The notes under the pieces: model-generated
What the model was told of the DNA's origin: nothing
The model's database searches: none
The model's input: the letters and a program-made list of their open reading frames with translations, nothing else
Shown here: positions 1 through 53,886 of the stretch, piece by piece
How the letters are laid out: each line of letters opens with the position of its first letter
Position numbering within the stretch: the stretch's first letter is position 1
Program-made: the position numbers and the translations under genes
Assembly: GCF_001557235.1 (NCBI RefSeq)
Contig: NZ_LSJI01000241.1
Location: forward strand, 1-53,886
From: Phenylobacterium sp. CCH9-H3
GTDB lineage: Bacteria; Pseudomonadota; Alphaproteobacteria; Caulobacterales; Caulobacteraceae
Direction: 5' to 3'
Length of the DNA: 53,886 nucleotides

Positions 1-2
1 CC

Positions 3-227
3 CGCCGCGAGCGGCTCGCCCGCTCCCGCGACGCCCTGTTGCCGCTGGCGCGCAAGCGGGCCGACCTGGAGGTCGCCAGCTACGCCGCCGGCTCCACCGG
101 GCTTGCCGAAGTGCTGATGGCCTTCGACAGCCTGGCGGACGCCAAGCTCGACGAAATCGCCCGAGAGGCGGAGCTGGCGCGCGCCGCCGCCCGCCTCGCC
201 CTGACTTATGGAAGCCCCGCCCCATGA
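3..227 (+). CDS. C-terminal end of a CusC/TolC-type outer membrane efflux protein (5' truncated by window)
   Basis: Only the last ~74 codons are present; the reading frame is open from base 3, so the start lies outside the window. The visible part is an Arg/Ala/Leu-rich helix with the pattern of the last TolC-type coiled-coil helix (SYAAGSTGLAEVLMAF, then DEIAREAELARAAARLAL). In TolC/CusC proteins this hairpin reaches down into the periplasm and docks on the inner-membrane RND pump. The stop codon overlaps the start of the adaptor gene by four bases (ATGA), so the two are translationally coupled. The family is assigned mostly from this operon position, since the beta-barrel part is not visible. 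Confidence 0.7.
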   Translation, partial: RRERLARSRDALLPLARKRADLEVASYAAGSTGLAEVLMAFDSLADAKLDEIAREAELARAAARLALTYGSPAP

Positions 228-1693
228 CCCTTCCCCGCAACACGCGCCTCGGCCTGGCGGCCGGCGCAATCGCCCTCGCCGCCGGCGGCGCCGGCTTCGG
301 CCTGGCGCGCCTGCAGGGGCCCTTCGCCCCGCCCGCCGCCCCGGCCCAAGAGAGCCGGCAGATCCTCTACTGGTATGACCCCATGCTGCCCGGGGAGCGC
401 TATCCGGGTCCCGGCAAGTCCTCCATGGGCATGGAGTTGATCCCCAAGTATGCAGACGCGGCGGGTGGGCGAGACGGCGGCGTCCGGATCGATGCGGCCC
501 GCACCCAGAACCTGGGCGTCCGGCTCGCCACGGTGGAGCGTGGTTCTCTGCCCGGCGGCCTTACCGCCACGGGCATGATCGGCTTCAGCGAGCGGGACGT
601 GACTGTGGTCCAGGTCCGGGCCGCCGGCTTCGTGCAGCGGGTCTACGCCCGCGCCCCGGGCGACGTGGTGGGCGCAGGCGCCCCGCTCGCGGACCTGCTG
701 GTCCCCGACTGGGCCGGCGCGCAGGGCGAGTTCCTGGCGGTGCGCCGTACGGGCGACCCGGCCTTGATCGGCGCGGCGCGCCAGCGGCTGCAGCTGCTGG
801 GCATGCCCCCGGCGCTCATCGCCGCCGTCGAGCGCAGCGGGCGCACGCGCAATGTCGTCACCATCACCACGCCGGCCGGCGGGGCCATCAAGACCCTGGG
901 CGTCCGCCAGGGGATGAGCGTCGCGGCCGGCCAGACTCTGGCGGAGCTGAACGGCCTCACCCGCGTCTGGCTCGACGCGGCCGTTCCCGAGGCCCAGGCT
1001 GGCCAGCTACGACCCGGACAGCGCGTCTCCGCCACGCTGGCCGCCTATCCGGGCGAGACCTTCCAGGGCCGCGTCGCCGCGATCCTGCCGCAGGCGCAGA
1101 GCGAGACCCGCACCCTCACCGCGCGCATCGAGCTGCCGAACCCTGGCGGCCGGCTCCGACCAGGGATGTTCGCAGCCGTGCAGTTCGGCGACTCCGACGC
1201 GCCGGCTTTGCTCGTGCCCACCGAGGCCGTGATCCGCACCGGACGACGGGCGATCGTCATGGTCGCCGGCGACGGCGGCCGCTATGCACCGGCTGAAGTG
1301 CGGACGGGCCGCGAAGCGGCCGGCAAGACCGAGGTCCTGGCCGGCCTGTCGCAAGGCGAGAGGGTCGTGGCTTCGGGCCAGTTCCTGATCGATTCGGAGG
1401 CGAGCCTGGCGGGCGTGAAGCCGCGACCCGTCGCGCCGGTACAGCCAAGCGCCCAGGCCGCGCCGACGCTGCACCGTTCGACAGGGCGCGTCGAACAGGT
1501 CTCGCCCAAGGCCGTGACCCTGTCGCACGAGGCCATTCCCAGCGCTGGCTGGCCCGCCATGACCATGCAGTTCCCGCTTGCGAGCCCTGACCTGGCGGCC
1601 GGCGTGCGGGTCGGCGACCGGGTGGGGTTCGCCTTCGAACAGACGCCCAAGGGTCCGGTCGTGCGCGAACTTCAGACGACGGCCGCCCGATGA
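224..1693 (+). CDS. cusB: CusB-type RND periplasmic adaptor with fused C-terminal CusF-like domain
   Basis: 489 aa membrane-fusion protein linking an inner-membrane HME-RND pump to the outer-membrane channel. Residues 1-35 form a signal/anchor segment. Residues ~46-76 carry the heavy-metal-binding YHS-like domain typical of CusB ([13 protein letters not shown]...SSMGMEL). Barrel-sandwich and beta-barrel segments follow. Residues ~415-489 resemble CusF: a His eight residues before the Trp of GWPAMTMQF reproduces the CusF His/Trp/Met/Met copper-site spacing. This makes it longer than E. coli CusB (~400 aa). The gene overlaps its neighbours at both ends by four bases (ATGA type), so the operon is tightly coupled. 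Cu(I)/Ag(I) is the likely substrate because of the CusF motif; exact specificity is inferred. Confidence 0.93.
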
Positions 1694-4600
1694 TCGCCGC
1701 CCTCATCCGCGCCTCGGTGCGCGCCCGCTTTTTCGTCATCCTCGCGGCCCTGGCCCTGCTGTTTGCCGGCGTCTGGGCGGTGCGCTCCACCCCGGTCGAC
1801 GCCCTACCTGACTTGTCGGACGTGCAGGTGGTGATCCGCACGACCTATCCCGGCCAGGCGCCGCAGATCGTGGAGAACCAGGTCACCTATCCGCTGACCA
1901 CCACCATGCTCTCGGTGCCGGGGGCGAAGACCGTGCGCGGCTACTCCTTCTTCGGCGACAGCTTCGTCTATGTCCTGTTCGAGGACGGGACCGACCTCTA
2001 CTGGGCCCGCTCGCGAGTACTGGAATACCTGAACCAGGTGCAGTCGCGGCTGCCGGCCCAGGCCCGCGCGGCCCTGGGGCCTGACGCCACCGGCGTGGGC
2101 TGGGTCTTCGAATATGCACTCGTCGATCCCACCGGCCGCCACGACCTCGCCCAGCTCCGCGGCCTGCAGGACTGGTTCCTGCGCTACGAGCTGAAGACCC
2201 TGCCCGGGGTGGCGGAGGTGGCCAGCATCGGCGGCATGGTCAAGCAGTACCAGGTGGTGCTGGATCCGGTGAAGCTCGCCGCCTACGGCGTCACCCACCA
2301 GGCCGCGACCGAGGCCATCCGTCGGGCCAACCAGGAGGCCGGCGGCTCGGTGCTGGAGCTCGGCGAGGCCGAGTACATGGTCCGCGCCTCCGGCTACCTG
2401 AAGACCCTGCAGGACTTCGAAGGGATTCCGCTGCGCACGGGCGAAGGCGGCGTTCCGGTGCGGCTGGGCGACGTCGCCTTCGTCCAGCTCGGACCGGAGA
2501 TGCGGCGAGGGGTGGCCGAGCTGAACGGCCAGGGCGAGGTGGCCGGCGGGGTGGTGATCCTGCGCTCCGGCAAGAACGCCCGCGAGACGATCCGCGCGGT
2601 CAAGGCCAAGCTGCAGGAGCTGAAGCGCAGCCTGCCGCCCGGCGTGGAAGTGGTAACCACCTACGACCGATCCCAGCTCATCGACCGGGCGATCTCCAAC
2701 CTCACCCAGAAGCTGGCCGAGGAGTTCGTGGTCGTGGCGATCGTCTGCGGCCTCTTCCTCTGGCACGCCCGTTCCGCGCTTGTGGCGATCCTCACCCTGC
2801 CGCTCGGCGTGCTCTTCGCCCTGCTGGTCATGCGCCTCCAGGGCGTGAACGCCAACATCATGTCGCTGGGCGGCATCGCCATCGCCATCGGCGCCATGGT
2901 CGACGCGGCCGTGGTGATGATCGAGAACGCCCACAAGCGGCTCGAGCGCTGGGCGCACGACAACCCCGGCGCAACGATGAGCAACGATACGCGCTGGCGC
3001 GTGGTCACCGAGGCCGCGGCCGAGGTCGGCCCGGCCCTGTTCCTCAGCCTGGTCATCATCACCCTGTCGTTCGTGCCCGTGTTCGCCCTGCAGGCGCAGG
3101 AAGGCCGGCTCTTCTCCCCGCTCGCCTTCACCAAGAGCTACGCCATGGCGGGCGCGGCGATCCTGTCGGTGACGCTCGTCCCGGTGCTGATGGGCTACCT
3201 GATCCGCGGCCGCATCCCGGCCGAGGACGCCAACCCGGTGAACCGCTGGCTCACCGCCGCCTACCGGCCGGCCATCGACTGGGTGCTCAGAAAGCCGCGC
3301 ACAGTGCTGCTGATCGCGCTGGCGGTCTTCGCCACCACCGCCTGGCCGCTGAGCCGCCTGGGGGGCGAGTTCATTCCCCCGATGGACGAGGGCGACCTGC
3401 TCTACATGCCCTCCGCCCTGCCCGGCCTCTCGGCCGCCAAGGCGTCCGAGCTGCTGCAGCAGACCGACCGGATGATCAAGACGGTGCCTGAGGTGAAGAC
3501 CGTGTTCGGCAAGGCCGGCCGGGCGGAGAGCGCCACGGACCCCGCGCCGCTGGAGATGTTCGAGACCACCATCCAGTTCAAGCCGCGCGACCAGTGGCGC
3601 CCGGGCATGACGCCCGAGAAGCTCGTCGAAGACCTGGACCGGGTGGTGAAGGTCCCCGGCCTCGCCAATGTCTGGGTCCCGCCGATCCGCAACCGCATCG
3701 ACATGCTGGCGACGGGCATCAAGAGCCCCATCGGGGTCAAGGTGTCCGGAACCGATCTGGCCCAGCTCGACCGGGTGGCCGGTCAGGTCGAGGCCGTCGC
3801 CAAGAAGACCCCAGGGGTCAGCTCTGCGCTGGCCGAGCGCCTGACCGGCGGTCGCTACGTGGACGTGGAGATCGACCGCCCTTCGGCGGCCCGCTACGGC
3901 CTCAACATCGCCGACGTCCAGGAGATCGTCGCCGGCGCCGTCGGCGGCGAGACGATCGGCGAGACGGTGGAAGGCGTCGCGCGCTACCCGATCAGCGTGC
4001 GCTATCCGCGCGAGCTGCGCGACAGCCTGGAGCGCCTGCGCGCCCTGCCGATCCTCACGCCGGCGGGCCAGCAGATCACCCTGGGCACAGTGGCCACTAT
4101 CGGCATCGCCGACGGTCCCCCCATGCTGAAGACCGAGAACGCCCGCCCCTCGACCTGGGTCTATGTGGACGTGCGCGGCCGCGACCTGAACTCCGTAGTG
4201 AACGACCTGCGCCAGGCCGTCGCCAAGGAAGTCAAGGCGCCGCCGGGCGTCTCCATCGCCTACTCCGGCCAGTTCGAATACCTGGAGCGGGCGGCCCAGC
4301 GGCTGAAGCTGGTGGTCCCGGCCACGCTCGCCATCATCTTCATCCTGCTCTACGTCACCTTCGGGCGCTTCGACGAAGCGGCGCTGATCATGCTTACCCT
4401 GCCCTTCGCCCTCACCGGCGGGGTCTGGATCCTCTATCTCCTCGGCTATGAGCAGTCGGTCGCGACCGGCGTCGGCTTCATCGCGCTCGCCGGCGTCGCC
4501 GCAGAGTTCGGGGTGGTGATGCTGATCTACCTGAAGCACGCTCTGGCCGAGCGCGGGCCCAGCCCCGACGCGGCGCAGGTGACGGCGGCGATCCGCGAGG

Positions 4601-4848
4601 GCGCCCTGCTGCGGGTGCGGCCCAAGGCCATGACCGTGGCCGTGATCCTGGCCGGCCTTGCGCCGGTGCTGATCGGCCATGGGGCGGGCTCCGAGGTCAT
4701 GAGCCGCATCGCGGCGCCGATGATCGGCGGCATGCTCACCGCGCCCCTGCTCTCCATGCTGGTCATCCCGGCGGGCTATCTGCTGCTGCGCCGTCGCTGG
4801 CCCGCTTCCCAACCCCCCGCCGCTTCAGCCGAAGGAGAAGGACCATGA
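1690..4848 (+). CDS. cusA: CusA-type heavy-metal efflux RND pump
   Basis: 1052 aa inner-membrane proton-driven RND transporter of the HME class. N-terminal TM1 (residues ~13-32) precedes the conserved porter-domain opening ([16 protein letters not shown]). The transmembrane motif [16 protein letters not shown] places an Asp at residue 405, the position of the proton-relay Asp of E. coli CusA. A second porter repeat starts around residue 560 ([17 protein letters not shown]), and a second TM bundle fills ~870-1035. Length is normal for the family. It starts inside the end of cusB (ATGA overlap), and cusF starts inside its own end. It expels Cu(I)/Ag(I) from periplasm or cytosol across the outer membrane together with the adaptor and channel. 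Confidence 0.96.
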
Positions 4849-5255
4849 AGCGCCTCGTCCTGACCACCGCCGCCCTCCTGCTCGCCGCCGGTCTTACCGG
4901 TTGCGGCCGCGGGGAGTCGGCGAAGACCGTCGCCGCCTCCCCGGCGCCGGACGCGGGCCCCGCGCCCGCTGACGGCGGCCCGCCGGCAGGCCCGAGCTCG
5001 GCGATGGCCGGCATGGACATGGCGGCCGGGGCGATGATGGCGAAGGGGTCGGGTACGATCACCGCCGTCGACGCGGCCCAGGGCACGGTTACGATCGACC
5101 ATGGTCCCATTGCGGAAGCCGGCTGGCCCGCCATGACCATGGCCTTCAAGGCCCCACCCGAGGTGGTCGGGCAGGTCAAGCCCGGCGATCGGATCGATTT
5201 CGACCTGAAACTGCAGGGCGCCGTCGGCGAGGTCACGGCAGTGCGCAAGCGCTAG
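4845..5255 (+). CDS. cusF: CusF-like periplasmic copper-binding lipoprotein
   Basis: 136 aa. The N-terminus ends in a lipobox (LTGC, Cys20), so it is probably a lipoprotein. A Met/Ala/Pro-rich linker ([12 protein letters not shown]) leads to a CusF OB-fold domain from ~residue 63. His86, Trp94, Met97 and Met99 (GWPAMTMAF) have the exact 8/3/2 spacing of the Cu(I)/Ag(I) site of E. coli CusF, where Trp caps the metal by a cation-pi contact. It is the last gene of the cusCBAF operon, overlapping cusA by four bases, and is followed by a strong hairpin. It would hand copper to the pump; the fused domain of CusB duplicates this function. Confidence 0.93.
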
Positions 5256-5298
5256 CGGAACCGCGGACGGCTCGCGCCTGCGGCCTGGGCGGGTCCCG

Positions 5299-5322
5299 CG
5301 GGGGCGGGCGGCGTCGCCCCCG
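5299..5322 (+). terminator. Hairpin after cusF
   Basis: CGGGGGCG (5299-5306) and CGCCCCCG (5315-5322) form a perfect 8-bp GC stem with an 8-base loop, 44 bases after the cusF stop. There is no U-tract, so intrinsic termination is uncertain; GC-rich alphaproteobacteria often have such hairpins. Confidence 0.45.
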
Positions 5323-5424
5323 GCGGCCCGTCGTGGCCATCCGAGCGCCCCCGCCGCCCGAAGGATTCGAGGGCCGCCGGGCGAGCTCGACAGGGCGGCT
5401 GAGGCCGCCATCCATAGGGGCCCG

Positions 5425-5452
5425 CGAGGGCCCGCCTGCGCCGGCGCGTATA
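5425..5452 (+). promoter_or_regulatory. Predicted CnrH-like ECF promoter (CGAGGG-N16-CGTATA)
   Basis: CGAGGG at 5425-5430 and CGTATA at 5447-5452 match the bipartite motif found in front of both CnrY-like genes, the cytochrome c gene and copA. The ATG of the next gene is only six bases beyond the -10 element, so transcription would begin at or next to the start codon, giving a leaderless mRNA. Confidence 0.6.
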
Positions 5453-5458
5453 CTCAGC

Positions 5459-6685
5459 ATGAGAGCCAGCGGTCTGTCCCGGCGGCGCGTGGCGGGTTGC
5501 CTGTGTTTGGCCGTCGCCACGCTGATCGCGACCCGGGGCCGGACCCGGCCTATCGCGTCAAGCTGCTCACACTGGCCCGTCGGTGTGCGGTTCGAGGCTG
5601 GAAGGCCCTCGTCCGGGTGGCTGCGCCTCGGGTCGCCATCGGACGAGCACGTCCGCGTCACAGCTTTCGTGCGAGGAGCGGCCCTGCCCGCGATCTTCGA
5701 TTCCGGGGCCACAGTCACAGTGATCGACCGCGCCTGGGCGCGATCCCTGGGCCTCTCTCTAAGAGACGGCTTCCACGCCCGAGGCCTGACGGGGCCGATG
5801 AGCGGACACTTCGCCGATGGCGTTTCGGTGCGCCTCGCCGCCGCGACGTTTGAACCGGTTACGGTCGGCGTCCTGGACCTCGACGCGCTCAAACTCTCAG
5901 CGCGACGGGACATTGCCCTGATCCTGGGTCAGGATCTTCTGGCCTCGGTGGTGGTCGAGATCGACGCCGCCAGCGGACGCGCAAACCTGCATGCCGCGCG
6001 CGCCAAGGACGCGCGCTGGCCTGGCAGGCTCGTGACCCTGCGTCGAGCCGAGTGCAGGCGTCACGTCTTGCCGCTCTCGATCGAGGGCCGGGATCCGATC
6101 GACGCGGTGCTGGATCTCGGCAGCTCCGTGCCCCTGTACCTGGCCCCGGAATACGCAAGAGCCCACCGCCTGCTGGCCGACCGGAAGACCTCCACGGCCT
6201 TGACCGCGGGCGGCGAAGGCCTCGAAGGGGGCGCCATCGCCACGCTGTCAGCCCTGCAGGTCGGCGGTGTGACGATACCGCAGGTGCCGGTCGTTGTGCC
6301 GGAGGCTTGGAACGAGCCCAGCCCTGCCCTGGTGGGTTGGCCCGTGCTCGGAAAGTTCCGGCTGTTCCTGGACCTCGCGCAGGATCGCCTCTGGCTGCAG
6401 CCTGAGCCCGGCGCGTTGCGAGTCCCGCTTCCCAAGGACCGATCGGGCCTCGGCATGGCGTGGATGGACGGTCGCCTCGTCATCGTCCATGTGGCGCGTG
6501 GCAGCCCGGCCGAGGCGATCGGACTGCGCGTCGGTGAGATCATCGCCGGCATCGACGGAACGCCCGTGGCGTTCGAGGATCCCCGGTTACGATCCCGCCT
6601 GGGCGCGCGAACCGCCGGCACGGCCTATCGGCTCGCAATGGCCGACGGCGGCGAGCGGCGGCTGGTTCTGGAGGACTACTATTGA
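5459..6685 (+). CDS. Exported retropepsin-like aspartyl protease/PDZ protein
   Basis: 408 aa from the ATG chosen here. The frame is open further upstream (GTG at 5333), but the N-terminus from 5459 has a basic SRRR patch and hydrophobic stretch like a signal peptide. Two aspartyl-protease-like lobes are visible: FDSGATVTVIDRAW (Asp81) and a second lobe with LDLGSSVPLYL (Asp219). A C-terminal PDZ-like domain follows (~residues 320-405, containing GSPAEAIGLRVGEIIAGIDG). The first lobe has the D-S/T-G-A catalytic triad form; the second has D-L-G-S, so only one lobe may be catalytic. It would act in the periplasm. Placement behind a predicted metal-responsive ECF promoter hints at an envelope-stress or metal role, which is inference. 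An alternative GTG start lies at 5489. Confidence 0.75.
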   Translation: MRASGLSRRRVAGCLCLAVATLIATRGRTRPIASSCSHWPVGVRFEAGRPSSGWLRLGSPSDEHVRVTAFVRGAALPAIFDSGATVTVIDRAWARSLGLSLRDGFHARGLTGPMSGHFADGVSVRLAAATFEPVTVGVLDLDALKLSARRDIALILGQDLLASVVVEIDAASGRANLHAARAKDARWPGRLVTLRRAECRRHVLPLSIEGRDPIDAVLDLGSSVPLYLAPEYARAHRLLADRKTSTALTAGGEGLEGGAIATLSALQVGGVTIPQVPVVVPEAWNEPSPALVGWPVLGKFRLFLDLAQDRLWLQPEPGALRVPLPKDRSGLGMAWMDGRLVIVHVARGSPAEAIGLRVGEIIAGIDGTPVAFEDPRLRSRLGARTAGTAYRLAMADGGERRLVLEDYY

Positions 6686-7022
6686 GCCAGGGGGTCGGGT
6701 TTTGAAGATTCCGTAGAAGAGCCTCCGCCACGACCTCGGCGATCCGGTTCAGGCGGCGGCTGCCGCGTGGTGGCGACAGAGATGGGTCGTCGCCTCGACG
6801 ACAAGGCCTAAGATGCGCCCGCGTGAAGAAACTGGGCGCTTTGAGCTACGGCGCGCGAAACCTAGGTCATCGCGCCGCGCGATCCACCGAACGGATCAGG
6901 CCCACCCGCTCGTGGTGGCGGGTCATCCTGGCGGTCATGCCGCAGGCGCGTTCCGCCGAACCGGCGCTCGTGCCGGGCCCGCCTCGAACGGCCAAGTCAC
7001 GGCCGCACGCGCGACGCCCTCA
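6686..7022. other. Intergenic region without a recognisable gene
   Basis: About 340 bases between the protease-like gene and the promoter of the orphan CnrY-like gene. Short open frames exist in several frames, but none has a convincing ribosome binding site, signal or known family pattern. I see no tRNA fold or terminator with a U-tract. Confidence 0.5.
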
Positions 7023-7051
7023 TGAGGGATGGGGTGGGAATCTCCCGTATA
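7023..7051 (+). promoter_or_regulatory. Predicted CnrH-like ECF promoter (TGAGGG-N17-CGTATA)
   Basis: TGAGGG (7023-7028), 17-bp spacer and CGTATA (7046-7051), identical in both elements and in spacing to the promoter in front of the complete CnrYXH-like operon. Transcription would start near 7058, about 19 bases before the ATG at 7077. Confidence 0.7.
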
Positions 7052-7076
7052 GAGAAGGGGCGAAGGACAGATCCCA

Positions 7077-7364
7077 ATGCGAATCGACCTGGACGACCTG
7101 ATGGCGCGCCTGCCGGTGGAGGCGCACGCCCTGGACGGGCTGGAGAATGCGGTGCTGCAGGGCATCGCCCGACGGCGGGAGGAGCTGCGGTGCGCCAAGG
7201 CGCTGGCGCCGGTTCGCGCCACCTCCGTCGGGCTGGCGCTCGCCATCGGCGTAGGCGCCGGCGGGCTGACCGCGGCCGCCGCGCTTGCCGAGCCGCAGCC
7301 GCTCAACTGCTTCTCCGCGGCGGCCCAGCTCGCCCCCTCCACCCTGTTGGCAGGGGCCGGGTAG
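7077..7364 (+). CDS. Orphan CnrY-like small membrane protein (putative anti-sigma)
   Basis: 95 aa. It aligns along its whole length with the 96-aa protein encoded at 16606-16896: shared LDD near the N-terminus, LDGLE, VL-x-G-(I/V)-A, a PVRA-led transmembrane helix (~residues 45-70) and the C-terminal FS...A-x-LAPSTLL-x-G-x-G tail. In CnrYXH systems such a one-helix protein binds the ECF sigma factor on the cytoplasmic side and the CnrX sensor on the periplasmic side. Here no CnrX or sigma gene follows; the next gene is convergent. RBS GAAGGACAG precedes the ATG. It probably modulates the single sigma factor at 15597-16172 in trans, which is inference. Confidence 0.72.
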   Translation: MRIDLDDLMARLPVEAHALDGLENAVLQGIARRREELRCAKALAPVRATSVGLALAIGVGAGGLTAAAALAEPQPLNCFSAAAQLAPSTLLAGAG

Positions 7365-7417
7365 TCTGGGGCGAGTGCAGCAGGCCACGCTGCGTCAGCG
7401 CGTGCTTTGCGCGCCAC

Positions 7418-7442
7418 CGCGCAGGGGCAGCATCCCTGCGCG
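7418..7442. terminator. Hairpin between convergent genes
   Basis: CGCGCAGGG (7418-7426) and CCCTGCGCG (7434-7442) pair perfectly over 9 bp around a 7-base loop. It lies between the orphan CnrY-like gene and the convergent cytochrome c gene. No U-tract. Confidence 0.4.
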
Positions 7443-7626
7443 CCTCCGACGCCTCGCGCCGTAACAGCCATACGGTCATTGTCGAGCGCGTGGCCGTGAC
7501 GCTTGCGGTGGTGGTCACCAGCCTCATGCCACTTCGGATCGGCCTCTCCCGGGACCGGCAGGGACTTCTGGCGAAGCAGCTGAGGACGCGCTCGACCTTG
7601 GTCGACGGCGCGTCAGCGAGGCCGCG

Positions 7627-8262
7627 TCAATGGGCGTGTCTCTCGTCGTGCCCGGCCTCGGCGGGCGGTGCTTCGTGGTGGGACATTCCGGGCATGCTCT
7701 GCATCATCTCATCGTGGCCGGCGGGCGCGCTCTGCACCATCGCCTGATACTGCGCCGGGGACAGGGAGGGGAGTTTGCGGACGAAGGCCACCATGTCCCA
7801 GATCAAGGCGTCGCCATGGGTGCGCCCCCACGCTGGCATGGCGGTCATTTTGACGCCGTGCTTGATCGTCCAGAACTGCGCACGGGGATCGCGTAGGTGA
7901 ACCCGGCTCAGCTGCGGCGCAGGCGGGTAGAGGCCCTGGCTGATCTCCGTCGGCGCCATCCCCGGCGCCAGATGGCAGCCGGCGCACATCTCGGCGTACA
8001 GCCCGGCCCCCCTGGCCAGCCGGGTGGGACTGCCAATGTCGGCCGGAAGCTGGACGCCCCTCGCCCGAACCTCGACGGATCGCTCGCGTAGGTTCTCGAT
8101 CGCCCAGTAGACTGGCCGTGTGTGCGGGGCGTCGGCTGCGATGTTGTAGACGCCGAGGTAGATGAAGGCCGCCGCCCCGACGGCGAGGACCGCCGCGGCG
8201 ATCCCCACGAACGCCAGGCTGGGCAGGTGGCGCCGAAGGAGAGAGGTTCCAGATTCCGCCAT
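7627..8262 (-). CDS. Membrane-anchored c-type cytochrome with His/Met-rich tail
   Basis: 211 aa. The start (ATG, plus bases 8260-8262) is chosen for its RBS (AGGAG-type) and because the anchor helix begins right after it (residues ~14-36). One class I heme site is visible: CAGCH at Cys93-His97, with a probable axial Met at 142 (TAMPAWG). The C-terminal 30 residues are rich in His and Met (SMPGMSHHE, HDERHAH), unusual for a plain electron carrier and suggestive of copper binding. The DNA upstream carries the predicted CnrH-like ECF promoter. Relatives are often called cytochrome c family proteins of copper clusters; the redox partner is unknown. It might feed electrons to or from the multicopper oxidases, but that is inference. 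Confidence 0.85.
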   Translation of the reverse strand: MAESGTSLLRRHLPSLAFVGIAAAVLAVGAAAFIYLGVYNIAADAPHTRPVYWAIENLRERSVEVRARGVQLPADIGSPTRLARGAGLYAEMCAGCHLAPGMAPTEISQGLYPPAPQLSRVHLRDPRAQFWTIKHGVKMTAMPAWGRTHGDALIWDMVAFVRKLPSLSPAQYQAMVQSAPAGHDEMMQSMPGMSHHEAPPAEAGHDERHAH

Positions 8263-8328
8263 CGCTCCGCTCCTGTCTTGCGGGCGAAACGGTGGGTCCC
8301 GCCGGTCGATATCAGAGTTCCTCAAGGG

Positions 8329-8357
8329 AATACGCGCGGCGAGCCCGCCTACCCTCA
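8329..8357 (-). promoter_or_regulatory. Predicted CnrH-like ECF promoter of the cytochrome c gene (TGAGGG-N17-CGTATT)
   Basis: On the minus strand, TGAGGG (plus 8352-8357), 17-bp spacer, CGTATT (plus 8329-8334). The 14-base stretch GCGCGTATTCCCTT around the -10 element is repeated exactly in front of copA (15554-15567). The 313-base gap to the divergent gene at 8576 otherwise shows nothing recognisable. Confidence 0.68.
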
Positions 8358-8575
8358 CCGCGTCGCTGCGGACGAAGCGGCCGGGTTTCCACGATGCGCG
8401 CTCCAGCGTCTCCGCGAGGGTCCCCGCCAACGATGCATCGGCGCTTGCATGAACGACAGGAGACCGCCGAAAGTCCTCCCGTCCGCCGAGATCATCGGAT
8501 ACCCGCCGGCCTGCAGGGGACGCCGGCCAGTCCTGGAATCTCGCCCTGCCGCCGTCGAACCCTCCACGAGACGCC

Positions 8576-9082
8576 ATGAAGCCTGAGCTCGCCCGCCGCC
8601 GCCTGATCCTCGCCGCTGTGCTCCTGCTGGCGGCCGGCGCCGCGGCGGCCCATCCGCAGTCCCATGCATCGTCGCCGGCTGCCGGCGCGGCCCCGGCTCC
8701 GGCCGAAGCCGCCAAGGTCGTGGACGCGTTCCACGCCGCGCTCGCGCGCGGCGACACCGCGGCCGCCTCCCGCGAGTTGGCCGAGGCGGTGATCATCTAC
8801 GAGGCGGGCGGTGTGGAGCGGTCCCGGGCCGAGTACGCAGGTTCGCATCTGCCGGGCGATGCCGAGTTCGCCAAGGAGGTGGGGCGGGAACTCGTCCGCC
8901 GGACCGGTGGGGCCTCTGGCGATCTGGCGTGGGTGGCTAGTGAAGGCCGCACCCGGGGGCGATTCAAGGGGCGGGACATCGACCGGATCACCACCGAGAC
9001 CATGATCCTGCGCCGCACCGGGGGCGCCTGGCGGATCGTGCACGTCCACTGGTCATCCCGCGGCGCGACGGCAGCGCACTGA
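8576..9082 (+). CDS. Exported NTF2-like (SnoaL/DUF4440-type) protein
   Basis: 168 aa with a signal peptide (AAVLLLAAGAAAAH) and a short Ala/Pro/His-rich linker. The remainder fits the cone-shaped NTF2-like fold: an N-terminal helix pattern (VVDAFHAALARGDTAAASREL) and C-terminal strands (TTETMILRRTGGAWRIVHVHWSS). Proteins of this kind recur next to copper-resistance genes in alphaproteobacteria, but no reaction is known to me. It is divergent from the cytochrome c gene and convergent with the TonB-receptor gene. The RBS is weak, so the start is moderately certain. Confidence 0.75.
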   Translation: MKPELARRRLILAAVLLLAAGAAAAHPQSHASSPAAGAAPAPAEAAKVVDAFHAALARGDTAAASRELAEAVIIYEAGGVERSRAEYAGSHLPGDAEFAKEVGRELVRRTGGASGDLAWVASEGRTRGRFKGRDIDRITTETMILRRTGGAWRIVHVHWSSRGATAAH

Positions 9083-9175
9083 GGAGACCTCTACTCCTGG
9101 GCCTGTCCTTCGCCTGGAAGGTCTCGGGCCGCTCGTCCGGGCCCAGGTAGGATGGGCTCGACGAAACGCTGCGCC

Positions 9176-11323
9176 TCAGAAGCTTGCGTTCAGCGAGACC
9201 CGCACCGCGCGCGGCGCGCCCGGCAGGATGTTGTTGTCGCCATGGCTGGTGGGGAAGTAGCGCTTGTCGAACAGGTTCTCGACATTGACCTGGGCCCGCA
9301 CCGCGTCGGTGACCTGCACGAACACGGCCGCGTCGACCCGGGTGAATCCGGGCAGCGTCACGGTGTTGGAAATGGACGCGAACATCTTCGTCTGGTGGAC
9401 GATGCCCAGGCCCGCGCCGAACCGCTCCGTGATTTCGTACTTGTTCCAGAGCGAGAAGGTGTGCTCGGGCACGAGCGGGACCTGCCGCCCAGCCGGAGCG
9501 GCCGAGGTGGTGCTGGTGATCTCGGCGTCCTGCCAGGCGTAGCCCCCTACCACTTCCCAGCGCTCGGTGATGCGGCCGGCCAGCGCCGCTTCGAAGCCTT
9601 CCGTGCGCTGGGAGCCGGTCAACACGATCTGGCCCGGGCGTGCCGGGTCGGGCGCGGTCGTGTTGTCCCGGTCGAGCCGGTAGAGGGCCGCCGTGAACAG
9701 GAGCTCGGGCGTCACCTCCCATTTCAGGCCCACCTCGAGGTTGTCGAACTCCTCGGGCTCGAGGGTCTCGCTGGTGGCGTTCAGCGATGAGAACTGGTCG
9801 CCGGAGCTCGGCAGGTAGGACACGCTGTAGCTGGCGTAGAGGGAGACCGCCTCGATAGGCTTGAACACCAGGCCCAGGCGCGGCGACCAGAGGTCGTCCT
9901 GCCGCGAGAAGTCGCGGCGCCCGGTCACCGAGGCGCGGCGGTCGAAGACGTCGACGTCGAAGCTGTCGAAGCGCAGCCCGGCGATCAGTTGCAGCTGCGG
10001 CGTCAGGTCGATCTGGTCCTGGACATAGGCCGCTGCCACGGTCGCCTTCACCCGGTTGTTGGCGTCGCCGCCGGTGTTGGTGAAGAAGATCGGCAGCCCG
10101 CGCCGGGTCGGGTCGGCGAACGGATTGCCGGCCAGCGTCGTCGGGCCGGTCACGGTGTTGAAGTGGCCGGTGAGGCGCAGGTTCGAGGTCTTCTGCCGGC
10201 CGAACTCGACACCGGCGAGGAGCGTGTGCTGCATGCCGCCGACCGCGGTCTTCCACACCACGTCGGTCTGGTTGAACAGGTTCTCCCGCGGGCTGTCGTT
10301 CTGGTAGGCCTGCAATGGATAGGTCGCAGGCGCGCCCGTGGGCCCGGCCATCGCCACGCCACCAGGAAAGATGTTGGCGTAGAACTTGTCGTAGTCGCCG
10401 TAGACGGTGCGGTTACGCACCACCAGGCTATCCGAGACCTGGTACTCGACACCCATGTTCACGAGGTCGACGTTGGTGGTGGCGTAGCTACGCTCCGGGT
10501 CACCGAAGAAAGCGCCGCGGGACGCCGGGGACGGCCGGCCGGCGAAAGAAGGCGCGCCGCGGTCCGTCGTGCGGTCGTCCTCGAAGTGCTCGTAGGACAA
10601 CGAGACGGTCAGGCCCGCGCCGTTGCGCCACCCGACGGACGGGTTGAGCCCCCAGCGCTCGATGTTGGTGAAGTCGCGGAAGCTCTCCGAGCGCTCGTAG
10701 AGGCCGACGAGGCGGCCGGCGAAGGCGTCGTCGATGGGATGGGCGACATCAGCGGTTAGACGGCGATGATCCCAGGACCCGAGCTCGACGGTCAGCGAGC
10801 GCTCGTCCGACCAGTCCGCCTTCTTGGTGACGCGGTTGATCACGCCGCCGCCGCCGCCGCGGCCGAAGATCATGGCGTTGGGCCCCTTCAACACCTCCAC
10901 CCGCTCGATGTTGTAGAGGTCGCGGAAATATTGGACGTCGTCGCGGACGCCATCGACGAAGAAGTCGGCGGTCGTGGCGTTTCCGCGGATCGTCGGCGCG
11001 TCGCGGTGGCCTTCGCCCAGGCCCATGGTGACGCCGGGCACATAGCGGACGACATCCGCCATGGTCTGCATCGCCTGGTCACGGATCAACTCGTCGGTGA
11101 TGACGGTGACCGCCTGCGGGACGTCGCGCAGCGGCGTGTCGGTTTTGGTGGCCGTGGTCGTGCTCTGGGCCCGATAGGCGTCGTCGCGGGGCGCGATCAC
11201 CGTCACGCCGCTGACCTCGGCCGCGTCCGCGTCCGCAGCGTCTGCCGCCCGCGCCTCCTGGCACGCCAGCGCGAGCATCAGCGGCGCAAGGGCGACGAGG
11301 GTGGCGTTCCGGCGAGCGTTCAC
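9176..11323 (-). CDS. TonB-dependent receptor, siderophore-receptor type
   Basis: 715 aa outer-membrane protein with a signal peptide ending near residue 27 (ALACQEARA). The plug domain spans ~residues 60-170 (DVPQAVTVITDELIRDQ...RYVPGVTMGLGEG; RVEVLKGPNAMIFGRG). A 22-strand barrel follows and ends in a terminal Phe (SLNASF), as outer-membrane barrels do. The start is GTG (plus 11321-11323) with GAGG seven bases upstream. It takes up a chelated metal through TonB energy. The iron-siderophore pattern is clear, but its copper-cluster setting makes a copper or copper-regulated ligand possible; the sequence does not decide. No Fur box is obvious. Confidence 0.9.
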   Translation of the reverse strand: MNARRNATLVALAPLMLALACQEARAADAADADAAEVSGVTVIAPRDDAYRAQSTTTATKTDTPLRDVPQAVTVITDELIRDQAMQTMADVVRYVPGVTMGLGEGHRDAPTIRGNATTADFFVDGVRDDVQYFRDLYNIERVEVLKGPNAMIFGRGGGGGVINRVTKKADWSDERSLTVELGSWDHRRLTADVAHPIDDAFAGRLVGLYERSESFRDFTNIERWGLNPSVGWRNGAGLTVSLSYEHFEDDRTTDRGAPSFAGRPSPASRGAFFGDPERSYATTNVDLVNMGVEYQVSDSLVVRNRTVYGDYDKFYANIFPGGVAMAGPTGAPATYPLQAYQNDSPRENLFNQTDVVWKTAVGGMQHTLLAGVEFGRQKTSNLRLTGHFNTVTGPTTLAGNPFADPTRRGLPIFFTNTGGDANNRVKATVAAAYVQDQIDLTPQLQLIAGLRFDSFDVDVFDRRASVTGRRDFSRQDDLWSPRLGLVFKPIEAVSLYASYSVSYLPSSGDQFSSLNATSETLEPEEFDNLEVGLKWEVTPELLFTAALYRLDRDNTTAPDPARPGQIVLTGSQRTEGFEAALAGRITERWEVVGGYAWQDAEITSTTSAAPAGRQVPLVPEHTFSLWNKYEITERFGAGLGIVHQTKMFASISNTVTLPGFTRVDAAVFVQVTDAVRAQVNVENLFDKRYFPTSHGDNNILPGAPRAVRVSLNASF

Positions 11324-11568
11324 GAATGGACCTCATTGAAGATGCGACTGCAAGTGAGACGCGTTCTTAGAATTACGTCTTGGTCTTGGCAATGCGACTC
11401 GTCCGCAACTCATCGACGATATGGAGCCCCGCGGCCGTCGCCTCCGCTCAGGGGGCAGGCGGTGGAATCGGCGCGTGCCCCCCTTCCCTCTGCCCCGCCC
11501 GCCCGGAGGCGATTGAAGCCGGCCGCAAGCGTTTCGCTCGAACCGCCTTGAGTCTCGCAAGTCGCCCC
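11324..11568. other. Divergent intergenic region between TonB receptor and copZ-like gene
   Basis: About 245 bases with locally lower GC around 11358-11400, containing TTCTTAGAA (a short palindrome) near 11363. This may hold the receptor promoter. No gene is visible. Confidence 0.4.
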
Positions 11569-11599
11569 TTGACCTTCCCATCGTGGGAATCATCATCTG
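11569..11599 (+). promoter_or_regulatory. CueR-type copper promoter of copZ-like gene
   Basis: TTGACC (-35, 11569-11574), a 19-bp spacer beginning TTCCCATCGTGGGAA, then CATCTG (-10, 11594-11599). The 19-bp spacer and dyad are the hallmark of MerR-family Cu(I) promoters. The right half-site is imperfect compared with the copy in front of the ATPase gene. Confidence 0.85.
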
Positions 11600-11632
11600 C
11601 TCCGGCGAGGCGCCGAAAGAAGGAGACCCAGG

Positions 11633-11833
11633 ATGCTTCGCTACCATGTGGACGGGATGTCCTGCGCGCACTGCACGCAGGCGATCACCGAGGCCGTCAA
11701 GGCCACGCTCCCGACGGCCGAGGTCCGGGTGGACCTCTCGACGAAGATGGTGACGGTGGAGCACATCACCGATGCGCGCGCCGTGGCGGCCGCCATCCGT
11801 GCGGCGGGATACAGCCCGGTTGCGGCGAGCTGA
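11633..11833 (+). CDS. copZ: CopZ-like copper chaperone (HMA domain)
   Basis: 66 aa, a single ferredoxin-fold heavy-metal-associated domain. GMSCAHC supplies the two metal thiols (Cys11, Cys14), and the GYSP segment near the end corresponds to the usual Gly-Tyr loop. It would bind Cu(I) in the cytosol and deliver it to the P-type ATPase at 18862 or to CueR. RBS GGAG lies before the ATG. The gene is monocistronic behind its own CueR-type promoter. Confidence 0.92.
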   Translation: MLRYHVDGMSCAHCTQAITEAVKATLPTAEVRVDLSTKMVTVEHITDARAVAAAIRAAGYSPVAAS

Positions 11834-12048
11834 GGCCCTTCATCGCACGCCAGCCGAGGACGTCGGAGACCGACGACCGGGAGCGCCAGCACCGAGGCCA
11901 ACCCCTGACGCCAAATAAGGCTGCCCGCCCACCCGCGCGGGGGCCAAAGGACGAACCGGCCACCTAAGATCGCGGCGACAGGCTGTTCCGCGCCGAGGTC
12001 TCGCTGGGAAGCGGATCGTCACGGACCGGCCGACCGCCCAAACGGGGG

Positions 12049-12270
12049 TCACGCAGCCGCATCGCCTTGGCTGGCCAGGATGATGGCGACACCGGCTTCC
12101 GTAGGTTCCGCCTCCAATTGCCGGCCCAAGTCGATCAGCACGGCCTCACCCTGCGCGAGCGTGGGGGCCGCCCGCGCCAGCAGGACCCGGCCTGTCTCCA
12201 GGTCGAGCACGACAGCGAGGAAGGGAAGGTCTGGCAGCGGCGGATCGTAGACCATCATCTTGATGCCCAT
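12049..12270 (-). CDS. Small hypothetical protein (73 aa)
   Basis: The ATG start is chosen because GAGGGG lies eight bases upstream; an in-frame GTG at 12276 overlaps the stop of the preceding gene (GTGA). The protein is mildly acidic with an alternating hydrophobic pattern (FLAVVLDLETGRVLLARAA; AGVAIILASQ), suggesting a small alpha/beta domain. I recognise no family. It is translated together with the 63-aa protein upstream. Confidence 0.55.
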   Translation of the reverse strand: MGIKMMVYDPPLPDLPFLAVVLDLETGRVLLARAAPTLAQGEAVLIDLGRQLEAEPTEAGVAIILASQGDAAA

Positions 12271-12272
12271 GA

Positions 12273-12464
12273 TCACGGCCCCTCGTCATTCGGCGCGGGC
12301 GGGCCGTAGTCGAGGCTCAGAGAATGGCCGCAGCCGGCCGGCAGCCCCGCCAATCGACGGCGCACCTCGGCAAGCGCCTCTGGCTCGGCCTCGAAACGCC
12401 CGACCGGGCGGCCGTCCTCCAACACCAGCCAGGCGCCCTCCCGGTGTCGCACTTCAAACCGCAC
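12273..12464 (-). CDS. Small hypothetical protein (63 aa), DUF2188-like pattern
   Basis: GTG start with GGAGG seven bases upstream. The sequence (MRFEVRHREGAWLVLEDG...FEAEPEALAEVRRRLAG) has the layout of small 'write-dose' beta-beta-alpha proteins of the DUF2188 type: strand, W-x-V strand, turn, helix. The match is only by eye. Its stop overlaps the start region of the 73-aa gene, so the two form a unit. Function unknown. Confidence 0.55.
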   Translation of the reverse strand: MRFEVRHREGAWLVLEDGRPVGRFEAEPEALAEVRRRLAGLPAGCGHSLSLDYGPPAPNDEGP

Positions 12465-12578
12465 GGCTAATCCTCCGAGACCGCCGGACCCACCGCCCAG
12501 CGGCGCCTAGTGTGACAACGGACGCCGCAGGCCCTGGCGCATTACCGCGCGCGCCGGCGGCGAGGGCGGCCCCCAGGG

Positions 12579-13598
12579 TCAGAACCAGGCCCGAAGACCG
12601 ACCACGAAGCTCGTACTCCCTACATCCTCGCCCGCCGCGCGAGCGAAGTCGGCCGTCCGGCCGAGGCTCCGCTCGTAGGCGACGCCCACATAGGGCGCGA
12701 ACTCGCGGCGGATCTCGTAGCGCAGCCGGAGCCCCAGTTCCGCATGGGTGAATCCGGACCCCGTGCCGGTCCGGCGGATATCCTGGGCGGAGACCCCGAG
12801 CTCCGCCTGTGGCTGCAGGACCAGGCGCTGGGCCAGGCGCAGGTCATAGGTCCCCTCCAGCCGCCCCAGGAGATCCCCCTTGTCGGACAGGAACAGGGCC
12901 GCCTCCGCCTCGAACCAGTAGGGGAACAGGGTCTCCACCCCCACCGTAGCGTAGGTGCGCCGGCTCGGCTCGAAGTCTTGCCGAACGCCGAACTGCACGT
13001 CGGTGTAGCGGGCGACCGCGCGAGAATAGAGCGCCTGCACCTCGGCCGCTTCGACGCCGTCCGGCCGGCCGCCGTCCCCTTCGGTCTTGAGGACGAAGCG
13101 GTTGATGTCGCCGCCGTACCAGGCCTCGACATCCCAGCGGTAGCCGCCCTCGGGCTCGGACTTGTACTCGAGGAAGTTGCCCATGACCTTGGAGACGCGC
13201 GTCGCGCCATGCTCCGCCAGGATCACGCCGCGCGCCCGGTTCATGGCTCCGAGGTCGAACACCCGGTCGGCCGCATTGTCCGGCGGCGCAGGCGGGGGCG
13301 CCGCTGAGCCGACCGGCTGGTCGGCGCCGGTCATCCCGCCCGCAGCCATTCCGGGCATGACGTGGCCGGCGTGCGGGTCGGTCGCCGCCGCCGACGGCGG
13401 CGCAGCACCGTGCGCCGCGTGAGGGTCCGGGGGGCTCGGCACCGGCGGCGAGGCGGGCATGGCGTGCCCGGCGTGCGGATCGGCCGCGGGCTGGGCGGGC
13501 GCAGCCGCCCGATGGCCCGCGTGAGGATTCGGCGCCTGGGCCAGGACCGGCGTGGCGAGGGCGGCGGGCAGCAGGGTGATCAGGACGAGGCGCCTCAC
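12579..13598 (-). CDS. copB: CopB copper-resistance outer membrane protein
   Basis: 339 aa. The GTG start (plus 13596-13598) overlaps the copA stop (GTGA) and has GGAG seven bases upstream; a longer open frame exists upstream but lies inside copA. A signal peptide (LVLITLLPAALATPVLAQA) is followed by a His/Met-rich region with four PHA(G/A)H repeats and MPGMAAGGM, a likely copper-collecting segment. The C-terminal ~220 residues are the CopB beta-barrel domain (FDLGAMNRARGVIL; LRLRYEIRREFAPYVGV), ending in Phe. With CopA it sequesters or oxidises periplasmic copper. Confidence 0.93.
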   Translation of the reverse strand: MRRLVLITLLPAALATPVLAQAPNPHAGHRAAAPAQPAADPHAGHAMPASPPVPSPPDPHAAHGAAPPSAAATDPHAGHVMPGMAAGGMTGADQPVGSAAPPPAPPDNAADRVFDLGAMNRARGVILAEHGATRVSKVMGNFLEYKSEPEGGYRWDVEAWYGGDINRFVLKTEGDGGRPDGVEAAEVQALYSRAVARYTDVQFGVRQDFEPSRRTYATVGVETLFPYWFEAEAALFLSDKGDLLGRLEGTYDLRLAQRLVLQPQAELGVSAQDIRRTGTGSGFTHAELGLRLRYEIRREFAPYVGVAYERSLGRTADFARAAGEDVGSTSFVVGLRAWF

Positions 13599-15463
13599 GC
13601 CGCTTCTCCTTCCAACGGTCGCACCTTGAACACTTGGAACATGCCGCCATGCATGTGGTAGAGCATGTGGCAGTGGAACGCCCAGTCGCCGCTCTCGGCG
13701 GTGATGTCGAAGGACACCTTCCCGCCGGGTAGGACGTTCACGGTGTGCTTGCGCGGCAGATACCCTACCGGAGCGTGGACGAGTTCGAAGAAGTGCCCGT
13801 GCAGGTGGATCGGATGCGTCATCATGGTGTCGTTCACCAGGGTGACGCGCACCCGCTCGCCTTTGCGGAATGAATAGGGCGGCGGTTTCTCGCTGAACTT
13901 GCGGCCGTCGAACCCCCACATGAAGCGCTCCATGTTCCCCGTCAGGCGGATCTCGAGGGCGCGCTCGGGCGCCCGCGCGTCGGGGTTCGGCTCCAGCGCC
14001 ACCAGGTCCTTATAGACGAGGACCCGGTGGCCGACGCTCTCGAGGCCCTGCCCCGGATCGCCCGTCCGATCCATCGGCATGGGCGAAATCATCTGCACGC
14101 CCGGGCCCATCTTCACCTGCGGCGCGTTCTGTGGGTCGCGCATGTCCATGTCCATGCCGCCCATGTCCCCCATGACGTCCGATCCGCGTAGTCGCGGCGG
14201 CGCCGTGCCGGGGGGCGGGGCGCCTGCCGTCGCCGCCGCACCGGCCATGGCGCCATGGTCCATCCCGGGCATCTTGCTGTGGTCCATCGGCGTAGCCTTG
14301 CCGGCCGCGGCGCCGTTGCCGGCGTGGGCCGACATGTCCATGCCCATGTCCTTCATCGTCGCGAGCGGTCGTTCGCGCAGCGGCGGCAGGGCCGCCGTCA
14401 TGCCCGGACGCGGCGCCAGCGTGGCGCGCCCCATGCCGGACCGGTCCACAGCCTCGGAGACGATGGAGAAGGCGCGGTCCTCCAGCGGCTGGACGATGAC
14501 GTCATAGGTCTCGGCATTGCCGATCTGGAACTCGTCCACCTCCACCGGGCGGACGTTCTGGCCGTCTGCCGCCACCACGGTCATGCGCAGACCGGGGATC
14601 CGCACGTTGAAGATCATCTGCGCAGCGGCGTTGATGAACCGCAGCCGCACTCGCTCCCCGGGCTTGAAGAGCCCGGTCCAGTTCTCGTTAGGGCCATGGC
14701 CGTTGATGAGGAACTTCAGGACCGAGCCGGTGACGTCCGAGATGTCGGTGGGGTCCATCAGCATCTTGGCCCATTCGATGCGCTCAGCCAGCGTCTGGTC
14801 CTTGCCCGCGAGCAGGCCGGCGATGGTCTGTTTCTGGTAGTTGAACACCCCGCCCTGCTGCTTGAGCTTCTGGAAGATGCGGTGCGGATGCAGGAAGCTG
14901 AAGTCGGCCAGCACCAGCACGTGCTCGCGGTCGTACTGGACCGGGTCGGGCGCGGCCGGATCGATTATGATCGGGCCGTAGTGGCCCTGCGCTTCCTGCA
15001 GGCCCGAATGGCTGTGGTACCAGTAGGTCCCGGACTGGATCAGGGGAAATTCGTAGACGAAGGTCTCGCCCGGCGGGATGCCGGGGAAGCTCACGCCCGG
15101 GACGCCGTCCATCTCGAACGGCACGAGCAGCCCGTGCCAGTGGATGGAGGTGTCCTCATCCTTCAGCGCGTTGGTGACCGACAACCGGGCCTTCTGCCCC
15201 TCCTTCAAACGCAGGAGAGGTCCCGGCACCGTGCCGTTGATCGTGACGGCGTGCCCACGGCGCCCGTCCACCGTGAGCGAGCTGTGGCCGATGCTGAGCT
15301 TGATGTCGTCCCCGGAAAGGGTCGCCAGGGTAGGCGCGATCCCGGGACTGGCGCTGGCGGCCCAGCCGGGCAGCAGGGCGCTGAGGGCGGCCCCGCCGCC
15401 GAGCGCGGCGGCGCCATGCAGGAGCTGGCGGCGGTCAAGGTCGGGGACGGCGCGTCGACGCAT
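13595..15463 (-). CDS. copA: CopA multicopper oxidase, Tat-exported
   Basis: 622 aa. The start MRRRAV is chosen over an in-frame ATG at 15484 because AGGACAGG precedes it. A Tat-type signal is present (DRRQLLHGAAALGGG). Cupredoxin copper ligands are clear: IHWHGLL, YWYHSHSGLQ, HPIHLHGHFFEL and WAFHCHMLYHMHG. Between domains 2 and 3 lies a Met/His-rich loop (DHSKMPGMDHGAM, MGDMGGMDMDM) typical of plasmid-type CopA/PcoA. It oxidises Cu(I) in the periplasm. It sits directly downstream of the CnrYXH-like genes in the same direction but has its own predicted ECF promoter, and is coupled to copB by a GTGA overlap. Confidence 0.95.
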   Translation of the reverse strand: MRRRAVPDLDRRQLLHGAAALGGGAALSALLPGWAASASPGIAPTLATLSGDDIKLSIGHSSLTVDGRRGHAVTINGTVPGPLLRLKEGQKARLSVTNALKDEDTSIHWHGLLVPFEMDGVPGVSFPGIPPGETFVYEFPLIQSGTYWYHSHSGLQEAQGHYGPIIIDPAAPDPVQYDREHVLVLADFSFLHPHRIFQKLKQQGGVFNYQKQTIAGLLAGKDQTLAERIEWAKMLMDPTDISDVTGSVLKFLINGHGPNENWTGLFKPGERVRLRFINAAAQMIFNVRIPGLRMTVVAADGQNVRPVEVDEFQIGNAETYDVIVQPLEDRAFSIVSEAVDRSGMGRATLAPRPGMTAALPPLRERPLATMKDMGMDMSAHAGNGAAAGKATPMDHSKMPGMDHGAMAGAAATAGAPPPGTAPPRLRGSDVMGDMGGMDMDMRDPQNAPQVKMGPGVQMISPMPMDRTGDPGQGLESVGHRVLVYKDLVALEPNPDARAPERALEIRLTGNMERFMWGFDGRKFSEKPPPYSFRKGERVRVTLVNDTMMTHPIHLHGHFFELVHAPVGYLPRKHTVNVLPGGKVSFDITAESGDWAFHCHMLYHMHGGMFQVFKVRPLEGEAA

Positions 15464-15557
15464 TAGAATATGTCCTGTCCTCATCGGGGCGATGGGGGAT
15501 GGCGGTTCCCGCGGCGGCACGTCAAGGGGATGACGGCAGACCGCAGCGGCTGAAGGG

Positions 15558-15585
15558 AATACGCGCCCGCGCCTCGTTTCCCTCG
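15558..15585 (-). promoter_or_regulatory. Predicted CnrH-like ECF promoter of copAB (CGAGGG-N16-CGTATT)
   Basis: On the minus strand, CGAGGG (plus 15580-15585), 16-bp spacer, CGTATT (plus 15558-15563), in the 133-base gap between the sigma gene and copA. The -10 context GCGCGTATTCCCTT is identical to that of the cytochrome c gene. Confidence 0.65.
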
Positions 15586-15596
15586 TCACGCTTGCG

Positions 15597-16172
15597 CTAT
15601 TCGGGTTCCAGTCTGAGCAGTTCCGCCAGGCGATGGCGCGCGCGGTAAAGCCGGGTCTCCACCGCCTTGACGCTGATCCCCAGGAGCTCCGCCGCCTGCT
15701 GCTGGGAGAGTTCGCCGAAATAGGTGAGCAGGACCGGTTCCTTCAGCTTCGGCGGCAGCTTCGCGATCGACCGCTCGAGGGCCGCCAGCCGCTGGCCCTG
15801 CAACATGGACGACTCGGCGTCCGGCGACGGGTCCGGTTGGTGGCGGGCTTCCGGCGAGTCGGCGTCGCGGTCCGCGAACACCAGGCGGCGTACGGCGGCG
15901 CGCCGAGCGCGGTCGCGGCACTTGTTGAGCGCGATGGCCCGGATCCACACCCCGAAAGGGCGCGAAGGATCGTAGCGGCGTAGGGCGCGCCAGGCGGCGA
16001 CGAACGTCTCCTGGATCACTTCCACGGCCGGATCGCCGTCGCCCACGTAGCGCCGCACGAAGCCGTAGAGGCCGTTCTTGTGCCGGCGCACCAGCAGGCT
16101 GAAGGCCTGATCGTCGCCATCGACCGCCCGCGCCGCCAGCGCTGCGTCGCTGTCCCCGCTCGCCGGTCTCAC
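15597..16172 (-). CDS. CnrH-like ECF sigma factor
   Basis: 191 aa. Region 2 is visible at residues ~20-90 (VRRHKNGLYGFVRRYVGD; VIQETFVAAWRALRRYD; FGVWIRAIALNKCRDRAR). Region 4 lies at ~135-185 (LPPKLKEPVLLTYFGELSQQQAAELLGISVKAVETRLYRAR). It overlaps the sensor gene by four bases, giving the order anti-sigma, sensor, sigma as in cnrYXH of Cupriavidus. It should drive the NGAGGG-N16/17-CGTAT promoters listed here, including its own operon. The target-motif assignment is inference from co-occurrence. Confidence 0.9.
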   Translation of the reverse strand: MRPASGDSDAALAARAVDGDDQAFSLLVRRHKNGLYGFVRRYVGDGDPAVEVIQETFVAAWRALRRYDPSRPFGVWIRAIALNKCRDRARRAAVRRLVFADRDADSPEARHQPDPSPDAESSMLQGQRLAALERSIAKLPPKLKEPVLLTYFGELSQQQAAELLGISVKAVETRLYRARHRLAELLRLEPE

Positions 16173-16609
16173 GGGGCCTGGTCGGTGAGCGCCTCGCTGA
16201 TGCGGCGGTCGAACTTGGCCGCCTGGCTGGGCGTCAGGATCGTCCGCATCGCCAGGACATGAAGGATGGTTTCCTTCTGTAGTTCCCCCATGGCCACGTG
16301 GAAACGCTCGATGGCGGCCTGCACCTCCGGTGAGTATTCGTGGCGCGCCTGTATGGCGGCCGCGAGTTGGGCGTTGGCGGCGCGCAGCTCGGCCTCGCGA
16401 ACGCGGCGGCGCACGGCAAAGTCCTGCTCAATCGCCTGCAGCCGCGCCTCCTGCGCCTCGGAGAGGCTCAGCTCCCTATGCACGAACTCATGCAGCGAGG
16501 GCTGGCGGCGCTGTTCAAGAATGTAGCGGGCGCCGAGCCAGGTGCCGCCGGCGGCGGCGATCGCGGCCAGGACGAGCGTCAGGAGCAAGCCCCGGGTGAG
16601 GAGGCTCAT
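16169..16609 (-). CDS. CnrX-like periplasmic metal sensor
   Basis: 146 aa with an N-terminal membrane anchor (residues ~8-30) and an all-helical periplasmic domain. His40, His44, Glu61, His117 and Met121 line up, at a constant offset of two, with the CnrX metal ligands (His42, His46, Glu63, His119, Met123) as I recall them. The surrounding motif MGELQKETILHVLAMR is also CnrX-like. In the known system, metal binding makes CnrX release the membrane anti-sigma CnrY. The conserved ligand set is that of a Ni/Co sensor, whereas the gene neighbourhood is copper; the inducing metal is open. It overlaps the flanking genes by four bases each. Confidence 0.88.
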   Translation of the reverse strand: MSLLTRGLLLTLVLAAIAAAGGTWLGARYILEQRRQPSLHEFVHRELSLSEAQEARLQAIEQDFAVRRRVREAELRAANAQLAAAIQARHEYSPEVQAAIERFHVAMGELQKETILHVLAMRTILTPSQAAKFDRRISEALTDQAP

Positions 16610-16896
16610 CCGGGGCCGTCGAGCAGCGTGGACGGGGCGAGGTGGGCATGGACGGAGAAGGCTGAGATTTCCGCCTCGCCGGCCGTGGCTGTGGCGGCGA
16701 AGCCCCCGCCCGCGAGCCCCAGGCCCAGGGCCACCATCACGGCGGCCGCGCGGACGGGCACGAACACGCTGGCGGCGGCCCGCGCTTCCCGCACGGCGGC
16801 GACGCCTCTGAGGACATCGGCCTCGAGCCCGTCGAGGTTCGTCTCCGGCGGCGCGGCTCTCAGTTGATTCAGGTAGTCGTCTAGCTTCGGGCTCAT
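16606..16896 (-). CDS. CnrY-like membrane anti-sigma factor
   Basis: 96 aa. A short cytoplasmic N-terminal part (DDYLNQLRA...LDGLEADVLRGVAAVRE) would mask the sigma factor. One transmembrane helix follows (~residues 45-68), then a short periplasmic tail (FSVHAHLAPSTLL). Size, topology and position as first gene of a YXH trio support the call; sequence similarity across CnrY proteins is generally low. The ORF at 7077-7364 is its paralogue. AAGGTGAGG precedes the ATG. Confidence 0.8.
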   Translation of the reverse strand: MSPKLDDYLNQLRAAPPETNLDGLEADVLRGVAAVREARAAASVFVPVRAAAVMVALGLGLAGGGFAATATAGEAEISAFSVHAHLAPSTLLDGPG

Positions 16897-16926
16897 GGCC
16901 TCACCTTAAGGGAGTTCTCGTCAGCC

Positions 16927-16955
16927 TATACGTATTAGAGGCGCCCTGCCCCTCA
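16927..16955 (-). promoter_or_regulatory. Predicted autoregulated ECF promoter of the cnrYXH-like operon (TGAGGG-N17-CGTATA)
   Basis: On the minus strand, TGAGGG (plus 16950-16955), 17-bp spacer, CGTATA (plus 16927-16932). Transcription would start near 16920, about 24 bases before the anti-sigma ATG. Confidence 0.7.
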
Positions 16956-16957
16956 AA

Positions 16958-16985
16958 AGAGGGGTCGGCTCCGGCGGCGCGTACT
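16958..16985 (+). promoter_or_regulatory. Possible divergent ECF promoter (AGAGGG-N16-CGTACT)
   Basis: AGAGGG (16958-16963), 16-bp spacer, CGTACT (16980-16985). Its -35 lies back to back with that of the cnrY promoter in a CCCTCAAAAGAGGG dyad. It faces the DUF411 gene at 17109. The -10 deviates by one base from the other copies; the dyad could also act as an operator or hairpin. Confidence 0.4.
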
Positions 16986-17031
16986 TCCTTCACAGGGGTG
17001 TGGGTCGTACCTCCTTCACAGGCGCGTGGGT
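16980..17031 (+). repeat. Tandem 26-bp direct repeat
   Basis: Two adjacent 26-base units (16980-17005 and 17006-17031), both beginning CGTAC(T/C)TCCTTCACAGG and ending GTGGGT, with three mismatches. They lie between the divergent promoter region and the DUF411 gene. Confidence 0.85.
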
Positions 17032-17108
17032 TCTGCCACGCGCCTGACGCGCATCAATGCCAGGGGCCTTCGGGCCCCCTATACGAAGCCATGACGAAGA
17101 GGTCACCC

Positions 17109-17591
17109 ATGCGTTCAACCTACCGCCCACCTCCGGGCCCTCACCGCCGCCGTCTGCTCTTGGGCGCCGCGTCCCTGCTGCTCGCCGCCGGCTGCGCCCA
17201 GGCGGCGCCCGCCCGTGAGCTGGTTGTGTTCAAGACGCCCTACTGCGGCTGCTGCAACGGGTGGATCACGCACATGCGTCGCGCCGGGTTCAACCCCGTG
17301 GTGCGGGTGGTGGATGACCTCAACCCGGTCCGCGCCCAGTACGGCGTGCCGTTCAAGCTGTCGTCATGCCACACGGCGGTGGCGGGAGGATACGTGATCG
17401 AGGGGCACGTCCCGCCGGCCGATGTCGCCCGGCTCCTGGCCGAGAAGCCGAACGCGGTCGGCCTCACCGTCCCGGGCATGCCCATTGGTTCGCCGGGCAT
17501 GGAAAGCCCCTCGGGCGAAATGGAGCGGTTCGCGACGCTTCTGCTGCTGGACCGGGCAGGCCGAACGCGGGTGTTCGCCCACCACGGTTGA
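17109..17591 (+). CDS. DUF411 metal-binding exported protein
   Basis: 160 aa. The start at 17109 is preferred to an ATG at 17091 because AAGAGG is six bases upstream. The N-terminus (HRRRLLLGAASLLLAAGC) reads as a signal peptide with a possible lipobox Cys. The DUF411 signature is clear: VFKTPYCGCCNGWITHM, then a conserved VPFKLSSCHTAVAGGYVIEGHVP. The CxCC-type cysteines and the later Cys are candidate metal thiols. The family is widespread in copper and silver resistance clusters; a periplasmic metal-binding role is generally assumed, not proven. Confidence 0.9.
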   Translation: MRSTYRPPPGPHRRRLLLGAASLLLAAGCAQAAPARELVVFKTPYCGCCNGWITHMRRAGFNPVVRVVDDLNPVRAQYGVPFKLSSCHTAVAGGYVIEGHVPPADVARLLAEKPNAVGLTVPGMPIGSPGMESPSGEMERFATLLLLDRAGRTRVFAHHG

Positions 17592-17732
17592 GGCTACCCA
17601 AGACCCCGACCTTGCGCCGAGTGGGCGCGACGGACCAAGTAAGCCGCCGCGCCGTTTGCCCGGCAGGCCAGGACTCAAGGCCGCCACAGCGGCCACGGCG
17701 CGGACTCGGCTGGCCCGGCTCCCCCGCCGGCC

Positions 17733-18125
17733 CTAAGGCTTGGGCGTTCGGCCGCCGTTCCGGTCGAGCCAGCCCTGCAACTCGGCGATGTCCTTGCGCT
17801 GATCGTCCGCCATGCGCGCCGCCATCCGCTTCGCCTCGGCGTTGTCGCCGTGTTTCTCCAAGACCTCGACCATGGCGAGGCCCATCCGGTGATGCTCGAT
17901 CATCTTCAACGCGAACGCCCGGTCGGGGTCGGCGTCGTCCCTCGACATCATGGTCTTGTGCATGTCCTGCATGACCCGCATGAAGTCCTGCTTGGCCATG
18001 GCGCCATGCTGCATGCCGCTGTGATCCATGCCCTTGTGCTGGGCGCCGGACTTGGCGGGCGGCTGGCCAAGCGCGGGAGCGGCGGCAAGCGCCGCCGCAG
18101 CGGCCAAGAAAACGATCATCTTCAT
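17733..18125 (-). CDS. DUF305 exported copper-cluster protein
   Basis: 130 aa from ATG at 18125 (GAGG eight bases upstream). A signal peptide (FLAAAAALAAAPALG) leads to a His/Met-rich stretch (HKGMDHSGMQHGAM) and a helical DUF305 domain with the signature MIEHHRMGLAMVEVLEKHGD. DUF305 proteins resemble a ferritin-like bundle and recur in copper-resistance loci; their biochemistry is unsettled. It lies 23 bases downstream of the Csp-like gene in the same direction and is probably co-transcribed with it. Confidence 0.88.
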   Translation of the reverse strand: MKMIVFLAAAAALAAAPALGQPPAKSGAQHKGMDHSGMQHGAMAKQDFMRVMQDMHKTMMSRDDADPDRAFALKMIEHHRMGLAMVEVLEKHGDNAEAKRMAARMADDQRKDIAELQGWLDRNGGRTPKP

Positions 18126-18148
18126 CTCGTCGTCCTCGGGGTCGGAAA

Positions 18149-18550
18149 TCAGTGGAAGGTCTGCAGCGCGGCCCGACAGGCCTGCTCGCAGCGCCGGCAG
18201 GATTCCGCGCAGATGCGGCAGTGCTCGTGCATTCCGGCATGGCGCTCGCACTCCTCGGCGCACACCCGGCAGGCCTCCTGGCAAGCGGTCAGCACCGCCT
18301 GGATGGTCCGCTCATCGGACCCCGTGCGGCGCGAGGCGACGGCGCCGGCCGCCGCGCAGATATCGGCGCAGTCCAGGTTGAGGCGGATGCACTGGGTGAG
18401 CTCGCGTACCGTCACCTCGCCTAGGCAGGCGTCGGCGCAGACGGTGCAGGCCTGGGCGCAGTCGTAACAGTCCTCGATGCAGCGGATGAGGGTGTCGTTG
18501 GTGTTCCCGCGCACGTGCGGATGGGTGGCGATCATCTCTTGGGCGTGCAT
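18149..18550 (-). CDS. Cytosolic Csp-like copper storage protein (Cys-rich four-helix bundle)
   Basis: 133 aa with 18 Cys, no signal peptide. Cysteines recur with helical spacing (CIEDCYDCAQACTVCADAC; CRICAESCRRCEQAC), pointing into the core of a four-helix bundle as in Csp1/Csp3, which store many Cu(I) ions as thiolates. Lack of a signal indicates the cytosolic Csp3 type. Start MHAQEM has no strong RBS (GGGAGAG eight bases upstream). A degenerate CueR-like dyad lies ~200 bases upstream. It would buffer cytosolic Cu(I) between CopZ and the ATPase. Confidence 0.9.
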   Translation of the reverse strand: MHAQEMIATHPHVRGNTNDTLIRCIEDCYDCAQACTVCADACLGEVTVRELTQCIRLNLDCADICAAAGAVASRRTGSDERTIQAVLTACQEACRVCAEECERHAGMHEHCRICAESCRRCEQACRAALQTFH

Positions 18551-18605
18551 GGACGCTCTCCCGTTCTGATGGATTGCCGCTGAACCCGCCCGGCGCGGTC
18601 AGGTT

Positions 18606-18618
18606 CCGGAATTTCCGG
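18606..18618. promoter_or_regulatory. Perfect 13-bp palindrome upstream of the Csp-like gene
   Basis: CCGGAATTTCCGG is symmetric about a central T and sits 56 bases upstream of the Csp-like start. It may be an operator for the csp-DUF305 unit; no known regulator matches it that I can name. Confidence 0.35.
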
Positions 18619-18654
18619 CAATGGAAGACAGAAACGGCCTCGCACCTCTCAATG

Positions 18655-18682
18655 TGAGGGATGCGTTCCGCGCGCGCGTATC
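18655..18682 (+). promoter_or_regulatory. Possible ECF promoter facing the copper ATPase gene (TGAGGG-N16-CGTATC)
   Basis: TGAGGG (18655-18660), 16-bp spacer, CGTATC (18677-18682). It would give a transcript starting near 18689, upstream of the CueR promoter of the ATPase gene, i.e. a second, sigma-dependent input to the same operon. Confidence 0.45.
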
Positions 18683-18751
18683 AGTATTGAATGGACGGGT
18701 GCTTGGCGGACGGGGCGGGTGGACGGGCGCGTGGCGGCCTGGACCTGCAAA

Positions 18752-18772
18752 ACCTTCCCGCGATGGGAGAGA
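18752..18772. promoter_or_regulatory. Degenerate second CueR-like dyad
   Basis: ACCTTCCCGC and ATGGGAGAGA arms around one base resemble the perfect CueR operator 51 bases downstream (7-8 of 10 positions per arm). No good -35 is present in the rightward direction; leftward, it could serve the Csp-like gene. Confidence 0.4.
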
Positions 18773-18799
18773 AAATGCGCGGCTGCGCCAACGAAGACC

Positions 18800-18830
18800 T
18801 TGACCTTCCCATCATGGGAAGGTGCATCTG
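18800..18830 (+). promoter_or_regulatory. CueR-type copper promoter of the copper ATPase gene
   Basis: TTGACC (18800-18805), a 19-bp spacer, CATCTG (18825-18830). Between 18803 and 18823 the arms ACCTTCCCAT and ATGGGAAGGT form a perfect dyad around a central C. Long spacer plus this dyad are characteristic of CueR/MerR Cu(I) activation. Confidence 0.93.
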
Positions 18831-18861
18831 AGGTGGGCATCGAAGGTCAGGAGACACCCGA

Positions 18862-21383
<2,522 letters not shown>

Positions 21384-21387
<4 letters not shown>

Positions 21388-21815
21388 ACATCGGACGCGC
21401 CGCCAAGGCTTCCGGCGTCTCGGCGAAGATGATCCGCTACTACGACGACATCGGCCTGGTGCGGCCGGCTAGCCGCACCGGTTCGAACTACCGCGAGTAC
21501 GATGAGCGGCGGGTCAACGAGCTGCGGTTCATCAAGCGGGCCCGCGCGCTGGGCTTCTCCGTTCCGGAGATCGAGCATCTGCTCTCGCTGTGGCGCGACC
21601 GGGAGCGTCCCAGCCGCCAGGTCAAGGCCATCGCCGACCGCCATGTGGCGGATCTCGACGCCCGCATTGCCGAGATGCAGGCCATGGCCGACACGCTCCG
21701 GCACCTGTCGAGCTGCTGCGCCGGGGATGACCGCCCGGACTGCCCGATCCTCGCGGACCTCACCGGCGGCGCCGAACCGGCCGAACCGGCGGCCACGGCG
21801 CACCGGCGACGCTGA
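21384..21815 (+). CDS. cueR: CueR-type MerR-family Cu(I) regulator
   Basis: 143 aa. Winged-helix MerR DNA-binding domain at residues 1-70 ([29 protein letters not shown]), a dimerisation helix, and the metal loop near residues 112-123 with CAGDDRPDC, the CueR C-X7-C pair that binds Cu(I) or Ag(I) linearly. It overlaps the ATPase gene by four bases and so is autoregulated with it through the CueR promoter at 18800-18830. It should also act at the copZ promoter. Confidence 0.94.
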
Positions 21816-21842
21816 GCATTGCCGAGAGGCGGACAGGCGAGC

Positions 21843-21877
21843 CCGGTCCTGCGTCCGCATTGCGCACGCAGGACCGG
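21843..21877 (+). terminator. Strong hairpin after cueR
   Basis: CCGGTCCTGCGT (21843-21854) and its exact complement ACGCAGGACCGG (21866-21877) form a 12-bp stem with an 11-base loop, 28 bases after the cueR stop. No U-tract. Confidence 0.6.
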
Positions 21878-21958
21878 GGCGCGGGGTGACGGGTCAGCTG
21901 TGCGTATCCCCCACAGGCGTCCACTTGCGCCGGACCTAGAGAAGCAGGAGAAAGTGCG

Positions 21959-22276
21959 ATGCGGAACATCATGCGGACGACCGGCCTGGCCTTCGGTCTC
22001 GGCCTCGCGCTCGCGGCGTGCCAGAGACAGGAGGCGCAAGCCCCGGCCGAGGCGGTCCCGGCGCCGCCGGACGCCCCCTCGGCGGCGGCCACGACGCCCG
22101 CCGGATCCGACGCCACAAACCCGGCCGTCGCCCCGGTGGCGCCTTCGACCTCGACGGCCCGGGCGCCTGCCAAGTCCGAGCCGCCCAAGCGGGCCACCGA
22201 GCCCGCCGCGGCGGACCACACAGACATGCCCGGCATGGACCATTCGAAGATGGAGGGCATGGATTCCAAGAAGTGA
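21959..22276 (+). CDS. Small lipoprotein with Met/His-rich C-terminus
   Basis: 105 aa. A lipobox (LALAAC, Cys20) and a low-complexity Pro/Ala linker lead to a C-terminal copper-like motif (DHTDMPGMDHSKMEGMD). AGGAG lies eight bases before the ATG. It follows the cueR terminator hairpin; a CGTATC element at 21903 has only a weak -35 partner, so its promoter is unclear. Probably an envelope copper-binding protein; I recognise no named family. Confidence 0.8.
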   Translation: MRNIMRTTGLAFGLGLALAACQRQEAQAPAEAVPAPPDAPSAAATTPAGSDATNPAVAPVAPSTSTARAPAKSEPPKRATEPAAADHTDMPGMDHSKMEGMDSKK

Positions 22277-22284
22277 GCGCGGAT

Positions 22285-22304
22285 GGGCCCCACGCGGTGG
22301 GCCC
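22285..22304. terminator. Weak hairpin between convergent genes
   Basis: GGGCCC at 22285-22290 and 22299-22304 can pair over 6 bp with an 8-base loop, between the lipoprotein gene and the convergent ftsH-like gene. Confidence 0.3.
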
Positions 22305-22446
22305 GGCAGAACCCGATCCCGATCGTGGAGCCCGCAGCGCCGGGCCAGAACGAGGCACAGGTCATGGTCGGCCGCGTTCTGTACGACGATGACCGGTCCT
22401 CGTTGTCGACGCATCGTCGCCGTGGCGGGGTACGGTCTTTCGACGA

Positions 22447-24354
<1,908 letters not shown>

Positions 24355-24535
24355 GGCGATCCTCGCATGCGTCAGCTGTCCCGCCGCTGACGGGCAGGAG
24401 CAGCGGAAAGACGCTCCATCCGCTGCGGGGTTACACAGCGGCTACGCTCAGACGGGGCGGGCACGGCCTCATGACGGCATTACTGAGGACGCAGCGAAGC
24501 CGCACCCTGGAGATCCGATCGAGGCTCCGCTCGGC

Positions 24536-25225
24536 CTAGGCGGGCGCCCGCAACGCCCATGCCTTACCCCGAAGGCCACCCGAGGAAAACGGCCGCCAGA
24601 CGAGGTAGAGCGACATCAGCGCGCCGCCGAAACAGAAGACCGAGATGTAGGCGTACTGGAAGAATAGGTAGGTGGCCACGAAGACCAGGGCCACCAGCAC
24701 CCCGAATACCCGCGCGTCCTTGTCGGTGCTCAGCAGTAGCGGCCCGATGACCACGAAGAGGTAGATCGCATAGGTGAATTCGCGGCCGATCACATAGTCG
24801 AGGAGCGCCTTGCCCTCGTAGCTGATCGCGGCGCCCAGGAACCGGGTGGCGAGCCACCCCTCATGGGCGAAGTAAGGCACATACTGCAGCCCGCCGAGCA
24901 TCCCGCCGGCGACGGCCAGCAGGAGGTAGACCGGCCGCCGCCGCCCCGGCTCCAGGAAGTAGACCGAGAACGGCACCCACACCGGCCAGGCGAGCCAGGA
25001 GAAGAACAGGTAGGCGAGCGAGAAGCGCTCCACGACCGCGGCGTCGCCGGCCGCGCCGAAGCGCCAGACGAACCCCTCCATGAGCTGCTGGGCGGCGAAC
25101 AGCACCGGAAGGGCGGACAGCGCCAGATAGCGGCGATCCCCGCGCCAGGCCCGCGCCAAGCTGACCGCGCCGAGCGGCGCCAGGACACCCGCCGCCGTGA
25201 AGCTCGCCGCCGCCGAGAAGCACAT
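24536..25225 (-). CDS. DUF6629-like polytopic membrane protein
   Basis: 229 aa with about seven hydrophobic segments. The start MCFSAAASF is chosen because that opening is the recognisable hallmark of the family; an open frame continues upstream. A conserved-looking AQQLMEGFVW motif lies at residues ~45-55. Function unknown. It is divergent from the acetate kinase gene. Confidence 0.7.
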   Translation of the reverse strand: MCFSAAASFTAAGVLAPLGAVSLARAWRGDRRYLALSALPVLFAAQQLMEGFVWRFGAAGDAAVVERFSLAYLFFSWLAWPVWVPFSVYFLEPGRRRPVYLLLAVAGGMLGGLQYVPYFAHEGWLATRFLGAAISYEGKALLDYVIGREFTYAIYLFVVIGPLLLSTDKDARVFGVLVALVFVATYLFFQYAYISVFCFGGALMSLYLVWRPFSSGGLRGKAWALRAPA

Positions 25226-25317
25226 GCCACATATCCCCAAGCCCAACGGGCTTCCACGCTGGAGCGCCCGCCCATAGATGGATACGCTTAGCCGATGCCA
25301 CGCCCTCGTCCCAGACC

Positions 25318-26505
25318 GTGAGCCACGTTCCACCCAGGCGCCTGCTGGTCCTCAACAAGGGGTCGTCCAGCCTCAAGTTCGCGCTGTTCGAGCCGCGCGG
25401 CCTACGCCGGCTCGCCCGCGGGAGCCTCCGCGATCTCGGCGGCGCGCCGCAACTGAAGCTCGAGCGGGAGGGTGGCGCACCGGGGTCGGAGCCGGTTCCC
25501 GGGCCCCTGAGCCCGGACGAGGCCGCCGAGCGCCTGCTCGCGCGGCTGAAGGCGCACGGTCTCCTAGAGGGCGTCACGCTGGTCGCCCACCGCATCGTGC
25601 ACGGAGGGGCGACGTTCCGTGCGCCGGCCGCGCTCGACCCGGCGACCCTGGTCGCCCTGCGCGCGCTCTCGCCGTGGGCGCCGCTGCACCAGGACGCCAG
25701 CCTGGACGTCGCCGACGTGGCCCGTGGGCGCCTGGCGGGCGCCATGCATGTCGCCTGCTTCGACACCGCGTTCCACGCCGACCAGCCGCGCCTCGCGCGG
25801 CTCTACGCCCTCCCCCGTCGGCTGATCGAGGATGGCGTGGTCGCCTACGGGTTCCACGGCCTGTCCTACGCCCATGTGGCCGGCCGCCTTCGGCGGCTCG
25901 ACCCGCAGGGCCGCGGCGGCCGGGCCGTCGTGGCGCACCTCGGCAGCGGCGCCAGCCTCTGCGCCCTGCGGTCGGGCGCCAGCCTCGCCACCACCATGGG
26001 GTTCAGCACTCTCGACGGCGTCCCGATGAGCACCCGTTGCGGGGCGATGGATCCAGGGGTGATCCTGCACCTGCTGCAGCACCGCGGGCTGACGCCGCGC
26101 CAGGTGAGCCACTTGCTCTACGAGGAGGCGGGGTTGCTGGGGCTCTCCGGCGTCTCCGGCGACATGCGGACCCTGCTCGCCAGCTCTACGGCCGAGGCCG
26201 CTGAGGCCATCGACTTCTTCGTCTATCGGGTCAGCCGGGAGATCGGCGCCCTCGCGGCCGTGCTGGGCGGGATCGACACCCTGGTGTTCACCGGCGGCGT
26301 GGGCGAAGGCTCCATGGAGGTGCGCGCGCGGATTTGCGCGCAGGCGGCCTGGCTCGGCGTCGAGATCGACCCGGTGCGCAATGCGGCGGGCGCGCCCGAG
26401 ATCGGGACCGGGCGGGTCCGGGTCCTGGTCGAGGCCGCTGACGAGGAGTTCGCGATGGCGGAGGCGCTGGTCGAGGCCGGGTTCGCAGACCCGCGCGAGG
26501 GCTGA
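25318..26505 (+). CDS. ackA: Acetate kinase
   Basis: 395 aa, normal length. ASKHA-fold motifs: N-terminal VLNKGSSSLKFALF (phosphate 1 loop; the residue after Asn is Lys rather than the common Cys/Ala), HRIVHGG, FDTAFH, GFHGLSY, HLGSGASLCA and the C-terminal FTGGVGEGS. It interconverts acetate + ATP and acetyl phosphate + ADP, producing ATP when oxygen is short. The start is GTG, with no clear RBS. No phosphotransacetylase gene is visible in the window. It is followed by a second copA-copB pair. Confidence 0.93.
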   Translation: MSHVPPRRLLVLNKGSSSLKFALFEPRGLRRLARGSLRDLGGAPQLKLEREGGAPGSEPVPGPLSPDEAAERLLARLKAHGLLEGVTLVAHRIVHGGATFRAPAALDPATLVALRALSPWAPLHQDASLDVADVARGRLAGAMHVACFDTAFHADQPRLARLYALPRRLIEDGVVAYGFHGLSYAHVAGRLRRLDPQGRGGRAVVAHLGSGASLCALRSGASLATTMGFSTLDGVPMSTRCGAMDPGVILHLLQHRGLTPRQVSHLLYEEAGLLGLSGVSGDMRTLLASSTAEAAEAIDFFVYRVSREIGALAAVLGGIDTLVFTGGVGEGSMEVRARICAQAAWLGVEIDPVRNAAGAPEIGTGRVRVLVEAADEEFAMAEALVEAGFADPREG

Positions 26506-26597
26506 GCCCCGGCCCTGCGGCGCACGGCCGCGCCGCCGCCGCGTAAGCCGCCGCGGCGTGCTGCGTCTTCAGCACGATCTCGCGCACAGGACCTCAC

Positions 26598-28247
26598 ATG
26601 CGTTTGCTTGCTTCGGCCTCGGCCTTCGTCGCCCTGGCGCTGGCCGCGCCCGCCTTCGGCGGCGTCTATGACCTCACCCTGCAGCCCTCCAGCGTCACGG
26701 CCGCCGGCAAGACCGCGCCGGCGCTGAGCATCAACGGCCAGATTCCGGGCCCGCTGCTGCGCTGGCGCGAAGGCGAGGAGGTCACCCTCAACGTGACCAA
26801 TCGGCTCGCGGAGGACGCCTCCATCCACTGGCACGGGATCATCCTGCCGCAGGAGATGGACGGCGTGCCGGGCCTGAGCTTCGACGGCATCAAGCCCGGC
26901 CAGACCTTCACCTACCGGTTCAAGGTCCGGCAGTCGGGCACCTACTGGTATCACAGCCACTCCGGCCTGCAGGAGCAGCAGGGGATCTTCGCTCCCATCA
27001 TCATCGACCCGGCGGAACCCGACGGGATCGCGGCGGATCGGGAGTACGTGGTCGTCCTGTCGGACTGGCTGAAGGAGAACCCCTACCGCGCGCTGCGGAA
27101 CCTGAAGAAGGACAGCGGCTGGTACAACTACAACCGCCGCACCGTGGGCGACCTCGTCACCGACCTCCGGCGCGCGCCGGACGGCGAGGCGCGCGCCGCG
27201 GTCGTGCGCGACCGGCTCGCCTGGGGCCGGATGCGGATGGACCCCACGGACCTCACCGATGTCTCCGGCTACGCCTTCCTGGTGAACGGCAAGGATGCGG
27301 CGGCCAACTGGACGGCGCTCTTCCGCCCCGGCGAGCGGGTCCGCCTGCGCTTCGTCAACGCTTCGGCCATGACCTTCTACGACGTCCGCATCCCGGGCCT
27401 GAAGATGACCGTGGTGCAGGCGGACGGCCAGAACGTGCGGCCGGTGGAGGTGGACCAGTTCCGCATGGCCATGGGCGAGACCTATGACGTGATCGTCCAG
27501 CCCGAGCAGGACCAGGCCTACACCCTCTTCGCCCAGGCCTTCGACCGTTCGGGCTACGCCCGCGCCACCCTGGCGCCGCGCGAAGGCATGACCGCGCCGG
27601 TTCCCAGGCTCGACCCGCGGCCCGTCCGCACCCTGGCCGACATGCCCATGCCGGGGATGAAGATGGCGGCGGGCGCCCACGCCGGCCACGGCGCGCCGGA
27701 ACCCGCACCGCGGCTCGCCCGCCACGACATGCCCGGGATGGAGGCGGCCCGAACGCCGGAGATGGACATGGACGAGGTGGCCATGGAGGCGCACCTCCAC
27801 CCCGGCCTCACCCCGCCGGCCACGGTGCTGGCCTACGACGACCTCGCCGCCGCCCGCGCCTATCCCGACCGCACGCCGCCGGCGCGGGAGGTGACGATCC
27901 GCCTCACCGGCTCGATGAACCGCTACTACTGGTCCATCGACGGCCGCAAATGGCCGGGCGTTCCGCCGCTGAAGGTGCGCTACGGGGAGCGCGTGCGGGT
28001 CCGCATCGTCAACGAGACCATGATGGAGCACCCCATGCACCTGCACGGGATGTGGATGGACCTGGTCAAGGCGGACGGCGCGCTGGGCGCGCGCAAGCAC
28101 ACGGTGATCGTCGGGCCGAACAGCACGGTGACGGCCGACATCACCGTAGACGCCCTGAAGACCTGGGCCTTCCACTGCCACATCCTCTTCCACGCCGCGA
28201 CCGGGATGATGACCACCCTGCAGGTGGCCGAGGTGGTCGCCCCTTAG
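26598..28247 (+). CDS. Second CopA-type multicopper oxidase, Sec-exported
   Basis: 549 aa, shorter than the Tat-type copy at 13595. The signal peptide (MRLLASASAFVALALAAPAFG) has no twin Arg. Copper sites are intact: IHWHGII, YWYHSHSGLQEQQG, HPMHLHGMW and WAFHCHILFH. The Met/His loop between domains is reduced (MPMPGMKMAAGAHAGHG, MPGMEAARTPEMDMDE). It is followed after 29 bases by a CopB homologue, so this is a second periplasmic copper oxidation unit. The upstream 92 bases contain neither a CueR dyad nor the ECF motif. Confidence 0.93.
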   Translation: MRLLASASAFVALALAAPAFGGVYDLTLQPSSVTAAGKTAPALSINGQIPGPLLRWREGEEVTLNVTNRLAEDASIHWHGIILPQEMDGVPGLSFDGIKPGQTFTYRFKVRQSGTYWYHSHSGLQEQQGIFAPIIIDPAEPDGIAADREYVVVLSDWLKENPYRALRNLKKDSGWYNYNRRTVGDLVTDLRRAPDGEARAAVVRDRLAWGRMRMDPTDLTDVSGYAFLVNGKDAAANWTALFRPGERVRLRFVNASAMTFYDVRIPGLKMTVVQADGQNVRPVEVDQFRMAMGETYDVIVQPEQDQAYTLFAQAFDRSGYARATLAPREGMTAPVPRLDPRPVRTLADMPMPGMKMAAGAHAGHGAPEPAPRLARHDMPGMEAARTPEMDMDEVAMEAHLHPGLTPPATVLAYDDLAAARAYPDRTPPAREVTIRLTGSMNRYYWSIDGRKWPGVPPLKVRYGERVRVRIVNETMMEHPMHLHGMWMDLVKADGALGARKHTVIVGPNSTVTADITVDALKTWAFHCHILFHAATGMMTTLQVAEVVAP

Positions 28248-28276
28248 ACCCGTCCCGCACATTCCAGGAGACATCC

Positions 28277-28981
28277 ATGAGACCCCTGCTGTTGGCCGCC
28301 GCCCTGGCGGGCCTGGCTGCGCCCGCCCTCGCCGCCGACCCCCGCGACGCGGCGCCGCCCTATAGCTTCTGGCTCTCCCGAACCGACGGGGGGGTGTCGA
28401 CCAAGGGAGAGCAGGATTTCGACTGGGACGCCCAGGGCTGGGTGGGAAGCGACGAACAGAGGGCGTGGGTGAAGACCACGGGCAACCTGCAGGGCTCCGG
28501 CGCGCCGGACCGCGCGGACGTCCAGCTCCTCTACTCCCGGGCCCTCAACGAATTCTGGGATGTGCAGGCAGGCGTGCGCCAGACCCTGGAGCCGGCCGCC
28601 CGCACGTCGGCGGTGCTGGGCGTACAGGGGCTCGCTCCCTACTGGTTCGAGGTGGACGCCGCGGCGTTCCTGGGCGAGGGCGGCCGCCTCACCGGCCGCC
28701 TCGAGACCAGCTACGAGCTCACCTTCACGCAGAGGGTCTTCGCCGAGCCGTTCCTGACGGTGCGGTTCTCCACCAAGGCCGATCCCAAGCTGCTGGAGGG
28801 GCCGGGTCTCATGGACACCGAAGCGGGCCTGCGCCTGCGCTATGAGGTCTCGCGCAACTTCGCGCCCTACGTGGGGGTCAGCTGGGCCCGCCGCTACGGC
28901 GCCACTCGGCGGCGGCTCACGGCCGCGGGCGGGGACGGCGAGGAAACCTCAGGCCGGGCCGGGCTGCGGCTGCTGTTCTAG
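28277..28981 (+). CDS. Second CopB-type outer membrane protein
   Basis: 234 aa from ATG with AGGAG seven bases upstream. After the signal peptide it goes directly into the CopB barrel (FDWDAQGWVGSDEQRAWVKT; LRYEVSRNFAPYVGVSW), ending LRLLF. It lacks the His/Met repeats of the other copy, so it is the short form. Co-transcribed with the second multicopper oxidase. Confidence 0.9.
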   Translation: MRPLLLAAALAGLAAPALAADPRDAAPPYSFWLSRTDGGVSTKGEQDFDWDAQGWVGSDEQRAWVKTTGNLQGSGAPDRADVQLLYSRALNEFWDVQAGVRQTLEPAARTSAVLGVQGLAPYWFEVDAAAFLGEGGRLTGRLETSYELTFTQRVFAEPFLTVRFSTKADPKLLEGPGLMDTEAGLRLRYEVSRNFAPYVGVSWARRYGATRRRLTAAGGDGEETSGRAGLRLLF

Positions 28982-29069
28982 CGCCACCCGATCGTAACCC
29001 CCCACGGCGCGCGCGCGTCCTGGAAGCCGAGGGCCAGGTACGCTCCTCCGCGCGAGGGATGCAGAGTTC

Positions 29070-29375
29070 ATGAGTGGAGATCGGCGACCGACGGGCCGGC
29101 GGGGTCGCCCGGGCGAAGAGCCCCTCGCGCCGCCGCGCCCACCTTCACGGCGGCCCGCGGCGGCCTTCCTGGTGCTGGCCTTCGCCGCCGTCGTCGTCGG
29201 CGGCATGGCGCAACCGCTCCTGACGGTCCTCTTCCCGGGCCTGGACGGCCGCGCGCCTTCGACCCTGGCCCTGGTCGCGGCGGGCCTCTTCGGCCTGGGG
29301 ATCGCGCTGGGCCTCGCCTGGGCGCGTCTCTTCGGTCCGGCGCGCCGCGACGTCGGCCGGCGCCGGCGGCTGTAA
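29070..29375 (+). CDS. Small two-helix membrane protein, unknown
   Basis: 101 aa. A basic, Pro/Arg-rich N-terminus is followed by two hydrophobic helices (~residues 31-52 and 63-86) and an Arg-rich end. GAGGGAT lies upstream of the ATG. I recognise no family. Position suggests it may travel with the second copAB unit. Confidence 0.5.
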   Translation: MSGDRRPTGRRGRPGEEPLAPPRPPSRRPAAAFLVLAFAAVVVGGMAQPLLTVLFPGLDGRAPSTLALVAAGLFGLGIALGLAWARLFGPARRDVGRRRRL

Positions 29376-29462
29376 GCCTGGCTCGTCGTGCGCGTCTAAG
29401 TCGGGCCGGCCTTTCCGGTCCCGGCGCGGCTCCGGACGCTTCCGGAGCAAAAGGAGGATCCG

Positions 29463-29771
29463 ATGTCCGTCACCCACCCTGACGCCCAGGCAGCCCCTCG
29501 GCCCCGCCTGCAGGCGGAGCCAGCGCTCGCCATCGCCCCGCTCGGCCTCAGCCTGTCCATCTTCTTCACCCTCACCTTCGCGCTCTGCGCGCTCACCGCC
29601 TACATCCCCATCCTGCGGGAGTTCCACCTGCTCGAGGCGATCTGGCCCGGCGTCGCTTGGGGCAGGCCCGAGATGCTTGTCGTGGGCGCCGTCCTCGCCT
29701 TCGCCTGCGGCTGGTACGTGGCCCTCGTCTGGGGCTCCCTCTACAACGTCTTCGCGCGCCGTCGCGCGTGA
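29463..29771 (+). CDS. DUF5676-like small membrane protein
   Basis: 102 aa with a strong RBS (AAAAGGAGG). Two transmembrane helices (~residues 25-48 and 68-92) flank WPGVAWGRPEM, and the C-terminal helix ends GSLYNVFARRR, as in DUF5676 proteins often seen in copper/silver clusters. Function unknown. The GTG at 29768 overlaps its stop but the likelier start of the next gene is 29843. Confidence 0.75.
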   Translation: MSVTHPDAQAAPRPRLQAEPALAIAPLGLSLSIFFTLTFALCALTAYIPILREFHLLEAIWPGVAWGRPEMLVVGAVLAFACGWYVALVWGSLYNVFARRRA

Positions 29772-29842
29772 GCGCCGGCGCGTCCGCGCGGTCCGCAGCC
29801 GGGAGAGGCCCGCGTCGAACCCCGGAGACCCCGGGCCTCTCC

Positions 29843-31008
29843 GTGACGCGCCGCCGTCCGGCGCCGGAGCCCGTGGAGGTGGTCGAGCGAAAGGGCATCG
29901 GCCACCCCGACAGCATCTGCGACGCGCTGGCCGAGTCCCTGTCGCGCGATCTGTGCGCCCGGTACAGGGCCGCCTACGGGACGATCCTGCACCACAATGT
30001 CGACAAGGCCCTGCTTTGCGCCGGGCGCGCCACCCCGGCCTTCTCGGGCGGACAGGTGGACGAGCCGATCGACATCTACCTGGCCGGCCGGGCCGCGAGC
30101 CTTGCGGAAGACGGCGGACGCTCGCTCCGCGAGCTGGCGGTGGAGGGCGCACGCGGTTGGCTCCGCGCCAATCTCCACGCCCTGGACGCAGAGCGCCACG
30201 TGCGGATCCATCCGGTGCTGAGGCCGGGCTCGCCGGAGCTTCGGGGGCTGTTCGGCGCCGCCGCCGGCGAAATCCCGCGCGCCAACGACACCTCCATCGG
30301 TGTCGGCTATGCACCGCTCAGCCCGCTGGAGCAGCTGGTCCTGCGGGTCGAGCGCGAATTGCGGGAGGACGCCCGGCCGGCACGGGGCGAGGATGTCAAG
30401 GTTATGGGGGTGCGGACCGGCGCCCAGGTCGCGCTCACCATCTCCTGCGCCATGGTCGGGCGCGAGATTCCCAGCCTCGCCGCCTACCGGGACGAAACGG
30501 CCGCGATCGCCGGGCGCGCGGCGGCCGCCGGCCTGGGAGCCGGCTTCGGCCGGGCCAGCATCGCCGTGAACGCGGCGGACCGGCCTGAAGCCGGACAGGT
30601 CTACCTCACCGTCACCGGCACGTCGGCGGAGGGCGGCGACGACGGCCAGGTGGGCCGGGGGACCGGGTCAACGGCCTGATCACCCCGGGCCGGCCGATGA
30701 GCCTCGAGGCTGCGGCCGGCAAGAACCCGGTCAGCCATGTCGGCAAGATCTACAATGTAGCCGCGCGGCAGATCGCCGAAGCGGTGATCTCAGCCTTGCC
30801 GCAGGTCACGCGCGCGGAATGCCTGATGGTGAGCCGCATCGGCGCCCCGATCACGGAACCTGCCGTGCTGAGCGTTCGGGTGGAGCTCGCGCGCGGCGCG
30901 GCCCTGCCCGATGTCGAGGCCGAGATCGACCGCCTGGCGGCGGGCGTGCTCGCAGGCCTGCCGGCCCGGCTCGAGGACTTCATCCAGGGCCGCATCGGCC
31001 TCTTCTAG
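29843..31008 (+). pseudogene. Archaeal-type S-adenosylmethionine synthetase, frameshifted
   Basis: Two adjacent frames together encode one archaeal-class methionine adenosyltransferase (~388 aa, a normal length). The first part runs from PVEVVERKGIGHPDSICDALAE through GTSAEGGDDGQVGRG to a stop at 30679. The second resumes in the -1 frame at RVNGLITPGRPMSLEAAAGKNPVSHVGKIYN and ends at 31008. The break is at the GGGGGAC run 30657-30663, where one base appears to be missing from the conserved GRGNRVNG codons. It makes SAM from Met and ATP. Nothing else is decayed, so sequencing error, a recent mutation and programmed slippage are all possible. The start is uncertain (GTG 29843, or GTG 29768 overlapping the previous gene). 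Confidence 0.85.
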
Positions 31009-31098
31009 AGCCGGCCGGAAGGCGCCGACGGGCGCCGCGCCCCGGATCGCAAACGGCCGTGGCGCCTCGTCGCAGGCGCAGAACACGAGCAGGGACAG

Positions 31099-31941
31099 AT
31101 GATCAACCCACTGAGCGATCCCCTCGTCGAGAACGTCATTGTCGATCCCGTGGGCGAGGTGGTCCGCCTGGACGCCACGCCGGAGGGGGTGGCGATCGTC
31201 ACCATCGACCGGCCCGAGCGGCGCAACGCGCTCAACCGCCTTGCCGTGGAAGGACTCACCCAGGCCTTCGAGACCCTGCAGGGAGCTTCCGGCGTGCGCG
31301 TGGTGTTCCTGCGCGGCGCCGGCGGCCACTTCTGCGCGGGCGCGGACCTGGCCGAGATGAAGATAGCGCTCGCGAACTGGACCGAAGTCGACCGGCGCGG
31401 CGACGCCGAGGCCTTCGCGGCCCTGCTGAGGACGATCGAGGAGACTCCTGCCGTCACCGTCGCCCTCTGCCAGGGCGCCGCGCGTGGCCTGGGCGTCGGG
31501 CTGGCGGTCGCCTGCGACCTCGCCGTCGCCACGGCCGACGCCACCTTCGGCTTCCCGGAGGCGAAGCTCGGACTGCTGCCCGCGGTCTCCGCGCCCTATG
31601 TGGCCCGCGCCGTCGGCTGGCGCGAGGCGCGCCGGCTGCTCCTCACGGGCGAGATCGTCGAAGCTGCCCGGGCCGAGCGTATCGGGCTGGTGGGCGAGGT
31701 GGCGGCGGACACCGCCGAGCTCGACAAGGCGATGGACCGGGTGGTCGACCGGGTGATGACCAGCGCGCCAGGCGCGGTGGCGGAGATCAAGCGCCTGGTG
31801 CTGGAAATGCGCGACCGTCCGCTGGACGCCACGACCCTCGAGGCGGCAGCGCGGCGCAGCGCCGATGTGCGCGGGAGCGCGGAGGCGCGCGAGGGGGTCG
31901 CCGCGTACCTGGAGCGGCGCCGCCCGCCTTGGCTAGACTGA
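31099..31941 (+). CDS. Enoyl-CoA hydratase/isomerase (crotonase) family protein
   Basis: 280 aa. Crotonase-fold signatures: DRPERRNALNRLAVEGL, the oxyanion-hole motif FCAGADLAEMK, and GFPEAKLGLLPAVSAPYVARAVG. The substrate cannot be assigned; residues around the second active-site position (EAKLG) are compatible with hydratases. RBS AGGG four bases from ATG. It follows the SAM synthetase gene by 90 bases in the same direction. Confidence 0.88.
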   Translation: MINPLSDPLVENVIVDPVGEVVRLDATPEGVAIVTIDRPERRNALNRLAVEGLTQAFETLQGASGVRVVFLRGAGGHFCAGADLAEMKIALANWTEVDRRGDAEAFAALLRTIEETPAVTVALCQGAARGLGVGLAVACDLAVATADATFGFPEAKLGLLPAVSAPYVARAVGWREARRLLLTGEIVEAARAERIGLVGEVAADTAELDKAMDRVVDRVMTSAPGAVAEIKRLVLEMRDRPLDATTLEAAARRSADVRGSAEAREGVAAYLERRRPPWLD

Positions 31942-32225
31942 GTCCAGCGAGCCTGTCGGACGCAAGGCCCGGTGCGCGGCCAAACCCGAGCCGGGGCCCG
32001 CCTTGGATTGAGGAGGACACAGTGGTCGCCGTGTTCGCGTCACGAGGCGGACGCGGCGTGCGAACGGTCGCGCGCACCGGCCTCGGCCTCGGCCAGGTCA
32101 GGTTGATCGGTGATGGGCTACCATCCGGTCCTTCGCCAGGGCTGTAAGCCGGAAGCCCGGTCCTGCGTCAGACTCCAGGGCGAGCCATCCGGCGCGCCGG
32201 ACCACCGATGATCCAGGAGGCTTCC

Positions 32226-32978
32226 ATGGCCGATCTCAACCCGGGCCGGCTGCGGGCCGCGCCCGTCGCCCAGGCCGACATGGCGCTCGACGCCGGCCTG
32301 CGCCGCTTCATGCTGGGCGTCTACAACAAGGTGGCGCTGGGCCTCGTCCTCTCCGCCGCCCTCGCCTACCTCACCAGCATGGTCCCGCCGGTGCGGGACC
32401 TGATGTTCCGGCTCTCCCCCGACGGCCGTTTCGCCGGCTACACCGCGCTGGGCATGATCGTCGCCTTCGCGCCCCTCGTCGTGCTGCTGGGCTCCATGTT
32501 CGCCATGCGCCAGCCTTCGGCGCGTGGCGCGGCGGCGCTCTACTGGACGGTATGCGCGCTGATCGGGGCCTCGCTGGGCGTCCTCGGGCTCGTCTACACC
32601 GGCGCCTCCCTGGCCTCGACCTTCCTGATCACCGCGGCGGCGTTCGGGGCGCTCAGCCTGTTCGGCTACACGACCAAGAAAGACCTCACCGGCCTCGGCA
32701 GCTTCCTGCTCGTGGGCCTGATCGGCCTGGTGATCGCCTCGCTCGTGCGGATGTTCTGGAATCCGCCGGGGTTCTCGTTCGTGATCAGCGCCGCAGGGGT
32801 GCTGATCTTCGCCGGGCTGATCGCCTACGACACCCAGCGCCTGAAGCTCACCTACCATGAGCTCGGCGGGGCGGAGGCCGCGCTGGGCGCCGCCACCAGC
32901 TATGGCGCGCTCAGCCTCTACCTCAACTTCATCAACCTGTTCCAATTCCTGCTGGCCCTCTTCGGCCAGCGGCGTTGA
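32226..32978 (+). CDS. Bax inhibitor-1/YccA family membrane protein
   Basis: 250 aa from the ATG preceded by AGGAGG at five bases; an upstream in-frame ATG (32208) lacks this. Seven hydrophobic helices and the family pattern FMLGVYNKVALGLVLSAALAYL, with C-terminal IFAGLIAYDTQRLK (the di-aspartyl-type sensor helix region). Bacterial members are pH- or Ca2+-sensitive leak channels, and E. coli YccA restrains FtsH. An accessory FtsH is encoded 8 kb away, but no direct link is shown. Confidence 0.9.
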   Translation: MADLNPGRLRAAPVAQADMALDAGLRRFMLGVYNKVALGLVLSAALAYLTSMVPPVRDLMFRLSPDGRFAGYTALGMIVAFAPLVVLLGSMFAMRQPSARGAAALYWTVCALIGASLGVLGLVYTGASLASTFLITAAAFGALSLFGYTTKKDLTGLGSFLLVGLIGLVIASLVRMFWNPPGFSFVISAAGVLIFAGLIAYDTQRLKLTYHELGGAEAALGAATSYGALSLYLNFINLFQFLLALFGQRR

Positions 32979-33054
32979 ACATCGGCGTAAGGCCGGCGCT
33001 CGCGCTGCGTCAGTCCCCCCGAGCGCCGAACCGGCGCAGCACAGGAGAAGCGAT

Positions 33055-33378
33055 ATGAGATTGATCGTGGCCGCGACCGCCCTGGGCCTGCTGGCCAGCG
33101 GGCCAGCCCTGGCCCAGGACCACGGCGCGCATCACCCCGGGGTGACCGAAGCCCGCCAGGCCGCCGCCGACGCCCAGCTACACGAGCAGTGCAAGGCCCT
33201 CATGGGGCGCAAGATGGACCCCAAGCAGCCGCATGACCACGGCCGCGACAAGTCCGGAGCCGCCGCCTGGCCCCAGGGCAAGCCGCTGAGCGAGGCCGAG
33301 ATGAAGGCCATGCACGAGAAGTGCCAGGCCATGATGGCCAAGGACGCCGCCGCGGCGCCCCCCGCGCCGAAACCCTGA
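33055..33378 (+). CDS. Small exported His/Met/Cys protein, paralogue of 53265-53636
   Basis: 107 aa with a signal peptide (LIVAATALGLLASGPALAQ). The mature part has two similar helical segments, QLHEQCKALMGRKM and AMHEKCQAMMAK, each with His, Cys and Met, separated by an HDHGRDKSG linker. A related protein lies at 53265. No named family is recognised; the residue content suggests periplasmic metal binding. AGGAG lies seven bases before ATG. Confidence 0.75.
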   Translation: MRLIVAATALGLLASGPALAQDHGAHHPGVTEARQAAADAQLHEQCKALMGRKMDPKQPHDHGRDKSGAAAWPQGKPLSEAEMKAMHEKCQAMMAKDAAAAPPAPKP

Positions 33379-33389
33379 TCTGCGCGTGG

Positions 33390-33430
33390 GACAGGCGTCC
33401 CGCCGGCCAGCCGCCGGCGGGACGCCTGTC
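33390..33430. terminator. 18-bp perfect hairpin between convergent genes
   Basis: The arms 33390-33407 (GACAGGCGTCCCGCCGGC) and 33413-33430 are exact complements with a 5-base loop. It ends both the gene at 33055 and the convergent ATP-grasp gene, whose stop codon lies at the edge of the stem. Likely a bidirectional terminator. Confidence 0.75.
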
Positions 33431-34796
33431 ACGGCGCGGGCTCGGCCTCGACGGCGAGCACTGGCGCAAAGCCCCCGCCCGACGTGCGCATATTGGTCGT
33501 CTGACCGCGGTAGAGCCGGGCGGCCGGCAGCAGGACCTCGCCGGCGTAGGCGTAGAGGCGGACATCCACCTTCAGCTCGACAGGCTCGCCATCGTGGCGA
33601 AGGCGCCGCGCCCCTGGGGCGGCGTAGGCCTGGGCCACGTAGGGGACGCGGCAGATCTCGTCCCACACGCGGCGCGTGAGCTTGTCGCCGCGGTAGGCTG
33701 CCTTGCTCGCATGGCCCGCGGCCGGCTTGAAGAACCAGCGCCGCCGTTCGCGCCATAGGCGCTCGGCGTTTTCCGGTGTGACGACCACCGTCTCGAGGAC
33801 GGTTCCGGCCAGGATCGCTAGGGCCTCGGCGTCGAGCCCCCAGGCGCGCAGGCGGTCCAGGTCGCACAGCAGGGTCAGGTTGCGCTTGTCGGCGAAGAGC
33901 GCGTGATTGTGCGGGTTGGGGGTGACCACGACACGGTCGAGCTCATAGGCGCGGCGCAGGGCGACGTACTCCGTCGCCTCGAGCGCGAAGTCCGTCAGCC
34001 GGTTGTAGACGAGATCCACGGGGCGGCCGCCGAGGCTGGCCCGCGTCCCGTCGAAGACGAGGTCGCGGGGGTCGCCGATCACCGTTTCCAGCCCGGCCGA
34101 GTCCAGGAGCGCCTTCGCGAGCTGGAACTCCGGATAGAGCGGCTGCGCCTCGGGAGCGTCGTCAAGGATCGCGACGCGGCCCAAGCTCCCGCGCCGCGCC
34201 TGCCTGCGCCACTCGGCCTTGAACATGTCGGCGACCCGCCGGCGGAACGCCGCCTCGTCGGGCGCCTGGGCGTTCGGCCCGCGGCCCCCGCAGCAGGCGA
34301 GCTGCGCCCGCGCCAGCACCGCATTCAGGAAGGCGCCGCCGGCGTTGGTGTTGATCTCGATGAGCTTCGGCCCGTCGGGCGTGATGTGGAAGTCGTAGCC
34401 CATCATCGCCCCGGCCGGGCCGAAGTCGCGGTGCGACAGCGGCGGCGCCCAGGCAAGCGCAGCCTCCCGGTAGCCGGCAAGCCGCGCCACAGCCTCCACG
34501 GCCCGGACCACGTCGGCCATGCGCGCGAGGGCCGGCGCCGGGACGAACACCGGCGAGTTGGCGAACAACCAGGGCGACCGCTCGGCCAGGATGTCGGCGA
34601 AGCCTTCGGCGCCCACCTCGCGGTCAAGGGCGGCCGCCAGCGCCGGCCGGTCGAGGGTGACGCAGAAGCAGCCGCCGTTGAGCGCCTCGGCGCGAAGCTC
34701 CGCGGCGACAGGCGGTCCGCTCGCAGGCGGGTTGGACGGGCTGGTGGGGCGCGCCGAGGCGCCGTCACATCCGACGCAAGGCTCTCCTCGGCTCAC
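33429..34796 (-). CDS. Circularly permuted ATP-grasp protein, unknown substrate
   Basis: 455 aa from the GTG that overlaps the PEP synthase stop (GTGA); no RBS, so probably translated by coupling. Residues from about 35 on look like the glutathionylspermidine-synthase-like/circularly permuted ATP-grasp class: FDFHITPDG-type segment (GYDFHITPDGPKLIEINTNAGG), DLVYNRLTDFAL, and the C-terminal WFFKPAAGHASKAAYRGDKLTRRVW loop. Such enzymes activate a carboxylate with ATP and join it to an amine or thiol. No amidase, alpha-E or transglutaminase partner is near. A CVGCDG motif at the N-terminus is unusual and may be an extension. Confidence 0.78.
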   Translation of the reverse strand: MSRGEPCVGCDGASARPTSPSNPPASGPPVAAELRAEALNGGCFCVTLDRPALAAALDREVGAEGFADILAERSPWLFANSPVFVPAPALARMADVVRAVEAVARLAGYREAALAWAPPLSHRDFGPAGAMMGYDFHITPDGPKLIEINTNAGGAFLNAVLARAQLACCGGRGPNAQAPDEAAFRRRVADMFKAEWRRQARRGSLGRVAILDDAPEAQPLYPEFQLAKALLDSAGLETVIGDPRDLVFDGTRASLGGRPVDLVYNRLTDFALEATEYVALRRAYELDRVVVTPNPHNHALFADKRNLTLLCDLDRLRAWGLDAEALAILAGTVLETVVVTPENAERLWRERRRWFFKPAAGHASKAAYRGDKLTRRVWDEICRVPYVAQAYAAPGARRLRHDGEPVELKVDVRLYAYAGEVLLPAARLYRGQTTNMRTSGGGFAPVLAVEAEPAP

Positions 34797-37207
34797 GCGC
34801 TGCGCCGCCGGCCGGCTTCGGACCCCGCCTCGGCGGCGGCCACCACCTGCTTGACGGCGACGAAGCTGTCGGGGCTGACGGAGATGGAGTCGATCCCGCG
34901 CTCCACGAGGAAGCGGGCGAACTCCGGATGGTTGCTGGGCGCCTCGCCGCAAATCCCCACCTTGGCGTCCGCCTCATGAGCCGCGACGAGGACTTGGCCG
35001 ATCATCCACTTCACGGCCGGATCCTGCTCGTCGAAGAGCTCGGCGAGCTCGCCGGAGTCCCGGTCCACCCCCAGCGTGAGCTGAGTCAGATCGTTGCTGC
35101 CGATGGAGAAGCCGTCGAAACGGCGCGCGAAGTCGGCGGCGAGCACGACGTTGGACGGGATCTCGCACATCACATAGACCTCCAGGCCGTCACGTCCCCG
35201 CTCGAGCCCCTCCTCGGCCATCACCTGCAGCACCCGGTCGGCTTCGGCGACGGAACGGCAGAACGGGATCATCACCACCACATTGCGGAAGCCCATGGTC
35301 TCGCGCATCCGGCGGATGGCCCGGCATTCCAGGGCGAAGCCCTCACGGTAGCGGGGCGAATAGTAGCGCGAGGCGCCGCGGAAGCCCAGCATCGGGTTCT
35401 CCTCCTTCGGCTCGAACTCCGCCCCGCCCAACAGGTTGGCGTACTCGTTGGTCTTGAAGTCGCTCATCCGGATGATCACGGGCTTCGGATGGAAGACCGC
35501 TGCAATGCGGGAAAGGCCCCTGGCGAGGCGGTCCACGAAATATTCGGTGCGGTCCGCATAGCCGGAGGTCAACTCGCCGATCGCCTGGCGCGTCGCCCCG
35601 TCCTTCAGGGTGTCGAAGCGCACGAGCGCCATCGGATGCACGCGGATGTGGTTGCTGATCACGAACTCCATACGCGCAAGCCCCACCCCGTCGGCGGGCA
35701 GGCGCCACCACCGGAAGGCCGTCGCGGGATTGGCGAGGTTGAGCATGATCTGGGTTCGGGTCGTCGGCAGCCCTTCGGCGTCGAGCGCCTGGACCTCGAC
35801 CTCCGCATGCCCCTCGTAGACCAAGCCCTGGTCGCCTTCCGCGCAGGAGACCGTCACCTCCTGCTGGTCGTGCAGCACCTGGGTGGCGTCGCCGGCGCCG
35901 ACGATGGCGGGCAGCCCCAGCTCACGGCTGACGATGGCGGCGTGCGACGTGCGCCCCCCATGGTCGGTGACGATCGCCGCCGCCCGCTTCATGATCGGCA
36001 CCCAGTCCGGATCCGTGGAGGTGGTGACCAGGATCGCGCCATCCACGAAGCGGCCGATGTCGTCGGGACTGTCGATCAGGCACACCCGTCCGGAGACCAC
36101 GGCGTCGCCGATCGCCAGGCCGGTCGCGAGCCGGGGCCCCTTGGACAGGATCCGGTAGCTGTTGAGCGCCGCGCCGGTGCGCCGCGACTGCACCGTCTCC
36201 GGGCGGGCCTGGACGATGAACAACTCGCCGCTCTCCCCGTCCTTGGCCCATTCCATGTCCATCGGGCCGCCATAATGGTCCTCGATCAGCACCGCCCACC
36301 GCGCCAGGTCCAGGATCTCGCCATCGCCCAGCACATAGCTGGACTGCTCCTTGCGGGAGGTGGGCGTGGTGCGGGTGGGCGCCTCCCCCGGCCCGGCATA
36401 GATCATCTTCTGCGCTTTGGCGCCGAGGCGCTTCTCGAGGATCGGCTCCACGTCGGGCTCCGCGAGCAGCGGCTTGAAGACCTGGTACTCGTCGGGGTCC
36501 ACCGCCCCCTGCACCACGGTCTCGCCCAGGCCCCAGGCGGCGTTGATTAGCACCACCTTGTCGAAGCCGGTCTCGGTGTCGATGGAGAACATCACCCCGG
36601 CGCTGGCGCGGTCGGAGCGCACCATCTGCTGGACGCCCACGGAGAGCGCCACCTTCATATGGTCGAACCCCTTGGCGATGCGGTAGCTGATCGCCCGGTC
36701 GGTGAAGAGCGAGGCGTAGCAGCGCCGGCAGGCGTCCAGCAGGGCGTCCTCGCCACGGATGTTCAGGAAGCTCTCCTGCTGCCCTGCGAAACTGGCGTCG
36801 GGAAGGTCCTCGGCGGTGGCGCTGGAGCGCACCGCCACGTCGGCGTCCAGGCGCCCTATGCGCGCACACAGCTGCCCGTAGGCGCGGATGATGGCGTCCT
36901 CCGTATCCTCCGGCCACTGGCCGCTGAGAATGGCCTCGCGGATACGCGCGCCGACCTGCGGCAGCGACGCGCGGCGGTCCGCAAGCTCCGCCAGCGCCTG
37001 GGAGATCACCTCGCGAAGGCGGTTGCGGTCGAGGAAGCGCCAGTAGGCGTCGGCGGTGGTGGCGAAGCCCGGCGGCACGCGCACCCCGCGCGCGCCAAGC
37101 TTGGCGACCATCTCGCCGAGCGAGGCATTCTTGCCGCCCACCCGGGCGACGTCGCCGCGTCCCAAGGACTCGAACGGCACGACAAGTTCCACTGGCTTCT
37201 GGGGCAT
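34793..37207 (-). CDS. ppsA: Phosphoenolpyruvate synthase
   Basis: 804 aa, normal length; ATG with GAGG five bases upstream. The N-terminal pyruvate phosphate dikinase ATP-binding domain begins VARVGGKNASLGEM. The phospho-His domain has GGRTSHAAIVSRELGLPAIVG with His422 (E. coli PpsA uses His421). The C-terminal TIM barrel includes IRMSDFKTNEYANLLGG, GFRGASRY and the end motif GICGEAPSNHPEF. It converts pyruvate + ATP + water to PEP + AMP + Pi. Together with PFOR running in reverse or with lactate/pyruvate growth it would feed gluconeogenesis. The open frame extends far upstream but without family sequence. Confidence 0.95.
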   Translation of the reverse strand: MPQKPVELVVPFESLGRGDVARVGGKNASLGEMVAKLGARGVRVPPGFATTADAYWRFLDRNRLREVISQALAELADRRASLPQVGARIREAILSGQWPEDTEDAIIRAYGQLCARIGRLDADVAVRSSATAEDLPDASFAGQQESFLNIRGEDALLDACRRCYASLFTDRAISYRIAKGFDHMKVALSVGVQQMVRSDRASAGVMFSIDTETGFDKVVLINAAWGLGETVVQGAVDPDEYQVFKPLLAEPDVEPILEKRLGAKAQKMIYAGPGEAPTRTTPTSRKEQSSYVLGDGEILDLARWAVLIEDHYGGPMDMEWAKDGESGELFIVQARPETVQSRRTGAALNSYRILSKGPRLATGLAIGDAVVSGRVCLIDSPDDIGRFVDGAILVTTSTDPDWVPIMKRAAAIVTDHGGRTSHAAIVSRELGLPAIVGAGDATQVLHDQQEVTVSCAEGDQGLVYEGHAEVEVQALDAEGLPTTRTQIMLNLANPATAFRWWRLPADGVGLARMEFVISNHIRVHPMALVRFDTLKDGATRQAIGELTSGYADRTEYFVDRLARGLSRIAAVFHPKPVIIRMSDFKTNEYANLLGGAEFEPKEENPMLGFRGASRYYSPRYREGFALECRAIRRMRETMGFRNVVVMIPFCRSVAEADRVLQVMAEEGLERGRDGLEVYVMCEIPSNVVLAADFARRFDGFSIGSNDLTQLTLGVDRDSGELAELFDEQDPAVKWMIGQVLVAAHEADAKVGICGEAPSNHPEFARFLVERGIDSISVSPDSFVAVKQVVAAAEAGSEAGRRRSA

Positions 37208-37293
37208 CGCTTCCTCGCCTGGCGGTGGCCGACCCTGGTGTCGACGGGGACGGTCCGGCCGCTTGCGCAAGAGACGCGCGTCGCGGCGGCCGC

Positions 37294-38049
37294 TTACGAC
37301 AGACGCGCCAGGGAGCCTCTGGATTCCGGCCGCCTGCTGCCGGGCGCCCGGACCAGCGCGGCCTTCTCGGCGTCGATGATGGCCTCGGCCTGGCGCGCGA
37401 ACTCGGCGGCCGGCAGGCCGGGAGCGATCGGCGGCAGAATGGAGACTGTGATCACGCCGGGCGCCTTTTCCCGCCGCCGCCAGAACCGCCCGGCGTCCAG
37501 GGCGATCGGCAGGACCGGGACGCCGAGCGTCCGGTAGAGGAGCTCGACGCCGCGCTTGAACCTGACGGGCTCGTCCACCGGCCTGCGGGTCCCCTCGGGG
37601 AAGATCAGGATGGAGCGGCCGTCCGCCAGGGCGGCCCGGCTCATGGCGGTCATCTCGCGCAGGGCCTTGCCGCCCTCCTCCCGGTCGATGACGATCATCG
37701 GCGAGCGGTTCAGGTACCAGCCCATAACCGGGATCCGCAGCAGTTCGCGCTTGGCGACGATGGCCACGTCGGGAAAGAGCGCCAGCACCGCGATCGTCTC
37801 CCAGGTGGACTGGTGGTTGGCGACGATCAGGCACGGCTCGTCCGGAGTGTTGGTCGCGCCCCGCACCCTGTGCCGCACCCCCGCGATCACGCCGAGGATG
37901 GCGAGGACCCCGCGCGCCCAGACGCGGGAGAGCCCCCGCACCGTTCTGGGCGGGGAGCCTACGAGCCAGAGCAGGGGAATCGCCAGGCCGAAGAGCGCCG
38001 TCCACGCCGCCCACAGGCTATCGAAGGCCAGCGACCGCAGGGCTCGCAT
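37294..38049 (-). CDS. plsC: 1-acyl-sn-glycerol-3-phosphate acyltransferase family protein
   Basis: 251 aa from ATG with GGAGG six bases upstream. An N-terminal hydrophobic hairpin is followed by acyltransferase motif I NHQSTWE (His-x4-acid), motif II/III IDREEGGKAL and FPEGTRRPVDEP, and VPVLPIALDAG. It acylates lysophosphatidate in the inner membrane during phospholipid synthesis. It lies 86 bases before ppsA in the same direction. Confidence 0.9.
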   Translation of the reverse strand: MRALRSLAFDSLWAAWTALFGLAIPLLWLVGSPPRTVRGLSRVWARGVLAILGVIAGVRHRVRGATNTPDEPCLIVANHQSTWETIAVLALFPDVAIVAKRELLRIPVMGWYLNRSPMIVIDREEGGKALREMTAMSRAALADGRSILIFPEGTRRPVDEPVRFKRGVELLYRTLGVPVLPIALDAGRFWRRREKAPGVITVSILPPIAPGLPAAEFARQAEAIIDAEKAALVRAPGSRRPESRGSLARLS

Positions 38050-38338
38050 TTCACTCCTCCGTGCGGGTACGGATCCGCACCCATGGGATAGGACGAGGCT
38101 CGCGGGTCCTGCATTACGCAGCGAGCCGCGAGGGCTGCAGTCCATGAAGGTCGGACCCTGCGGCGGGCCCAATTGCGGGTCCAGGCGAGTCGAAAGGGGC
38201 CGCCGGCCGCCGACTTCGCGGCGCAGGACGCTTGGAAATGCCCCGCTTCGGAACGCGCCCGCATCGGGCCTTCCTAGGTGTCTGGTCCCGGATTGTGGAT
38301 CGACTTCCCCGATTGCCAAACATGCCGGCGCCAGGCGC

Positions 38339-39523
38339 CTAGGCCGATGTGGCGAGCGGCGCCGTCCCTTCGTTGAGGATGTCGAGGTAGGCGCGGTAGG
38401 CATAGACACGCCCGCGCCGCCGGCCGGTCACTTCCTGCACGATCCCGAGCCGCGCGAGGTCGGCGAGCGCCGCGTTGACGGTGGGGGCGGTGAGGCCCGT
38501 ACGCTGCACCAGAGCCGTGGAGGTGGCGTACGGATTTCCCTGAAGCAGGTCATGGATCCGTAGCGCGGATCCTGCGCGGTCGCTCTCGGCGGTGATCCTG
38601 TCACGGTCTCGCTTGAAGATTTCGACAATCCGTGTCGCAGCATCGAAGGCCTGGTTGGCGATCTCCGCGACGCCATCCAGGAAAAACTCCAGCCACGCTT
38701 CCCAGGCGCCCCGTTCGCGCACCTCCTGCAGGAGACGGTAGTAGTCGGCGCGATGCGTCTTCAGATAGAGGCTGAGGTAGAGTAGCGGCTTGCGCAGGAC
38801 GTCCTCCACGCAGAGGTAGAGGGTCACGAGCAGGCGGCCGATGCGGCCGTTCCCATCCAGGAACGGATGGATGCTCTCGAACTGGACGTGGAGTAAGCCG
38901 GCCTTGATCAAGGGTGGCAGCCGCGATTCCTCCTCGTGCAGAAAGCGTTCGAAGGCGTCGAGGCAAGCGTCTAGTTCATCCATGGGCGGCGGCACGTACA
39001 CGGCGTTGCCAGGCCGTGTCCCGCCGATCCAGTTCTGAGACCGACGGAACTCGCCTGGGTTCTTCGTGCCGCCGCGGCCGCTCTGCAGCAGGCGTTCGTG
39101 CATTTCCCGGATCAAGCGGAGCGACAGCGGAAGGGCGGCGAGCCTCTCAAGGCCATACATCATCGCGTCGACGTAGTTCGACACCTCGCGGATGTCGTCG
39201 AGCGGTTGCCCCGCCTGGGCCTCCGTTTCGAAACGCAGGAGATCGGACAGGGTCGATTGGGTGCCCTCGATTTGTGAGGAGAGCACAGCCTCCTTTCGAA
39301 CATACATGTACAGAAACAGCTCTTGGCGCGGGAGGAGCACAGTGATGCCATCCAGGCGTCCCAAGGCGCGTTCGGCGGCGCTCAGCTTGGGCAGCAAGGG
39401 CAGGATATCGATGGAAGGCTCTGGCGGGAGCGGCGGCGGGACAAAGGCCCGGACCTGTTCACCGGCTGCGACGGTTTCCACGAACCGGCCAAGGCGCGGA
39501 TTGGCAGTCTGTGCGGTGCTCAT
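38339..39523 (-). CDS. Fic family protein with N-terminal Fic_N and C-terminal winged helix
   Basis: 394 aa. N-terminal Fic_N region (PPEPSIDILPLLPKLSAAERALGRLDG) contains the inhibitory-helix-like SSQIEGTQS (S-x-x-x-E-G), then the catalytic FIC motif HPFLDGNGRIGR from His219, and a C-terminal winged helix (LVQRTGLTAPTVNAALADLARLGIV). Such enzymes transfer AMP from ATP onto target proteins; the S/T-x-x-x-E-G motif holds them off. The C-terminal domain often binds the gene's own operator. The region upstream is AT-rich with repeats (see 39558-39600), unlike the GC-rich neighbours. Confidence 0.93.
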   Translation of the reverse strand: MSTAQTANPRLGRFVETVAAGEQVRAFVPPPLPPEPSIDILPLLPKLSAAERALGRLDGITVLLPRQELFLYMYVRKEAVLSSQIEGTQSTLSDLLRFETEAQAGQPLDDIREVSNYVDAMMYGLERLAALPLSLRLIREMHERLLQSGRGGTKNPGEFRRSQNWIGGTRPGNAVYVPPPMDELDACLDAFERFLHEEESRLPPLIKAGLLHVQFESIHPFLDGNGRIGRLLVTLYLCVEDVLRKPLLYLSLYLKTHRADYYRLLQEVRERGAWEAWLEFFLDGVAEIANQAFDAATRIVEIFKRDRDRITAESDRAGSALRIHDLLQGNPYATSTALVQRTGLTAPTVNAALADLARLGIVQEVTGRRRGRVYAYRAYLDILNEGTAPLATSA

Positions 39524-39845
39524 GCGGAACTCTCGCTCTATTTTAGCGATGTCGATTTCGCTTTAATAAGTCGGCAGCGTCTTAAAGCGAGCTTTATTAG
39601 CCCCGTGAGCGGCGAACCGAGGCCATCGCTTCGAGCGGCGCTATTAAAATGCGACCCGCTCCACTTCAACGAGTAGCGCGCTAAGGAAAGCGGTCTTTAT
39701 CAACCAACAGGACACCGGCTGTGGCCCGCATCCAACCCGGTCGTTCGGCGGCCGGACAGATGAGCCGCGGCCTTCGCGTGGCCGGCGTCCGTAATCGATC
39801 CCCGTCGCCCGCGTCACGGCAGGGAACGCGATTGAAGAGGCGCAT
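39524..39845. other. AT-richer intergenic region with inverted and direct repeats
   Basis: This 322-base gap is the least GC-rich stretch of the window. TCGCTTTAA (39558-39566) and TTAAAGCGA (39582-39590) are exact inverted repeats 15 bases apart, and GCTTTAATAAG (39560-39570) recurs nearly as GCTTTATTAG (39591-39600). Variants CTATTTTAGCGA and GCTATTAAAATGCG lie at ~39536 and ~39641. It probably holds the fic promoter and its operators. No gene is visible. Confidence 0.55.
39558..39590. promoter_or_regulatory. Putative operator of the fic gene (inverted repeat)
   Basis: TCGCTTTAA-N15-TTAAAGCGA, centred ~50 bases upstream of the fic start. Position and symmetry suit binding by a winged-helix dimer, perhaps the Fic protein's own C-terminal domain. 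Confidence 0.45.
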
Positions 39846-41435
39846 GTGATCATCCTCCGTGCCTTTCGGATCGGCGGGGCCGCGGCATGCCTGTTGTGGG
39901 CGGCCGCGGCCGAGCGCCTCCGTCCGGGCGCGGGGCCTGGGTTTCCGGTGCGGCTGCGGCGGACCCTGGAGCGGCTGGGCCCGACCTTCGTCAAGCTCGG
40001 CCAGGCGCTGAGCCAGCGGCGGGACCTGCTGCCGGACCGGTGGACTTCGGAGCTGTCCAGGCTGCAGGCGGACGCCCGCCCGTTTGCGGCGGAGACGGCG
40101 GCTGCGGCCGTGCAGGCGGCCCTCGGAGCGCCAGCCCACGACCTCTTCGAAAGCTTCGACCCGTCCCCCCTGGCCGCGGCCTCGGTGGCGCAGGTGCACA
40201 GGGCCCGGCTGCACGACGGCCGCGAGGTGGTCGTCAAGATCCTGCGCCCTGGGGTTCGGACCCAAATCGACCGGGACATGCGCATCCTGCTCGGGGTGGC
40301 GGCGTTCGCCGGCGCGACTGTTCCGGCGTTGCGCCGCCGCCGGACCACCGCCCTGGTGCGGGAACTGTGGCGGAACCTTCGCCGCGAAACCGACCTGCGG
40401 GAGGAGGCGCGCAACATCCGCCGCTTCGCGCGGGCGTTCGAGGGTTCGCCCACGGTGTTCATCCCGGACGTGGTCGAAGACCTGAGCGCGGAGGGGGTGC
40501 TCGTCCAGGTGATGAGCCACGGCCGCGACATCTCGGACCCGTCCCTGGCGGCCCAGGCGGGCGCGCTCTCCCGGGCCTTCGTCGACTTCTACCTGCAACA
40601 GTTCTTCGTGCTGGGCGTCTTCCACGCCGACCCGCACCCTGGGAACATCTTCGTCATGGCCGACGGGCGGCTCTGCTTCCACGACTTCGGCGCGGTCGGC
40701 GTGCTCGATGCTCGCTCACGCCGGGCGCTCCTGGCCTTCCTGCAGGCCTTCGCGGCGCAGGACCCGGAATGGCTGACGGACGCGGCCGTGGACCTGGGCC
40801 TGCTCTCCCTGACCGCCGACCGCCAGGACATCGCGCGCGGCGTGGAAGCGGTTCTGGCCGACCTCACCGGGGCGCCGCTCAAGGACTGGTCGATCGCCAG
40901 CGTCATGATGAGCATTGCACGCTTGGGCGGCGGCGACACCCTGGCGCTGCCGCCGCACCTGGCCGCCCTGGTGCGCACGGTGTTCACCGCCGAGGGCGCG
41001 CTGCGCACCCTCGACCCCGACCTGGACGTGACGCGCACCCTCAGCGAGAGCGGTGAGGCCCTGATGGTCAAAGGCGGGCTCGCCGATGGGGCGGGCGACG
41101 ACCTGCGCCGGCTGAAATGGGAAACGGCCCTAGCCGCCCGGGGTCTCCCCGCCGCCGCCGCGCGGATGCTGCACGGCGCCGGCAAGGGCGGCGGTTTTCC
41201 ACTCGCCTTTCCGGATCTGCGGGCGGCCGCCAGCCGGCTCGGCCGCGCCGCCGACCGCATCGCCATCGCCCTGGTGACGCTGGGTCTCTACGTCGCCGCC
41301 TCGCTGCTCATGCAGCACAGCATCGGCCCCCGCATCTTCGGGGACCTCCCCCTCCTCGCCGGCGTCGGCTATGGCCTCGCCCTCTGGTTCACCTGGCGGC
41401 TCGTGCGGAGCATCGATCGCACCGACGGCCTCTGA
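39846..41435 (+). CDS. UbiB/AarF (ABC1) family atypical kinase
   Basis: 529 aa; GTG start with GAAGAGG five bases upstream. Kinase-like motifs of the family: GPTFVKLGQALSQRRDLLP (KxGQ), AAASVAQVHRARLHDGREVVVKILRPGV (Ala-rich loop and invariant Lys), EARNIRRFA, FHADPHPGNIFVM and HDFGAVG. Two C-terminal transmembrane helices (~residues 470-515) match UbiB. It supports ubiquinone biosynthesis, as an ATPase/kinase-like factor. It may be an accessory homologue rather than the housekeeping ubiB. Confidence 0.9.
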   Translation: MIILRAFRIGGAAACLLWAAAAERLRPGAGPGFPVRLRRTLERLGPTFVKLGQALSQRRDLLPDRWTSELSRLQADARPFAAETAAAAVQAALGAPAHDLFESFDPSPLAAASVAQVHRARLHDGREVVVKILRPGVRTQIDRDMRILLGVAAFAGATVPALRRRRTTALVRELWRNLRRETDLREEARNIRRFARAFEGSPTVFIPDVVEDLSAEGVLVQVMSHGRDISDPSLAAQAGALSRAFVDFYLQQFFVLGVFHADPHPGNIFVMADGRLCFHDFGAVGVLDARSRRALLAFLQAFAAQDPEWLTDAAVDLGLLSLTADRQDIARGVEAVLADLTGAPLKDWSIASVMMSIARLGGGDTLALPPHLAALVRTVFTAEGALRTLDPDLDVTRTLSESGEALMVKGGLADGAGDDLRRLKWETALAARGLPAAAARMLHGAGKGGGFPLAFPDLRAAASRLGRAADRIAIALVTLGLYVAASLLMQHSIGPRIFGDLPLLAGVGYGLALWFTWRLVRSIDRTDGL

Positions 41436-41549
41436 CCCGGACGGCATCGGCCAGGCGGCGCGCGACCGAGCCGTCCTACGGGCGCCGCCACGCCGCCGCG
41501 GGGACCTCTCCGAGCGCCGCGGACCGCCCGCCAGAGCGAATGGACCCGC

Positions 41550-41577
41550 TATACGCACCAGATGTCACAATCCCTCA
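41550..41577 (-). promoter_or_regulatory. ECF-type promoter match pointing into ubiB antisense (TGAGGG-N16-CGTATA)
   Basis: On the minus strand, TGAGGG (plus 41572-41577), 16-bp spacer, CGTATA (plus 41550-41555), both elements identical to the cnrY-type promoters. No minus-strand gene follows; the transcript would run antisense to the end of the UbiB-family gene. It may be chance or an antisense RNA start. Confidence 0.3.
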
Positions 41578-41610
41578 GAATGCATATAGTTACCACGAAA
41601 AGATGACGTA

Positions 41611-41624
41611 TTGATTTTCATCAA
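41611..41624 (+). promoter_or_regulatory. Perfect FNR/FixK-type box
   Basis: TTGATTTTCATCAA fits the consensus TTGAT-N4-ATCAA of FNR/FixK/Anr regulators exactly. Its centre is ~64 bases before the ATG of the ECF sigma gene at 41681, compatible with a class II site if transcription starts near 41659. Confidence 0.8.
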
Positions 41625-41680
41625 TCTGAACGGTCAGATTGGAACTTAGCTTCGCATCGCACACTTCGAGGGACAGTCGA

Positions 41681-42331
41681 ATGCTTGACGCCACAAGATC
41701 ACGAGTCGGAGACGTCGAGGTAACCAGAACCTTACGGCCACTGGAATCTTCGTCGTCGGCCACGATTATTCAAGTGAGCGCCGATCAGCTGGCCCGCCGC
41801 CTCGCCGCCGAGCGGCCCCGGCAGATCCGCTTCCTGCGCAGCCGCCTGCCCTCGCTCGAAGACGCCGAGGACGCCTGGCAGGACGCATCCATCAAGTTCC
41901 TGCAGAACGCCGAGGCGCTCGTCGCTGCGGAGCGGCCCGAGGCCTGGATGGGGGCTTCCCTGCGCCGCCTGGTGGTCGACCGCTACCGCCGGGCCGCGGT
42001 CCGGCGCCGCACGCTCGACGCCCTGGCCGCCCAGCCCGCACCCGGCGAGGGGGACGACGAGGACGGGCCCCCGTCCGTCCCCGACCACTGTCTGAAGGCC
42101 GCTCTCCGGGACCTGAAGGCGCCCTACAGGGAGATCCTCGCCCAGGCCTATCTGGAGGAGCGCCCGGTTACGGAGATCGCGGGCCGGCTCGGCCTCACCG
42201 CCAACAACGCCGCCGTCCGACTCCACCGCGCCCGCGCCGCCCTTCGGCAGGCGATGGCCGGAAGATGCCAAGCCTGCCCCCTCGCCGACTGCTGGGCCAG
42301 AACCCGCGCCCCGAAGCCCGCCCCGGCTTAG
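41681..42331 (+). CDS. ECF sigma factor with Cys-containing C-terminal tail
   Basis: 216 aa from ATG with GAGG nine bases upstream; an in-frame TTG at 41639 lacks support. Region 2 is at residues ~40-105 (RQIRFLRSRLPSLEDAEDAWQDASIKFL; AWMGASLRRLVVDRYRR). Region 4 is at ~140-195 (LKAPYREILAQAYLEERPVTEIAGRLGLTANNAAVRLHRAR). The last 25 residues carry Cys196, Cys199 and Cys204 (GRCQACPLADCW). No anti-sigma gene adjoins it. A Cys tail directly after region 4 recalls CorE-type metal-controlled ECF factors, although those have more cysteines; control by metal or redox is inference. Confidence 0.88.
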   Translation: MLDATRSRVGDVEVTRTLRPLESSSSATIIQVSADQLARRLAAERPRQIRFLRSRLPSLEDAEDAWQDASIKFLQNAEALVAAERPEAWMGASLRRLVVDRYRRAAVRRRTLDALAAQPAPGEGDDEDGPPSVPDHCLKAALRDLKAPYREILAQAYLEERPVTEIAGRLGLTANNAAVRLHRARAALRQAMAGRCQACPLADCWARTRAPKPAPA

Positions 42332-42613
42332 CGGCGCGGGCCGTCTGGCGCGTCCTCCGCGCCGAGGCTGCATGCGAGGGTCAGACGGACGCCAGCGACA
42401 TAGCGGCGCCCGCCGCAGCCCGCCGGAGGATGACCCTGGATGCTCGCGACCGTTCCGGGCTGAAGGGCGAGCGTGGGCAGAGCACCGAGCGCCCGGAAGC
42501 TGCGCACGCGTAATGCATCGGCCCCGGATGCGTCCCTCGGGTGACGGCGCTCGCGGCGGACGTCGCTCCAATTGGGGAGCGCGACCCGACCGGCGCCAGG
42601 CACGGAGATGGCC

Positions 42614-42814
42614 ATGGAGTGGCTCTCACAGAACTGGATTTGGGTGGTCGCAGGGCTCGCGTTCGTCGCGCTGCACCTGTTCGGGCACGGTGGGCATGGG
42701 GGCCACGGCCGCCACCGACCGCGCGGCGGCGAGCCGCGGCGGGCCGAGGTCCGCGTCGACGAGACCGCGCCCCCTCGCGACCCGGGCGCCGCCGATCGGG
42801 ACCATTCCCACTGA
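42614..42814 (+). CDS. Small His-rich single-helix membrane protein
   Basis: 66 aa; GGAG six bases before the ATG. The transmembrane helix (WLSQNWIWVVAGLAFVALHL) is followed by FGHGGHGGHGRH and an Arg/Asp-rich tail ending DHSH. The His cluster suggests metal binding at the membrane surface. It is somewhat like DUF2933-type small proteins, but I cannot confirm the family. Confidence 0.62.
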   Translation: MEWLSQNWIWVVAGLAFVALHLFGHGGHGGHGRHRPRGGEPRRAEVRVDETAPPRDPGAADRDHSH

Positions 42815-42890
42815 CGCGCCGCTGGGGCTCCCGAAGCCGCCGGCGTCCGGAGCCCGGCCTTCCCGCCGGCGAACGAAATGGAGATCTGCC

Positions 42891-43070
42891 ATGAGCTGTT
42901 GCGGACCCAAGCCTGCGCAAACCAAGCCAACCTCCGAAGCGACCCCCAAGGCCACTACAGGCGCGTGCTGCAGCGGTCATGACGACCGGACCGCGGCGGA
43001 CGCCACGCCCGCTCCGGCGGCGTCCCCTGAGGCCCCGCACGGGACCGCCTGTGCGACGCCCCCGCGCTAG
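42891..43070 (+). CDS. Very small Cys-pair protein (59 aa)
   Basis: GGAG seven bases before ATG. It begins MSCCGPKP and contains a second Cys pair (GACCSGHDD) and a late Cys (GTACATPP), with low-complexity Thr/Ala/Pro linkers and no signal peptide. Paired cysteines at both ends suggest soft-metal binding. No known family recognised. It lies 76 bases after the His-rich membrane protein. Confidence 0.55.
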   Translation: MSCCGPKPAQTKPTSEATPKATTGACCSGHDDRTAADATPAPAASPEAPHGTACATPPR

Positions 43071-43124
43071 GCCCTCCGGCGCGGTCGGACGGGGCGCGTC
43101 ACCCGCGGACTCTGCGCGCCGTCC

Positions 43125-44366
43125 ATGACCGCGACCCTCGCCGGCCAGGCCGGCGCCGCCTCCCGGCGCCTAAGCCTGGCCGCCCTGCTGCTGGGCGTCT
43201 TCACGGTATCAGCCAGTTTCGGCCTGGTGTTGCCGCTCGCGCCACAGCTCGTCCGGTCGGCCGGCGCCGGCGACACGGCGATGCACGCCGGCGCGCTCAC
43301 CGCCCTCTACATGTTGGCGATCGCCCTCTTCGCCCCCGTCTGGGGGCGGCTTTCCGACCGCAGGGGACGCCGCCTGGTGCTGGGGCTGGGCCTGACGGGC
43401 TTCGCGCTGAGCATGGGGGCCTTCGCCCTGGTTCAGTCCCTGCCGGGGCTCTATGTGCAACGCGCGCTCAGCGGTCTCTTCGCCGCGGCGGTCGCGCCCG
43501 TGGCCGCGGCCTTCATCGCCGATGTCGCGCCCTCGGACCAGTGGCGCGCGGCCCGCATGGCGTGGCTCAACATGTCCGCCATCGCCGGGTTCGTCCTGGG
43601 CCCGGCGCTCAGCATCTGGGCGAGCGCCCTGGGGGCGGGCGGGGCCGCGGAGGCCGCCGGCGTGCGGTTCGCGCCCTTCGGCGCCGCAGCGCTCCTGGCC
43701 GGCGTCGCCGCGGCCTGGGTGGCCTTCGCCCTGCCAAGGAGCCTGGCGGCGCGCCTCGGCCGCCCGGGACTCCCCGACGAGGACCGGCTGCTGGCGCGTG
43801 TGTTGCTCGGCCTCACCTTCGCCGCCGCGCTGATCGTGGGCGTGTTCGAGGTGAGCGTCTCGCTGCGCAGCGGGCGCCTGGCGCGGATCAGCCCGGCGGA
43901 GGTCGCCGCCATGTTCGCCGTCTGCAGCCTGGTGATGTTCCTGGCCCAGGCGGTCCTGTTCTCCCCCCTCGTGCGCGCGGCGCGGACCTGGCGGTTCCTG
44001 GTCCCCGGCTTCGCGCTGCTGTCGCTCGCGCTCTTCCTCGGCTCCGCCGCGAGGGACTTCGGCGTAGCGCTGACCGTGGTGACCCTCATCGCCGCGAGCG
44101 CCGGCGCGGTCAGTCCCACTCTCGCCTATTGGCTCTCCATGGTGGCCGGGCGCAAGCAGGGCGCCCAGCTCGGCCGGCAGGTGGCCGCCGCCAGCCTCGG
44201 ACAGGCGGTGGGTTCGGCGGGCGGCGGCCTGCTCCTCAGCCGCCTGGGCGGCGGCGATCCCTTCCTGTGGGCCGCCGCCCTCGCCGCGGCGGGCGCGATC
44301 GCCGCGCTGCTGATCGGGCCGCGCCTCGCCGGGCTCGCCGCGCCGGACGCTGCCCGTGCCGGCTGA
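43125..44366 (+). CDS. MFS transporter
   Basis: 413 aa with about 12 hydrophobic segments. The loop 2-3 motif GRLSDRRGRRLVL at residues ~65-77 is the major-facilitator signature, and the second half starts near residue 220. Substrate unknown; drug-efflux (DHA1)-like by overall look. No clear RBS before the ATG. Followed by the cyclopropane synthase gene in the same direction. Confidence 0.88.
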   Translation: MTATLAGQAGAASRRLSLAALLLGVFTVSASFGLVLPLAPQLVRSAGAGDTAMHAGALTALYMLAIALFAPVWGRLSDRRGRRLVLGLGLTGFALSMGAFALVQSLPGLYVQRALSGLFAAAVAPVAAAFIADVAPSDQWRAARMAWLNMSAIAGFVLGPALSIWASALGAGGAAEAAGVRFAPFGAAALLAGVAAAWVAFALPRSLAARLGRPGLPDEDRLLARVLLGLTFAAALIVGVFEVSVSLRSGRLARISPAEVAAMFAVCSLVMFLAQAVLFSPLVRAARTWRFLVPGFALLSLALFLGSAARDFGVALTVVTLIAASAGAVSPTLAYWLSMVAGRKQGAQLGRQVAAASLGQAVGSAGGGLLLSRLGGGDPFLWAAALAAAGAIAALLIGPRLAGLAAPDAARAG

Positions 44367-44435
44367 CTGCGGTGTAATGGCCCAGCCGCCACGGCGTCTG
44401 GGATGGCAGGTTCAGACTGGCACGAGGCGATCCCC

Positions 44436-45689
44436 ATGCTCCGACAGGCGCTCAATTCCTTTGTCCCGGAAGGCGCGGCCTTCGACCTTCTCGTGAGCCT
44501 GCTCCGACGAACCGTCGGCTACGGCTCCCTGGCGCTGATCGACCCTCGGGGCGAACGCCACGTGACCGGCACCGGCGATGCGCCCTTCGTGACCATCCGG
44601 CTGACCGATCCGACCGACCCGGCGCGCATCCTCGCCAATCCCAGCCTCAGGGTTGGGGAGGCCTACATGGAGGGCAGCCTGATCCTCGAGGAGGGCACGC
44701 TGCGGGACTTCCTGCTGATCGGCATGGCGGCCGCCGGCCGGCTCGCGAAGGAGGCCCAGGGTCTGAAGGGAATCACGGAGCCGCTCCGCCGGCTGAACCG
44801 CCATAATCCGATCGCCCGGGCCCGGGCCAACGTCGAACACCACTACGACCTCTCAGAAGCCCTGTACCGCCTCTTCCTCGACCCCGACCTCCAGTACTCC
44901 TGCGCCTATTTCCAGACCGGCGACGAGAGCCTCGAGGCGGCGCAGGCCAAGAAGAAGCGCCACATCGCCGCCAAGCTGAGGCTGAGCCCGGGGACCCGGG
45001 TGCTGGACATCGGGTCGGGCTGGGGCGGCCTCGCCTTGGAGCTGGCCCGCGCCCATGGCGCGCAGGTGGACGGCCTGACCCTGTCGCAGGAGCAGCTGGC
45101 GGTGGCTCAGGCGCGCGCTGCGGCCGAAGGCCTGCAGGACCGCGCGCGGTTCCACCTGCGCGACTACCGCCACGAGACCGGCGAATACGACCGCGTGGTC
45201 TCGGTCGGCATGTTCGAGCACGTGGGCGAACCGCACTACACGGAGTTCTTCGACCTCGTCCGCCAGCGCCTGGCGCCGGACGGCGTGGCGCTGATCCACG
45301 CCATCGGCCGCCGGGACGCGCCGGCCGACAGCGACCCCTGGATCGACAAGCACATCTTCCCAGGCGGCTACTGCCCCTCCTTGTCGGAGGTGTTCGCCGC
45401 GGTCGAGAAGACCGGGCTGTGGGTCACAGACATGGAGATCCTGCGGCTGCACTACGCGGAGACCCTCCAGCGCTGGTCGGAGCGGTTCCAGGCCGGCCGG
45501 GCGCAGGCCGCCCGTCTTTACGACGAGCGCTTCTGCCGCATGTGGGAGTACTATCTGGCGGTCTGCGAAGCCGGGTTCCGGGTGGGCGGGCTGATGGTCT
45601 TCCAGATCCAGCTCGCCCGCGACGTAGGGGCCGTCCCGCTCACCCGCGACTACATGTTCGAGGCCGAGCGGGGCTTCGCCCCTTCGTGA
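44436..45689 (+). CDS. cfa: Cyclopropane-fatty-acyl-phospholipid synthase
   Basis: 417 aa from the ATG that has GAGG eight bases upstream; an in-frame ATG at 44403 has no RBS. An N-terminal lipid-binding-like region precedes the NPIARARANVEHHYDLSEALYRLFLD signature, the SAM-binding motif VLDIGSGWGGLALELA, YDRVVSVGMFEHVG, and FPGGYCPS. It adds a methylene group from SAM across double bonds of membrane phospholipids, typically in stationary phase or stress. It is the natural consumer of the SAM made by the (frameshifted) synthetase, though no operon link exists. Confidence 0.93.
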   Translation: MLRQALNSFVPEGAAFDLLVSLLRRTVGYGSLALIDPRGERHVTGTGDAPFVTIRLTDPTDPARILANPSLRVGEAYMEGSLILEEGTLRDFLLIGMAAAGRLAKEAQGLKGITEPLRRLNRHNPIARARANVEHHYDLSEALYRLFLDPDLQYSCAYFQTGDESLEAAQAKKKRHIAAKLRLSPGTRVLDIGSGWGGLALELARAHGAQVDGLTLSQEQLAVAQARAAAEGLQDRARFHLRDYRHETGEYDRVVSVGMFEHVGEPHYTEFFDLVRQRLAPDGVALIHAIGRRDAPADSDPWIDKHIFPGGYCPSLSEVFAAVEKTGLWVTDMEILRLHYAETLQRWSERFQAGRAQAARLYDERFCRMWEYYLAVCEAGFRVGGLMVFQIQLARDVGAVPLTRDYMFEAERGFAPS

Positions 45690-45747
45690 GACCTTCGAGG
45701 CGGCGCGCCGCGCGCGTCGCCGACCACCAAGAACCAGGAGTTGTCGC

Positions 45748-46803
45748 ATGAACGAGGCCGCAAGAGTCCGGGTCGCCGTCAACGGCTACGGCGTGATCGG
45801 CAAGCGGGTGGCCGACGCGGTCGCCGCCCAGCCCGACATGGTCCTGGCGGGCGTCGCGGATGTCGCGCCCGACTGGCGGCTGCGCGTCGCGGCGGGGCGC
45901 GGCTTTGCCCTCTACGGCGCCACCGCCCAGCATGCGGACGCCTTCGAGGCGGCGGGCCTAGGCGTCGCCGGCGAGCTCACCCGCCTGGTCGCCGCGGCCG
46001 ACGTGGTGGTCGACTGCACGCCGAAGCGCGTGGGGGCCGCCAACGCCGAGCTCTATCGCAGGGCGGAAAAGCCCTTCATCATGCAGGGTGGCGAACGCCA
46101 CGAGGTGACCGGCCACTCCTTCGTGGCCGAGGCGAGCTACGCGGGCGCCGTGGGCCGCGAATCGACGCGGGTCGTCTCCTGCAACACCACCTCGATCGTC
46201 CGCACCCTGTCGGCGCTCAAGCGGGCCGGGCTGCTGCGGCGCGCCCGCGGCACGCTCCTGCGCCGGGCGACCGACCCCTGGGAGAGCGACCGCGGGGGCA
46301 TCATGAACACCCTGGTGCCGGAGCCGGAAATCCCCAGCCACCAGGGCCCAGACGCCCGCAGCGTGGACCCGGACCTCGATGTGGTGACCATGGCCGTGAA
46401 GGTCCCCGAGACCATCGCCCACCTCCACTACTGGTCGGTGCAGATGACCCGACCGGCGGATAAGGCCGAGGTGCTGGCCGCCTTCGCCGCCTCCCCCCGG
46501 ATCGCGGCCGTCCGCACCGAGGACGGGCTGGGCGCGCTGAACGCGGTCAAGGAGATGGTGAACGATCTCGGCCGATCCCGCGGCGACCTCTACGAGGTCG
46601 CGCTCTGGACCGACATGCTGCGGGTCGACGGCGATGAGCTCTTCTACGCCTACATGGTCGACAACCAGGCGATCGTCATCCCGGAGACGGTCGACGCGAT
46701 ACGCGCCCTCTCCGGACGCGTTCCAGACGCCGCGGCGTCGATCGCCGCGACCAACGCCAGCCTGGGGATCGGCGACCTTGCCCGGTTCGCACCGCAAAGC
46801 TGA
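45748..46803 (+). CDS. Archaeal-type (type II) glyceraldehyde-3-phosphate dehydrogenase
   Basis: 351 aa; AGGAG before the ATG. Rossmann motif RVAVNGYGVIGKRVADAV, the catalytic SCNTTSIVRTL with Cys145, and RRATDPWESDRGGIMN match the archaeal GAPDH class (usually NADP-compatible) rather than the bacterial GapA type, whose motif is ASCTTNCLAP. It oxidises glyceraldehyde-3-phosphate to 1,3-bisphosphoglycerate, or the reverse. It lies just upstream of the GltD-like/PFOR genes, so it may be part of the same low-oxygen carbon and redox unit. Uncommon in Proteobacteria. Confidence 0.9.
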   Translation: MNEAARVRVAVNGYGVIGKRVADAVAAQPDMVLAGVADVAPDWRLRVAAGRGFALYGATAQHADAFEAAGLGVAGELTRLVAAADVVVDCTPKRVGAANAELYRRAEKPFIMQGGERHEVTGHSFVAEASYAGAVGRESTRVVSCNTTSIVRTLSALKRAGLLRRARGTLLRRATDPWESDRGGIMNTLVPEPEIPSHQGPDARSVDPDLDVVTMAVKVPETIAHLHYWSVQMTRPADKAEVLAAFAASPRIAAVRTEDGLGALNAVKEMVNDLGRSRGDLYEVALWTDMLRVDGDELFYAYMVDNQAIVIPETVDAIRALSGRVPDAAASIAATNASLGIGDLARFAPQS

Positions 46804-46824
46804 GCCGGGCTGGAGCGTGCGGAC

Positions 46825-48465
46825 ATGACCTCCAGCCAGCCTCGGGACTTCACGCCTCTCGTCGACCTGCTCGCGGAGCGGGGAACCGGGCCGGTCCGCG
46901 AGCGCCGGCCGACCTACGTCGACCTCCTGCCGCCCTGCAACAGCGCCTGCCCGGCCGGGGAGAACATCCAGGCGTGGCTCGCCCTGGCCCAGGCCGGCCG
47001 CTACCGCGAGGCCTGGCTGACCCTGGTTGCGGACAACCCCCTTCCCGCCGTGCACGGCCGGGTCTGCTATCATCCCTGCGAGAGCCACTGCAATCGCGCC
47101 CAGCTCGACAGCGCTGTCTCGATCCACGCCGTGGAGCGGTTCCTCGGCGACGTGGCCGCCCGCGAGGGCTGGCGTCTGGCGCTCGAGACGCCGCCCTCGG
47201 GCAAGCGGGTCCTCATCGTGGGGGCGGGACCGAGCGGCCTTTCCGCCGCCTACCACCTGGCCCGCCAAGGCCATCAGGTGGAGATCCGCGACGCGGGTTC
47301 CGAGCCCGGGGGCATGATGCGCTTCGGCATCCCCGCCTACCGCCTGCCGCGTGAGCCGCTGCACCAGGAGGTGCGGGCGATCGAGGCGATGGGCGTCCGG
47401 ATCGTCCCGAACCACACGGTGGAAGACGTCCTCGCCGAGCGGGACGCGGGCCGCTTCGACGCGGTGTTCGTGGCGATCGGCGCCCAGATCGGCCGGCGCA
47501 TCGACCTTCCGGCCAGCGACGCTGCGCGGCTGCTGACCGCGGTCGGCCTGTTGCGCGGCTCCGCCAGCGGTCAGCCGCCGAAGCTCGGCCGGCGCGTGGT
47601 GGTGTACGGCGCCGGCAACACCGCCATGGACGCCGCTCGGACCGCACGGCGTCTGGGAGTCGAAGAGGCCCTGGTCGTGTTCGTCTCCGACCGCGCGCAC
47701 ATGGAAGCTCACGCCTTCGAGGCGGCGGAAGCGTCCGAAGAGGGCGTCAAGATCAGGTGGCTGACGCGCATCGCCGCGCTCGAGGCCGCGGGCCTCACCG
47801 TCGAGGAGATGGAGCTCGACGCCTCCGGTCGGCCGCAGCCGACCGGACGTTTCGAGACGCTCTCCGCCGATGCGGTGGTGCTCGCGCTGGGCCAGGAGGC
47901 CGACAGCGCCTTCCTCGGCAAGATCCCGGGGATCGCGTTCGAGCCGGACGGCGCCGTCACGGTCGACCGCAACTTGATGACCGGCTGCCCGGGGATCTTC
48001 GCCGGCGGCGACGTGGCGCCCGGCGAGCGGACCGTCACGGGCGCCGTCGGGCAGGGGAGGAAGGCGGCGCGCCGCATCCACGATTGGCTGAGCGGCCGGG
48101 TCGTGGAGCCGGCGCCCAAGCCCCCGCCCGTGTCCTTCAAGATGCTGCATCTGCCGGTCTACAGCGTCGCCGAGCGCGCCCGCCAGTCGGTGGCGTCCCC
48201 CGCCGAGCGCGTCGCCGGCTTCACCGAGGTTCAGGCGGGCTTCAGCGAACAGCAGGCGGCCTACGAGGCCAAGCGTTGCCTGTCCTGCGGCGTCTGCTTC
48301 GAGTGCGACCAGTGCTACGCCGCCTGCCCGGAGCAGGCGATCGAGAAGCTCGGACCCGGGCTGCGCTACCGCTTCCTGTACGACCGCTGCACCGGCTGCG
48401 CCGTCTGCTTCGAGACCTGCCCCTGCCACGCGATCGAAATGGTCCCCGAGCCGGACGGAAGGTGA
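46825..48465 (+). CDS. GltD-like FAD/NAD(P) oxidoreductase with N- and C-terminal [4Fe-4S] domains
   Basis: 546 aa. The N-terminal Fer4-type domain has LLPPCNSACPAGENIQAWL and GRVCYHPCESHCNR. The FAD site is LIVGAGPSGLSAAYHLARQG near residue 130, and the NAD(P) site VVYGAGNTAMDAARTARR near residue 260. A C-terminal ferredoxin domain carries eight cluster cysteines (CLSCGVCFECDQCYAACP, CTGCAVCFETCPCH). This is glutamate-synthase small-subunit architecture plus a ferredoxin tail, suited to passing electrons between ferredoxin and NAD(P)H. It ends six bases before the PFOR gene, so it is probably the PFOR's ferredoxin:NAD(P) partner (inference). Confidence 0.92.
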   Translation: MTSSQPRDFTPLVDLLAERGTGPVRERRPTYVDLLPPCNSACPAGENIQAWLALAQAGRYREAWLTLVADNPLPAVHGRVCYHPCESHCNRAQLDSAVSIHAVERFLGDVAAREGWRLALETPPSGKRVLIVGAGPSGLSAAYHLARQGHQVEIRDAGSEPGGMMRFGIPAYRLPREPLHQEVRAIEAMGVRIVPNHTVEDVLAERDAGRFDAVFVAIGAQIGRRIDLPASDAARLLTAVGLLRGSASGQPPKLGRRVVVYGAGNTAMDAARTARRLGVEEALVVFVSDRAHMEAHAFEAAEASEEGVKIRWLTRIAALEAAGLTVEEMELDASGRPQPTGRFETLSADAVVLALGQEADSAFLGKIPGIAFEPDGAVTVDRNLMTGCPGIFAGGDVAPGERTVTGAVGQGRKAARRIHDWLSGRVVEPAPKPPPVSFKMLHLPVYSVAERARQSVASPAERVAGFTEVQAGFSEQQAAYEAKRCLSCGVCFECDQCYAACPEQAIEKLGPGLRYRFLYDRCTGCAVCFETCPCHAIEMVPEPDGR

Positions 48466-48471
48466 GACGAC

Positions 48472-51400
48472 ATGGGCGACGCGTCGGACACGCCTCGAAC
48501 CGGCACGCTGGACGGCGGCGCCGCGGTCGCCCACGTCGCCTATCGCGTCAACGAGGTCTGCGCGATCTATCCGATCACCCCCTCGTCGACCATGGCCGAG
48601 CTCGCCGACGAGTGGGCGGTCCAGGGGCTGACGAACATCTGGGGCGACATTCCGATCGTCCAGGAGATGCAGAGCGAAGGCGGCGCCGCCGGGACGGTCC
48701 ATGGCGCGCTGCAGTCGGGAGCGCTGACCACGACCTTCACGGCGTCGCAGGGCCTGCTGCTGATGCTGCCGAACATGTTCAAGATTGCCGGGGAACTGAC
48801 CGCGACGGTCCTTCATGTCGCGGCTCGCGCCCTGGCGACCCAGGCGCTGTCGATCTTCGGCGACCACTCGGACGTGATGGCGACGCGCACGACGGGGTTT
48901 GCTCTACTGTCCTCCGGCAGCGTCCAGGAGGCGCATGATGCGGCGCTGATCGCCCAGGCGGCGACGCTCGAGGCGCGGGTCCCGTTCCTGCACTTCTTCG
49001 ACGGGTTCCGGACCTCGCACGAGATCAACAAGATCACCCTGCTCTCCGACGCGCAGATCCGGGCGATGATCGATCAGGACCTCGTGCGGGGGCACCGGGC
49101 CCGGGCGCTCAGCCCGGAGCACCCGTTCATCCGCGGGACCTCCCACAATCCCGACACCTTCTTCCAGGCGCGGGAGACGGTGAACCCCTACTATGCGCGG
49201 ACGCCGGGGATCGTTCAGGCCGCCATGGACCGGTTCGCCGCGCTCACCGGCCGCGCCTACCGATTGTTCGAGTATAATGGCTCCGCCGACGCCGATCGGG
49301 TCATCGTCCTGATGGGCTCCGGCGCGGAGACCGCCCGTGCGACCGCCGCCTCCCTGCGAACCGCCGGAGAGCGTGTCGGCGTCCTGCAGGTGCGCCTCTA
49401 CCGGCCGTTCGCGATCGAGCGGTTCCTGGAGGCCCTGCCCGAGTCCTGCCGGTCCGTGGCGGTGCTCGAACAGACCAAGGAGCCCGGGGCGCCCGGCGAG
49501 CCGCTGTATCTCGACGTGGTGGCCGCCTTGGCCCAAGCCGTGGCCCGGGGCGGGCGCGCGACGATGCCCCGGGTGATCGGCGGTCGCTACGGCCTGGGCT
49601 CGAAGAACTTCAACCCGGCGCAGGCCAAGGCGGTGTTCGACGAACTGAAGGCGGCGGAACCGAAGACCGGCTTCACCGTGGGCATCGAGGATGACATCTC
49701 CCGGACGAGCCTGACGGTCGATCCGGACTTCTCCCTCGAGGGGGACGATGTCGTCCGCGCCCTGTTCTTCGGCCTCGGGGCGGACGGCACGGTGGGCGCC
49801 AACAAGAACAGCGTGAAGATCATCGCGAAGGACCCGGCGATGTTCGCCCAGGGCTACTTCGTCTACGACTCGCACAAATCCGGCGCCCAGACGATCTCGC
49901 ACCTGCGCTTCGGCCGGCAGCCGATCCGCGCGCCGTACCTGCTCGAGTCGGCCAACTTCATCGCCTGCCACCAGGCCGGTTTCCTCGATCGCATCGACGT
50001 CCTGCAGCTGGCCTGCGAAGGTGGTGCGTTCCTGCTCAACACCCCCCATGGACCTGACACCGCCTGGGACAGCCTGCCGCGCGAGCTGCAGGCGCAGATC
50101 CTGGCGAAGAGGCTGCGGTTCTTCGTGATCGACGCGTCGAAGGTCGCCCGAGACAAGGGCCTTGGCGGGCGGATCAACACCGTGCTGCAGACCTGCTTCT
50201 TCGCGATCTCCGGCGTGCTGCCGCGCGAGACGGCGATCCGACGGATCAAGCAGTCCATCCAAGAGACCTACGGCGACCAGGGCGGAACCGTGGTGCGGCA
50301 GAACTTCGAGGCTGTCGACCACGCGCTCGCCAACCTCTTCGAGGTGGCGGCGCCCGCCGCCGTCACGAGCAGGTTCGAGCGGCCGCCCATCGTGCCGGCC
50401 CGCGCCCCGGCGTTCGTCCACGACGTCACCGCGCGCATGATGCGGGGTCGCGGCGACGACCTCCGCGTCAGCCAGCTGCCCGTCGACGGGACCTTCCCGT
50501 CGGGGACCGCAGCCTTCGAGAAGCGCAACATCTCCGATGTCGTGGCCGCCTGGGACCCGGACCTCTGCATCCAGTGCGGCCAATGCGGCTTCGCCTGCCC
50601 CCACAGCGTGATCCGCGCCAAGTACTATCATGAGGACGCCCTCGGGGCCGCGCCCGCCGGGTTCAAGTCGGCGCCGGTCAACACCCGCGGCAATCCAGAG
50701 GTCCGGTTCTCCCTGGAAGTCTACCTGGAGGACTGCACCGGCTGCGGCGTCTGCGTGGAGGCCTGTCCCGCCCACAGCCCTCGCGAGCCGGGGCGCAAGG
50801 CGATCAACCTGACGGACAAGGCGCCGATCCTGGAGGCGGGGCGAACGCAGATCGCCTTCTTCGAATCCCTGCCGGTGAACGACCGCGCCGGCGTCGACTT
50901 CGCCAACGTCCGCGGCGTGCAGTTCCTCGAGCCGCTGTTCGAGTTCTCGGGCGCCTGCGGCGGCTGCGGGGAGACGCCCTACCTCAAGCTGCTGTCGCAG
51001 CTGTTCGGGGATCGCCTGCAGATCGCCAACGCCACGGGCTGCTCGTCGATCTACGGCGGCAACCTGCCGGTCACCCCCTGGACCAAGGACGCGGCGGGCC
51101 GAGGGCCGGCCTGGTCCAATTCGCTGTTCGAGGACAACGCCGAGTTCGGCCTGGGCTTCCGCCTCGCCGCCGACAAGCACCGCCAGGTCGCAGGGGCCCT
51201 GCTGCGCCGGTTGGCGCCACGGGTCGGCGAGGACCTCGCGCAGGCCATCCTGGGCGCGTCACAGGAACGCGAGTCCGAGTTGCGCGCCCAGCGCGCGCGC
51301 GTCGAGGCGCTGAAGCGGAAGCTCGCCGCGATGGACGACGAGATGGCGCGCGACCTGCTTTCAGTGGTCGACCACCTGGTCCGCCGCAGCGTCTGGATCG

Positions 51401-52146
51401 TCGGCGGCGACGGCTGGGCCTACGACATCGGCTACGGCGGGCTCGACCACGTGCTGGCCAGCGGCCGCGACGTCAATCTGCTGGTGCTCGACACGGAGGT
51501 CTATTCCAACACCGGAGGCCAGGCGTCCAAGGCGACGCCGCTGGGCGCCGTGGCGAAGTTCGCCGCCGCCGGCAAGCGCGTGGCGCGCAAGGACCTCGCC
51601 CTGCAGGCCATCGCCTACGGCGACGTCTATGTCGCCCAGGTGGCGATGGGGGCCAATCCGCAGCACACGCTGCTCGCCTTCCGGGAGGCCGAAGCCTATT
51701 CGGGCCCCTCGCTCATCATCGCCTACAGCCACTGCATCGCCCACGGGTTCGACTTGCGCTACGGCCTGAGGCAGCAGGACTTGGCCGCGGCCAGCGGGTA
51801 CTGGCCGCTGTTCCGCTTCAATCCGGCCATGCGCCGTGCCGGCGAGCGGCCGTTCCGGCTGGATTCGCCGCGGCCAACGATCCCGTTCAAGGCCTACGCC
51901 TACAACGAACTGCGCTACCGGGCGCTCGCCAGCGCCGATCCGGCGGCGGCCGAGGAGCTGCTCGCCAAGGCGCAGCAGGTCGTCAGCGAGAAGTACCGGC
52001 AGTACGAGGAGCTGGCGAGCCGGGGCGGCGAATGCTTCCATCCCGACTGCGGCCATTGCGGCCCCGAGGCCGGGACTCCCCTGGGACACGCCCCCTTGAG
52101 CACGGAGCCGACCGATGGACCTCGCGACCCGCTACATGGGCCTTGA
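48472..52146 (+). CDS. nifJ: Pyruvate:ferredoxin (flavodoxin) oxidoreductase, single chain
   Basis: 1224 aa, normal for one-chain PFOR. Domain order: pyrimidine-binding domain I (GTLDGGAAVAHVAYRVNEV, YPITPSSTMAEL), domain II, gamma-type domain (FFGLGADGTVGANKNSVKII), ferredoxin domain with two [4Fe-4S] sites (CIQCGQCGFACPHSVIR; CTGCGVCVEACP), and TPP domain (ACGGCGETPYLKLL; GGDGWAYDIGYGGLDHV; DTEVYSNTGGQASKATPLG). It oxidises pyruvate to acetyl-CoA and CO2 with reduction of ferredoxin, an oxygen-sensitive reaction. The end overlaps the next gene by 32 bases. Acetate kinase at 25318 could complete an acetyl-phosphate route if a phosphotransacetylase exists. Confidence 0.96.
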   Translation: MGDASDTPRTGTLDGGAAVAHVAYRVNEVCAIYPITPSSTMAELADEWAVQGLTNIWGDIPIVQEMQSEGGAAGTVHGALQSGALTTTFTASQGLLLMLPNMFKIAGELTATVLHVAARALATQALSIFGDHSDVMATRTTGFALLSSGSVQEAHDAALIAQAATLEARVPFLHFFDGFRTSHEINKITLLSDAQIRAMIDQDLVRGHRARALSPEHPFIRGTSHNPDTFFQARETVNPYYARTPGIVQAAMDRFAALTGRAYRLFEYNGSADADRVIVLMGSGAETARATAASLRTAGERVGVLQVRLYRPFAIERFLEALPESCRSVAVLEQTKEPGAPGEPLYLDVVAALAQAVARGGRATMPRVIGGRYGLGSKNFNPAQAKAVFDELKAAEPKTGFTVGIEDDISRTSLTVDPDFSLEGDDVVRALFFGLGADGTVGANKNSVKIIAKDPAMFAQGYFVYDSHKSGAQTISHLRFGRQPIRAPYLLESANFIACHQAGFLDRIDVLQLACEGGAFLLNTPHGPDTAWDSLPRELQAQILAKRLRFFVIDASKVARDKGLGGRINTVLQTCFFAISGVLPRETAIRRIKQSIQETYGDQGGTVVRQNFEAVDHALANLFEVAAPAAVTSRFERPPIVPARAPAFVHDVTARMMRGRGDDLRVSQLPVDGTFPSGTAAFEKRNISDVVAAWDPDLCIQCGQCGFACPHSVIRAKYYHEDALGAAPAGFKSAPVNTRGNPEVRFSLEVYLEDCTGCGVCVEACPAHSPREPGRKAINLTDKAPILEAGRTQIAFFESLPVNDRAGVDFANVRGVQFLEPLFEFSGACGGCGETPYLKLLSQLFGDRLQIANATGCSSIYGGNLPVTPWTKDAAGRGPAWSNSLFEDNAEFGLGFRLAADKHRQVAGALLRRLAPRVGEDLAQAILGASQERESELRAQRARVEALKRKLAAMDDEMARDLLSVVDHLVRRSVWIVGGDGWAYDIGYGGLDHVLASGRDVNLLVLDTEVYSNTGGQASKATPLGAVAKFAAAGKRVARKDLALQAIAYGDVYVAQVAMGANPQHTLLAFREAEAYSGPSLIIAYSHCIAHGFDLRYGLRQQDLAAASGYWPLFRFNPAMRRAGERPFRLDSPRPTIPFKAYAYNELRYRALASADPAAAEELLAKAQQVVSEKYRQYEELASRGGECFHPDCGHCGPEAGTPLGHAPLSTEPTDGPRDPLHGP

Positions 52147-53119
52147 GCTGCGCAATCCCCTGATCGCCTCGGCCTCGCCGCTCAACGGCGAGCTCGGGGT
52201 CCTGCGGGCGCTCGAGGATCACGGCGCTGCCGCCGTCGTGCTGCCCTCCATCTTCGAGGAACAGCTCCTGGCCGAGCGGCGGGAGTTTGACCGGCTCAGC
52301 CAGGCGTCCGCGAGCGGGTTCGTCGAGGCCCAGACCTATTTCCCAGCCTACAGCGGCTATGGCTTTGGCCCGGAGCGCTACCTCGACATCCTGCGCCGCG
52401 CCAAGGCAGCCCTCGCCATCCCGGTGATCGCCAGCCTGAACGGCGTGACCGCCGAGGGCTGGGTGGATTATGCGCGCAGCCTGGACCAGGCCGGCGCCGA
52501 CGCGATCGAGCTCAACATCTATTCAGTTCCCACCGACCTCTCCCTCAGCGGCCGCGATGTCGAGCAGCAGCATCTCGACGTCCTCCAGGCGGTGAAGGCG
52601 TCCGTCCGCATACCCGTCGCGGTGAAGATCGGGCCCCACTTCAGCGCGACCGGCGCCATGGCGCAGGCGCTCGCCGCAGCCGGCGCCGATGGCCTGGTGC
52701 TGTTCAACCGTCTTTGTCAGCCAGACATCGACGTCGCGACGCTCCGATACGCGCCGGACTTCGAGCTCAGCACGCCCGCCGAGATGCGGTGGCCGCTGTT
52801 CTGGCTCGCCATCCTCCATGGTCGGACGCCCGCGTCGCTCGCGGCGAGCACCGGCGTCGACTCGGCCGATGATGTGTTCAAGTACCTGCTCGCCGGCGCC
52901 GACGTGGCGATGACGACCTCCGCCCTTCTGCGGCATGGCGTCCGCCACATGCGGACACTGCTCGAGGGGCTGGGCGCGCTGCTCATCGCCCGCGAGGTCG
53001 GCTCGCTCCAGGACATTCGCGGCCTGATGAGCCATCGTCGGCTTCAGACCCCGCCGGACGGCGCGCGCACGACCTACATTCGTACGCTGCAAGACTACAG
53101 GACGTGGCAGGTCGGATGA
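52115..53119 (+). CDS. Dihydroorotate dehydrogenase-like flavoprotein
   Basis: 334 aa TIM-barrel protein; GGAG seven bases before ATG, inside the end of nifJ (32-base overlap). N-terminal TRYMGLELRNPLIASASPL and LPSIFEEQL, SLNGVTAEGWVDYA, and the FMN region VKIGPHFSA...LVLFNRL are DHODH-like. However, this subgroup lacks the clear class 1 or 2 pattern and is commonly found beside PFOR, not in pyrimidine loci. It may use PFOR-linked electrons on an unknown substrate. Confidence 0.88.
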   Translation: MDLATRYMGLELRNPLIASASPLNGELGVLRALEDHGAAAVVLPSIFEEQLLAERREFDRLSQASASGFVEAQTYFPAYSGYGFGPERYLDILRRAKAALAIPVIASLNGVTAEGWVDYARSLDQAGADAIELNIYSVPTDLSLSGRDVEQQHLDVLQAVKASVRIPVAVKIGPHFSATGAMAQALAAAGADGLVLFNRLCQPDIDVATLRYAPDFELSTPAEMRWPLFWLAILHGRTPASLAASTGVDSADDVFKYLLAGADVAMTTSALLRHGVRHMRTLLEGLGALLIAREVGSLQDIRGLMSHRRLQTPPDGARTTYIRTLQDYRTWQVG

Positions 53120-53264
53120 TGCGGGCACGGCCCTCGGCGCGCCATGAACGGCGCCGCCAGTCTCGCCTGCTGCGCTGGCCGCACGGACCCGGGTCTTTGC
53201 GCTTGGTCAAGGCCCATACGACCGCGCGGTCCAGGGTGGCGGCTCTGAACAGGAGACCGCCCCG

Positions 53265-53636
53265 ATGTCGCGCACAGCCCTCATGCTCGCCGCTTTGCTC
53301 GGTCTCAGCGGGGGCGCGGCTGCCGCTCAGCCGCCGGCGGCTGACAGGCCCACGCCGATGAGCCCTGGGCATGAACTTGACGCCGCCCAGCTTCACGAGC
53401 GTTGCCGTCCCGTCGTCGGCTCGAAAATGGAGCCAAGGGAACGCCGGCATCACACCGCCAACGGAAGCACGGCCGCAACAACCCGCCTCGTGCCGCCCGC
53501 AATGATGGAGCCGCTGCACGAGGCGTGCGCTGCCAAACTCGTCGCCGAGGAGGCGGCCAAGGCCGCGGCTCCCGGGTCGATCCGGCGTTCCGGCGAAGAG
53601 GCCGCCAGGTCCAGCCGTCGCGAGGAGCGCCGCTAG
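53265..53636 (+). CDS. Small exported His/Cys protein, paralogue of 33055-33378
   Basis: 123 aa with a signal peptide (LMLAALLGLSGGAAAAQ). The mature part shares QLHERC...VGSKMEPRERRHH and MEPLHEACAAKLVAEEAAKAAAP with the protein at 33055. Compared with it, Met residues are fewer and the C-terminal tail is Arg-rich. No RBS stronger than AGGAG at ~10 bases. Function unknown; periplasmic metal binding is possible. Confidence 0.68.
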   Translation: MSRTALMLAALLGLSGGAAAAQPPAADRPTPMSPGHELDAAQLHERCRPVVGSKMEPRERRHHTANGSTAATTRLVPPAMMEPLHEACAAKLVAEEAAKAAAPGSIRRSGEEAARSSRREERR

Positions 53637-53886
53637 ACGGGCGCACCGACGAGGAGCCCACGCCGTTCCGACCGGCCATACGGCGCGCTGCGGCGCCGTG
53701 AACCTCGCGACGTATTCCACCTCGGCCGCCGAATCCCCGGGCTTGGCCCGCGGCGACGCGCTGCATTCGTGCGAAGCGGCGAGGTTCAGAAACCGGATCC
53801 CCATGGAGCGCCTTCGCTGACCACCGAAGGCGGAGCGCTGGGAGCACGGCTCTGGCGGACTCGGCGCTTGTCGGGTCAGCGGCGCC
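53637..53886. other. Right-end sequence without a supported gene
   Basis: Open frames on both strands here show no RBS, signal or family pattern. A CGTATT at 53722 has no matching GAGGG partner at 16-17 bases. A gene could begin beyond the window. Confidence 0.4.

Follow-up and report, generated by a model that had tools for sequence, protein, structure and literature searches.

The 53,886-nucleotide stretch of Phenylobacterium sp. CCH9-H3 analysed here (the window) repeats one bipartite element, GAGGG-N16/17-CGTAT, in front of copper genes and of an operon encoding an ECF sigma factor. This raises the question of whether the element is the promoter of that sigma factor and which metal would bring it into action. 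Very probably, its two halves are the -35 and -10 elements read by a CnrH-type sigma factor that would be released by a metal, most likely copper, and would drive the target genes within the window (Table 1). Eight exact matches were found in the whole window versus 0.09 expected by chance, and a chance origin was rejected; the largest count in 100 dinucleotide shuffles was one. The exact pair did not occur at N8-15 or N18-30 in the window scan, and among the 5-mer pairs with at least five occurrences at N16/17 in the window, GAGGG/CGTAT had the lowest P value. Genes were called by a custom script, with approximate start positions. All eight exact sites lie outside called genes (0.12 per site at random; binomial P 4e-8) and for seven of them a gene on the same strand starts no more than 300 bases from the predicted transcription start (0.06 at random; binomial P 2e-8). 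A first-pass annotation of this DNA had listed eight sites, three with N17 and five with N16, and these spacers were correct. Seven of the sites are exact, with ends one base further in than originally placed, while the eighth, facing the DUF411 gene, ends in CGTAC. The exact site before the DUF6629 gene was absent from that list.

Table 1. Promoter elements and associated genes in the window
Feature	Position	Strand	Basis or remark
Aspartyl protease promoter, GAGGG-N16-CGTAT	5426..5451	+	sequence
Secreted aspartyl protease with PDZ	5459..6685	+	Pfam; translation
Solo anti-sigma promoter, GAGGG-N17-CGTAT	7024..7050	+	sequence
Solo CnrY-type anti-sigma (putative)	7077..7364	+	58% to CnrY-like protein of C. 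henricii pCB4
Membrane-anchored cytochrome c, His/Met-rich end	7627..8262	-	Pfam Cytochrome_CBB3; sequence
Cytochrome c promoter, GAGGG-N17-CGTAT	8330..8356	-	sequence
copB	12579..13598	-	Pfam CopB; gene call
copA multicopper oxidase	13595..15463	-	TIGR01480; gene call
copAB promoter, GAGGG-N16-CGTAT	15559..15584	-	equivalent place behind sigma gene in many relatives
CnrH-type ECF sigma factor, 191 aa	15597..16172	-	Pfam Sigma70_r2/r4; profile of 20 relatives, best = CnrH 4cxf
CnrX-type periplasmic metal sensor	16169..16609	-	Pfam Metal_resist; NccX/CnrX match about 2e-17
CnrY-type small anti-sigma (putative)	16606..16896	-	position and alignment; first in operon
yxh operon promoter, GAGGG-N17-CGTAT	16928..16954	-	position conserved in sigma loci
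Divergent promoter variant toward DUF411 gene, GAGGG-N16-CGTAC	16959..16983	+	sequence
DUF411 protein	17109..17591	+	Pfam PF04214; gene call
Promoter before copper ATPase, GAGGG-N16-CGTAT	18656..18681	+	-35 and -10 elements also kept in pHLK1 of P. zucineum
Palindromic box before ATPase	18797..18823	+	conserved in pHLK1
Copper P-type ATPase	18862..21387	+	
MerR-family regulator	21384-21815		after copper ATPase
DUF6629 membrane protein	24536..25225	-	Pfam; gene call
DUF6629 gene promoter, GAGGG-N16-CGTAT	25282..25307	-	conserved in pHLK1 with N17
Conserved orphan CnrH-type promoter (exact site)	41551..41576	-	points away from second ECF gene
Second ECF gene	41681-42331	+	

The sigma factor gene is part of a cnrY-cnrX-cnrH-like operon. 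In a profile search against 32 PDB sequences, its product scored 136.7 bits with CnrH, to which it is approximately 39% identical, and 105.5 bits with the next entry. In the alignment, the sensor retains all five CnrX ligand columns (three His, Glu and Met), which we take to be H42, H46, E63, H119 and M123. The CnrY-type proteins gave no match in Pfam or NCBIfam and no convincing one in PDB; the product of the first gene of the operon can be aligned with its CnrY-like counterparts from four related operons. A CGTATA-like -10 element of Cupriavidus CnrH promoters, which the first-pass annotation had mentioned, was confirmed on pMOL28, where both promoters contain CGTAT: cnrCp is exactly GAGGG-N17-CGTAT and cnrYp differs by one base (AAGGG-N17-CGTAT). 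According to the available text of the respective publication (PMC9045368), the cnr transcripts start 24/25 bases upstream of the genes, which on the sequence is 7-8 bases after CGTAT. The predicted start of the yxh operon promoter in the window lies 24 bases before the first gene. The proposal that a motif copy precedes the operon containing the sigma gene, as for autoregulation, holds at the sequence level. The CnrH-like regulon as such is supported by the closeness of the sigma factor to CnrH, by the NccX/CnrX match of its partner and by the agreement with the Cupriavidus promoters. We infer that the sigma factor of the window recognizes the motif.

At rest, the CnrY-type anti-sigma factor and the CnrX-type periplasmic sensor would hold the sigma factor at the membrane. 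Binding of a metal, most likely copper, to the sensor would free the sigma factor, and transcription would then begin about 7-8 bases after CGTAT. The predicted targets are the operon of the sigma factor itself, copAB, the divergently oriented DUF411 gene and the copper ATPase, on which a CueR-type regulator would act in parallel, and furthermore the His/Met-rich cytochrome c, the periplasmic aspartyl protease, the DUF6629 membrane protein and the solo CnrY-type anti-sigma factor. The protease message is probably leaderless, its ATG (5459) being the eighth base after CGTAT. Two of the three copies that had been regarded as weak or unexplained could be assigned. The copy at 16959 is the predicted DUF411 promoter, and in five relatives (L013, L017, L018, L019, L047) a DUF411 homologue is preceded by the exact motif. 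The copy at 18656 precedes the copper ATPase, as does a palindrome which is presumably a CueR-type box. For the third copy, at 41551, no target gene could be recognised despite its conservation.

Conservation of the motif was studied in 80 sigma loci, the best among 225 listed relatives that had been confirmed. In these loci, the two elements were separated by N16 in 108 and by N17 in 38 cases, and by any other gap in 0-5 cases; the 146 sites correspond to 119 distinct ones, if identical contexts are counted once. An exact site was present in 70 of the 80 loci and not detected in 10, and six had neither an exact site nor one with a single mismatch before the operon. The extended form of the motif is [TC]GAGGG-N16/17-[GA]CGTAT. 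Equal frequency inside genes, which had been named as evidence against a promoter, was not encountered: in ten relatives reached through the loci, 57 of 68 extended but only three of 27 non-extended sites lay outside genes (95 distinct of 100 sites listed, identical contexts counted once). Among 199 sampled genomes of the family, a CnrH-type sigma factor was found in 97. The motif occurred 3.63 times per sigma-positive and 1.49 times per sigma-negative genome (P 8e-12), while an off-spacing control yielded 1.30 and 1.71, respectively. Seven of the 97 sigma-positive genomes had no site of the form searched, which required a G before CGTAT and left sites with another base uncounted.

The solo CnrY-type anti-sigma factor would supply additional negative feedback. 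It is quite possible, though we lean slightly against it, that its gene is just what is left of another cnrYXH operon, without a role. The nearest match of the protein is a CnrY-like protein of another lineage, and among 91 Y-like matches this gene alone lacks a neighbouring X; the set of matches is biased toward complete operons and includes some places more than once. By contrast, the intact reading frame, the exact promoter and the presence of both conserved blocks argue against a remnant, as do the flanks of the gene, in which no X or H fragment was found.

Genes downstream of the motif are mostly copper genes, in the window as well as in relatives, and no nickel/cobalt efflux gene was found under a motif in the window. 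Since the predicted targets in the window are copper and other genes and not nickel/cobalt efflux genes, the system can be classed by its genes as a copper variant, and on this basis we infer copper to be the signal. As the nickel/cobalt ligand set is preserved in the sensor, copper is no more than the probable signal. The same promoter and sigma factor might respond to cobalt, nickel or a general periplasmic metal stress instead, which would fit the preservation of all five CnrX ligands in the sensor of the window and in 63 of the 72 distinct sensors encoded in the sigma loci (best 80 of 225 relatives). Due to the copper genes bearing the motif, we consider such an inducer unlikely.

Several known systems can be compared with the proposed copper regulon. 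The nickel/cobalt resistance system CnrYXH of Cupriavidus metallidurans CH34 (pMOL28) has the same Y-X-H order, a homologous sigma factor and sensor, and the same sensor ligands, and it shares with the window its promoter type and, at the sequence level, an autoregulated operon plus a downstream target. What separates the window from CH34 are copper targets distributed over several operons, N16 as the commoner gap and the solo anti-sigma factor. On a plasmid of Cupriavidus sp. USMAA2-4, the exact GAGGG-N17-CGTAT precedes a nickel-type yxh operon (annotated as CnrY/NccY family) and the efflux genes; there the motif would drive an RND efflux operon, whereas in the window it would drive cop genes. 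As far as the available texts describe them, three further systems are more distant. SigF-NrsF of Caulobacter crescentus, an ECF regulon of the Caulobacterales induced by metals including copper (PMC8224329, PMC3511200), uses GTAACC-N16-CGAA (PMC3511200), differing in both promoter elements and in its target genes. CorE of Myxococcus xanthus (ECF44/ECF238), a copper-dependent ECF sigma factor for copper homeostasis, senses the metal via its own C-terminal extension and without a CnrYX-type pair (PMC8999054), while the sigma factor of the window comprises only regions 2 and 4, the latter ending at residue 182 of 191. The small CnrY-like anti-sigma factor of Acinetobacter SigAb-AabA-AabB is predicted to wrap the sigma factor; the available text reports no CnrX-type sensor (PMC12153292), and the regulon differs from that of the window. 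The passages of the literature that were consulted gave no ECF group number for CnrH.

While the promoter class is already known, the present analysis adds the proposed copper regulon, the solo anti-sigma factor and, next to a second ECF gene, the conserved orphan promoter. No report of a CnrH-type copper sigma factor in this bacterial group was found in the open-licence literature searched. For a generically annotated sigma factor, a concrete prediction leading from promoter to regulon is thereby available. Between nickel/cobalt resistance in Betaproteobacteria and copper clusters in Alphaproteobacteria, the targets have changed but the CnrH promoter specificity has apparently been preserved, and it can therefore be asked how a sensor with the same five ligands serves a copper regulon.

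The orphan promoter, whose strand the first-pass annotation had not given, lies on the minus strand. It is found beside the second ECF gene in 11 of 14 copies of this gene, and six aligned copies revealed no conserved product downstream; Rfam gave no match in the whole window at gathering scores. It is highly unlikely that the motif is used by the second ECF sigma factor instead, even though a copy lies in front of its gene and pHLK1 carries motif sites and the second ECF gene without a CnrH-type sigma factor. In P. zucineum the latter is located on a contig other than pHLK1. The second ECF gene occurs in just 10 of the 199 family genomes, all 10 of which possess the CnrH-type sigma factor, and its loci contain a different spaced pair, CGTAA-N16/17-GCGTC, with eight occurrences in 80.5 kb versus three in 1.4 Mb of 80 CnrH-type loci (best 80 of 225). 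Assignment of the motif to the second ECF was therefore rejected, and the other pair appears to be this factor's own promoter. A wider picture is conceivable but doubtful as a whole: a CnrH-type sigma factor with an unchanged nickel/cobalt-type sensor site would have been rewired to copper, with a scattered multi-operon regulon able to span replicons (in P. zucineum, a chromosomal sigma factor with plasmid targets) and a second, sensor-free anti-sigma factor as self-made brake. A conserved non-coding or antisense transcript would be fired beside a second ECF gene that belongs to a separate promoter class, and a single copper island would thus link two ECF circuits.

As the first-pass annotation had stated, the sites at 8330 and 15559 have a 14-base context (GCGCGTATTCCCTT) in common. 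This would suit a dispersed repeat or a repressor or activator binding site, yet both are exceedingly improbable and were rejected, since the spacer is variable with only the two elements kept, and the distance between the halves is that of a promoter, with mapped starts following closely in Cupriavidus.

In the window, whose GC content is 71%, GAGGG-N16/17-CGTAT occurs eight times compared to 0.09 expected copies; no shuffle gave more than one copy, and no exact match was found at any other gap from 8 to 30. All eight exact sites lie outside called genes, and at seven a same-strand gene begins 19-173 bases past the predicted transcription start, gene starts being approximate as they were called by a small script trained on the sigma-relative loci. 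The first-pass annotation had read these elements as CnrH-type promoters. The motif counts, the CnrH match of the sigma factor and the cnr promoters show that the pattern is real and of this type, and its site coordinates agreed with ours to one base. The copy at 16959 is present but ends in CGTAC, that at 41551 lies on the minus strand, and an exact site at 25282 (minus) had been overlooked. The promoter class is already known; new are the copper regulon, its extent and two oddities, a solo anti-sigma gene and an orphan promoter by a second ECF gene.

Features of the window discussed in the text
Feature	Position	Strand	Remarks
Three-gene operon	15597-16896	minus	96-aa CnrY-like protein, CnrX-like sensor, ECF sigma
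Aspartyl protease	5459-6685	+	two protease-like stretches and a PDZ domain; under sigma promoter
Solo CnrY-like anti-sigma	7077-7364	+	58% identity to C. henricii CnrY-like protein, ~44% to the window's own
CGTAA-N16/17-GCGTC copies	26542-26567, 28993-29019, 32986-33011, 39790-39815, 42509-42534	+	from dyad count
CGTAA-N16/17-GCGTC copy	37273-37298	minus	from dyad count

For a profile of 20 sigma relatives, CnrH was the best solved structure (136.7 bits vs 105.5 for the next one). The sensor is similar to NccX and CnrX (match at about 2e-17) and keeps the CnrX residues H42, H46, E63, H119 and M123, which we take to be the metal ligands in this numbering. All five are kept in 63 of 72 distinct sensors (79 adjoining the sigma gene in the 80 best loci, plus the window's); of the other nine, one is gapped and eight differ at one to three of these positions. 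In the loci L053, L057 and L058, H119 is replaced by Y and M123 by I or V, in L058 also H46 by Q, perhaps reflecting a changed metal preference. The CnrY-like protein had no database match, and its putative identity is based on position and alignment.

One pass of the sigma-relative scan yielded at least 225 confirmed relatives, the best 80 of which define the 80 loci. In these, N16 accounts for 108 sites and N17 for 38, whereas every other gap between 6 and 31 gave 0-5. An exact site was present anywhere in 70 loci and, on either strand, 550-1000 bases ahead of the sigma gene in 44; on the sigma strand, 63 had a site with at most one mismatch in this interval, while six had neither an exact site anywhere nor such an upstream site. 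Sites recur ahead of cnrY, divergent from it and directly behind the sigma gene. Of the 146 sites, 133 are intergenic by our gene calls, and for 106 a gene starts no more than 300 bases away. Several of the loci are almost the same. Collapsing sites that share an identical context left 119, of which 108 were intergenic and 86 of the latter preceded a gene start; coding sequence makes up 89% of this DNA. In a spaced-tetramer count over 63 deduplicated upstream regions the motif pair ranked first (42-43 regions vs 2 of 58 in the background). T or C is preferred before GAGGG, G or A before CGTAT.

With names assigned by inspection and from Pfam hits in the window, the genes downstream of sites in the best loci and the window include 23 CnrY-like, 21 multicopper oxidase, 20 CopC-like, 11 acyltransferase (several near-identical), 5 DUF411, 5 TolC-like, 4 copper ATPase, 3 MerR-like and 3 CusF-like genes, besides smaller groups. 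The window itself carries cusB, cusA, cusF, copAB, a copper ATPase accompanied by a regulator of the MerR family, DUF411 and further copper-linked genes. From this gene content, copper is the likely signal. A one-mismatch copy, GCGGG-N17-GCGTAT, was seen at 21881-21907 (+), its predicted start 44 bases before a 105-aa gene (21959-22276) that lies behind the MerR gene.

According to the first-pass annotation, an equal genome-wide frequency inside genes would speak against the promoter reading. In ten relatives picked for carrying the sigma (100 exact sites listed, 95 distinct examined), the extended form, [TC]GAGGG-N16/17-[GA]CGTAT, is not distributed in this way: 57 of 68 sites lie outside genes and 49 have a start within 300 bases, while non-extended sites are at chance level (of 27, 3 lie outside genes and 6 have a start in that range). 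A scan of all 49 downstream proteins found 5 multicopper oxidases, 5 CopC, 4 P-type ATPases, 4 acyltransferases, 3 DUF411, 2 outer-membrane efflux proteins and 1 CopD; about ten more are CnrY-like by eye. Among 199 family genomes, 97 possess a CnrH-type sigma at E 1e-30. Counting the form with G before CGTAT, these 97 hold 352 sites vs 152 in the 102 others, and 126 vs 174 in an off-spacing control (P 8e-12 for the excess; 1.4e-10 without six genomes already used). The form is absent from seven sigma-positive genomes; 62 of the 97 have fewer than four sites, and eight of the 102 have four or more.

On the Cupriavidus plasmid pMOL28, cnrC is preceded by GAGGG-N17-CGTAT, the same as the window motif, and cnrY by AAGGG-N17-CGTAT, with CGTAT ending 32 and 31 bases ahead of the respective ATG. 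PMC9045368 places the primer-extension starts 24 and 25 bases ahead of the respective genes, about 7-8 bases past CGTAT. On a second Cupriavidus plasmid, GAGGG-N17-CGTAT stands ahead of both cnrY-type and cnrC-type genes. Copper clusters on plasmids from Sphingobium, Sphingopyxis and Caulobacter contain copies as well; an Asticcacaulis stretch has the CGTAC form only, and C. henricii and Caulobacter FWC26 have an exact copy at neither copA nor the cnrYXH-like operon.

The nearest plasmid match to the 13-18 kb part of the window is the copper island of pHLK1 from Phenylobacterium zucineum (L116, NC_011143.1), where an IS3 element (15153-17798) occupies the place that the sigma operon has in the window. 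Five motif sites are present on pHLK1, but it lacks a CnrH-type sigma, which in P. zucineum (G160) lies on a different contig (contig 2), so that the plasmid promoters would be served from another replicon. The 18656 and 25282 sites are kept in pHLK1 amid diverged flanking sequence; at 25282 the gap changes from N16 to N17 while both elements are retained, with one A for G before CGTAT. A palindrome before the copper ATPase (18797-18823), presumably of CueR type, is also conserved there, and the ATPase therefore probably has two inputs, this element and the motif promoter.

Downstream of the 5426 promoter the protease start was called at 5585. An in-frame ATG at 5459 is the eighth base past CGTAT and opens a signal-peptide-like stretch, so that the message may be leaderless. 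The protease had no homologue among the sigma-relative loci; its substrate might be the anti-sigma or envelope proteins that have been damaged. The solo CnrY-like gene is the only one of 91 Y-like matches without an adjoining X, in loci that were picked by sigma and partly overlap; it may serve as a brake that the sigma itself controls, or may be a remnant.

The dyad count that underlies the main motif also revealed a second pair, CGTAA-N16/17-GCGTC, with six copies in the window vs 0.08 expected, five outside genes and all six ahead of a same-strand gene. It occurs eight times (plus four at N18) in 80.5 kb of second-ECF loci and three times in 1.4 Mb of the 80 best CnrH-type loci. The second ECF probably has this pair as its own promoter, an argument against its using GAGGG/CGTAT. 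The 41551 site points away from the second ECF gene (41681-42331, plus strand) into the 3' end of an opposite-strand UbiB-type gene. The same arrangement exists at 11 of 14 copies of the ECF gene, namely in the window, twice each in P. zucineum (CGTAA), G003 (CGTAC in one case; in the other, judged from coordinates, next to a gene fragment) and G156, and in the near-identical copies of G001, G016, G184 and G189, whereas G169, G074 and G099 lack it. Sequence downstream of the orphan site is unconserved; its product may be a small RNA or an antisense transcript with a regulatory role. Between site and ECF gene, all six aligned sequences contain a TTGAY-N4-ATCAA box, which we take to be FNR/FixK-like (TTGAT-N4-ATCAA at 41611-41624 in the window).
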